Source: an uncultured Oscillospiraceae bacterium (GTDB taxonomy: Bacteria > Bacillota > Clostridia > Oscillospirales > Oscillospiraceae). From it: DNA of 39,751 bases. The stretch's first letter is position 1; each line of letters starts with the position of its first letter. Under the pieces are notes generated by a model. It saw nothing but the letters and a program-made list of their open reading frames with translations. It searched no databases and was not told where the DNA came from. This document shows positions 1 to 39,751 of this stretch, one piece after another. The position numbers were made by a program, and so were the translations under genes. The stretch lies in NCBI GenBank assembly GCA_947629775.1, contig CANRFA010000012.1:1-39751 (forward strand), in the 5' to 3' direction.

Positions 1-37
1 GGAGAGGAAAAAAACTGTGGATTTCCCCAACTTTCGC

Positions 38-65
38 TTGCAATTTCCGCTGAGAAGTGTATCCT
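38..65 (+). promoter_or_regulatory. possible sigma-70-type promoter upstream of the LtaS-like gene
   Basis: TTGCAA at 38-43 and TATCCT at 60-65 are separated by 16 bases, about 40 bases before the start codon at 105. The -10 box is imperfect, so this is only a candidate. A short GC hairpin (73-85) lies in the putative leader. Confidence 0.3.
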
Positions 66-104
66 GAAGATTGCGGCTGCGCCGCATGTGGAGGAAGAGG
101 AACT

Positions 105-1967
105 ATGAGTACGAACGGCGATACCCTGTATGCGTCGGACCTGGTAAGGCGGGTCCGGAGAAGACTGCTCTGGGAGTTCCAGCACCGGAAGGGCAGATGG
201 CTCTCCCGGCTGGTCTTTCTGCTGGGGCCCTGGGTTTCCCTGTGGATGGTGGAGATCCTCAACGAGAACAACGTCTTCGAGGACCTGGACAGCTGGCAGG
301 TGACGGGCAACATCATCTGGTACTACAGCCTGTTCATCGTCTGCCGTCTGCTTCTGGGGCGGCTGCGCCGGGCGGCCGCGGCCGGCTCCATCCTTTCCTT
401 TGTGATCGGGCTGCTCAATCATTATATCCTGCGCTTCCGCGGGCGGATCATCTTCCCGGCGGACGTGCTGGCCTGGCGGACGGCGGCCAACGTGGCCCAG
501 GGGTTTGACTACTCCAAGGACTCCTACATCATTCAGGCCGCGGTGCTGCTGGTGGCTTACCTGTTCCTGGTCTGGATGTGCGTCTCCCAGAGACGCCGGG
601 CAAAGATCCCCTGGCCCGTGGGTGTGCTCTGCTGGGGAGCCCTGGCGATCTACTGCTACGGTTTCTTCTTTACGGACGCCCTGCCCAACATGGGCATCTT
701 CACCCAGCAGTGGGTGACCCAGCGCAACGGCTTTGTGCTCAACTTCACCATCGCCCTGCGCTACAGCTCCGTGGACAAGCCGGACGACTACTCGAAGGAG
801 ACGGCGCTGGAGCTGCTGGCGGACTATCCCGGCAGCGAGGGAGATCCCTCTCTCCAGCCGGATAAGATCATCGTCGTCATGAACGAGTCCTTCGGGGACT
901 TCTCCCTCTTTGATTCCTTCGAGCCGTCCATGGATCCCCTGCCCTTCCTGCACTCCCTGAAGGAGAACACCGTGAAGGGTTGGATGTACTCGCCTGTGAC
1001 CGGCGGCGGCACCGCCACGGTGGAGTTTGAGTACCTCACCGGCTTTACCAGCCTCTTTCAGCCGCCTCACACGGTGGCCTATCAGCTCTATGTGGAGCGG
1101 GACATGCCCTCTCTGGCGGCCCTGGCGGGCAGCGAAGGGTACACCACCACCGCCTTCCACCCCTACGACCGCTCCGGCTGGAACCGGGTGATCGCCTACG
1201 ACTACCTGTCCTTTGACAACCAGATGTATCAGGAGGACGTGACGAATCCCTGGTACATCCGCCACTACATCTCGGACCGTTCGGACTACACGGCTGTCCT
1301 GAATGCCATTAAAGACGAGGACCGGTCCTTCTTTTTCAACGTGACCATGCAGAACCACAGCGGCTACGCCCAGGGCTGGAACAACCTGGAGCGCACCATT
1401 ACCCTGGACCCGGAGCTCAACCAGCAGGATACCACCGCCGAGCAGTACCTGGCCCTGTCCGCCGAGAGCGACATTGCTCTGCAGGAGCTGCTGACCCGCT
1501 GCAGCGAACTGGACGAGCGGGTGATGGTGGTGTTCTTCGGGGACCACCAGCCGCCGCTGAAGAACGCCTTCTACGAGAAGCTCTACGGGAAGAAGCTCTC
1601 CGAGCGCACCACGGAAGAACTGATGCGCCAGTACGCGGTGCCCTTCTTCATCTGGACCAACTACGACACCGAGGAGCGGGAGGATGTGATCTGCAGTCCC
1701 AACTTCCTGGGGGTTCTTACCGCCCAGGCGGCCGGCCTGCCCATGACGGGCTACATGCAGTTCCTGGCGGACCTCTACGAGGAGATGCCCGCCGTCACGC
1801 CCGTGGGCTTCATCACGAAGGACGGCCGCTTCCTGAAGGAGTCTGAGCTCGGTCCGGCCGAGAAGGACTGGATCTGGAAGTACGAGGTCCTCAACTACTG
1901 CGGGATGGTGGACCTCTTTGACGAAGCGAGACCCGGTTTCTGCGTGACCGGGCCGGAGGAATCCTGA
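105..1967 (+). CDS. LtaS-family membrane sulfatase / phosphoglycerol transferase
   Basis: This 620-residue protein probably transfers glycerol phosphate (or a similar phospho-alcohol) from phosphatidylglycerol to a cell-envelope polymer on the outer face of the membrane. Five hydrophobic segments (about residues 33-50, 69-85, 90-108, 141-159, 170-190) precede an extracellular alkaline-phosphatase-fold domain. Visible active-site elements are the metal-ligand Glu261 in a NESFGDF motif, the nucleophile Thr303 after a Gly-Gly-Gly turn, and Asp480-His481 in FFGDHQPP; these match the Glu/Thr/Asp-His set of LtaS. I chose ATG 105 because a purine-rich Shine-Dalgarno (GAGGAAGAGG, 91-100) sits just before it; an in-frame ATG at 57 lacks one. 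Length fits the family (about 600-650). It stands alone, followed by a terminator. It could make true lipoteichoic acid or another glycopolymer; the sequence does not decide. Confidence 0.9.
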   Translation: MSTNGDTLYASDLVRRVRRRLLWEFQHRKGRWLSRLVFLLGPWVSLWMVEILNENNVFEDLDSWQVTGNIIWYYSLFIVCRLLLGRLRRAAAAGSILSFVIGLLNHYILRFRGRIIFPADVLAWRTAANVAQGFDYSKDSYIIQAAVLLVAYLFLVWMCVSQRRRAKIPWPVGVLCWGALAIYCYGFFFTDALPNMGIFTQQWVTQRNGFVLNFTIALRYSSVDKPDDYSKETALELLADYPGSEGDPSLQPDKIIVVMNESFGDFSLFDSFEPSMDPLPFLHSLKENTVKGWMYSPVTGGGTATVEFEYLTGFTSLFQPPHTVAYQLYVERDMPSLAALAGSEGYTTTAFHPYDRSGWNRVIAYDYLSFDNQMYQEDVTNPWYIRHYISDRSDYTAVLNAIKDEDRSFFFNVTMQNHSGYAQGWNNLERTITLDPELNQQDTTAEQYLALSAESDIALQELLTRCSELDERVMVVFFGDHQPPLKNAFYEKLYGKKLSERTTEELMRQYAVPFFIWTNYDTEEREDVICSPNFLGVLTAQAAGLPMTGYMQFLADLYEEMPAVTPVGFITKDGRFLKESELGPAEKDWIWKYEVLNYCGMVDLFDEARPGFCVTGPEES

Positions 1968-1976
1968 AATCAATCC

Positions 1977-2018
1977 GAGGGAGCGGAGCCGGTCTGCCGG
2001 TGCCGCCCCCTCTTTTTT
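1977..2018 (+). terminator. Rho-independent terminator after the LtaS-like gene
   Basis: A 16-base arm (1977-1992) pairs with 1997-2012 across a TCTG loop, with two mismatches and one G-U pair, and is followed directly by six T residues (2013-2018). It lies 10 bases after the stop codon and separates this gene from the DUF512-der block. Confidence 0.85.
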
Positions 2019-2039
2019 CCGGAAAAGGAGCGGCCCGGC

Positions 2040-2068
2040 TTGCTTTTCCCCTCCCTTTCGTGTAAAAT
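2040..2068 (+). promoter_or_regulatory. sigma-70-type promoter for the DUF512 - der - plsY - gpsA block
   Basis: TTGCTT (2040-2045) and TAAAAT (2063-2068) are spaced by the ideal 17 bases, lie just after the preceding terminator, and are about 40 bases ahead of the GTG start at 2111. No other promoter is evident before der. Confidence 0.6.
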
Positions 2069-2110
2069 GAAGGGACCCTCTCTGGGAAAGGCTGGAAGGT
2101 GAGAGAAAAC

Positions 2111-3496
2111 GTGAGTCTGACAGAAATCCGCTCGGTGGACCCCCGCAGTCCCGCCCGCCGCGCCGGAATCCGGGCGGGGGAGACCCTCGTCAGCGTCAAC
2201 GGCCACCCCATCGCGGATGTGCTGGACTACAAATTCTACAGCTACGACACGCGGCTGGAGCTGAAACTGCGGGAGCGGGACGGCCGGGAGCGCACCGTCC
2301 GGGTGCGCAAGCGGGAGGGGGAGGACCTGGGACTGGAGTTCCCCACCTACCTGATGGACCGGGCCCGCTCCTGCGCGAACCGCTGCGTCTTCTGCTTTGT
2401 GGACCAGATGCCCCCGGGGATGCGCGAAAGCCTCTACTTCAAGGACGACGACGCCCGTCTGTCCTTTCTTCTTGGCAACTACCTGACCCTGACCAACCTC
2501 TCCCGGCGGGAGATGGAGCGCATCATGGACCTTCGCATCTCGCCCATCAACATCTCCGTCCACACCACGGATCCGGCGCTGCGGGTGGAGATGCTGAAAA
2601 ATCCCCGGGCCGCGGAGGTGCTGGAGGTCATGCGCCGCTTCGCGGAGCGCCGGATCACCATGAACTGTCAGATTGTCTCCTGCCCCGGCCTCAACGACGG
2701 TCCCGCCCTGGAGCGGACCCTGGAGGACCTGGCCGGCCTGTGGCCGGCGGTCAACAGCGTCTCCGTCGTGCCGGTGGGACTGACGAAGTACCGGGAGGGG
2801 CTGCCTTCCCTTGAAGGCTACCGGAAAGAGACCGCCGCCGCCGTCCTGGACCAGGTGGAGGCCTTCGCCGCCCGCCATCTGGCGGAAAAGGGGTCCCGGC
2901 TGGTCTGGTGCTCGGACGAGTTTTACCTGCTGGCGGAGCGGGAGCTGCCCGACGAGGAATACTTCGAGTCCTTCACCCAGCTGGACAACGGCGTCGGCAT
3001 GCTGCGCCTGCTCTCCGGAGAGTTCCATCGGGCCCTGGAGCTGATGGACCTGGAAGAGACGGAGGGCGCCACGCCTTTTACCATCGCCACCGGCGTCTCC
3101 GCCGCCCCCTTCCTGGAGAAGCTGGTGGAGGAGGCCCACGCCAGATTCCCCGCCATTCAGGGCCGCGTCCAGGGGATCCGCAACCGCTTTTTCGGAGAGA
3201 GCATCACGGTGGCCGGCCTGGTCACCGGACAGGATCTGCTGGAACAGCTGAAAGGCACGGAGCTGGGAGAGCGGGTGCTGATCCCCGCCACCATGCTGCG
3301 CTCCGGAGAGACCGTCTTCCTGGACGATGTGACCCTGGAGGAGGCGGAGCGGACGCTGGGGGTGCCGGTATTGCCGGTGGCCCAGGACGGCTTCGAGCTG
3401 CTGGACGCCATGTGCGGTCTGGCCGCGCCCGCCTCCACGGGCCCCGCCCCGGGAGAAGAGGAGGAGTTTTACCGCTACCATCCGGGCACCCGCTGA
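2111..3496 (+). CDS. radical-SAM protein with PDZ-like and DUF512 domains
   Basis: This 461-residue protein is a predicted Fe-S oxidoreductase of unknown substrate, widespread in Clostridia. A short PDZ-like region at the N-terminus (about residues 5-60) has the typical AGIRAGETLVSVNG turn. A CxxxCxxC cluster motif (Cys88, Cys92, Cys95) would bind the radical-SAM 4Fe-4S cluster. The C-terminal half carries the DUF512 signature, including SDEFYLLAERELP and the final QDGFELLDAM segment. I chose GTG 2111 because GGTGA lies 8-9 bases upstream; an in-frame GTG at 2099 overlaps that site and would add four residues. The gene is 34 bases ahead of der, the usual clostridial arrangement. The function is not known; the linkage to der hints at a conserved housekeeping role. 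Confidence 0.9.
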   Translation: MSLTEIRSVDPRSPARRAGIRAGETLVSVNGHPIADVLDYKFYSYDTRLELKLRERDGRERTVRVRKREGEDLGLEFPTYLMDRARSCANRCVFCFVDQMPPGMRESLYFKDDDARLSFLLGNYLTLTNLSRREMERIMDLRISPINISVHTTDPALRVEMLKNPRAAEVLEVMRRFAERRITMNCQIVSCPGLNDGPALERTLEDLAGLWPAVNSVSVVPVGLTKYREGLPSLEGYRKETAAAVLDQVEAFAARHLAEKGSRLVWCSDEFYLLAERELPDEEYFESFTQLDNGVGMLRLLSGEFHRALELMDLEETEGATPFTIATGVSAAPFLEKLVEEAHARFPAIQGRVQGIRNRFFGESITVAGLVTGQDLLEQLKGTELGERVLIPATMLRSGETVFLDDVTLEEAERTLGVPVLPVAQDGFELLDAMCGLAAPASTGPAPGEEEEFYRYHPGTR

Positions 3497-3510
3497 GCGG
3501 GCGCCCTTGT
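3484..3510 (+). terminator. hairpin overlapping the DUF512 stop codon (weak terminator or attenuator)
   Basis: A 10-base arm (3484-3493) pairs with 3497-3506 with one mismatch, leaving the TGA stop codon itself as the three-base loop; TTGT follows. The T-tract is poor, so partial attenuation or mRNA stabilisation before der is more likely than full termination. Confidence 0.35.
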
Positions 3511-3530
3511 CATAAAGCGAGGTGTATTTC

Positions 3531-4856
3531 ATGAAACCTTTGGTCGCCATTGTGGGACGGCCCAACGTGGGCAAGTCCCTGCTGTTCAACCGGCTGTGCG
3601 GACAGCGTCTCTCCATCGTGGAGGATACGCCGGGGGTGACCCGGGACCGGCTGTACGCGAAATGCGAGTGGAGAAACCGGGTCTTCGATATTGTGGACAC
3701 CGGCGGCATCGAGCCGGGCACGGACGACCAGATCCTGTCCTTCATGCGGGAACAGGCGGAGATCGCCATCCAGGCGGCCGCCGTGATCGTGCTGGTCTGC
3801 GACATCCGCACCGGCGTGACCGCCGCCGACCAGGATGTGGCGAACCTGCTGCTTCGGGCCCGCAAGCCCGTGATTCTGGCCGTCAACAAGGCGGACAGCA
3901 TCGGCCACGAGGACCCCGGCCTCTACGAGTTCTACAACCTGGGGCTGGGGGATCCCATCGCCATTTCCGCCCTTCACGGCCACGGCACCGGCGACCTGCT
4001 GGACGCCTGCTTCGAGTTCTTCCCTCCGGAAGAGGAGGAAGAGGAAGAGGACGACGTGATCCGGGTGGCGGTGATCGGCAAGCCCAACGTGGGCAAGTCC
4101 TCCCTTGTCAACCGCATTCTGGGGGAGGAGCGGGTCATTGTCTCCAACGTGGCCGGCACCACCCGGGACGCGGTGGATACGGAATATGAAAACGAAAAGG
4201 GGAAATACCTCTTCATCGATACCGCCGGCATGCGGAAGAAGTCCCGGGTGGACGACCGCATCGAGCGCTTCTCCGTGCTGCGGGCTACCATGGCGATCGA
4301 GCGCAGCCACGTCTGCCTGATCCTCATCGACGCCAACGAGGGCGTTACGGAGCAGGACACCAAGGTGGCAGGGCTGGCCCACGAGGCGGGGAAGGCCTGC
4401 GTGATCGTGGTGAACAAGTGGGACGCCATCGAGAAGGACGGAAAGACCATGGACCGCATGCGCAAGGAAGTCATGCAGAGCCTGTCCTTCATGACCTACG
4501 CGCCGGTGATCTTCATCTCCGCCCTCACCGGACAGCGGGTGGATCGCCTCTTTGACCTCATCAACTATGTCAACAGCCAGGCCGCCACCCGCATCTCGAC
4601 CGGCATGCTCAACAGTGTGCTTGCGGACGCCACCTCCCGGGTCCAGCCGCCCACGGATAAAGGGCGCCGCCTGAAAATTTATTATATGACACAGGTCGGG
4701 GTGCGGCCGCCCCACTTTGTCTGTTTCTGCAACGATGCCAAGCTGTTTCACTTTTCCTATCAGCGGTATCTGGAAAACCAGATCCGCAGCACCTTCGGTC
4801 TGGAGGGCACCCCGGTGCGGCTGACCATCCGGCAGAAGGGTGACAAGGAGGGATAA
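3531..4856 (+). CDS. der: ribosome-assembly GTPase Der (EngA)
   Basis: Der is an essential tandem GTPase that binds the 50S subunit during its maturation in the cytoplasm. The protein has 441 residues, the family's usual length. The first G domain opens with GRPNVGKS at residues 9-16 and the second with GKPNVGKS near residue 183; each has its DTGG/DTAG switch and an NKAD or NKWD specificity motif. A very acidic linker (EEEEEEED) joins the two. The C-terminal KH-like domain carries the typical RPPHFVCFCND segment. ATG 3531 follows GAGGTG by about 7 bases; an upstream in-frame GTG at 3522 lies within that ribosome site and is rejected. It is followed three bases later by plsY, so the two are surely co-transcribed. 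Confidence 0.98.
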   Translation: MKPLVAIVGRPNVGKSLLFNRLCGQRLSIVEDTPGVTRDRLYAKCEWRNRVFDIVDTGGIEPGTDDQILSFMREQAEIAIQAAAVIVLVCDIRTGVTAADQDVANLLLRARKPVILAVNKADSIGHEDPGLYEFYNLGLGDPIAISALHGHGTGDLLDACFEFFPPEEEEEEEDDVIRVAVIGKPNVGKSSLVNRILGEERVIVSNVAGTTRDAVDTEYENEKGKYLFIDTAGMRKKSRVDDRIERFSVLRATMAIERSHVCLILIDANEGVTEQDTKVAGLAHEAGKACVIVVNKWDAIEKDGKTMDRMRKEVMQSLSFMTYAPVIFISALTGQRVDRLFDLINYVNSQAATRISTGMLNSVLADATSRVQPPTDKGRRLKIYYMTQVGVRPPHFVCFCNDAKLFHFSYQRYLENQIRSTFGLEGTPVRLTIRQKGDKEG

Positions 4857-4859
4857 GGA

Positions 4860-5492
4860 ATGGGAGATCTGATCTTCCGCGCTGTGATCATTGCCGTGGT
4901 GGCCTATTTCTGCGGCTGCTTCAACGGGTCTGTAATTGTGTCCAAATATATTCTCCGCGACGACGTCCGCAACCATGGCAGCGGCAACGCCGGACTGACG
5001 AACTTCTTCCGTACCTTCGGCGGGCCCCTGACCTTCGTTGTGATTCTGACGGACGTGGTGAAGGCGGTGGTGGGCATCCAGGTGGCGGTGCTCCTCTCGG
5101 CGGGTGTGCAGGGCGGAGACCTGGTGAATTATGCGAAATACTGGGCCGCCGCCTGGGTGCTGCTGGGGCACATGTATCCCTGCATGTTTCACTTCCGGGG
5201 CGGCAAGGGAGTCCTCTCCGGGGGCGCCATTGTCTTCATGATGGACTGGCGCATCGGGCTGGTGGCGTGGATCGGCTTTCTGGTGCTGGTGCTCCTCACC
5301 CGCTATGTCTCCCTGGGCTCCATCTGGGCCGGGGCGTCGTTCCCCTTTTCCACCTGGTTCGTCTTCCGCGATCCCATCCTCTTCGTCATGGGACTCTTTC
5401 TTGGCGGCCTGGTGGTCTGGAAGCACCGAAGCAACATCCAACGGCTGCTGACGGGTACCGAGAATAAGTTTTCCTTCCACAAAAAGAAATAG
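4860..5492 (+). CDS. plsY: glycerol-3-phosphate acyltransferase PlsY
   Basis: PlsY transfers the acyl group of acyl-phosphate to sn-glycerol-3-phosphate, the first committed step of phospholipid synthesis, in the cytoplasmic membrane. The 210-residue protein has several membrane segments. The conserved motifs are visible: the N-terminal GSGNAGLTN (SGNxGxTN type), the HxFP-type loop written here as HMYPCMFHFRGGKGV, and the C-terminal KHRSNIQRLLTGTE (RHxxNIxRLxxGxE type). The start is three bases after der, with AAGGAGGG as ribosome site inside the der end. Grouping with gpsA, which makes its substrate glycerol-3-phosphate, is functional and common in Firmicutes. Confidence 0.97.
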   Translation: MGDLIFRAVIIAVVAYFCGCFNGSVIVSKYILRDDVRNHGSGNAGLTNFFRTFGGPLTFVVILTDVVKAVVGIQVAVLLSAGVQGGDLVNYAKYWAAAWVLLGHMYPCMFHFRGGKGVLSGGAIVFMMDWRIGLVAWIGFLVLVLLTRYVSLGSIWAGASFPFSTWFVFRDPILFVMGLFLGGLVVWKHRSNIQRLLTGTENKFSFHKKK

Positions 5493-5517
5493 CGGACCGG
5501 CGAAGGTCCGTCCGATC

Positions 5518-5546
5518 GGGGTCGGCCCCAGACCGGCCCCTTTGTT
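5518..5546 (+). terminator. GC hairpin with short T-tract between plsY and gpsA
   Basis: An 8-base stem (5518-5525 with 5533-5540, one G-U pair, 7-base loop) is followed by TTTGTT. A smaller 6-base hairpin (5493-5510) directly follows the plsY stop. Together they could terminate or attenuate transcription; gpsA might still be reached by read-through, since no clear promoter is seen before it. Confidence 0.45.
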
Positions 5547-5566
5547 CCATCTGGAGGTGTTTTTTC

Positions 5567-6568
5567 ATGAAAACTGCCGTACTGGGCAGCGGCGGCTGGG
5601 GCACGGCCCTGGCCCTGGTGCTGCTGGATAACGGCCACGAGACCACGCTGTGGTCCTATACGGAAGAAAAGAATAAGATCCTGAAGGAGAAGCGGGAGAG
5701 CCCCATGCTGAAGGGGGTCGCCCTGCCGGAGAAGCTGGCGCTGACCGCGGACCTGGACTGCGTGCGGGACTGCGAACTGGTGGTGCTGGCGACGCCCTCC
5801 TTCGCGGTGCGGGAGACGGCGGCGAAGCTGAAGGACCGGCTGAAGCCGGGGACCCTGCTGGTCTCCGCATCAAAGGGCATCGAGCGGGGAACCTCTCTGC
5901 GGCTGTCCGAGGTAATCGAAGAGGAGACCGGGGGAACCTGCCCCGTGGTGGTTCTCTCCGGCCCATCCCACGCGGAGGAAGTGGGCCGGGGCATCCCCAC
6001 CGGCGTGGTGGCGGCAGGTCCGGACGAAGAGACGGCCCGCAGGGTGCAGGCGGCCTTCATGAGCCGCCGCTTTCGCGTCTATACCACGGACGACCGCATC
6101 GGCACCGAGATCTGCGCCGCCCTCAAGAATGTCATCGCCCTCTGCGCCGGCTGTCTGGACGGCATGGGGGCCGGGGACAACACCAAGGCCCTTCTGATGA
6201 CCCGGGGAATGGCGGAGATCGCCCGGCTGAGCGTGGCGCTGGGCGCCCGCCGGGAGACCATTACCGGCCTGGCCGGCGTGGGCGACCTGATCGTCACCTG
6301 CTGTTCCATGCACTCCCGCAACCGTCGCTGCGGAATTCTCATCGGGCGGGGAGTTCCCATTCCCGAGGCCATCGAACAGGTGGGCGCCGTGGTGGAGGGC
6401 TGCTACGCCGCCGCCAACGCCAGAACGCTGGCCGCGAAAGCGGGGGTGGAGATGCCCATTGCGCAGGTGGCCTATGAAGTGCTTTACGAGGGCCGGGACG
6501 TGACCACCGTGGTGACGGATCTGATGGGCCGGGCCGGCCGCTCGGAATACGAGGAGAGCTGGGCCTGA
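5567..6568 (+). CDS. gpsA: NAD(P)-dependent glycerol-3-phosphate dehydrogenase GpsA
   Basis: GpsA reduces dihydroxyacetone phosphate to sn-glycerol-3-phosphate in the cytoplasm and supplies PlsY. The 333-residue length is normal. The N-terminal Rossmann loop reads GSGGWGTA (residues 7-14). The conserved segments SASKGIE, LSGPSHAEEV, the catalytic-lysine helix EICAALKNVIALCAG, and NTKALLMTRGMAEIARL follow in the expected order. ATG 5567 has GGAGGTG 8 bases upstream. The gene is the last of the housekeeping block; a strong terminator follows about 85 bases later. Confidence 0.97.
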   Translation: MKTAVLGSGGWGTALALVLLDNGHETTLWSYTEEKNKILKEKRESPMLKGVALPEKLALTADLDCVRDCELVVLATPSFAVRETAAKLKDRLKPGTLLVSASKGIERGTSLRLSEVIEEETGGTCPVVVLSGPSHAEEVGRGIPTGVVAAGPDEETARRVQAAFMSRRFRVYTTDDRIGTEICAALKNVIALCAGCLDGMGAGDNTKALLMTRGMAEIARLSVALGARRETITGLAGVGDLIVTCCSMHSRNRRCGILIGRGVPIPEAIEQVGAVVEGCYAAANARTLAAKAGVEMPIAQVAYEVLYEGRDVTTVVTDLMGRAGRSEYEESWA

Positions 6569-6654
6569 ACGCGGGCACAGGAGTCTTTCTCCGCCAGGGC
6601 GGATTTCGCTTCGGATCCCCTGAACATGCGAACGTCAGACTGAGATCTGCGGAA

Positions 6655-6685
6655 GACATCGGCCATCCGGCCGGTGTCTTTTTTT
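6655..6685 (+). terminator. strong intrinsic terminator after gpsA
   Basis: A 10-bp stem (6655-6664 with 6669-6678, one G-U pair) closes an ATCC loop and is followed by seven T residues. This is the cleanest terminator in the window and insulates the injection-system operon from the housekeeping genes. Confidence 0.92.
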
Positions 6686-6960
6686 GCAGTCCGGCTTCCG
6701 TGAGGCTGCATGAGACCTGGCTCGCGGGACCTGGCTCGGGCGGAATCGGGACGGAAGAAGACCCCGCCGGAGGGGCTGAAACGGCGCGGAATGAGGAATC
6801 CGGCTCAGGACTGAAACTCACCGATTTCGGAAGATTTTCCACCGCTTTCCCCAAAAAAGAGCCGGTTTGTCCCGGTGGTTGTGGAAAATCTGTGGATAAA
6901 GGCCGGGAGAGGACGCGGGGAGGAAAGTGCCTGGCGGGCGGGGTGTTTCGAGTTCTCCTG
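6686..6960. other. non-coding stretch before the injection-system operon
   Basis: Between gpsA and the first supported downstream gene there are about 580 bases without a convincing gene. A 91-codon open frame at 6700-6975 has low-complexity translation and no ribosome site, so I do not call it. A 14-base-period duplication of GACCTGGCTCG occurs at 6714-6724 and 6728-6738. The rest of the interval holds the inverted repeat, -10 box and leader listed separately. Confidence 0.5.
6832..6899. promoter_or_regulatory. 11-bp inverted repeat overlapping DnaA-box-like sites
   Basis: The arms AGATTTTCCAC (6832-6842) and GTGGAAAATCT (6881-6891) are perfect inverted copies 38 bases apart. The right arm overlaps TGTGGAAAA (6880-6888) and abuts TGTGGATAA (6891-6899), which on the minus strand read TTTTCCACA and TTATCCACA, both fitting the DnaA-box consensus. 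It may be an operator for a dimeric regulator, or a DnaA-responsive site, about 120 bases ahead of the putative -10 box. No regulator gene is present nearby. Confidence 0.4.
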
Positions 6961-7012
6961 AATGCAGGCAGTTGACCTCCTGAACTTGCGACCGAACAGC
7001 TGGAATTTCATG

Positions 7013-7018
7013 TATAAT
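7013..7018 (+). promoter_or_regulatory. candidate -10 box for the injection-system operon
   Basis: A perfect TATAAT lies at 7013-7018. A good -35 is missing at 16-18 bases: TTGCGA (6986-6991) is 21 bases away and TTGACC (6972-6977) is further still. Such a promoter would be weak or activator-dependent, which suits a costly, conditionally expressed machine. Confidence 0.45.
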
Positions 7019-7040
7019 GTAAGGGCAACGTTGAGCTGAA

Positions 7041-7078
7041 GGCGACTGCGCTGTGAATGCATGCGTTGCAGAGTCGCC
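7041..7078 (+). other. stem-loop in the 5' leader
   Basis: GGCGACT (7041-7047) pairs with AGTCGCC (7072-7078). Inside, CTG/CAG and a near-palindromic AATGCATGCGTT can extend the fold. It begins about 22 bases after the putative -10 box, so it would form near the 5' end of the operon transcript. Confidence 0.45.
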
Positions 7079-7148
7079 GCGCCGCCCGGACCGGGGATCC
7101 GGACAGCGGAATCGGGATAACGGATATGTCTGAAAGGGAGTTTCGTGA

Positions 7149-7205
7149 ATGGCATATCTTTACAGCCCGAATGAGACAGCCTCCGGAGGCCGGCTTCGGC
7201 TATAA
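7149..7205 (+). CDS. possible 18-codon leader peptide
   Basis: ATG 7149 follows an AAAGGGAG ribosome site (7133-7140) and encodes MAYLYSPNETASGGRLRL before a TAA. That stop overlaps an ATG (TAATG, 7203-7207) in the frame of the next gene, the layout of translational coupling. It may be a leader peptide, or the relic of an older N-terminus: the same frame continues openly after the stop to 7460. I do not recognise the peptide. Confidence 0.3.
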   Translation: MAYLYSPNETASGGRLRL

Positions 7206-7315
7206 TGGAACCTGCGGATGAGGTTCGGATATCAGGACCTCGGATCCGCGATCTCAGGCGGCCGGATGGCCCTTCTCAGGCAGGAAACCTATCGGACCCG
7301 GACAGGGAGGAACCC

Positions 7316-8566
7316 ATGGGAGCTGTGCAGACAGAGTATCGGAAGAAGCTGCGTTTCCCGGCTGCTCCAGCCCCCGTGTCGGAGGAATCAGTCCGGCGGC
7401 AGCTCTCGGTTGCCGTCGGGGCGGAGACCTTCCGGCACAGGGATCCCATCTATCACCTGACGGAAAGTTTCCGACAGACCTTTGATCGGATCGGACAGAT
7501 CCGCGCGCAGGGGCAGGAACCGGATCTCGGCGCCATGACCCGGCTCTACTTCATGCGCGAGGAGACGCCCGGTCTGACGGAGGCGGGCGGAGAGCGGATG
7601 GCCGGGTCTCCCGGTCAGGAAACCCGGGAAACCGATGAGGCCCTGCCCGACGCGACAGACATGTCGTCCCGGTATGCGCCCCGGGATCCCAGCCAGCGCC
7701 TGATGGACCGCTTCGCCGAGGTCGCCTTCCAGCGCGGAAGCCTTTCGGCGGCCGTGATGCGGGGACAGGGAAAGATGATGCTCTTTTCCTGTCTGAACCG
7801 GTCGGCCGGGCAGGAGCGGAGCAGACAGGTGCGGGAGCGGATGCTGTTTCAGCGCAGTTCCTCCCACAGCAGAATCTCCGGTTCCCAGGGGACCCTGGGG
7901 ATTACGAACAAGGGCTTTGCGGAGAGCGCCGTGGGAATTGTTGTGGACGTGCTGAAAAACGCCCGGCAGGCCCTGGACTCCTTTACCGCCCTGGCGGAAG
8001 GGAAGGGCGCCGGATCGGGGACGCTTCAGAAGCAGTATCCCTTTCTGACGGACAGCCGGGAGCAGAACCTGCTGGCGGAGTACCGCGGCAGACTGGCCCA
8101 GCTGAAAGGCCCGGGAACGGAGGAGCAGCGCGCTGTTCTGACGCGGGCCCAGGAAAAGGTGGAGGCCGTCATCCGGAAGAAGGCGCAGATGCGGGAGGAC
8201 TTCCTGCAGAAGCTGCGCTACCTCTCCCAGTCGGCCGCCGCGGCGGAGTCCGAGTTTTCCTCGAAGGATTTCCTTCAGGAAGCGCTTCGGGCCATGGGAG
8301 AAGAAGAGGAACCCGAAGAGATCGAGCCGCCGGAGGATGGCGATGGCGGCGGCGATCCCGGATCGGACGCGGATCCCATGGGGGATTTCCCGCCGTCGGA
8401 AGACGGGGAGGAATTCCTTCCGGAGGACGACGCGGATCGCAGCGCTGACGCAGACACGGACGGAGGTGTTCGCCGTGGCCGTGAAGGAGCAGGAAACCCG
8501 CCGGCAGGAGGGCCCGGAACAGAAAACCCGGAGCCTCCAGGCGGAGGACCGGGGCCGAACGGCTGA
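7316..8566 (+). CDS. unknown injection-system accessory protein, helical with acidic Gly/Pro-rich tail
   Basis: I do not recognise a family. The 416-residue protein is hydrophilic, with no signal peptide or membrane segment. Residues about 20-60 and 120-330 are predicted helical by composition and include a Lys/Glu/Gln-rich stretch likely to be coiled coil (about 255-320). The last 90 residues are Asp/Glu/Pro/Gly-rich and probably disordered. I chose ATG 7316 because AGGGAGG lies 5 bases before it; an in-frame ATG at 7205, coupled to the leader peptide, would add 37 unstructured residues. It is the first long gene of the operon and its 3' end overlaps the next gene by 92 bases in another frame. 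Together with the YbjN-like gene downstream it could be a cargo or adaptor with its chaperone; that is only an inference. Confidence 0.65.
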   Translation: MGAVQTEYRKKLRFPAAPAPVSEESVRRQLSVAVGAETFRHRDPIYHLTESFRQTFDRIGQIRAQGQEPDLGAMTRLYFMREETPGLTEAGGERMAGSPGQETRETDEALPDATDMSSRYAPRDPSQRLMDRFAEVAFQRGSLSAAVMRGQGKMMLFSCLNRSAGQERSRQVRERMLFQRSSSHSRISGSQGTLGITNKGFAESAVGIVVDVLKNARQALDSFTALAEGKGAGSGTLQKQYPFLTDSREQNLLAEYRGRLAQLKGPGTEEQRAVLTRAQEKVEAVIRKKAQMREDFLQKLRYLSQSAAAAESEFSSKDFLQEALRAMGEEEEPEEIEPPEDGDGGGDPGSDADPMGDFPPSEDGEEFLPEDDADRSADADTDGGVRRGREGAGNPPAGGPGTENPEPPGGGPGPNG

Positions 8567-8909
8567 GCAGATCCCCCTCCAGGTCTTTGCCCGACTGCTG
8601 AGCGGGCAGACCGACCTGACGCAGCTTTCCACCTCTCTGCTGCGGGAGCTCAGCGAGGCCGTTGGCAACAGCGGTCTGGCGGAGATTCTGCAGGGAAGCG
8701 GGAGCGGAGTCGGCACGCCTGCCCTGCACACCGTAGAGGATCCCGGTACGGGGGCAGAACCTCCGGCCAACGGGATCCGGACCGTATCCCCGCTTCTGAC
8801 CGCCCCGGCGGAATGGAGCGGAGAGAGCGGCAGCTGGCCCCGGTCGGCGGATCCCGGAGCGCTTCTGGAGCGCGGGACGGACGGAGCTGACACGGCGTGG
8901 TCGTGGTAA
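8475..8909 (+). CDS. small unknown protein
   Basis: I do not recognise this 144-residue protein. It starts at GTG 8475, six bases after GGAGGTG, within the end of the preceding gene, a 92-base out-of-frame overlap. Residues about 30-75 look helical (LQVFARLLSGQTDLTQLSTSL and following), and the remainder is Gly/Pro/Ser-rich and probably flexible. The open frame extends further upstream to 8337, but no start with a ribosome site is seen there. Its position between a coiled-coil protein and a YbjN-like protein, all tightly packed, suggests the three act together. Confidence 0.5.
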   Translation: MAVKEQETRRQEGPEQKTRSLQAEDRGRTAEQIPLQVFARLLSGQTDLTQLSTSLLRELSEAVGNSGLAEILQGSGSGVGTPALHTVEDPGTGAEPPANGIRTVSPLLTAPAEWSGESGSWPRSADPGALLERGTDGADTAWSW

Positions 8910-8911
8910 GG

Positions 8912-9370
8912 ATGGCGGAAACGATGGCGAAATTTCAGATCGGAGACCAGGCGGACCCTGCGGAGGAACTGGAGTTTCTGCTGCGCTACAATGCATTCGA
9001 TTATCAGAGAGAGGGCCAGCGGTTCCGGCTGGTCTTCTCGGAGCGCGGACGCAAGTGGGAGACCATCTGCGCCTGCATGGAACAGGCTGTTCTGATCTAT
9101 GGCTACTACCCCTTCCGTGTAGCGGACCGGGCGCGGGCCACGGCCCTGTGCGAGGAGATAAACCGCCAGGTGCTGTTCGGCAGCATGATGACATGGAAGG
9201 AACGGGTGGTGTTCCGCACAGGAGCGGATCTGTTTGACGCCTACAGCGCCTACGAGCACATCGGGCGGGCGCTGGAGTACAACGCGTCGGTGGTGATGCG
9301 CTTCTGGGAAGGGTTGGCCGGCTGTGCCAACCGGAAATCAGGAGATCCTGACAGAACGTCAGACTCATAA
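8912..9370 (+). CDS. YbjN-like (secretion-chaperone fold) protein
   Basis: The 152-residue protein resembles the YbjN/type III chaperone-like fold: an N-terminal helix, a sheet region in which RFRLVFSERGRKWETICACME is followed by YYPFRVADR, a central ALCEEINRQVLFGSM helix leading to a strand with WKERVVFRTGADLF, and a final long helix with RALEYNASVVMRFWEGL. The family assignment comes from this pattern and was not searched. Start choice is uncertain: GTG 8897 and ATGs at 8912 and 8924 are in frame, and none has a strong ribosome site. ATG 8912 lies two bases after the previous stop, so translation may be coupled. In this context it could be a chaperone for a cargo or structural protein. It ends 77 bases before the sheath gene. 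Confidence 0.6.
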   Translation: MAETMAKFQIGDQADPAEELEFLLRYNAFDYQREGQRFRLVFSERGRKWETICACMEQAVLIYGYYPFRVADRARATALCEEINRQVLFGSMMTWKERVVFRTGADLFDAYSAYEHIGRALEYNASVVMRFWEGLAGCANRKSGDPDRTSDS

Positions 9371-9403
9371 TATCGTCGAAAGACGGCTGAAACTGAGCGA
9401 TAG

Positions 9404-9447
9404 AAAGGAGGATTGTCCCCAAACTTCAGCGTGGGGACAAACGAAAC
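9404..9447 (+). promoter_or_regulatory. distant Shine-Dalgarno bridged by a hairpin before the sheath gene
   Basis: A perfect AAAGGAGG (9404-9411) lies 36 bases before the sheath ATG at 9448, too far to act directly. Between them GTCCCCA (9415-9421) pairs with TGGGGAC (9432-9438) around a 10-base loop. Folding removes 24 bases and leaves an effective spacing of about 12. No closer ribosome site is present. The hairpin may thus bring the site to the start codon and control the most abundant component. Confidence 0.6.
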
Positions 9448-11208
9448 ATGGCAGAGTATTTGCATCCAGGCGTATACGTGGAAGAGTACGATTCCGGCGC
9501 AGTACCCATGCAGGGCGTCAGCACCAGTACGGCGGGGTTCATCGGACTGGCGGAGCGGGGACCCGTGGTGGGGCAGCCCCAGCTGGTCACCAGTTTTGCC
9601 GATTACAAGCGCATGTACGGCGGCTACCTCAGCGAGGCCCGTGCCGGGAACGGACGCTTCCTGCCCTATGCGGTGGAGCAGTTCTTCCTGAATGGTGGCT
9701 CCCGGGCCTACATCATGCGTGTGGCCGCGGACGGAGCGAAGAATTCCTCCGCGAAGGCCGGCGTTCTGAAGATCACGGCTGCGAACCCCGGCGAGTGGGG
9801 CGACAAGATCCGCGTGACCATCACCCCGACTTCCAAGGCCAAGACCCAGGTGCTGGCCGCTGCCGGCGCCGACCTGACCCTGAAGAACGCCGACGGCTTC
9901 AACGCCGGCGACGTGGTGGAGCTGTTTGACGGCAAGAACAAGGGCTATGCCACCGTCAAGTCCACCCTGGACAAGGTTGTCACCCTGGACGCCGCGCCCA
10001 CTGTGAACGCTGTGGATACCAGCGTGGGCACTCCCAAGTACATCCGCACCTGCGAGATCACGGTCTCCGTCAAGCTGGACGAAACCGTGGAGACCTTCGC
10101 GGACGTGAGCCTGAACGCGGCCGCCGATAACTTCGTGGCCGTCAAGGCCGCCAAGAGCGAGCTCGTCTCCTTCGAGGTGCTTCCCGCCGCCATTCCCGCT
10201 CCGGCTCCCGCTCCCGAGGGCAAGGAGAAAGCGACCGCCGCTCTGGCTCCCGCTGCCGCCAGCATCGTTCCCTTCGCGCAGATCGGCGGCGTGGACGCCC
10301 CCGTGGTGGTGGCCCTGGCCGGCGGCTCCGACGGCGCGATGAACAAGGCGAACGCCACCATGTACCTCGGCGAGGACAACGGCCCCGGCAGGCGCACCGG
10401 CCTGCAGTCCTTCATCGAGAACAACAACGTCTCCATCATGGCGATCCCCGGCGTGGTCGACCCCAACGTCCAGTCCACTCTGATCGCTTTCTGCGAGAAC
10501 CGCGCCAGCTGCTTCGCGATCCTGGATATGCCCGCTGACATGAAGAAGACCAACGAGCTGGCCCAGTTCCGCGACATGTACGACAGCACCTACGCCGCCA
10601 TCTATCACCCCTGGCTGGAGATGCTGGACAACGGCAGCAAGCGGCCCGCCTACTTCCCGCCCTCCGGCGCCATGGCCGGCATCTATGCCCGCACCGACAC
10701 CGATCGCGGCGTGCACAAGGCTCCCGCCAACGAGATCGTCCGCGGCTGCACCGGCCTGTCCTGCAGCTACAACGACGCCGAGCAGGACATCCTGAACCCC
10801 ATCGGCATCAACCTGATCCGTGCCTTCACCGGCCGCGGCATCCGCGTCTGGGGCGCCCGGACCATCAGCTCCAACGGTCTGTGGAAGTACATCAACGTCC
10901 GCCGTCTCTTCATCTATGTGGAGCAGTCCATCAAGACCAACACCAACTGGGTTGTCTTCGAGCCCAACAGCGAGGCGCTCTGGGGCCGTGTGACCCGCAC
11001 CATCGAGTCCTTCCTGGCGACCTGCTGGCGCGACGGCGCTCTGGCCGGTTCCACGCCCGAGCAGGCCTACTTCGTGGAGTGCGGTCCCACCACCATGACC
11101 CAGGACGATATCGACAACGGCCGGCTGATCTGCAACATCGGCATCGCGCCCGTGAAGCCCGCCGAGTTCGTCATCTTCCGCATCACCCAGAAGACCGCTT
11201 CCGAGTAA
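9448..11208 (+). CDS. contractile tail sheath protein (Afp2/Pvc2-like)
   Basis: This 586-residue protein forms the contractile outer cylinder that drives the inner tube through a target membrane. The N-terminus MAEYLHPGVYVEE and the STAGFIGLAERGP segment are classic sheath signatures. The C-terminal half (from about residue 290) has the standard sheath core, including IPGVVDP, the long RRLFIYVEQSIK helix region, EPNSEALWGRV and the terminal linker strand APVKPAEFVIFRI. Residues about 95-275 look like an inserted surface domain with a Pro/Ala-rich linker (IPAPAPAPEGKEK). Codon use is strongly biased to C-ending codons here and in the tube gene, suggesting high expression. It is the only sheath gene in the window, whereas Afp and PVC have three. 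Confidence 0.96.
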   Translation: MAEYLHPGVYVEEYDSGAVPMQGVSTSTAGFIGLAERGPVVGQPQLVTSFADYKRMYGGYLSEARAGNGRFLPYAVEQFFLNGGSRAYIMRVAADGAKNSSAKAGVLKITAANPGEWGDKIRVTITPTSKAKTQVLAAAGADLTLKNADGFNAGDVVELFDGKNKGYATVKSTLDKVVTLDAAPTVNAVDTSVGTPKYIRTCEITVSVKLDETVETFADVSLNAAADNFVAVKAAKSELVSFEVLPAAIPAPAPAPEGKEKATAALAPAAASIVPFAQIGGVDAPVVVALAGGSDGAMNKANATMYLGEDNGPGRRTGLQSFIENNNVSIMAIPGVVDPNVQSTLIAFCENRASCFAILDMPADMKKTNELAQFRDMYDSTYAAIYHPWLEMLDNGSKRPAYFPPSGAMAGIYARTDTDRGVHKAPANEIVRGCTGLSCSYNDAEQDILNPIGINLIRAFTGRGIRVWGARTISSNGLWKYINVRRLFIYVEQSIKTNTNWVVFEPNSEALWGRVTRTIESFLATCWRDGALAGSTPEQAYFVECGPTTMTQDDIDNGRLICNIGIAPVKPAEFVIFRITQKTASE

Positions 11209-11258
11209 GATCCACTGATGTTTCGAGTACGGAATTAATAAGAAAGGACGAGTGAGCA

Positions 11259-11744
11259 ATGGCAATTAACTATCCCTATAGAGTATTCCGGTACCAGGTA
11301 TCCACCGGCGGCATCGCCCGGGCCGGCTTCTCCGAGGTCTCCGGCATGAACATGTCGGTGGCGGCCGTGGAGTACCGCGAAGGCGACGACCTGCGCAACA
11401 CCCCCCGGAAGCTCCCCGGTCTGACGACCTTCGGCAACGTGACCCTGCGCTGGGGCGTCAGCGACGACTCCGACTTCCTGACCTGGCTGCACAGCGTGGC
11501 TCCCGACAACACCGCGGGCCCCACCAGCATCACCCGTTTCGACGTGACCATTACCCTGATCGACGACGCCGGCAACCCGTCCGGCCCGGTGTGGACCCTG
11601 ATCAACGCGTGGCCCGTCACCTACACCATCCCCGACCTGTCCGGTATGGGCGGCGAGGTTGCCATCCAGTCCATCGAGCTGTGCCACGAGGGCATCTGGC
11701 TGACGACCCCCGGCAGCATGGCCGGCACGCCTTCGCCCATCTGA
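11259..11744 (+). CDS. inner tail tube protein (Afp1/T4 gp19-like)
   Basis: This 161-residue protein is the likely main building block of the rigid inner tube. The N-terminal YRVFRYQV strand, the GFSEVSGMN segment, the YREGDDLRNTPRKLPGLTTFGNVTLRWG hallmark (given as residues about 41-68), and the LINAWPVTYTIPDL segment all match the gp19/DUF-type tube family of eCIS and contractile phages. The start has AAAGGACGAG upstream. It lies 50 bases after the sheath, so both are probably on one transcript, and it shares the sheath's strong codon bias. A perfect 38-base palindrome follows its stop, separating it from the low-copy assembly genes. Confidence 0.95.
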   Translation: MAINYPYRVFRYQVSTGGIARAGFSEVSGMNMSVAAVEYREGDDLRNTPRKLPGLTTFGNVTLRWGVSDDSDFLTWLHSVAPDNTAGPTSITRFDVTITLIDDAGNPSGPVWTLINAWPVTYTIPDLSGMGGEVAIQSIELCHEGIWLTTPGSMAGTPSPI

Positions 11745-11764
11745 TACGCGCTGATATACGCCTT

Positions 11765-11802
11765 CGTATGGCTATGCGGACTTAAGTCCGCATAGCCATA
11801 CG
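11765..11802. repeat. perfect 38-base palindrome (19-bp arms) between tube and chaperone genes
   Basis: The arms run 11765-11783 and 11784-11802, with centre ACTTAAGT. One flanking T-A pair and a T-G pair can extend the stem. No T-tract follows on the + strand; instead seven A residues lead into the AAGGAG ribosome site of the next gene. It is therefore unlikely to be a classic terminator and more likely an RNA stem that protects the sheath-tube message or lowers downstream expression. A DNA-binding site is the alternative. Confidence 0.85.
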
Positions 11803-11821
11803 AGTAAAAAAAGGAGACAAT

Positions 11822-12181
11822 ATGCAGACGGAATTTGAGTTCATGCTCCCCCGGGGATATGTGGACGCCAACGGAGACATCCACCGGAAGGGAACCATGC
11901 GTCTGGCGACGGCTGCGGACGAGATTCTTCCTCTGCGGGACCCCCGGGTCCAGCAGAACTCCTCCTATCTCTCCATCATCCTGCTGTCCCGGGTGATCAC
12001 GAAGCTGGGGACGCTGCCCTCCATCAACAATAAGGTCATCGAGGACCTGTTCACCATGGATCTGGCGTACCTCCAGGATTTCTACCAGCGCATCAACATG
12101 TCGGAGCGCCCCTCCTATACGGTGCGGTGCCCCCACTGCAATGAAAGTTTTGAGGTGCCGCTGGATTTTTTGTTGAGCTAG
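11822..12181 (+). CDS. tail-assembly-chaperone-like protein (zero-frame product)
   Basis: This 119-residue protein sits directly after the tube gene, where P2 gpE, lambda gpG and their kin are found. The start is backed by AAAAGGAG. It begins with a short strand segment (EFEFMLPRGYVDANGDIHRKGTMRLATAADEI is spread over residues about 4-35), then has helices with DPRVQQNSSYLSIILLSRVI, and ends with a CPHC pair and FEVPLDFLLS. Homologous genes occur in eCIS clusters; I name it by position and pattern, not by a search. Its last codons contain a T TTT TTG slippery heptamer (12166-12172), seven bases before the TAG, with a GAGGTG element upstream. A -1 shift would fuse it to the next open frame, giving a 181-residue product. 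Confidence 0.8.
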   Translation: MQTEFEFMLPRGYVDANGDIHRKGTMRLATAADEILPLRDPRVQQNSSYLSIILLSRVITKLGTLPSINNKVIEDLFTMDLAYLQDFYQRINMSERPSYTVRCPHCNESFEVPLDFLLS

Positions 12182-12366
12182 GAATCGTCCTCTACCCCCA
12201 GGACAGACTGTACCAGGAAATGTCCTTTCTCGGGTACTATCTGCACTGGTCTCTGGATGATCTCATGAATATGGAGCATCGGGAGCGCCGCCGCTGGTGT
12301 CAGGAGATCTCGGCGATCAACCGCAAGCTCAGCGGCACGCAGGAGAACCGGTACGAGTTCAAGTGA
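12172..12366 (+). CDS. -1-frame extension of the assembly chaperone (DUF6760-like), probably made by frameshifting
   Basis: This 64-codon frame continues from the slippery site and has no ATG, GTG or TTG before ATG 12220, which is already past the YPQDRLYQE segment. As I recall the DUF6760 family of eCIS clusters, this YPxDxLxxE start, the HW pair and the LxxMEHRERRRWCQEISAINR block are all conserved. Losing the first part would break the domain, so entry by a -1 shift at 12166-12172 is the simplest reading: join of 11822-12172 and 12172-12366. A small stem (12180-12183 with 12188-12191) starts seven bases after the heptamer. A separate 48-residue protein from ATG 12220 is the alternative. 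Confidence 0.65.
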   Translation, partial: VELGIVLYPQDRLYQEMSFLGYYLHWSLDDLMNMEHRERRRWCQEISAINRKLSGTQENRYEFK

Positions 12367-12380
12367 GGTGAGACAGAACT

Positions 12381-12902
12381 GTGGAAAACGGATTGCCGCC
12401 CCGTAAATCTCCGGAGCCGCCGAAGCCCGCCCGGGAGAACGACCCCTACCGCATGTTCCGGTTCCGGGTCAAAATGAGTGGCGGCGGCTTCCTGGACTTC
12501 GGAAAAACCACGGAAGCTGCCTTTTCTCAGTGCTCCGGGATCAGGGCCTCCACCGAGGTGGTGCGGGTACGCACCGGCGCGGATATCCGGGGCGTACAGG
12601 GGATTATTCCTTCCATTGTGACCTACAGCAATCTCACCCTGTCCAAGGGTGTGGTGGCCAACGGCAAGTTTCTGGACTGGGTATTCGGCTGCCTGCCGAC
12701 CAATCTGATGGGCCCGAAAAAACCCAAGCGCAAGACCATCGAAATCTCGGTCCTGAACGACGCGGGGAAAGAGGGCGTTACCTGGACGCTCTACGGGGCC
12801 TATCCGGTGGGCTACGAGCTGGCCAGTCTGGACGCGAGCCAGGACGGCGTGCTGATGGAGACCCTGGAGTTCGCCTATGTGGGGCTGAAACGGTCCACGT
12901 AG
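12381..12902 (+). CDS. second tail tube paralog (Afp5-like)
   Basis: This 173-residue gp19-family protein has a Pro-rich N-terminal arm of about 20 residues before the PYRMFRFRVKM strand, then AAFSQCSGIRASTEVVRVRTG, TYSNLTLSKGVV and TLYGAYPVGYELASLDAS, all aligning with the main tube protein. The GTG start at 12381 has GAGGTGA nine bases upstream. By analogy with Afp5 and T4 gp54/gp48 it may be a tube initiator joining the baseplate hub to the main tube. It starts 14 bases after the frameshift extension. Confidence 0.88.
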   Translation: MENGLPPRKSPEPPKPARENDPYRMFRFRVKMSGGGFLDFGKTTEAAFSQCSGIRASTEVVRVRTGADIRGVQGIIPSIVTYSNLTLSKGVVANGKFLDWVFGCLPTNLMGPKKPKRKTIEISVLNDAGKEGVTWTLYGAYPVGYELASLDASQDGVLMETLEFAYVGLKRST

Positions 12903-12923
12903 GAACGGAGAAGAGGTGGCCAT

Positions 12924-13364
12924 ATGATCGATCAGACACTGATGGAGGATTTCGCGTCCGGCGCGTTTTTCGATGTGCTTCTGGGTGGAAATCCTCTGGG
13001 TATGAGCGGACGGTTCACGTCGGTTTCCGGCCTGGGCATGCAGTTTGAGTACGAGACCGTGATGGAAGGCGGCAGCATGTATCCCCGCTATTTCTTCAAG
13101 AACGCGGTACCGCAGACGCTGGTTCTGGAGCAGGGAACCGTCACCACCGTGGATACATTTTCTCTCTGGGTGGACCTGGTGAACAGCGGCGTGGACGTTC
13201 CCCTGGCGGGAACCATTACGCTCTGCAACCACGAGGGGAGGCCCATGCGCACGTGGGTGATCGCGGGAGCGCACATTGTCCGATACGTCGGCCCCAGCCT
13301 GGACAGCAACCAGGCGCAGCTGGCGGTGAATCGAATTGAGCTTCTCTATGGAGGATGCACCTGA
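12924..13364 (+). CDS. third tail tube paralog (initiator-type)
   Basis: This 146-residue protein is another gp19-like tube relative. Its F-F-D-V-L-L strand, FTSVSGLGMQFEYETVMEGG segment, LVLEQGTV and WVIAGAHIVRYVGPSLDSNQ follow the family pattern. It is shorter than the main tube protein and ends in an RIELLYGGCT strand typical of initiator-type members. The start follows AAGAGGTGGCC. Its stop overlaps the ribosome site of the giant downstream gene, so both are translated in series. Confidence 0.87.
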   Translation: MIDQTLMEDFASGAFFDVLLGGNPLGMSGRFTSVSGLGMQFEYETVMEGGSMYPRYFFKNAVPQTLVLEQGTVTTVDTFSLWVDLVNSGVDVPLAGTITLCNHEGRPMRTWVIAGAHIVRYVGPSLDSNQAQLAVNRIELLYGGCT

Positions 13365-13378
13365 GGAGGACGCGCCAG

Positions 13379-16300
13379 ATGGATTCCATACTGGGAATCA
13401 AACCGAATATGTCCGTGCTGGGACAGGGCAAAATGCAGCTGTCCCCTTTTGGTTTACTGGTGCAGTCCTTCGCGGAAGAGATCCGCTCCCATGCGGGGAG
13501 CACGCCGGGTTTCTATATGCCCTACAGTCTGGACTATCTGGAGGAGGGAGCCGAAGAGGAAGAGGGCGCCATGGAGAGCGCGCCGCCTTCCCTCAATCTC
13601 CATGTGGACCTCAAGCTGATCCTTCAGCAGATGAAGGAGCGGGGAGAGGACCAGGCGGCTGTCCGGATCGTGGAGAAGGTCGTCTCCTCCACCATTACCC
13701 GGGAGCGGACCGCGCAGCAGAGACGGCAGGAACGTCCGAGGCGGAACATCCGTCCGGCCGCGCCGGCGCCCTCCGGGGGTGGACCCCGGGGCCCCTGGCC
13801 CCAAAGTCCGAACCGGTCCGTCCCGCAGGCGTCGCGCTCTTCTTATCCTGGTACTTATCCTGGTACTTATCCTGTGACCTCTGGCCGGACGGACTCCGCC
13901 CCGGCCCGGTCAGCCTATGAGAACGGACCCGCGGGGCGGGTCGGCCAGCCGCTGGAACCCGCCCGGCCTCGGCCTGTATTCGGGACGCAGGGAACTCCTG
14001 CGCAGTCCCGTCCTGGGGTATCACCGGCCGCAATGACCGGTTTTCCCATGCATAGGGCCCCTTCGGCTCGGGTCCCGCAGGGCCAGCCGCTGGAACCTTC
14101 TGCCCGGGAATCCCGCTCCATTCCCGCCCTGTCGGCGTTTCCCGGCGCGGAGATGGTGTATGATCAGGGGCAGCGGGCGGATACGGACCGGCCGGCCGGG
14201 GTGTCGGCGGGCGGCGCCATGCAGAGGCCCTCTGGGATCTCCGCGCTGACGGGCCTGCTGGGCAAGCGGAGCGTGGACCTGTGGAAAGCGGCTCGCATCG
14301 CGGACCAGGGCCGGCCTTCCTCCTCGGACCGCAGTCAGCCGCAGGCGAGCAGTTTCGGTCCCTCCGGATCGGGTTCTCAGGCAGCCGCTTCCCGGATGAC
14401 CTCCGGCCAGGCGCCTCAAGGCGCCCTGGGGATTTCCGGAACCACGCCCCGTCCTGTGACCGGGATGCCGACGGCTTCGATGTCGCCCGCTTCCCTGCGC
14501 GAGCGCATCGCGCCGGGGATTGCTCCGGCTGGTACTGTGCCGGGTACTCCTTCTTCCCCGGGTTCGGGTGGCACGACCATTCGGCCAAACGCCGGGATGG
14601 CGTCCGCTGCCCTGACCGGCATCGGCGCGATCCCGCAGGAGCGGGAGAGAGCGGCAGACCTGGGAGAGCAGTCTGCGCGCAGCGCGGCCGCACCCGGCGT
14701 GGCCGGACAGCCGACGCCGGAGTCTCCCGCCGGTCAACCTCCTTTCCGGGAGGGAGAGTCCCCCCTGTCCGTTCGGGACATGACGACGGTTTCGCCCATG
14801 CAGACCACGGTCGGCGGGGAGGCCGAAGAGAGAACCGGCCCTCTGGCGGCCATGCGTCCGGATCTTCTGGGCGGGTTCCCGCCTGTGGATCTGGAGCATA
14901 CGCAGGAGCCGGAAGCGCAGGCGGCGGACCACATGGGGCTGCCTCCCGTGGGAAGTTCCACTCAGATCCTGGAACAGGCGGCGAAAACCCTGGGCGAGAG
15001 AGTTGCCCGGGAGATGACCGTCCTTCCCGGTCCGGCGACCGGGCAGAGCGGAAGTCCCTCCCGGCATGCGCCGGGCGGGTCCGCGGACCTGGAAAGCGGA
15101 GCCGAAGCGGCAGCTTCCCCCTCTGGACAGGCGTCCCCGGCCAGCCTGCGGCCCGCGGCGGAGTTCCCGCCCTCGGCAGACAGCGCTTCCGTCCGGAGCG
15201 GGCAGTTGCAGAGGAGAGAGGACCATACCGCAGGCAAGGCGGAAGCCGCCCCCCGGTCCTTTGGGGATATGACGACGGTTCCCCCCATGCAGACTCTGGT
15301 GCGGGAGGAAATGACAGAGTCTTCTCCGGCTGGAAGCGGGATGGATTCCGGCGCGGCCGATGGGACCCGCCTTGGATCCCGTCCTCCCGTTGTGGCGGGA
15401 CAGAGCCCGCTGGAAGTCATGCGTCCGGGAATGCCAGGCAGTTTTCTGCCCATGGACCTGGAGCATGTCCGGGAAGCGGAGGAGACAGGCGGGGAGCAAC
15501 CGGTTCCTCCCGCCGGTCACACAGACACCGCGGTCTGGGAGCGGACCGCGCAGGCCCTGACCGGCATGCTGGCGGGCGGACGGACCGCCCGTACAGAGCC
15601 GGAGCAGCAGACCACAGAAAGAGAAACGACGGCATCCGAGCCTTCGGCGAAGCCCTTCGGCTCGGGGAGGACGCCCGGGATTGCGCCTGACCATATGGCC
15701 GGGACGCAGCCGGACTCCACTCCGATTCCGGAACGCGGGGAGGGATCCCCGGCTTCGGCGGGCAGGATCCGGACGGTTTCTCCGATTCAGACGGCGGACC
15801 GGGGAGAGAAGATGGGCCTGGCCGGGCGGCAGACGCCGGCCGGAGCGGACCTCTCCCGATCGGAATCCGGTTCGGCCGCGACGCTCCAGAGTCCGGGCGC
15901 GCCGGTCCAGGCAGGTCTTCTGGGACCGTTCCCCCCTGTGGAACTGGAGCATACGCAGGAAGCGGAAGCTTCCCCCCAGGGCGAGCCCCGGCTCTCTCCT
16001 ACGCCGGCCTCGACGCCGGTTCTCGAGAGAATCGCGGAATCCCTGGAAGAGCGGCTGACCCGCGCCCCGCGGGAGGCAATGCCACCCGCAAAGGGTGCGG
16101 AACAGAGCCGCAGGACAGAGCCTTCCCCGGCCGCAGCGCCGCAGGAACAGTCGGAATCCACAGCGAGCGCGCCGGACCGCAGGGCCGGGCAGCCGGTTAC
16201 CACCCCAACCGCTTCAGATACCCGGACCGGGCAACCGGTTTCCGGCTCCATCCGTCCCGCCGCGGCAGCGGCAGAGGTGGAAACCAGGACGGAGACCGAA

Positions 16301-19300
16301 GTTCTGCCTTCGGACCAGGTTCCCTCCACAGAGCCCGAGCGGACCGCATCTCCCGGGAAGACCCCTGCGGAATTTGGCCGCCTTGCGGAGCCGATGACCA
16401 CGGTTCCTCCGCTGCAGACAGCGGACCGGGGAGAGAAGATGGGGGTCACAGAACCCCTGCCCTCTCCGGAGATCGGAACCCTTCCCGCCGGGCAGATGCC
16501 CACAAGCGGGATTGCCCAGGGCGTTCAGCAGCCCGGCTTTGCAGCCGGTTTCCTGCCCCTGGAGCTGGAACACAGGCAGGAGACCGAGGAATCCCTGTCG
16601 GGAGCGGGAGAGGTTTCTTCCACCCCGGCCTCCACAGCGGCCCCGGTCTGGGAGCAGGTTGCGAAATCGCTGGACGGTATGATCCGCCAGGAGGCCGCGG
16701 CCCATCCCGCGCGAAAGCAGCCCCCAAAGGCCCCAGCCGGACAGCAGAGTCCCAAAGCGGCGCAGCCATCCAACAGAGAAAGCGTCGGCTCTCATCCGCA
16801 GAGGACGATCCCTGAAGGAAGAAAGCAGCCCCCTGCAGCCGCGCCCGAAGAGCGGGACGTTCCGGTTTCACAGACCCAGGCAGAGCCGTCTGTTCAAGGA
16901 AGCGTCTCTGCCCATCCGCAGAAGACAACCTCTGCGGGAAGAAGGCAGCCCGCTCCAACTGGGGCGGAACAGCAGGACGTTTCGACGGCGCAGCCTCAGA
17001 CTGGACCAGAGGCTCAGATTACCGCCGCCCCGGAGATGGTTTCCAGCGGACAGACTCCGCCTTCCGCCGCTGCGCGGCAGGCTCCCGGTACGGTACAGCC
17101 CCCCGCCCGTTCTTCCGTCAGGCCGGACGTGTCCGGAAGCGGGGGAGAAGCGGGATTCCAGCCGGAATCTCAGGTGGCCGCATTGACTGGCGAGGAACGT
17201 TCGGAAACGGCAGGCCAAGTGAGTCCATTCGGTACGGAGGGCAAGGCACCTTCCCGGACACCCGGTCAGATGACCGTGGTTCCGCCTCTGCAGACGGCGG
17301 ACCGGAGCGATAAAATGGGCGTCGCGGACGTCCAGACACAGGGGGAGACCAGCCGGGTTCCAGCCGGAATGGCTTCCGGTATCGGGATTCCCCCGCAGAC
17401 AGGAGATCAGAGCTTTGTCGGCGGTTTTCTGCCGGTAGAGCTGGAACATATGCAGGAACAGGAGGCTCCCACATCGGGAGAACCTCAGGGTTCCATCCCC
17501 TCCGGCGCCGGTTCCGTCATGGAGCAGGTAGCCAGGTCCCTGGGCGAGCGGATTGCCCATGAGACCGTGGCGCGGCAGGAGCGGGAACAGACACAGGCGA
17601 GCGCAGCCAGCGCTCCGAGCACCAGGGCGGACCAGCCCTCCGTATCCCTTCGGCCCTCGGCCAGGCCAGCCGCGCCGGACGGGAAACCGTCTGTCGAAGC
17701 GGTTGGCAGGCCCCGTCCGTACGAGACAGAACAGACTCCGGATTCCGGAGAGCAGGCAGGACCGGCTTTTTCAGGCGGTCCAACGCCTTCCGGAAGAAGA
17801 GGAGAGCCAATCCGGTCAGCCGGCGGAGGAATCTCCACCATTCCTCCTTTGCAGACGGCAGACCGGAGCGATAAAATGGGCGTTGCGGACGCCCAAAGCC
17901 AGGGGGAGAAGGGCCGCGCTCCGGCCGGTATCGGGTCGGGCGTCGGGATTCCCCCGCAGACAGGAGATCAGAGCTTTGTCGGCGGCTTTCTGCCGGTAGA
18001 GCTGGAACATATGCAGGAACAGGAGGCTCCCGTATCGGGAGAACCTCAGGGTTCCATCCCCTCCGGCGCCGGTTCCGTCATGGAGCAGGTGGCCAGGTCC
18101 CTGGGCGAGCGGATTGCCCGGGAGATCGGGGCGAGGCCCGGTCGGGAATCGAGCCAGGAGAGCGCTGGCAGCGCTCCAGGCGCTCGGGCGGGACAGCCTT
18201 CTGCCACAGGTGCCGAGCGGCCGTCCGATGCGGCCCGGCCCTCTTCCGTGTCCGCGACTGCGGACAGGAGATCCTCTGCCAGGCCTGCTGACAATACCCG
18301 CCCCGCTTACGAGGCGGAACAGGCCCAGACTTCCGGGGAGCGTACGGCGCCGGCTTTCCAGAGCCGGACAGCGCCCATGGGGAAAGAGACAGAGCCGGGT
18401 CGGCTCTCCCATGGAGGCATCGCCACCGTACCCCCGCTGCAGACCGCGGACCGGGGGGAGAAGATGGGGGTTGCGGACGTCCGGACTCCCATCGAGACCC
18501 GGCGGCCCATGCCCGGGCAGACCCCGGCGTCCGGAGCTCTTCGGATGGCCGGCGAGGCGGGGTTCTTCGGCGCGATGCCGCCGGTGGACCTGGAATATAT
18601 AAAGGATACGCAGGAGCTGGAGGTTCCTCTGGCGGCTGAGACAGGTTCCTCCACCGGACCGTCCGCGGCCCAGGTCCTGGAGCAGGTCGCAAAGTCTCTG
18701 GACAGCGCGATCGCCCGGGAAGCCGCGGCCCACGCCGGAACAGGAAAGTCCGCCCCTCCCGCAAAAACAGATACGAAGCCGGCCGCGACCTTGCGGACCG
18801 GCGAGACAGCGGGGCAGTCTTCAACAGGAAGACGCGCTTCTCCGCAACAGACTCCCGCTCCCTCCCGGGGGCGTGGAGCGACAGAGCCCGGCTCAGCCGG
18901 CACGACCGGCCGTTCTCCCGGGAGGGGCAGCGTGGCGGAGCCATTCCGTCCCGCCCAGGGAGGGATTTCTACCGTTCCTCCGTTGCGCACCTCCGCCCTG
19001 GGAGACAGGATGGGCATTTCGGAACCCCACAGGCAGGCGGATGGCGAAAGCCAGGCGCCCGCGGCGGGGACCAGGACGGCTCTTCCTTCCGGACCTCATG
19101 CATCAGCAGTCACCGGCGGGTTCCTTCCTCTGGAACTGGAGCACGCCCAGGAGACGGAAGCAGATCGGAGCGAAGCGGGCTTCCCATCGAGCGGACAGAG
19201 CGGCCAGCAGCGAAGCCTGGAGCGCATGATCCGGGATATGGGGACGGCCGTGGCTGGCCAGATGGCGATTCTGTCCGAGGCCGGCCAGCCGAAAGGACCC

Positions 19301-20548
19301 TCATCCGGACCCGGCCGCGCCGGAACGGCGCCTGCGCAGACTTCCGGTTCTCTGGGGAACAGAACACTACCAGCCGCCGGTCCGGCTTCTCCGGAGAGGA
19401 CAGGCGATACAGCGGCAGGACGGGCCGGGCAGCCGGCATCCTCCGGGATGGTTTCGACGCCCCGCGTACAGACCGGAAGTCCCTGGACGCAGACGCCCGT
19501 ACCGCTGGATCTGGAGTTTTATGGAGAGGGGCTCGGAAAACAGATTGAGCCGGATTCCTCTTCCCTTTCGCAGGCGATCAGCAGGGGCGTGGAATCGCTG
19601 AGCGGTCAGCTGAAGTCCATGCGCCCCGAGAGCGCTCCCCGGCAGGGCCCCGGAACCGAAGCTTCCGGGACGCGTCCCTCCGGCAGCGCCCCCAGGCCCT
19701 CCGCCGGTCAGACCTCAGGGCCTTCGCAGTCCCGGACCTCCGGGACGAAAGGCCAGACGTCCTCCGGATCGTCTGGATTATCGGCCTCCATGCAGCGCCT
19801 TCTGGCCATGGCCGCGGAACGCTGGTCCGTGGAAGAAGGGGGCCCCTTAAATCCCATGACGCCTCCCCCGGTGGATCTGGAATACGCGGATCTCTCCGGA
19901 AGCGAGGCGGGGAAGACGGCGGGCGGAGCGGTTTCGGCCCCGCCGGCCGGGACTCCCAACCCGAGCGGGAGCCAGGCCCGGACGGGCGGCGCCTCTTCCG
20001 GTTCCGGAACGGGCGCGGCAAAGGCGCAGAAGCCATCCGTTTCCCGCACGGTGAAGATGGGACAGGTTCGCCAGCCGACCCTCGTCCATCGGCCCATGAC
20101 CTCCGTTCGGAGCGGCATGCAGGCCGGGGCCGCGGGTTCCGGGGCAACCACCTTCCCGGAACAGCAGGCCGCCTATCCGGCGGTCCAGATGACCTACAGC
20201 AGTTCGGTCTCCTCTCTGGCGCGGGATCTGCGTCAGATTGTGAGCATGCAGTCAAAAACCGGGGCCGCCGCGGAAGCCATGGCGGAAAAGGCGGCGCCGG
20301 AGTCCATGCAGACCATCAATCAGATGTCGCAGCCTCTCGAGCAGAACCAGATTGTCTGGCAGAACCCCTATATGAGAGGCGGTCCGGTCTCCACGGACTA
20401 CAGGCAGAAGCCGGCCCCCGCCCGCAGGGAGCAGCCTCAGCCCCAGGTCCGCATCAGCGAGGCGGAAATCCGCCGCACGGCGGATCGGGTCTTCAAAATG
20501 GTACAGGATAAAATCGTGTCAGAGCGGCGAAGAATCGGTCGTTACTGA
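13379..20548 (+). CDS. giant repeat-rich protein in the tape-measure position
   Basis: This 2389-residue protein is not a family I can name. A conserved-looking N-terminus (residues 1-75, with MSVLGQGKMQLSPFGLLVQSF and an acidic patch) and a helix (about 78-110) precede a long Pro/Ser/Gly/Gln-rich region. From residue about 468 to 2030 a composite unit recurs nine times at 161-292-residue intervals. Each has three short blocks: T-V-P-P-L-Q-T-A-D-R with D-K-M-G, then GGFLPVELEHMQEQE-type, then an amphipathic VMEQVARSLGERIA-type helix. The last 33 residues form a charged helix with a Glu-Arg-Arg-Arg end. No signal peptide or membrane segment. ATG 13379 has GAGGAGGA eight bases upstream. It lies between tube and LysM genes, where PBSX/P2-like tails place the tape measure. 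It may set length, line the lumen or carry cargo. Confidence 0.85.
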   Translation: MDSILGIKPNMSVLGQGKMQLSPFGLLVQSFAEEIRSHAGSTPGFYMPYSLDYLEEGAEEEEGAMESAPPSLNLHVDLKLILQQMKERGEDQAAVRIVEKVVSSTITRERTAQQRRQERPRRNIRPAAPAPSGGGPRGPWPQSPNRSVPQASRSSYPGTYPGTYPVTSGRTDSAPARSAYENGPAGRVGQPLEPARPRPVFGTQGTPAQSRPGVSPAAMTGFPMHRAPSARVPQGQPLEPSARESRSIPALSAFPGAEMVYDQGQRADTDRPAGVSAGGAMQRPSGISALTGLLGKRSVDLWKAARIADQGRPSSSDRSQPQASSFGPSGSGSQAAASRMTSGQAPQGALGISGTTPRPVTGMPTASMSPASLRERIAPGIAPAGTVPGTPSSPGSGGTTIRPNAGMASAALTGIGAIPQERERAADLGEQSARSAAAPGVAGQPTPESPAGQPPFREGESPLSVRDMTTVSPMQTTVGGEAEERTGPLAAMRPDLLGGFPPVDLEHTQEPEAQAADHMGLPPVGSSTQILEQAAKTLGERVAREMTVLPGPATGQSGSPSRHAPGGSADLESGAEAAASPSGQASPASLRPAAEFPPSADSASVRSGQLQRREDHTAGKAEAAPRSFGDMTTVPPMQTLVREEMTESSPAGSGMDSGAADGTRLGSRPPVVAGQSPLEVMRPGMPGSFLPMDLEHVREAEETGGEQPVPPAGHTDTAVWERTAQALTGMLAGGRTARTEPEQQTTERETTASEPSAKPFGSGRTPGIAPDHMAGTQPDSTPIPERGEGSPASAGRIRTVSPIQTADRGEKMGLAGRQTPAGADLSRSESGSAATLQSPGAPVQAGLLGPFPPVELEHTQEAEASPQGEPRLSPTPASTPVLERIAESLEERLTRAPREAMPPAKGAEQSRRTEPSPAAAPQEQSESTASAPDRRAGQPVTTPTASDTRTGQPVSGSIRPAAAAAEVETRTETEVLPSDQVPSTEPERTASPGKTPAEFGRLAEPMTTVPPLQTADRGEKMGVTEPLPSPEIGTLPAGQMPTSGIAQGVQQPGFAAGFLPLELEHRQETEESLSGAGEVSSTPASTAAPVWEQVAKSLDGMIRQEAAAHPARKQPPKAPAGQQSPKAAQPSNRESVGSHPQRTIPEGRKQPPAAAPEERDVPVSQTQAEPSVQGSVSAHPQKTTSAGRRQPAPTGAEQQDVSTAQPQTGPEAQITAAPEMVSSGQTPPSAAARQAPGTVQPPARSSVRPDVSGSGGEAGFQPESQVAALTGEERSETAGQVSPFGTEGKAPSRTPGQMTVVPPLQTADRSDKMGVADVQTQGETSRVPAGMASGIGIPPQTGDQSFVGGFLPVELEHMQEQEAPTSGEPQGSIPSGAGSVMEQVARSLGERIAHETVARQEREQTQASAASAPSTRADQPSVSLRPSARPAAPDGKPSVEAVGRPRPYETEQTPDSGEQAGPAFSGGPTPSGRRGEPIRSAGGGISTIPPLQTADRSDKMGVADAQSQGEKGRAPAGIGSGVGIPPQTGDQSFVGGFLPVELEHMQEQEAPVSGEPQGSIPSGAGSVMEQVARSLGERIAREIGARPGRESSQESAGSAPGARAGQPSATGAERPSDAARPSSVSATADRRSSARPADNTRPAYEAEQAQTSGERTAPAFQSRTAPMGKETEPGRLSHGGIATVPPLQTADRGEKMGVADVRTPIETRRPMPGQTPASGALRMAGEAGFFGAMPPVDLEYIKDTQELEVPLAAETGSSTGPSAAQVLEQVAKSLDSAIAREAAAHAGTGKSAPPAKTDTKPAATLRTGETAGQSSTGRRASPQQTPAPSRGRGATEPGSAGTTGRSPGRGSVAEPFRPAQGGISTVPPLRTSALGDRMGISEPHRQADGESQAPAAGTRTALPSGPHASAVTGGFLPLELEHAQETEADRSEAGFPSSGQSGQQRSLERMIRDMGTAVAGQMAILSEAGQPKGPSSGPGRAGTAPAQTSGSLGNRTLPAAGPASPERTGDTAAGRAGQPASSGMVSTPRVQTGSPWTQTPVPLDLEFYGEGLGKQIEPDSSSLSQAISRGVESLSGQLKSMRPESAPRQGPGTEASGTRPSGSAPRPSAGQTSGPSQSRTSGTKGQTSSGSSGLSASMQRLLAMAAERWSVEEGGPLNPMTPPPVDLEYADLSGSEAGKTAGGAVSAPPAGTPNPSGSQARTGGASSGSGTGAAKAQKPSVSRTVKMGQVRQPTLVHRPMTSVRSGMQAGAAGSGATTFPEQQAAYPAVQMTYSSSVSSLARDLRQIVSMQSKTGAAAEAMAEKAAPESMQTINQMSQPLEQNQIVWQNPYMRGGPVSTDYRQKPAPARREQPQPQVRISEAEIRRTADRVFKMVQDKIVSERRRIGRY
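17270..18140 (+). repeat. recent tandem duplication (561-base unit) inside the giant gene
   Basis: Unit 5 (from 17270) and unit 6 (from 17831) are almost identical at the DNA level over long runs, for example about 17391-17560 against 17952-18121, with only scattered substitutions. The offset is 561 bases, 187 codons, so the frame is kept. Other units are diverged, which points to a young in-frame duplication. Confidence 0.85.
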
Positions 20549-20569
20549 CGCCGGAAGGAGGCGAGCGGG

Positions 20570-21295
20570 ATGTACATGGGAGTGAACAATCTGAACATCC
20601 TGGTCCCCGTGACCAAGATGAAGATTACAAACAAATCCAAGGGCACTTCCTTTTACGTGCTCTACAACCCGGAGACCTACAAGCTGGAACGCAGCACGAG
20701 GTACAGCGAGACGGCCGGCTTTGCCTCCAACGCCCCCAGCATTCAGTTTATTTACGGTACGACGGAGACGCTGCAGATGCAGCTCTTCTTCGATACCTTC
20801 TCGGCGGGCTCCGAGGTGGGCGGTACCAAGCTGGACACCGCGTTGTTCGCGTCCAACAGCCTTCTCCCCTCCGTGTCCAAAGCGCTGGATGTCCGGGACT
20901 ATACGAGCAAGGTGTACGACCTGATGCTCATCGAACCCAGCAAGCACGTTCCTCCTCTTCTGAAGCTGGAGTGGTCTTCCCTGCAGTTCGAGGGGCATCT
21001 GGTGTCCTGCACCCAGAACTTTACGAAATTCACCGAGAGCGGCATGCCGGTGCGGGCCACCCTGGACTGCGTGTTCAAGCAGTACATCGAACCGGGGAAG
21101 ATCGCCGAGATGGAACCTCTGGGCTCCCCGGATACCGCGAAATTCCGGACCGTACACCAGGGGGACACCCTGTGGGCCTTCGCGGCCCGGGAGTACGGAC
21201 AGAGCGGCCTCTGGCGGGAAATCGCGGCGGCCAACGGCATTGACAACCCCCGTATCCTGGATACGGGCGATACGATTGAAATTCCTGCCCTGTAG
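20570..21295 (+). CDS. LysM-containing hub adaptor (Afp7/XkdP/gp53-like)
   Basis: This 241-residue protein likely bridges the tube end and baseplate hub. Residues about 15-180 form the beta-rich domain typical of eCIS CIS-tube proteins (FYVLYNPETYKLERS, IQFIYGTTETLQMQLFFDT, LKLEWSSLQFEGHLVSC). A LysM domain follows at about 194-241 (HQGDTLWAFAAREYGQSGLW, then DTGDTIEIPAL). In such machines LysM is a structural element and need not bind peptidoglycan. The start at ATG 20570 follows GGAAGGAGG; an ATG two codons later is possible. It begins 21 bases after the giant gene, as XkdP follows the tape measure in PBSX. Confidence 0.93.
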   Translation: MYMGVNNLNILVPVTKMKITNKSKGTSFYVLYNPETYKLERSTRYSETAGFASNAPSIQFIYGTTETLQMQLFFDTFSAGSEVGGTKLDTALFASNSLLPSVSKALDVRDYTSKVYDLMLIEPSKHVPPLLKLEWSSLQFEGHLVSCTQNFTKFTESGMPVRATLDCVFKQYIEPGKIAEMEPLGSPDTAKFRTVHQGDTLWAFAAREYGQSGLWREIAAANGIDNPRILDTGDTIEIPAL

Positions 21296-21324
21296 CCGGG
21301 CAGAGGGCGAAGGGAGCGGGAAAT

Positions 21325-22452
21325 ATGGCCGGGTACGACCAGAACGGTTCTTATCAGTTTTCGTCCCTGGAGAAGAAGTACAGCGGCTTTATTTCCCCGA
21401 CCTTCAAAATCCAGGTGGGCAGCTACAAACTGGACAGCTCCAAGGTTCCGGTTTCCTTCCTGGAGGTCAATATCACGACGGAGAGCAAGGCGGGCACCTG
21501 CTCCTTCGCCGTGGAGGCCATGTACAACTACGAGACCGGGGTCTGGGCGGACGGCTTTCTCGATAAGATCGACGTCGGCATGACGGTTCAGGTGGAAATC
21601 GGCTACGCCTCCTCCCAGAAACGGGTCTTCTACGGGTACGTGGACCGCTACCAGATCGATTACAGCTCGGAAAGCGCCCCGCGGCTGCAGGTTTCCTGCA
21701 TGGACGGCATGGGGCTGCTGATGAGCAACTCGGAAAAGCTGGACTTCGGGAAGCGCAGCACCACGGACGTGGTGAAGGAGCTTGTGGGCGAGTGCCAGTC
21801 GGAGAAGGCCATCGAGTCCAGCAAGGTGGATACCCTGCCGAAGTTCGAGGGCCAGTTCGTCAAGGAAAAGGCCTGCAGCAACTACGACTTCCTCTGCCAG
21901 CTGGCGGAGATGTGCTTTGTCAGCTTCTGCATCATCGACGGCCAGCTGATCTTCGCCAACCTGATGAAAAACTCTTCTCCCATTGTGGAGCTCCAGATGG
22001 GACGCAGCCTGATCAGCTTCAACAAGTCCGTGGGCTTCAACCGCCAGACGGTGGGGTCCGTGACGGTCATCAGCACCGGCACTCCCAACAAGGAAGAGGT
22101 CCGGGCGGAGGCCAATACCCCCAGCCAGTTCGGGGACAGCGGCGGCCAGACCGGGGCCCAGAAGTGGAAGGCGCTCGGCGGAACGAACAAGGACGTGGTC
22201 ATGAACTTCCTCAAGTCCGCGGACGAATGCAAGGTGATCGCCCAGAATATCCTGGACAGCATGAGCCTTGGCTTTGTATCCGGGAGCGGGCGCTGCCTGG
22301 GCATTCCGGAGCTGATTCCGGGCCGGTATGTCAAGATCGGCGGTCTGGATAAGGAGACGAACGGGAGCTACTATGTCACGGATGTGAAGCATACGTTCAC
22401 GGAGAGCGGCTATTTCTCCGAGTTTTCCGTAAAGGGGTTCAGGAGCAAGTAA
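21325..22452 (+). CDS. baseplate hub protein (phage gpD / T4 gp27-like)
   Basis: The 375-residue protein matches the phage late control D family, the hub trimer under the spike. Residues about 20-140 form the first beta-barrel (FKIQVGSYKLDS, FLEVNITTESKAGTCSFAVE) and FYGYVDRYQIDY marks the central turn. The middle helical section contains STTDVVKELVGECQ and the Cys-rich YDFLCQLAEMCFVSF; the last barrel has GIPELIPGRYVKIGGL and SYYVTDVKHTFTESGYFSEF. Its TAA stop shares an A with the ATG of the spike gene, so the two halves that are fused in VgrG are separate but translationally coupled here. Confidence 0.95.
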   Translation: MAGYDQNGSYQFSSLEKKYSGFISPTFKIQVGSYKLDSSKVPVSFLEVNITTESKAGTCSFAVEAMYNYETGVWADGFLDKIDVGMTVQVEIGYASSQKRVFYGYVDRYQIDYSSESAPRLQVSCMDGMGLLMSNSEKLDFGKRSTTDVVKELVGECQSEKAIESSKVDTLPKFEGQFVKEKACSNYDFLCQLAEMCFVSFCIIDGQLIFANLMKNSSPIVELQMGRSLISFNKSVGFNRQTVGSVTVISTGTPNKEEVRAEANTPSQFGDSGGQTGAQKWKALGGTNKDVVMNFLKSADECKVIAQNILDSMSLGFVSGSGRCLGIPELIPGRYVKIGGLDKETNGSYYVTDVKHTFTESGYFSEFSVKGFRSK

Positions 22453-23237
22453 TGGGCTTTGATTTTTTTGACAGCGGCAGCCGGCTGGACAGCATCCAGA
22501 GCGAGATGGAGCGCACCGGCCTGACCCTGGCCGTGGTGACCAATATCTCGGACCCGGATAAGCTCAACCGCGTGATGTGCAAGCCGGTGGTGTCCGAGCA
22601 GGACGAGGATGTGCTGGAGACCGAGTGGTGTCCCGTGGTGCAGCCCCTCTCCGGAAAATCCTGCGGGCATTTCTATATGCCAAGCGTGGACGACCTGGTG
22701 CTCCTGGCGTATCTGAACGGGGACCCCCACTGCCCCTATGTGGTCGGCGGGACGTGGAGCCCCAAGTCTCCCCCTCCCTACACGGTGGAAGACGGGAAGA
22801 ACTTCAACTTCTCCATCAAGACCCCCGGCGGGACGGAGCTGCTCTTCTACGACGAGAAGGGCAAGGAATATATCCGCATGACGACCCCGACGGGCGCCGC
22901 CCTGGAGATCCAGGACGAGGCCCAGACCGCCGTTCTGCAGGACCCGGACAAGGCGAACCTTCTGAGCATCAACTGGAAGGACGGGGCCATCGAGCTGACG
23001 GCGGCCAAGAAAATCACTCTGGCGGCCGGCAGTACGAAGATCATCATGGAGGACAGCGGGGCCATGACCCTGCAGTCGGACAAGTCGATCACCATCAAGA
23101 GCACGGACATCAAGGCGCAGGCCTCCAACGGCTTCAACGCCCAGGGCGCTACGGCGGAGGTCAAGGCCACCGGAAAGCTCTCGCTGTCCGGCGCCATGGC
23201 GGATCTCCAGGGCTCGGCCGGCGTCAACATCAACTGA
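22452..23237 (+). CDS. spike protein with gp5/VgrG-type OB fold
   Basis: This 261-residue protein is the likely central puncturing spike. Residues about 28-110 form the OB-fold of the baseplate assembly protein V family (ending DLVLLAYLNGDPHCPYVVGG). Residues about 120-261 are an alternating, Thr/Ala/Lys-rich beta pattern (for example KKITLAAGSTKIIMED and SITIKSTDIKAQAS) as in the gp5/VgrG triple-stranded beta-helix. There is no lysozyme domain and no PAAR tip in this protein. The start overlaps the hub stop by one base. Confidence 0.94.
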   Translation: MGFDFFDSGSRLDSIQSEMERTGLTLAVVTNISDPDKLNRVMCKPVVSEQDEDVLETEWCPVVQPLSGKSCGHFYMPSVDDLVLLAYLNGDPHCPYVVGGTWSPKSPPPYTVEDGKNFNFSIKTPGGTELLFYDEKGKEYIRMTTPTGAALEIQDEAQTAVLQDPDKANLLSINWKDGAIELTAAKKITLAAGSTKIIMEDSGAMTLQSDKSITIKSTDIKAQASNGFNAQGATAEVKATGKLSLSGAMADLQGSAGVNIN

Positions 23238-23271
23238 GTTACAGGCATAAACCGGCGAGGAGGCGAAGAGA

Positions 23272-23685
23272 TTGTACGGCAAGGATTTTCTGGGCGCGGG
23301 CTGGAAGTTTCCCCTGCAGGTAGACCCCAGGACAGGACGGATCGCCATGTCGTCGCAGGAGGACAATATCCGGGAATCCATCGGAATCATCCTGCGCACG
23401 TATCGCGGAGAGCGGGTCATGCGACCGGATTTCGGCACCAATACGCCGGACTACGCGTTCGCCCCCTCGAACTATTCCCTGAAGGAGAGCATCGCCTACG
23501 AGCTGCGTCAGCAGCTGGTGGTGCAGGAGCCCCGCGTGCAGGATATCTCCGTGCAGTGCGACGAGCCCTCCGGCCACACCGGAGCGCTGGTGATCCAGGT
23601 GAGCTACACGGTGCGCAGCACGAACAACCGCTACAACTATGTCTATCCCTTCTATGTGGATCAGGGAGAGGGAACTGAAGCATGA
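23272..23685 (+). CDS. gp25-like baseplate wedge protein
   Basis: The 137-residue protein belongs to the GPW/gp25 family that nucleates the sheath at the baseplate. The hallmark run is visible: an N-terminal GKDFLGAGWKFPLQVDPRTG, then NIRESIGIILRTYRGERVMRPDFGT (the ExR-type block), and LKESIAYELRQQLVVQEPRV. It starts with TTG 23272 behind GCGAGGAGGCG seven bases upstream; no ATG or GTG fits the conserved N-terminus. Its stop overlaps the next ATG (ATGA). Confidence 0.95.
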   Translation: MYGKDFLGAGWKFPLQVDPRTGRIAMSSQEDNIRESIGIILRTYRGERVMRPDFGTNTPDYAFAPSNYSLKESIAYELRQQLVVQEPRVQDISVQCDEPSGHTGALVIQVSYTVRSTNNRYNYVYPFYVDQGEGTEA

Positions 23686-26600
23686 ATACGCCGATTCTGG
23701 ACAATCGAACAAAGGCTCAGGTGATGGAGCAGATTGCCCGGCTGGCGGCGGAGTATGTGCCGGAGTGGACCTTCTCGGACAGTACGGAAGATCCCGGCGC
23801 GGCCTTGGCGAAGCTGTTTGGCGAGATGTTCTTTCAGACGGTGGACCGCTTCAACGCGGTTCCCCAGAAGCTCTATACCGAGTTTCTGAATCTCCTGGGC
23901 GTGGACGCCCCTCCTGTGACTCCGGCGGCCGGTCTGGTACAGTTTCAGGTGCACGAGGGGGTGGACGACACCGTTCCGATTCCCGCCCGCAGCATGCTCT
24001 ACGCGGAGGATGAGAACGGCGATCAGATCGTCTACGAGACCAGGAACGCCATCGAGGCGACGCCCGCTCAGCTGGAGGCCGTCTACTATGTGGACGCCAG
24101 GGGCGGTACGATTCAGGAGGCGGATCTGTCCCGGGAGCAGCCCTTTTTCGCTCCTCTGGACGGCCCGAACCTCCAGGGCCACCGCTTTCAGATCAGCCAG
24201 AACGAGGTGCTGAACCTCCAGGGCGAGTGCCAGGTCACGGTGCGGCTGAAGATGGGGGCGACCTTCCTGGCGGAGGGTCTCGTCCAGCGGCTGTCGGATC
24301 CGGGATTCGCCACCTGGAGCTGGCTGGGGGAAAACGGGCTGGTGCCCTTCGACGCGGTGCGCTGCGAGCAGGATCGCCTGATCCTGACCAAGACCACCGC
24401 CGGCGCCCTGCGTCCGGACGAGAACGGACACCTCTGTCTGTACTGCGACATGCAGCCGGGGGACGACAGCATTACCATCAACGGAGTGCAGGTGGAGAGC
24501 GGTCCCCTGAAGGATCTGCAGGCGGACTCTCTGGCCTTCAACGATATCCCCATCCAGCAGGGAGACGGCGGGTACTGCTTCGGACGGATGCCCGCTCCCT
24601 ACGAGCTCTTTTACATCCGGTCGGACCCCGTCTTCTCCAAGCGGGGCGCCGAGGTCCGGATGAACCTGGACATCCGCACCATCACCTATACCGAGGTGGA
24701 CAGCTCTCCCCAGTATCAGTTCGGCCAGCGGCTGATCGACAAGAACGAAGCGGTCTCGATCAAGCCGGACGACGTCTTCGTCCGGGAGGTCGCATGGGAG
24801 TATTACAACGGCAGAGGCTGGGCCAGACTTCAGGTCCTGGGCAATCAGAACCCCTTCTCCGGCAAGGAGGAGGGACGTCTGGAGACCCGCTTCACCGTGC
24901 CGGAGGATATGGAGCCGGTTCTGGTGAACGCGGAGGAGGGCCTGTACATCCGGGCCCGGGTGGTCTACGTGGAGAACAGCCTCAGCACGGTTCCCCGCTG
25001 GATCCTGCCCTTTGTGAAAAACGTCACCTGCAGCTGGCAGTACGTGGGGGGACGGCCCATCTCCTGGGCGTGTTCCGCCAACAACGCCTCCCGGCAGGTG
25101 CTGGAAGAGATCGCCGGCGTGACGGATCTTCGCTTTGAGATCTACAGCAATCTGGAGGAGCAGAACCGTTCCATGTACTTCTGCTTCGACCGCCCCGTGC
25201 GGGGCACGCCGGTCTCCATGATGTTCGATGTGGTGGGCAAGTCGGACCCGCGGGGCAAGCTCCTCTATTCCTTCTGGAATGGAAGCCAGTTTGAATCCGT
25301 GCGGGCCATGGACGGCACCCACAACCTGGCGAACTCCGGCCCGGTTTACCTCTACCTGACCCGGGAGCCGAAGCGGAAACGGTTCTTCGACCGCGAGGGC
25401 TACTGGCTGCGCATGAGCCTCAGCCAGACGGACCGGGAGAAGCGCCGTCCTCCCGTGATCAGTGCGATCCGCTTCAACGTGGCCCCCGCCGTTCAGCAGC
25501 AGCGCGCCTACGACCAGTATTTCTCCGCCGGGTTCTATGACACCGGAAAGGTGATCCAGCTGCTGGAGACCCCGGTGCTGGAGTGCGAGATCTGGGTGGA
25601 CGAGGCCGGAAGCATTTCGGACGCGGAGATCGCGGACCTGACGCGCAACCATCCGGAGGACGTGCAGATTACAAGGGACGGCAACACCGTCACCAGCTGC
25701 AGGGTGCGCTGGAAGCGGGTGCAGTACCTGGCCCAGGGAGGGCCGGACGACCGCGTCTTCGTCCTGGACAGCCATACGGGCAGGGTCCGCTTTGGCGATG
25801 GCCGCAACGGGAAGGTACCGCCGGTGGGCTTTGAGAACATCCTGGTCCGCAGCACCTACGGGGGCGGGGTCCGGGGCAATCTCCCGACGGGCGCCCTGAC
25901 CCAGTTCCTGGTCTCCGTGCCCCGGATTTCGGGGCTGGAGAACATCACGCCCATGGGCGGCGGCACGGACCGCATGACCACCCCCAGGCTGGAGCGGCTG
26001 GGCAACCGCAGGCTCCGTCACAGAGGGCGCGCGGTGGGCGTGCGGGATTACGAAGAGCTGGTGCTGGAGAATTTCACCCGGGTGGCCCACGTAAAATGTT
26101 TCTCCGGCGTGGACGAGACCGGCCAGCCCCGGAGCGGGCACCTGTGTATCGTGATCATGGGAAGCGACATGGACGACGAGCGGATGCTCCGGGAACTCTG
26201 CGAGGAGATCTACGAATTCCTGGCGCAGCGCAGCGACTGCACCATGGTCGCGGGCGGACGGCTCCATGTCCGCGCCTCCACGGAAATGACGATCAACACC
26301 TCCATCCAGGTGGTGCTGAAGGATCTGGACCTGGCGGCCCAGACCCAGCAGGAGATTCTGCAGGCTCTGGCCGAGCTCATCGACGGGCGCTGGCGCACCC
26401 GGGAAATCGGCCGGCAGCTTCGTACGGACGAAATTTACAGCGTTGTGAAAGCGGTCCCCAATATAAAGGTGATCCGCTCGGTCGTGGTGGAGGGAACCTG
26501 GTACGAAGACGGGAAGCTGCGGGTGAGTCCCATCGAGCAGGATGGCGATTTCCCCTTCGCCACCGTCCGCAACGGCAACCATCTGGTGCAGATCGAGTAG
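23682..26600 (+). CDS. large baseplate wedge protein, gpJ/T4 gp6-like (Afp11-type)
   Basis: This 972-residue protein is the larger of two baseplate-J-like wedge subunits. The N-terminal YVPEWTFSDSTEDPGAALAKL segment and TEFLNLLGVDAPP block are standard for eCIS Afp11/Pvc11 relatives. A long beta-rich middle (about residues 90-690) leads to the J core near the C-terminus: VRFGDGRNGKVPPVG, then TPRLERLGNRRLRHRGRAVG, VRDYEELVLENFTRVAHVKC, and a final wing with INTSIQVVLKDLD and IGRQLRTDEIYSVVKAVPNI. It overlaps the gp25 gene by four bases. Confidence 0.95.
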   Translation: MNTPILDNRTKAQVMEQIARLAAEYVPEWTFSDSTEDPGAALAKLFGEMFFQTVDRFNAVPQKLYTEFLNLLGVDAPPVTPAAGLVQFQVHEGVDDTVPIPARSMLYAEDENGDQIVYETRNAIEATPAQLEAVYYVDARGGTIQEADLSREQPFFAPLDGPNLQGHRFQISQNEVLNLQGECQVTVRLKMGATFLAEGLVQRLSDPGFATWSWLGENGLVPFDAVRCEQDRLILTKTTAGALRPDENGHLCLYCDMQPGDDSITINGVQVESGPLKDLQADSLAFNDIPIQQGDGGYCFGRMPAPYELFYIRSDPVFSKRGAEVRMNLDIRTITYTEVDSSPQYQFGQRLIDKNEAVSIKPDDVFVREVAWEYYNGRGWARLQVLGNQNPFSGKEEGRLETRFTVPEDMEPVLVNAEEGLYIRARVVYVENSLSTVPRWILPFVKNVTCSWQYVGGRPISWACSANNASRQVLEEIAGVTDLRFEIYSNLEEQNRSMYFCFDRPVRGTPVSMMFDVVGKSDPRGKLLYSFWNGSQFESVRAMDGTHNLANSGPVYLYLTREPKRKRFFDREGYWLRMSLSQTDREKRRPPVISAIRFNVAPAVQQQRAYDQYFSAGFYDTGKVIQLLETPVLECEIWVDEAGSISDAEIADLTRNHPEDVQITRDGNTVTSCRVRWKRVQYLAQGGPDDRVFVLDSHTGRVRFGDGRNGKVPPVGFENILVRSTYGGGVRGNLPTGALTQFLVSVPRISGLENITPMGGGTDRMTTPRLERLGNRRLRHRGRAVGVRDYEELVLENFTRVAHVKCFSGVDETGQPRSGHLCIVIMGSDMDDERMLRELCEEIYEFLAQRSDCTMVAGGRLHVRASTEMTINTSIQVVLKDLDLAAQTQQEILQALAELIDGRWRTREIGRQLRTDEIYSVVKAVPNIKVIRSVVVEGTWYEDGKLRVSPIEQDGDFPFATVRNGNHLVQIE

Positions 26601-26640
26601 GACGCGTCCGTTCAGGGGAACAGAAGGGAAGTGAGGATCT

Positions 26641-28725
26641 TTGCTGCAGTCAAGGAATCTGGATGACCAGCGGTATCAGGATATAGTTGACCACGCGATC
26701 GGCAGGATTCCCCTGCTGTGTCCCCAGTGGACCAATCACAATCCCTCGGACCCGGGCATCACCATGATCGAGCTGATGGCCTGGTACAAGGAGATGCAGC
26801 AGTACCATATGAACCGCTGCACGGAGGATATCCGCCGCAAGCTGCTGAAGCTGGCCGGCGGCGATATCCGGGGCGCGGTCCCCGCCCTGTGCGGGTTCAA
26901 GCTGCTCGTAAGGGACAGACGCCACGCGGCCATGTCCCGTCTGGAGACCCCCGAGGGTATCGTCTTTGAGCTGAGGGACGAGATCAGCGACCAGCAGCCG
27001 CACATCGCCCACTTCTACGTGGAGAACGCCAGCGGCCGCACGGACGTGACCACCATGGTGGATCTCCCCGAGGCGGAAATCCAGCCGTTTTCCTTCGGCG
27101 TGTCGGAGCGGACCGACTTTCTGATCGCCCTGGACGCGCTGCCCAAGGGACAGCTGAAGATGTGGTTCGAGGTCAGCGACCTTCTTTCCGTGCCCCGCAA
27201 CCCCTTCGAGCGGGACGACCAGGCGCCCCGGCGCGTGCGCTGGTACATGGAGGGCCTGGGAGAGGTGACGCCCGCCCTGGACGAGACCCACGCCCTCAGC
27301 GGGTTCGGGTTCATCACCTTTGATATTCCGGAGGGATGGCAGAAGCAGCCGGACCCGGATGGGAAGGAGTACTGGTATCTGCGGGCCGTTCTGGAGGATC
27401 CCGGCTGCGAGGAGACCGTCGTCCTCAGCAATATCAGCGCCCGCACCTATGTGGCGGTGCAGCAGGAGACCTGGTCCCGCAGCAGACTCGTGACCGTGGA
27501 ACCCCAGGAAGCGTGCCAGGTTCTCTTCACGGACGCCATGGCCGTGGAAGGCGCCTTTACCGCGTTTCTGCGCACCCCGGAAGGGTGGGAGCAGGTGAAC
27601 GACGCGGCGGAGGTCCGCAGTCCGGAGGGCTGCGGCATCCGGCTGGACAGCCGCCGGGCGGCCGCGGACGGGCAGCCCAACCTGCGGATTGTCTGCTCGG
27701 ATCCCATTCACTACGCGGATCTCTTCCACGATTCCACGGGCCTGCCCGGCATGACGCTTCAGCTGGAGCTGGGCGGACAGCGGGCGGTGTCCTGCGGGCT
27801 GATCTGCGATACCCTTCTGGAGGACGGCAGCGTCCGCCCGGAGGTATGGCATCGGGTTGACGATTTCTATTCCTGCGGACCGCGGGATCGGGTCTTTGTC
27901 TACGATCCGGTCCGGGAGACCATCCGCTTCGGCGACGGCCGGCATGGCGCCATGGTTCCAAAGGGCCACGCGGCTGTGTTTCTGATGGATCTGGCTCTGT
28001 CCATGTGCGGAAGCGGCAACATTCCGGTGGGAAGCCGCCTCTTCTTCAGCGAGGGCCACGAAGCGGTGGAGTGCATGGGCGGTTTCCTGGGCGCAGACCC
28101 GGAGACGGTGGACGGCGCGGCGGCCCGCTTTCTCAGGAAGCTGAACAATCCGGACAAGTGCGTCTCCGCGGAGGACTACGAGCTGCAGGCGAGGAAGACC
28201 CCCGGCCTGCGGGTGGCGTCCGCCAAGGCCATCCCGGGGTTTGATCCCCTGGAGCCCACCGGAGTCAGCCGCTGCTCGGTGGTGACCGTCGTGGTGATTC
28301 CCGCCAGCGAGAGCATGCATCCGGTGCCGGACAGACGGTTCCTGGACGCGGTGCAGGCCCATCTGAACCGCCTGCGTCCCATCTGCACCCTGGTGCGGGT
28401 GGTGCCGCCCCGCTACATCGGCGTAACGGTGTCCGCCCAGCTGCGGACGGGCGGTCCGGTTCCGGAGCAGCGGCTGCGCGACGCGGTGGAGGATATTCTG
28501 ACGGTGGGACGCAACGGCAGGAGCATCGGAGATACGGTGCTGCTGAACGATGTCAGCATGTCTCTGCAGCGCCTGCCCCTGGTTCTGGCGGTCAGCCGCA
28601 TCGAGGTCCGCGCCGACGGCGTGGACTGCGTGCGTACGGAGACCGGCGACCTGCTGCTGCCAAAGAACGGCGCGGTCTATCTCCGGAAGTGCGAGTTCAA
28701 TGTTCAGTACAACCGGCTTCATTGA
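26641..28725 (+). CDS. second baseplate-J-like wedge protein (Afp12-type)
   Basis: This 694-residue paralog shares the layout of its neighbour. It has an early HNPSDPGITMIELMAWYKEM block, a J core with DPVRETIRFGDGRHGAMVPKG, VSAEDYELQARKTPGLRVASA, and a C-terminal wing with RYIGVTVSAQLRTG, IGDTVLLNDVSM. It would form the heterodimeric wedge with the first J protein, as Afp11/12 or T4 gp6/gp7 do. The TTG start at 26641 has GTGAGGA seven to nine bases upstream. A structured 131-base gap follows. Confidence 0.92.
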   Translation: MLQSRNLDDQRYQDIVDHAIGRIPLLCPQWTNHNPSDPGITMIELMAWYKEMQQYHMNRCTEDIRRKLLKLAGGDIRGAVPALCGFKLLVRDRRHAAMSRLETPEGIVFELRDEISDQQPHIAHFYVENASGRTDVTTMVDLPEAEIQPFSFGVSERTDFLIALDALPKGQLKMWFEVSDLLSVPRNPFERDDQAPRRVRWYMEGLGEVTPALDETHALSGFGFITFDIPEGWQKQPDPDGKEYWYLRAVLEDPGCEETVVLSNISARTYVAVQQETWSRSRLVTVEPQEACQVLFTDAMAVEGAFTAFLRTPEGWEQVNDAAEVRSPEGCGIRLDSRRAAADGQPNLRIVCSDPIHYADLFHDSTGLPGMTLQLELGGQRAVSCGLICDTLLEDGSVRPEVWHRVDDFYSCGPRDRVFVYDPVRETIRFGDGRHGAMVPKGHAAVFLMDLALSMCGSGNIPVGSRLFFSEGHEAVECMGGFLGADPETVDGAAARFLRKLNNPDKCVSAEDYELQARKTPGLRVASAKAIPGFDPLEPTGVSRCSVVTVVVIPASESMHPVPDRRFLDAVQAHLNRLRPICTLVRVVPPRYIGVTVSAQLRTGGPVPEQRLRDAVEDILTVGRNGRSIGDTVLLNDVSMSLQRLPLVLAVSRIEVRADGVDCVRTETGDLLLPKNGAVYLRKCEFNVQYNRLH

Positions 28726-28768
28726 GCCGGATCACATGGATCACATTCTTACAGAGCGGTAAGTTCTG

Positions 28769-28831
28769 TCGTTCCTGTCTGGAATGAGCCAGGCGTACGT
28801 TCGGGCGGAAGCGACCGGCTTCCGGGAACGA
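28769..28831 (+). other. three-way-junction RNA fold in an intergenic gap
   Basis: The closing stem TCGTTCC (28769-28775) pairs with GGAACGA (28825-28831). Inside are two hairpins: GTCTGG (28777-28782) with CCAGGC (28789-28794), and CGGAAGC (28806-28812) with GCTTCCG (28818-28824). A small CTTAC/GTAAG stem (28748-28763) precedes it. No T-tract follows. It fills the longest gap in the structural operon and ends about 25 bases before the next start. It may be a processing, stability or regulatory element. Confidence 0.5.
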
Positions 28832-28856
28832 CCTGTTCGAGCAAGGGGGGAAAGGG

Positions 28857-29963
28857 ATGCAGCATACGCAGAAACAGATGGTACTCTGCCGGAATGAGGA
28901 CTGGAGGGACAGCCTGTTCTGCCAGCTTGAGAGGAAGCAGGACACGATTGTGCTGGATGTGTCGCGGCACACGGCCGGATTTGCCTGCCTGCGCGCGATC
29001 GACAGCGGCACGCCCGGCTTCCAGTGGAAGCGGATTCAGATCGGCTGTCAGCTGCCCCAGGGCAGCACGGTTCGGGTGTACGCCTACGCTTCCGACGATA
29101 AGGTCTGGGGGCCATGGCGGGATCTGGACCAGGCGCTGCCGGCCCTGAAGGGAGACTTCATGCAGCTGCGCAGAACCCTGTATCCTCTCTTCGGGGATCC
29201 GGTGGGGCGCAGAGAGGACTTTCTGGCCAGGAGGCAGGGACGCTATCTGTGGCTGATGCTGGAGCTGCTCTCCAGCGGCGCGGAGAATCCCTCCATCGAC
29301 AGTATCTCCATCTGGATGGACGGAGATCACATGACGGACTATCTGCCGGCCATCTATCAGAACGACGACTTCACCTCCCGCTTTCTCTCGGTGTTCAACA
29401 GCATGTTCCTGGACATGGAGCAGCAGATCTCCAACCTTCCCGCCCTGCTGGACAGCGAGGGGGCCGGAGACGAAATGGTTCGCATGCTGGCTTCCTGGGT
29501 ATGCGAGGACGTGGAACACTCCACCGTGGAAGAACTGAGAACCTGGATTCCCGAGGCCCTCGACAACTACGAGAGCATGTACACCGTAGAGGGGATCCGG
29601 CGCTCCGTCCGGCGGCTGACCGGGAGAAATCCGATTCTGATCGAGCACTTCCAGGTGGACCCGAATTCCCCCGACTGCATCAATCCCGGTACCTACCGCA
29701 GACTCTATGGCGAGAATCCCTTCCGATTCTTTGTCCTGCTGGATGAAGACACCTTCCCCAGGCGGGATAATATCCAGGACTTCCTGGAGCGCATGCAGCC
29801 GCTGATTCCTGCCGGAACGGAACTGGAACTGGTTCTTCTGAAGAAAAGCATCCAGCTGGACTGGCATACCTACCTGGGTGTCAATTCGTACGTTGGTTCC
29901 TATGTCCCGGTGGCGATTGACGAGAATACCACAATCCATTTCGAAACTGTGATTGGAGGATAA
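28857..29963 (+). CDS. phage tail gpI-like baseplate protein
   Basis: This 368-residue protein matches the tail-protein-I / TIGR02242-type pattern around residues 160-290: MTDYLPAIYQNDDFTSRFLS, then MEQQISNLPALLDSEGAGDE and a helical run to YTVEGIRRSVRRLTGRNPIL. The N-terminal 150 residues are a beta-rich domain (STVRVYAYASDDKVWGPWRD) probably of carbohydrate-binding-like or wedge type. In contractile phages gpI caps the gpJ wedge and connects fibres. The start ATG follows an AAGGGGGGAAAGGG tract. It lies four bases upstream of the fibre-like gene. Confidence 0.85.
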   Translation: MQHTQKQMVLCRNEDWRDSLFCQLERKQDTIVLDVSRHTAGFACLRAIDSGTPGFQWKRIQIGCQLPQGSTVRVYAYASDDKVWGPWRDLDQALPALKGDFMQLRRTLYPLFGDPVGRREDFLARRQGRYLWLMLELLSSGAENPSIDSISIWMDGDHMTDYLPAIYQNDDFTSRFLSVFNSMFLDMEQQISNLPALLDSEGAGDEMVRMLASWVCEDVEHSTVEELRTWIPEALDNYESMYTVEGIRRSVRRLTGRNPILIEHFQVDPNSPDCINPGTYRRLYGENPFRFFVLLDEDTFPRRDNIQDFLERMQPLIPAGTELELVLLKKSIQLDWHTYLGVNSYVGSYVPVAIDENTTIHFETVIGG

Positions 29964-29967
29964 GACG

Positions 29968-31740
29968 GTGAGAAATTCCAATTATTTTCCGGTTGTGCGC
30001 AACCGCTACTATTATGGGAAGCTGCTGACGGTCCGCGATTTTGAACTGGAGCAGAACTATTTCCGCAACAAGAACCAGCTGAACAACCGCGTGGTGCGGG
30101 GGGCCGGCGTGATCTGCGGTCTGGGCGTCAGCGCCTCCGACGACGCCACGCTGCTGATCGAGAGCGGCATGGCGCTGGACTACCTGGGCCGGGAAATCGT
30201 CCTGGAGGAGCCCCTGGTCCGCAAGCTGCAGATGCTGGAGGGCTACGATTCCCTGGAGGGCTCCCCGGACGCCTATCTCTGCCTGACCTACCGGGAGGAG
30301 AACATCGAGCCGGTCAACGCCGTCGGGACCGACGTGGAGGCCAGCCGCCAGTTCAACATGACCCAGGAGGGCTATCACCTCTTCCTGAGCGCGGAGCGTC
30401 CGGACTACCGGCAGCTGCTGGAGGCCGCGGGGGAAGAGAACGTCAACATCATCTACTCCAGCGACGATCTGACGCTGGTCCTCAGCGCCCCCACCGCGGT
30501 CTGCTCCGGCGAGGACTTTCTGGTCTCCGCCCTGATTGTCCGCAACGCGGGCGGTCCCCCGGTCCACTTCGTTCTGGAAGGGGAGAACACCTTCGTCGAG
30601 AGCGAAAACGGACGGATCGTTCTGGAGTATCAGCAGAGTCCCGCGGAGACACGCAACGTCATCCATACCCAGTTCCGTCTGCGCGCGCAGACCATCTCCG
30701 GCCTCACCGGCCAGCTCTTCTCCTCCGGCGCGGAGCTGAACGTGGAGCTGGGTCCCCATCAGTATAAGAACTACATCAACGTGGACGCGGCAGTCACGAT
30801 GTGCGCGGACAAGAACGCCCTTCAGGCCTTCCAGCGCAGGCGGGACAGCCTGAGCCGCCGCCTGTCCGGCGAAACGCTCCCCATCTACCTGGCCAAGCTG
30901 GAGCTCATCCACTCCACCGGCGGCGTCTTCCTGAACTCCGTGACGGATCTGCCCTTCGACCAGTTCCTGCGCAGGGATGGAGGAAGCGGCGTCGGCGGAC
31001 GGGAGAAGCTGGACGTCACCACCACGGTGCGCAAGCTGGACTACTGGCAGCAGCCGGACGTGCGGGCGGCCTACAACTCCGAGATGGGCGTCATGTCCTT
31101 CGACTTCGGCATTCCCACCCCGGAGCAGTACGACTATTCCATCACCCACGGGGTTGTGGACATGGAGATGCCCGGCGGCATCCGGGTCAATTCCCGCTAC
31201 TACAGCAAGGAGATTCCCCACGGGCTGGGAGCGGGCGCGGTGGATGTGCGCCTCAGCGTGGAATTTGAGCGCAACGGCGACCCCATCCTGCTGATCGGCA
31301 ACTCCGAGGTCTTCAAGTCCAAGCGCATGGAAGTGAATCCTCCCTTTGTGGAGACCGCGGTTTTACTCTATCCGGAGCGGGGAACGATGCGCATCGGCAT
31401 CTGGCTCCACGATACCGTTCCCGGCAACCGGATCCGGGTTCACTACTTCGCCCAGAAGCCGGAGCGGGATACCAGCCGCATCCTGGGACAGAAGAAGCCC
31501 AGCATCACCCTCATGCCCGAAGTGGCCCGCCTGGGCAAGGGCGAGCGGCTGCGCATGAAGGGGATCGTGGAAGGCAGCCAGGACAAGGGCGTGATCTGGA
31601 GCGTCAAGGACGAGAACGGCGGCGAGATCGACGAAAACGGCTTCTACCAGGCGCCGGAGCTCCAGGGCACCTACGAGATCGTGGGCACCTCCAGCGCGGA
31701 TCCTTCCATCAGCGCCAGCGCGTTTGTGATCGTCGAGTAA
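29968..31740 (+). CDS. fibre/baseplate-peripheral protein with C-terminal Ig-like domain
   Basis: This 590-residue protein has an N-terminal YYYGKLLTVRDFELEQNYFRNK block followed by GAGVICGLGV, a pattern I associate with an uncharacterised eCIS baseplate-linked family. The middle is mixed helix and strand. The last 80 residues (about 511-590) look like a bacterial Ig-like domain (WSVKDENGGEIDENGFYQAP and TYEIVGTSSADPS). I chose GTG 29968 because GGAGGA lies seven bases upstream; a TTG at 29953 is in frame but has none. It could attach fibres or contact a target surface. There is no sequence evidence for the receptor. Confidence is good for eCIS membership, low for exact role. Confidence 0.7.
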   Translation: MRNSNYFPVVRNRYYYGKLLTVRDFELEQNYFRNKNQLNNRVVRGAGVICGLGVSASDDATLLIESGMALDYLGREIVLEEPLVRKLQMLEGYDSLEGSPDAYLCLTYREENIEPVNAVGTDVEASRQFNMTQEGYHLFLSAERPDYRQLLEAAGEENVNIIYSSDDLTLVLSAPTAVCSGEDFLVSALIVRNAGGPPVHFVLEGENTFVESENGRIVLEYQQSPAETRNVIHTQFRLRAQTISGLTGQLFSSGAELNVELGPHQYKNYINVDAAVTMCADKNALQAFQRRRDSLSRRLSGETLPIYLAKLELIHSTGGVFLNSVTDLPFDQFLRRDGGSGVGGREKLDVTTTVRKLDYWQQPDVRAAYNSEMGVMSFDFGIPTPEQYDYSITHGVVDMEMPGGIRVNSRYYSKEIPHGLGAGAVDVRLSVEFERNGDPILLIGNSEVFKSKRMEVNPPFVETAVLLYPERGTMRIGIWLHDTVPGNRIRVHYFAQKPERDTSRILGQKKPSITLMPEVARLGKGERLRMKGIVEGSQDKGVIWSVKDENGGEIDENGFYQAPELQGTYEIVGTSSADPSISASAFVIVE

Positions 31741-31759
31741 GCGGCGGGGCCCGCCTTAC
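31737..31759 (+). other. hairpin at the end of the structural core
   Basis: GTAAG plus GCGG pairs with CCGC plus CTTAC around a three-base loop, with a two-base bulge. It includes the stop codon of the fibre-like gene and has no T-tract. It may modulate expression at the boundary between structural and membrane genes. Confidence 0.3.
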
Positions 31760-31785
31760 ATCGCGGAGAGGAGAGAAGAAGGCAT

Positions 31786-32523
31786 ATGAACACGCTTTTG
31801 CTCAGAGGGCAGTATAAAGTGACCTGCGTGCTGTATGCCGAAGGTCCGTACGCCGCTTTGCTGGCGGTGGATATCCTGAGCCGCGAGAAAACGGAGTATC
31901 TGCTCAATGTGTACGAGGGCGCCTACGTAAAGCCCTATATCCGCAGCTATAACGCGCTTCGCAACTGCGACAGCTTTCGTGAACTGTTTGTCTGGAAGGA
32001 AAGCCTTGTGGTGGTGTTTCAGTTCCGCCAGGGCACGCCCATCGACCAGGTCTTTTATAAAGGCGCCCAGGTTGACTGGCACTTCCGGATGAAGGCGGCG
32101 GCGGACCTCTTCCGCCAGCTGCTGCTGCTGGCGGACACCCCGCCCGAAATCGGCTGCGCGGTTCTGCTGAGCGACAATATCCAGGTCTTCCCTCTGGAGG
32201 ACTGTGTAAGCGTCAATTACATGATCCGACCCCTGGGGGAGATGAATCAGCGGGAACTGGTCTTTCTCCTGTCTGACCAGATCCAGAAGGTGCTGGAACT
32301 GCGATGGGGGTCTCCCCTGGTGGAGCGGGATTTTGTCCGGGAGCTGAGCTCGGGCACCCTGAAGACCGTAGTAGGGGCCTATGGAAGGTGGGCCCAGGCG
32401 GAGCCGGTGATCCGGGCTGCCTATGAGGGACTGGAGAAACGGACGTTTGTCGGACGGATGCTGCATCTCGCGCTGCTGAATCTGAAAGACTGGTTCCATA
32501 CCCGTTTTCCGAAGAGACGTTAA
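31786..32523 (+). CDS. unknown protein, possibly a degenerate kinase-like domain
   Basis: I do not firmly recognise this 245-residue cytoplasmic protein. Its N-terminus (residues 8-45: a YKVTCVLYAEGPYAALLAVD strand pair, then EYLLNVYEG) looks like a protein-kinase N-lobe with the invariant Lys replaced, and a VNYMIRPLGE segment near residue 145 may mark the hinge or activation region. No HRD or DFG motif is visible. A basic C-terminus ends with RFPKRR. It precedes the membrane-receptor gene by 13 bases. A pseudokinase-like scaffold, as in EssB of type VII secretion, is one reading; a novel fold is equally possible. Confidence 0.5.
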   Translation: MNTLLLRGQYKVTCVLYAEGPYAALLAVDILSREKTEYLLNVYEGAYVKPYIRSYNALRNCDSFRELFVWKESLVVVFQFRQGTPIDQVFYKGAQVDWHFRMKAAADLFRQLLLLADTPPEIGCAVLLSDNIQVFPLEDCVSVNYMIRPLGEMNQRELVFLLSDQIQKVLELRWGSPLVERDFVRELSSGTLKTVVGAYGRWAQAEPVIRAAYEGLEKRTFVGRMLHLALLNLKDWFHTRFPKRR

Positions 32524-32536
32524 GGGGAGCTGAACG

Positions 32537-35098
32537 ATGGGGCGAGGTAAAAAAATCAGCGTATTTGTGCTTATGCTGGTGGCGCTGACGCTGCTGTTTC
32601 TGGTGGCCTTTCCGAGCTTCTGGCGGGACTGTGTCCACTCCGTGGCCACAGGCCGGCAGATTATCCAGTACACCCACGCGTCCGCCGGCACCGATGGAAC
32701 CGTCTATGCGGTCGGCATAAAAAACGACGACTGGATTCTGACGCAGGGCGAGCTGGGGGGCGGACGCAAAAGCATACGGACTCTGGAGAGTCTGGGAATC
32801 ACCGATGTCTTCCGAGTGGATGAGATCTTCGCCTGTTCCAACGGGGGTGTGGTCATGAGCATCTACGAGGAGAAGGCGGAGATGATGCTCCGGCTGTACT
32901 ATGTCGCTCCCGGAGAGCGCAAGGCGCATATGGTGTACAGCGCGTCCTGCGAGACGAACGGCATGGTGGAGATCGACGGTCTTACGGAGCGGGGCGGAGT
33001 CGCTTCTTTCCTGCTTCGGAAAGACGGCGGCGGCGCGGCATACAGCTATGTGCTGGGCGGAGAGTCGGCCGGGCAGTTCGCCTATATTACTCCCATCCAG
33101 GCGGACGCGTCTCTGTTTGTGCTGCCCGACGGCCAGCTGGCTTCGGTCTCCGGAAACCGGTTTGCCATTGATACAAACGGTCTGAACCTGCCGACGCAGA
33201 TGCGGTGCGAACAGGCCTGGCGCCTGACGGACGGAGCCTGCCTGATCGACAGCACGGACGGAACCCTGTGGCGGGCGGATATGGTCACCGGAAAGTGGAT
33301 GGAGCTTGCCTGCCTGACCGACCTTGCGGATCAGAACATTATTTCCTGGAACGTTTCTCCGGATGGCGCCGCGGTCTTTCTGACAGAAGAGGGCGTGCTG
33401 CTCTATCTGTGGGATGGATCCTTCCAGGATTACTCCTCCGCGCTGTATCGGCCAAGCTGGATGAGCCTTCTCCTCCTGATCCTGGTAGAAGTCGTTCTGA
33501 TCGTGATTTCTCTGGGTGTCTGGTATTTCCTGTGCGAATACCGCAGGTTCTCGCTTACGATCGTGGCCCGCAAGGGCTTCATGCTGGCCGTGATTCTGAC
33601 GATTCTGACCGGGAGCGAGATCCGGCTTGTCGTGAATCCCTGGTTTGAGATCATCGCGGAGCATGAGGCGCAGCACTATCTGCAGCTGGCGGTTCTGGAT
33701 GTGTCCATTCTGCCGGATGCCACGGCCATGGATTTTGAGCTGACCGATGGGGAGTTCTACTGGACAGAGGGCGGGTTCAGAAGTTCGGCGGCCGCGCTGG
33801 GTCTGGGATCGAGCTGGCGGGAGTGCGCCAGAGAAGCTCTGGACGAAGGCGAATCGTTCCTGAGCCACACCCTGGATGGGGTCGGCTATTACAGTTACTT
33901 CCTCCGCAGCGGCGACACGACCGTGCGGGTTCTGCAGATGGCCAACGCGGGCTACCTGGATGAAATGTTCGCAGGCAATGTGATCATAGCCTTCGTCCTC
34001 TGGGTGATCGCGCTTCTGGTCCTTTTCACCGTGCTTGGCGTCATGAACGGCATTCGTTCCCGACTGCGCAGGGTCACGGACGGGATGGATGCCATTCGCT
34101 CCGGCAACTATCATGTAGAGGTCGTGGATCGGACCCGGGACGAACTCGGAGCCCTGGCCGATTCCGTGAACGATCTGGCGGAGCTGATGCAGGAGAACCA
34201 GGAAGAAAATGCCCGTCGGGGCGATGTGTACGCCAAGTTCCTGCCCGCGCAGATTGCCCAGCTGCTGGGCGTCAACTCCGTGGAGGATATCAACAAGCAG
34301 TCCTTCTCCTCCCGCCGGATGACCATCATGCACGTGAACTTCACCTTTGACGAACGTGTTTACGAGACCCGTTCGAAAGCGCTCTTTGACAATATCAACG
34401 AGATTACCGAGGCCACCGCCAGAATCATCTCCAACAAGGGCGGTACGATTCTGAGCTTCTCCCACGAAGGATTTGACGCCTTCTTCCCCATAGGCGACGA
34501 CGCCATCCGGACAGCCGCGGACGGCACCATCACCCGGACCTGGGACGACGCGCCCATCAGCGCCGCTGTGGTGATCTGCCAGGAGGCCACCTCCATCAAC
34601 ACCGCCCGGCTGCAACGCCACATTTCTCCCGTCAGACTCCATATCGCTCTGGACGAGGCGGAAGTGATGCTGGGCGTGGTCGGCGATGAAACCCGGATGC
34701 AGGCCACGGCGGTTTCCTCCAGCTTCAGTACGATTCGGATTCTGGCCGGGCTGTTCAGCCGGTTTGAAGCCAGCATTCTCTGCACGGAGAAGATCGAGAA
34801 GCGGGCCAGCCAGTACAGCCGGCGCTATATCGGCAAGGCCCACGACGGTTCGGAACTGATGCGGGTCTACGAGATTTTCGACGGAGACGCCCAGTCCGTC
34901 CGGCAGAGCAAGATTGAGATGGAACGGGCGTTCGCGGATGGCCTGTATACCCTGTATGCCGGCGATTACACCGCGGCCAAGCGGACCTTCATGGAGATCT
35001 CCCATCGGAACAGCTCCGATGGCGCGGCCAGGTTCTATCTGTATCTCGCGGACCGCTTTGAGAAGGAGCCTCCCGAGGAGCCATCTCTGGACGGATGA
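32537..35098 (+). CDS. membrane receptor: beta-propeller-like sensor, HAMP, degenerate class III cyclase domain
   Basis: The 853-residue protein has a membrane segment at residues 8-27, an extracytoplasmic repetitive beta region (about 45-300) resembling a propeller, further segments near 306-332 and 340-365, a second outer domain, and a last segment at about 482-504. A HAMP linker follows (RSRLRRVTDGMDAIRSGNYH and on, 507-552). The cytoplasmic part (565-790) has adenylate-cyclase landmarks: VYAKFLPAQIAQLLG, GVVGDETRMQATAVSSSF and RRYIGKAHDGSELMRVYEIF. The first metal-binding Asp appears as Asn (MHVNFTF) and the second position reads HEG, so catalysis is doubtful. A helical TPR-like end follows. 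Being inside the operon, it may sense envelope state and signal to the particle. Confidence 0.82.
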   Translation: MGRGKKISVFVLMLVALTLLFLVAFPSFWRDCVHSVATGRQIIQYTHASAGTDGTVYAVGIKNDDWILTQGELGGGRKSIRTLESLGITDVFRVDEIFACSNGGVVMSIYEEKAEMMLRLYYVAPGERKAHMVYSASCETNGMVEIDGLTERGGVASFLLRKDGGGAAYSYVLGGESAGQFAYITPIQADASLFVLPDGQLASVSGNRFAIDTNGLNLPTQMRCEQAWRLTDGACLIDSTDGTLWRADMVTGKWMELACLTDLADQNIISWNVSPDGAAVFLTEEGVLLYLWDGSFQDYSSALYRPSWMSLLLLILVEVVLIVISLGVWYFLCEYRRFSLTIVARKGFMLAVILTILTGSEIRLVVNPWFEIIAEHEAQHYLQLAVLDVSILPDATAMDFELTDGEFYWTEGGFRSSAAALGLGSSWRECAREALDEGESFLSHTLDGVGYYSYFLRSGDTTVRVLQMANAGYLDEMFAGNVIIAFVLWVIALLVLFTVLGVMNGIRSRLRRVTDGMDAIRSGNYHVEVVDRTRDELGALADSVNDLAELMQENQEENARRGDVYAKFLPAQIAQLLGVNSVEDINKQSFSSRRMTIMHVNFTFDERVYETRSKALFDNINEITEATARIISNKGGTILSFSHEGFDAFFPIGDDAIRTAADGTITRTWDDAPISAAVVICQEATSINTARLQRHISPVRLHIALDEAEVMLGVVGDETRMQATAVSSSFSTIRILAGLFSRFEASILCTEKIEKRASQYSRRYIGKAHDGSELMRVYEIFDGDAQSVRQSKIEMERAFADGLYTLYAGDYTAAKRTFMEISHRNSSDGAARFYLYLADRFEKEPPEEPSLDG

Positions 35099-35124
35099 CG
35101 CGATGACGGAAGGAGGGACAGAAT

Positions 35125-35502
35125 ATGCCTTCTGCGCTCAGAGATGCGCCTGATACCGCCAGGCAGCCGGAGGACTGGACTCCGGATGAGGAAGGCGGGA
35201 TCACGGCCTGGGCCAACCAGGTGTGGGTCAATTCGGACCAGGCAAGGTCCGTGGGCCAGGAAGAAGTGAACGAAGGGGTCTATGTCTTCTCCCGGGAGGA
35301 GACGCAGGCCCGGGAGCGTACCGGCGGAGAACTGTTTACAGCCCCGGATGGCTACATCCGCAGAAGCCCGGTGCAGAAGCTGGTGATTCCGGAGGACTAC
35401 TACCGCAAGCGGACAAGGAAGATCATTCTGATCGCCTGCGGGGTCATTCTCGCGATTGTGGCGCTGAATCTGCTCTTTCAATTCGGGGTGATCCGCTTCT
35501 GA
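35125..35502 (+). CDS. small C-tail-anchored membrane protein
   Basis: This 125-residue protein has about 95 hydrophilic, acidic residues, then a basic YYRKRTRK and one hydrophobic helix (IILIACGVILAIVALNLLFQ) up to the C-terminus. It would thus expose its N-terminal part to the cytoplasm. I do not recognise the soluble part. The start has AAGGAGGGACAG upstream. It lies between the HAMP-cyclase and the MORN membrane genes and probably works with them, for example as a docking factor for the particle. Confidence 0.7.
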   Translation: MPSALRDAPDTARQPEDWTPDEEGGITAWANQVWVNSDQARSVGQEEVNEGVYVFSREETQARERTGGELFTAPDGYIRRSPVQKLVIPEDYYRKRTRKIILIACGVILAIVALNLLFQFGVIRF

Positions 35503-35536
35503 GCCCACGTACAGAACGAAACTGAGGGGGATGGAC

Positions 35537-38464
35537 ATGCTAAGCGAACTGATCCGTCGGCTGATCGCGGCTGGTGGCGTTGTGTTCCGGACCATACGGG
35601 CCTATTTCGCGCGAATCATCCAGAACGGGAGCGCGCGCTTTCGGAATGCCACCAGCCTGACGCGCCAGGCGTCCAAGCTGACTCCGGGTCTGCTGAAGAA
35701 GGTCACGGACGTGGGCAAAAAGCCCACGAAACGGGAGGACTATATCGAGACGCAGCAGCTGTTCATTGCCAAGTCGCTTATCATCCTGCTCGTCGTGGGG
35801 ATCGTTGTCGGGGCGATGCTGATCTACTTTGTGATCTGGCCCTGGTTGGTCCGGATGTTCTTTACCGCGAAATTCTGGTATCAGGATCCCAAAACGGAGA
35901 CCTACTCCGGGAAGGTCATCCTCTTTTACGATGAGGAAAAGGAAAACCGGATGTTCAAGGGGCGTCTCAGAGAGGGCGCCATCCAGGGGAAGGGCGAAGC
36001 ATACGATGAGAACGGCCTTCTCCTGTATGTCGGCGACTATGTGGATGGTCTGTACAGCGGTCAGGGAGAGCTCTACGAAGCGGGCAGCCTGATCTACAAA
36101 GGCGGATTTGAAGGAGGCCGGTTCCAGGGGCAGGGCCTGGCCTACGAGAACGGGGAGCTGGTCTACGAGGGAAATTTCTCCGGAGGAATGTACAGCGGGC
36201 AGGGAAGGAAATTCGAAAACGGGAATGTGCACTATGAAGGCTCCTTCGACCAGGGACTCTATCACGGAGAGGGCAGCCTTTACACCAGTTCCGGGGAACT
36301 CAAGTACGAGGGAGAATTTTCTCTCGGCCTGCGAAGCGGAGAAGGGACGGAGTATCTCCACGGCAAGCGCCTCTATAAGGGGCAGTTCGAGGACGATCTC
36401 TACAACGGAGAAGGCGTGCTCTACGACGAGGAGGTCGGGGTGCGTTACCGCGGCAGTTTCCTGGACGGCGTCTATTCCGGCAGCGGCGTTCTGACGCTGA
36501 ACAGCGGAGCGACCATACAGGCGGAATTCGAGCAGGGAAATCCCATTGGAACCGCCAGTTGCTTCCTGGATGGAAAACTGTATTATGAGGGCAGCATGCG
36601 CCAGATGGTGCCGGCAGGAACGGGTACCCTGTACAATTCCTCGGGGGAGGCGATGTACACGGGTCCCATGGAGTACGGTGTGATCGACGGCGGGAAACTG
36701 CTGGGAACTTCCGCTGCTGATCTGCGGGACATGCTGACAGAAAGCGAGGAGCAGACGTACGACCAGGGCTTTGTCATTGCATGTGAAGCTCTTGGTTTTG
36801 CTGCGTTTTGCAGCTATGCGCAGGAGGACGCTGACGCCCAGGTCTATGCGGTCTATCTCTCCGTCCCCCAGGACAACAGGGCCCTTGCCTCTCTGATGTG
36901 GCCCAGCACGGACGACTTTGAAGTGCTTACGCTGGATGACGTGGTGCCTCCGGAACGGGCCGAAGGCGGGAACGCTGCGACGGATTTCCTGATTCCCTCT
37001 CCTGTGGATCTGGGGCAGCGCGCCTGGTGCCAGCCGTTCCTCTGGGAGGATCATACCCTGAACCTGTGGTGTATTTCCGAGGAAGATCCCGTTGTTCTGG
37101 CCGAATGGAGGCAGGGAGAACAGATCCCTGTAACCGAACCGGAGGAGGAAGGGACCATTACCTCCGAGCAGCGGGTGGACGCCCTGATCGATCAGCTTGG
37201 CATCCTTTCGGATCGTCTGCAGGAGGAAGGCGGAGCGGAGATTCCCGCAGAGGATGCCGGACTTCCTGGCGAGGATATGCTCGGAGCAGTGGATGAGGAG
37301 AGCGTCTATGCGGTTCTCGCAGCCGGATTGAGCTACTTTGAACATCAGCAGCTGTACACGGTTGCTCAGGAGAATCTGGAGATCTGCCAGTCCATGGCAG
37401 AGAAGGAAAAGTCCCTCGTGGATGTGGGGAAGGGAGATCCGGACCGGCTGGCGGAACTGGAGGACCAGGCCACCCAGCTGGACGGACAGATTGGTACATA
37501 CACGGCTCAGATGCGAAAGGAAGCCCGGACCATCGAAGATGCTACCGGTGGTTCCGTCAGCGATTACGATCTGGCCAGTCTGCTGGTTTACTTCGATGTC
37601 AGCTCGCTGGATATTGAGGCGCTGCAGGATGCAGCCGTTCGGAAGGCCCAGGCCGCCGCGGAAGATCAGGCCATGAAGGAAGCGGCGGAGGAAGCGGAGC
37701 GGAAGGCGGAAGAAGAGGCCATCCGCAAGGAGACCGAAGAGGCCGCCCGGAAGGCCGCAGAAGAAGCAACACAGAAGGCGCTGGAAGAAGCCGCGAAGAA
37801 GGCAGAAGAGGAAGCGGCAAAGAAAGAGGAAGAAGAGGGAAAGAATCCGGACGGTTCCAGCAGTTCTGCCGGCGACAGTTCGGGTGCAGGTTCGGACAGC
37901 TCCGCTGGGGACACCTCGAGTGCGGGCTCGGACAGTTCAGCGGGCGGCTCTGACAGTTCCGGCGGAGACACCTCCGAAGAGCAGAAGCCGGGCAGTTCCC
38001 AGCCGGGCGCGGTTTCGGAAGGCGGATCGGCTCAGGAGGGCATGATCCGCCGGGGCAGTTCCTCCCAGGTGATTGCGGTGCCGGAGGGCGGCTATGCCCA
38101 GCCGGGGAGCGGTTCCGGCGTGACGGTACCGGAAGTTGTGGTCCCGGAAGTGGATAAGAAAGCCCTTCTGGACCAGCTGGAAGACATGCTGCTGGATCTG
38201 GAGCTGTCTTACCAGAAGATCGAGACGGCGATGAAGAATTATGACAACGCCATGACCGGTCTGGAGGACCTGGAAGGTCGAAACGCTGTGGGCGATACCA
38301 CGAAGGAAGAGGTGCAGACCGCCCGGATGGAGGCCAATGACCGCAGGGGCGCTCTGTACTCCGCCATCGTTGCATTCTCCAGACAGGCCGCGGCGCTGGA
38401 TGAGTTTACGGACGGCGAGCTGTCCGGTCAGCAGGGATGGCTGTCCGCAGTTCTGGCGAATTAA
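35537..38464 (+). CDS. MORN-repeat membrane protein with coiled-coil and Ser/Gly-rich C-terminal region
   Basis: This 975-residue protein has a basic amphipathic N-terminus, one long hydrophobic segment (about 75-105), then at least nine MORN-type repeats (about 130-395) of the YEGxFxxGxYxGxGxxxxxxG kind, for example YEGNFSGGMYSGQGRKFENG. Residues about 400-690 are a mixed domain. An Ala/Glu/Lys-rich helix (705-768), likely coiled coil, leads to a Ser/Gly/Asp-rich linker and a second helical end (870-975). By the positive-inside rule the MORN part would be outside the membrane. I chose ATG 35537, six bases after GAGGGGG; an ATG at 35531 is too close to that site. MORN repeats bind lipid or serve as scaffolds. 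It could anchor the machine or span the cell wall. Confidence 0.82.
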   Translation: MLSELIRRLIAAGGVVFRTIRAYFARIIQNGSARFRNATSLTRQASKLTPGLLKKVTDVGKKPTKREDYIETQQLFIAKSLIILLVVGIVVGAMLIYFVIWPWLVRMFFTAKFWYQDPKTETYSGKVILFYDEEKENRMFKGRLREGAIQGKGEAYDENGLLLYVGDYVDGLYSGQGELYEAGSLIYKGGFEGGRFQGQGLAYENGELVYEGNFSGGMYSGQGRKFENGNVHYEGSFDQGLYHGEGSLYTSSGELKYEGEFSLGLRSGEGTEYLHGKRLYKGQFEDDLYNGEGVLYDEEVGVRYRGSFLDGVYSGSGVLTLNSGATIQAEFEQGNPIGTASCFLDGKLYYEGSMRQMVPAGTGTLYNSSGEAMYTGPMEYGVIDGGKLLGTSAADLRDMLTESEEQTYDQGFVIACEALGFAAFCSYAQEDADAQVYAVYLSVPQDNRALASLMWPSTDDFEVLTLDDVVPPERAEGGNAATDFLIPSPVDLGQRAWCQPFLWEDHTLNLWCISEEDPVVLAEWRQGEQIPVTEPEEEGTITSEQRVDALIDQLGILSDRLQEEGGAEIPAEDAGLPGEDMLGAVDEESVYAVLAAGLSYFEHQQLYTVAQENLEICQSMAEKEKSLVDVGKGDPDRLAELEDQATQLDGQIGTYTAQMRKEARTIEDATGGSVSDYDLASLLVYFDVSSLDIEALQDAAVRKAQAAAEDQAMKEAAEEAERKAEEEAIRKETEEAARKAAEEATQKALEEAAKKAEEEAAKKEEEEGKNPDGSSSSAGDSSGAGSDSSAGDTSSAGSDSSAGGSDSSGGDTSEEQKPGSSQPGAVSEGGSAQEGMIRRGSSSQVIAVPEGGYAQPGSGSGVTVPEVVVPEVDKKALLDQLEDMLLDLELSYQKIETAMKNYDNAMTGLEDLEGRNAVGDTTKEEVQTARMEANDRRGALYSAIVAFSRQAAALDEFTDGELSGQQGWLSAVLAN

Positions 38465-38475
38465 GAGGAGACATT

Positions 38476-39066
38476 ATGGCAGATTATACGGCTTTGGTGG
38501 AGGCAGGAAACGCGCTGGTGGAGCTTTTGCGGGATCACCTGACACCGGAACCCATCAGCAAGCGGGAACTGATCTCCCTGTGCTCCCCCTATGAGAGCGA
38601 AAACAACCAGATGACGGTGTACCTCTTCCATCTGGAAGAGGACGCCCCGAGCAGCATGCAGGGCTATCAGCAGATCTCCCGCGACATGGAGCAGATGCGT
38701 CCCACGGAACTGACCGCGAATTTCCTGATTACGGCCCACTCGAAGGCTCCTGCCCAGCTGCGGGAGGCGGACCAGTACCGGATGATGGGCGCGGCCATTC
38801 AGGCCATCAAGGACATGCCGATTCTCGACGACCGCTATCTCAACGGTTCCATGGCCCAGAGTCCGACAAGGGTGCGCCTGAACGTGGAGCGGCCCAATCT
38901 GGATCAGATGATGAAGATCTGGAATAACACCACCAAACCCTACAAGCTCTCCATTGTAGTGAGGATGTCCGGAATCAGCATTGAATCCAAGAGGACCCGC
39001 AGGATCCGTCGGGTTACCGACATTGAGATCGGCGTCGGTCAGAGACAGAGGAGGAGCACGCCGTGA
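38476..39066 (+). CDS. Pvc16/DUF4255-family protein (eCIS tail terminator type)
   Basis: The 196-residue protein shows the DUF4255 pattern: MADYTALVEAGNALVELLRD, then ISLCSPYESENNQMTVYLFHLEED, a LTANFLITAHSKAP strand and a central helix AIQAIKDMPIL. Residues around VRLNVERPNLDQMMKIWNNT and YKLSIVVRMSGI complete the fold. In Afp and PVC this family (Afp16/Pvc16) caps the tube-sheath end and fixes particle length. DUF4255 marks eCIS and not phage tails. The ATG has AAGAGGAG five bases upstream. A four-base GTGA overlap joins it to the next gene. Confidence 0.92.
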   Translation: MADYTALVEAGNALVELLRDHLTPEPISKRELISLCSPYESENNQMTVYLFHLEEDAPSSMQGYQQISRDMEQMRPTELTANFLITAHSKAPAQLREADQYRMMGAAIQAIKDMPILDDRYLNGSMAQSPTRVRLNVERPNLDQMMKIWNNTTKPYKLSIVVRMSGISIESKRTRRIRRVTDIEIGVGQRQRRSTP

Positions 39067-39751
39067 TCCGCATTCACACCAATGCCGTTGTGCGGGTGCT
39101 GGACGGTTTTACCGGACTGGCCCTGGCCCCTTCTGCCGTTCGCTTTCGGGTAGACGGTTCACCGTTTACTCCAGTGGTCAAGCCAGGCGGGTACTATGTG
39201 CTCACCGGTCTCCCGGTGGGGGAACACGAAGTCGTTCTTCAGGCCAACGGGTTTGGCCCCGAACGGCTGACCATTGTCGGCGGGATGCGGGAGATGGCAG
39301 ACCTTCTGGTGACGCTGAAGCCAGGAGAAGGGTATCGGTTCCAGTCCTCCGTTACCTGGATGACGATTCACATCCGGACGGCGAAGAAAGAGCCCGCGCC
39401 TGGAAAGCGGGTCTGGATCGCGGCGAAGAACCCTATCTATGAACTGCGGATCGCCCAGGCTACCCTCGCGAAGGGAGCGACTACGGGACGGCTCTTCTAT
39501 CCGCCTTCCATGCGGGCGGTCTCCCTGCCCAGGCACTTCCTTGTGGTGGACGGGGAGCGCTCCGAGGTCGTCCTCCTGAACGAGCTGGACGAGGCCCAGT
39601 TTGCGGACGGTCTGGTCAACGACCACAAGCGTGGGCGCTGCCTGTACCCGGCCCAGGTTTATACATCCAATGAGGACGGAGATATCCGCGCCGTCTTTCA
39701 GAACCCGCTTCCCCTGGAGATTCTGGTGGAAGGGGAGAAGAAGCCCGTTTC
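39063..39751 (+). CDS. beta-rich protein with carboxypeptidase-regulatory-like N-terminus, cut by the window end
   Basis: An open frame starts at GTG 39063, overlapping the DUF4255 stop as GTGA, and stays open for 229 codons to the end of the window. The first 85 residues look like a carboxypeptidase-regulatory or prealbumin-like beta-sandwich (VRVLDGFTGLALAPSAVRFR, then GYYVLTGLPVGEHEVVLQAN). A second domain with FLVVDGERSEVVLLNELDEA follows. In some eCIS clusters such a domain is attached to Pvc16-type proteins; here it is a separate gene. It may be a surface-exposed cap or fibre part. Its full length is unknown. Confidence 0.75.
   Translation, partial: MIRIHTNAVVRVLDGFTGLALAPSAVRFRVDGSPFTPVVKPGGYYVLTGLPVGEHEVVLQANGFGPERLTIVGGMREMADLLVTLKPGEGYRFQSSVTWMTIHIRTAKKEPAPGKRVWIAAKNPIYELRIAQATLAKGATTGRLFYPPSMRAVSLPRHFLVVDGERSEVVLLNELDEAQFADGLVNDHKRGRCLYPAQVYTSNEDGDIRAVFQNPLPLEILVEGEKKPV

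Follow-up and report, generated by a model that had tools for sequence, protein, structure and literature searches.

A conserved four-gene membrane and signalling module accompanies one subtype of contractile injection system in Oscillospiraceae and their relatives

The genes at positions 31786-38464 of the window, an entire contig of 39,751 nucleotides from an Oscillospiraceae-type genome, constitute a conserved module tied to a subtype of contractile injection system (CIS). The bacteria examined are gut inhabitants related to Flavonifractor. The module lies within an eCIS-type contractile cluster and encodes a predicted pseudokinase (PSK), a membrane receptor with a putative pseudo-cyclase domain (REC), a small tail-anchored protein (TA) and a MORN-repeat protein. 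This arrangement suggests that the producer's own membrane both holds the syringe and sets it off, so that the particle is not simply released.

The contractile cluster and its four-gene module

The features of the window are as follows.
7205-8566, 8337-8909, 8897-9370, + strand: three small upstream ORFs, the last weakly YbjN-like (Pfam E 0.009, below cut-off)
9448..11208, + strand: contractile sheath (PF04984 E 9e-22, PF17482 E 7e-19)
11259-11744, 12381-12902, 12924-13364, + strand: three gp19-type tube proteins (PF06841 E 5e-37, 1e-27, 1e-16)
11822-12181, + strand: small conserved CxxC protein, among the tube genes
13355..20548, + strand: 2397-aa Ala/Pro/Gly/Ser-rich protein with a conserved C-terminal tail (composition and length comparison), probably disordered
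20570-21295, + strand: CIS_tube and LysM protein (Pfam)
21325-22452, + strand: GPD hub (Pfam)
22452-23237, + strand: OB spike (Pfam)
23272-23685, + strand: gp25 (Pfam)
23682..28725, + strand: two baseplate-J-type wedge proteins (PF04865 E 1e-5; TIGR02243 E 1.5e-55)
28857-29963, + strand: Cis12-like baseplate-periphery protein (NF053768 E 1e-24 and TIGR02242 E 4e-15, among the matches listed for the Cis12/Cis13 pair)
29953-31740, + strand: Cis13-like baseplate-periphery protein (NF053767 E 8e-23, residues 16-156 only)
31786..32523, + strand: PSK, 245 aa, no membrane segment, kinase fold (AlphaFold2 pLDDT 94.2)
32537..35098, + strand: REC, 853 aa; HAMP at residues 505-549 (E 4e-8), putative pseudo-cyclase at about 590-784
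35125..35502, + strand: TA, 125 aa, with a single membrane segment near residue 100
35531..38464, + strand: MORN protein, 977 aa (PF02493 E 1e-12)
38437..39066, + strand: DUF4255/Pvc16 N-terminal domain protein, Cis16 (PF14065 E 2e-23)
39063..39751, + strand: start of the next ORF, cut by the contig end

Sheath, gp19 tube, LysM hub, GPD hub, OB spike, gp25 and baseplate J make up an eCIS core, and DUF4255/Pvc16 provides the cap. These Pfam matches all lie at or over the Pfam cut-offs; NF053768 and NF053767 fall below their full-length cut-offs, and TIGR02243 and TIGR02242 lie above theirs. Pfam and NCBIfam matches from sheath to cap thus bear out the first-pass annotation, which had described an eCIS-like contractile cluster with DUF4255. 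Because the contig stops at the window end, the AAA ATPase expected downstream was seen in relatives only (PF00004 E 2e-33 in G139 and 8e-29 in G105). In locus L061, the gene in place of the 39063 ORF (16295-17020) has a CarboxypepD_reg match below cut-off. Relatives of the 7205 and 8897 ORFs are also found upstream of the sheath in G139. Scans detected no promoter-like sites in 20500-39751 and no RNA families or tRNA across the window, and placed none of the + strand terminator-like sites inside the intergenic gaps of the module.

The four module ORFs are co-directional, as previously noted, and lie between the Cis13-like gene and DUF4255. From the Cis13-like gene onward the gaps measure 45, 13, 26 and 28 bases, and the last ORF overlaps DUF4255 by 28 bases. 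In 40 named-genome loci, a set retrieved by receptor matches, the order Cis12-Cis13-PSK-REC-TA-MORN-DUF4255 was collinear in all 40: it was complete in 30, had contig-end losses in 8 and lacked one or more genes in 2. Carriers include the isolates Flavonifractor An10, An82 and An306, Pseudoflavonifractor capillosus An827, Faecalibacterium An121 and Agathobaculum massiliense; Flavonifractor An82 comes from chicken gut. Among 16 sampled PSK loci, MORN was present in every one, and the receptor was not seen in two (L137 and the fetched part of G139_C17). Departures from the common arrangement include G221, where receptor and MORN are encoded on the strand opposite to the CIS genes and a search for PSK gave no match; G124/L073, which lacks PSK and TA and keeps the remaining module genes; and G067, in which both a PSK anchor and TA are missing.

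The sheaths of module-linked and other clusters fell on opposite sides of one branch with support of 100/99 (12 and 4 rows), and the module is absent from classic clostridial eCIS. Judged from these sheath sequences, the module follows one sheath subtype. HAMP, MORN and the kinase fold are common domains, and ordinary membrane and signalling genes might have come to lie inside the cluster by chance or as operon neighbours. This explanation is already contradicted by a gene order that none of the 40 loci breaks, by the adjacency of PSK, MORN and DUF4255 in two genomes outside the class, and by the restriction of close PSK relatives, among the genomes sampled, to those with DUF4255; we regard it as extremely improbable. 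The earlier description of 'a built-in membrane and signalling module' thus holds up: close PSK relatives and gene order go with the CIS, and the module itself goes with one sheath subtype.

Predicted loss of catalysis in PSK and REC

The predicted structure of PSK has a two-lobed protein kinase fold. Among the matches listed, its nearest solved folds are PknA/PknB and the kinase-homology domain of Rv3910. The β3 Lys, the HRD Asp and the DFG Asp were each found in 0 of 32 sequences at the aligned columns; two of the 32 (G119 and G105) have an Asp one column ahead of the HRD Asp. As predicted from these substitutions, the protein is a pseudokinase and not an active kinase: the fold implied by the original label 'kinase-like' stands, and the catalytic residues are lost. 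An EssB/YukC-type identity appears unlikely and is kept as an analogy only; the profile picked up ordinary kinases. YukC was not among the Pfam families listed (E up to 1) for 10 PSK members, nor EssB/YukC among the fold matches listed for PSK, an absence that does not amount to exclusion.

Genomes with and without DUF4255 differed in close relatives of PSK (E<1e-50): these occurred in 9/11 versus 0/186 in the order sample, 6/11 versus 0/280 in the class sample and 2/8 versus 0/251 in the phylum sample. At a looser cut of 1e-10, the counts were 6/11 versus 5/280 (class) and 4/8 versus 0/251 (phylum). A wider family outside CIS loci rules out that PSK is exclusive to CIS: four class genomes encode proteins with a PSK domain and a membrane helix (E 1e-16 to 1e-17), away from CIS genes within the stretches fetched, that of G207 being just 4.6 kb. 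By eye, three of these four have LysM-like tails. The fifth class match (G383, E 1e-10) has kept its catalytic motifs and is an ordinary kinase. In two of the five genomes, a distant PSK lies away from CIS genes beside a membrane protein that matches the receptor ectodomain only. The PSK-propeller partnership may therefore predate the link to CIS and may serve another purpose.

REC comprises, from N- to C-terminus, a membrane segment, a propeller-like ectodomain, two membrane segments, a small second ectodomain, a fourth predicted membrane segment, HAMP, the cyclase-like domain and C-terminal helices. The cyclase-like domain is a cyclase homology domain with the predicted fold of class III nucleotide cyclases. 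Class III cyclases use a metal-binding Asp pair, a substrate Lys, and an Asn and an Arg that act in the transition state. Across 55 CIS-linked sequences (52 distinct; one row gapped), the first Asp was found in none, the second Asp in 20, Lys in none, Asn in 7, Arg in 8, and both Asp together in none. By contrast, five unlinked relatives retained the first Asp (5), second Asp (4), Lys (5), Asn (5) and Arg (3). CIS-linked REC is thus predicted to be a pseudo-cyclase and not an active cyclase, and a cAMP-producing receptor was ruled out on the same residues. Of the 'multi-pass HAMP/cyclase receptor' proposed in the first-pass annotation, the membrane segments, HAMP and cyclase fold hold, and the catalytic residues do not; the HAMP and MORN calls are real.

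In the order sample, REC matches extending past the HAMP region were present in 10 of 11 genomes with DUF4255 and in none of the 186 without it (Fisher 6e-16). A strong REC relative also occurred in 9 of 280 class genomes without DUF4255, and five of these nine, when examined, had no CIS profile match within 20 kb. The unlinked full-length relatives keep live cyclase motifs, with no CIS gene in the fetched stretches. Independence from sheath and DUF4255 loci, the refuting condition of the first-pass annotation, was checked for PSK and REC and gave a divided answer: in the genomes sampled, close PSK relatives were found only with DUF4255, and distant PSK relatives and relatives of REC do occur unlinked. 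A prophage origin was rejected: 83 viral-contig stretches fitted a pattern and none was related to REC. In PHROGs, REC, MORN and Cis12 matched families of unknown function or baseplate, and PSK and TA had no match.

Proposed membrane docking and its alternatives

Starting from the linkage, order, subtype association, predicted folds and catalytic-residue loss described above, we propose the following topology, docking, sensing and triggering. On a narrow balance, we think it probable that a relay of dead enzymes, drawn from stand-alone signalling parts, anchors the baseplate to the membrane of the producer and controls when it fires. The shared core would be a membrane-tied PSK and a MORN protein with one membrane helix, to which most sampled clusters add REC. 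PSK would be tethered by its own C-terminal helix or, in the family of the window, probably by the separate TA.

PSK orthologues of other lineages carry a C-terminal membrane segment. The TA profile was found only where PSK has no anchor of its own or is off the contig (L069), namely in 0 of 12 loci with an anchored PSK versus 37 of 40 loci without; the profile was built from window-type loci and a divergent TA could escape it. The MORN protein, which is conserved in relatives, consists of an N-terminal segment, a membrane segment at about residue 84, the MORN repeats and a coiled-coil C-terminal part. Its MORN domain probably faces outward, the module topology being predicted from hydropathy and a weak charge bias (2 of 9 anchored PSKs differ by one charge or none).

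In the proposed docking, cytoplasmic PSK and the pseudo-cyclase and helices of REC would bind the baseplate periphery (Cis12/Cis13, encoded directly upstream), so that the particle, loaded and extended, stays at the cytoplasmic membrane of the producer. On the outer side, the MORN domain would span or grip the envelope. The propeller-like and second ectodomains of REC would read an envelope or extracellular cue. Movement of HAMP would be passed to the dead cyclase, which would make no nucleotide and instead alter its contacts, and these altered contacts would release docking or firing.

The coiled coil of the window's MORN protein is TolA-like, below cut-off, and OEP (PF02321) genes adjoin MORN in four genomes (G079, G193, G282 and G352; E 1e-4 to 9e-12, two barely over cut-off). 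These features would fit a device for export or envelope passage, in which MORN, together with coiled-coil proteins of OEP/TolC type, opens a passage across the wall and particles or the tube exit without lysis. Pfam detected no OEP match in the module proteins of the window, and such a device leaves REC and PSK without explanation; we consider it improbable.

The module might instead be an envelope-stress relay that controls production of the cluster, with particles freely released as for Afp and PVC. HAMP receptors are a usual input device, and stand-alone relatives of PSK and REC exist. A gene for a SpoIIE phosphatase comes directly after the AAA gene of L036 and after an AAA-sized ORF in L062, L068 and L088, so expression control may be close by. 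Regulators also adjoin clusters in published eCIS surveys, according to the available text of PMC8213781. Against this, PSK, REC, TA and MORN showed no clear domain for DNA binding, anti-sigma action or phosphotransfer in Pfam and NCBIfam; NCBIfam histidine-kinase models matched the HAMP region of REC only, and the REC of one relative had a weak TetR_C_46 match (E 0.005). No part of MORN or TA looks plainly regulatory, and a dead kinase with a dead cyclase better suits a contact-based relay than enzyme output. Production control appears unlikely.

Returning to membrane docking, the earlier proposal of an envelope-coupled variant with its own sensor is an inference; unlinked REC relatives with live motifs, PSK-propeller pairs away from CIS, and PSK loci without REC count against it. 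The pseudo-enzyme nature of the proteins, their wider distribution and the membrane anchoring of PSK in other lineages are new relative to the first-pass annotation. More tentatively, the system may be a Gram-positive counterpart of the T6SS, independently evolved out of an eCIS, in which the extended syringe docks beneath the producer's membrane on a PSK and MORN platform. When REC reads a cue, the syringe would fire outwards or into the producer itself, the cyclase of REC having turned from an enzyme into a mechanical switch. A search of the window's own genome, a 95% complete draft, for TssM/IcmF (PF06744) was negative (0/1) with a positive Escherichia coli control.

Relation to known systems

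Clostridial eCIS/PLTS members were catalogued by Sarris et al. 2014 (PMC4122934, as far as its available text shows). With Afp and PVC, the cluster shares sheath, tubes, LysM hub, spike, gp25, wedges and DUF4255, and in relatives the AAA ATPase. It differs in the four membrane-module genes after the baseplate genes, none of which is named in the available text of PMC4122934 or PMC8213781; the words HAMP, cyclase and MORN are absent from the main text of the latter.

In Streptomyces, also a Gram-positive host, the gene for the membrane protein CisA is described as lying downstream of the baseplate genes, the usual place of tail fibres, and the roles proposed for CisA are membrane recruitment of particles and sensing (PMC12237407, in the text available). 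Compared by description only, CisA is a single bitopic protein whose N-terminus is disordered and whose C-terminus is solute-binding-like (PMC12237407), whereas the window's system has PSK, MORN and usually a propeller-HAMP-pseudo-cyclase REC. The thylakoid-anchored cyanobacterial CIS is likewise headless and membrane-linked, and its Cis12/Cis13 region meets the membrane, a parallel that favours docking. As far as described in the available text, its anchor is a Cis12 extension and a tail-fibre-like protein, with no separate membrane proteins (PMC8894136). A haloarchaeal CIS acting as a T6SS has a putative membrane anchor gene in one phylogenetic group only; the anchor, Hbor_38620, has six predicted membrane helices, and the text available mentions neither a pseudokinase nor a cyclase-fold receptor (PMC11566945). 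EssB/YukC (type VII) and TraF (type IV) similarly join a catalysis-free kinase fold to a membrane-spanning part in Gram-positive export machines (PMC13037476, in the text available), but PSK has no listed YukC match and its nearest listed folds lie elsewhere, as given above.

In a literature search that left most subscription papers and preprints outside its reach, 'contractile injection system' appeared together with 'MORN repeat' or 'pseudokinase' in no paper; two CIS papers, PMC8894135 and PMC6748791, are listed with 'adenylate cyclase'.

Little is settled about how single-membrane bacteria hold, trigger or release headless contractile systems, CisA in Streptomyces being the sole worked example found. 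The presence of the module in named isolates makes this question directly testable. The live, unlinked and dead, CIS-linked forms of one cyclase-fold receptor offer a natural comparison, and the stand-alone pseudokinase-propeller pair is a possible source of such a module.

Make-up of the cluster

The window is contig C12 of the G000 genome from end to end (39751 bases). Its CIS genes all lie on the + strand from 7205 onward.

3522-4856: Der, chromosomal housekeeping, left of the cluster (NCBIfam model match)
4860-6568: PlsY and GpsA, chromosomal housekeeping, left of the cluster (named from reading the translations)
From 7205, + strand, in order: sheath, three gp19 tubes, giant Ala/Pro/Gly/Ser-rich protein, CIS_tube+LysM protein, GPD hub, OB spike, gp25, two baseplate-J-type proteins, Cis12-like, Cis13-like, four module genes, DUF4255
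Directly after DUF4255: a further gene, with only its start inside the window

The expected position of the AAA ATPase is past the contig end; in relatives, an AAA protein is encoded downstream of DUF4255 (744 aa in G139, 638 aa in G105). TssM (IcmF_C) was not found in G000's own genome. The giant protein (13355-20548, 2397 aa), encoded between the tube and LysM genes, has counterparts of 150 to 1095 aa at the same position in seven relatives, most sharing a C-terminal tail that ends in an ERRR.G-type motif. It may be a spacer, a length determinant or cargo. A small conserved CxxC protein encoded between the tube genes (11822-12181) had no Pfam match above cut-off and scored nearly equally in the module-linked and classic eCIS subtypes.

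Co-occurrence of the module with the injection system

We searched order, class and phylum samples of 197, 291 and 259 genomes, with DUF4255 in 11, 11 and 8, respectively; the samples overlap, all three contain G000, and Fisher tests on their counts ignore relatedness. In the order sample, the receptor matched 80 genomes. Only 10 matches extended past residue 640 (E 6e-7 or better); the others ended within the HAMP region or shortly after it, none beyond residue 625. All 10 of these genomes carry DUF4255. In G058, the one remaining DUF4255 genome, the sheath is distant and 40 kb contain no module gene. At E below 1e-50, the pseudokinase, PSK, was found in nine order-sample genomes, all with DUF4255; two further weak matches (E 1e-6 and 8e-4) were in genomes without it. 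The class sample yielded six genomes below 1e-50, 6/6 with DUF4255. Another 15, none of which carries DUF4255, matched no better than E 1e-17, five of these with an E value of 1e-10 or lower. The receptor at E 2e-30 or better occurred there in 16 genomes, seven with DUF4255 and nine without. In the phylum sample, PSK matched two genomes below 1e-50 and four below 1e-10, all with DUF4255. We conclude with very high confidence that the module is co-inherited with the CIS.

DUF4255 genomes without PSK were examined wherever a stretch was fetched. Against a sheath profile built with G058's sheath included, G329, G389, G391, G430, the second locus of G221, G570 and G657 scored E 2e-138 to 3e-169, and no module gene was found in their fetched stretches. 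The first locus of G221, G352, G282, G412 and G619 scored 6e-254 or better. The contig of G639 was too short to assign for module presence. G221 (L109-L111, L126) has two different eCIS loci, one of each subtype; in its module locus, receptor and MORN lie on the strand opposite the CIS genes, and PSK was not found in this genome. G619 is mixed: its sheath is of the window type, a full-length receptor adjoins DUF4255, and the PSK search found nothing in it. In a maximum-likelihood tree of 16 sheaths, which leaves out G105, G114, G392, G139_C17, G391, G430, G556, G570, G619, G657 and G677, one branch (support 100/99) separated 12 module-linked sheaths from four others. G058 forms a long branch.

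Gene order and the shared core

Scanning named genomes with four close receptors as queries gave 40 loci; wherever a record title gives a group, that group belongs to Clostridia, and one title reads only 'uncultured bacterium'. Where present, CIS12, CIS13, PSK, receptor, the tail-anchored protein (TA), MORN and DUF4255 kept one order on one strand in 40/40. Thirty loci were complete and eight lacked end genes at contig ends, including L069 (3.7 kb, no CIS gene on it); L073 lacked PSK and TA, and L095 a recognisable CIS12. Three of the 40 are apparently duplicate contigs (L059, L085 and L073, equal to L050, L036 and L039). Because the receptor was the query, these loci are uninformative on how often it is absent. 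In G124 (L039), PSK and TA look lost, with receptor and MORN retained. By eye, a PSK-like start at about 4200-6300 of L039 is a short remnant running into the receptor N-terminus.

The genome samples gave 16 PSK loci; all have MORN and 14 have the receptor, which was not seen in the fetched stretches of G139_C17 and G677. The G392 receptor lacks the propeller part, and that of G556 is the cyclase part only. In G119, G105, G392 and G556 the receptor follows DUF4255, the order being looser beyond the window's group. G677, from outside the class, encodes CIS12, CIS13, a PSK with its own C-terminal membrane helix, MORN, one more gene and DUF4255. Since all 16 of these PSK loci have MORN and the receptor varies in presence and place, PSK and MORN are the widest shared core visible.

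Most MORN proteins have their membrane helix around residues 70-121; in G105, G119, G139_C17 and G677 it is at 17-29. The repeats lie C-terminal to it. Positive charge in the sequence weakly suggests an N-in, C-out topology. The C-terminal part of the window's protein is coiled-coil, with a TolA-like match below cut-off. A separate gene follows MORN in G067 and G097, and an OEP-type gene in G079, G193, G282 and G352.

Neighbouring genes and proposed membrane docking

OEP (TolC-like) genes adjoining MORN in Clostridia CIS clusters: L048:11059-13071, L053:10702-12777, L114:18109-19998, L112:9201-11255
SpoIIE-type phosphatase genes that follow an AAA gene (confirmed as AAA in L036 only): L036:17908-19998, L068:18741-20768, L062:19408-20940, L088:17936-19444
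Adjacent pseudokinase-type protein and receptor-ectodomain-only membrane protein: L128:8024-9178 with 9305-11251; L130:1186-3156 with 3264-4427

Of the four phosphatases, one has HAMP over cut-off and one weakly; partner-switch control is possible. In the same region, L061:19945-21690 encodes a MatE transporter fused to an HATPase_c_2 domain. The pseudokinase-type protein of L128 and L130 has a membrane helix and, by eye, a LysM-like tail. These pairs, located away from CIS genes, are possible stand-alone ancestors.

According to structures of the thylakoid CIS, the membrane is met by Cis12 and by the fibre-like Cis13 protein (PMC8894136), and a haloarchaeal study suggests Cis11/12/13 or a membrane protein for this contact (PMC11566945). 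In the Streptomyces CIS, the CisA gene lies downstream of the baseplate genes (PMC12237407); the likeness is a membrane gene behind baseplate genes, CisA there and the four-gene module here. In the window, the module genes directly follow those of Cis12 and Cis13. On these grounds, we propose that the CIS would dock on PSK/MORN and that the receptor would gate it. Our confidence is moderate for membrane docking and lower for cue-driven firing.

A 2014 paper lists clostridial eCIS (PMC4122934), and a survey of eCIS followed in 2021 (PMC8213781). Titles, abstracts and some passages of the literature searched yielded no description of a membrane module with a pseudokinase and a pseudo-cyclase. 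The machine is of a known kind, and its membrane module is new as far as these searches go.
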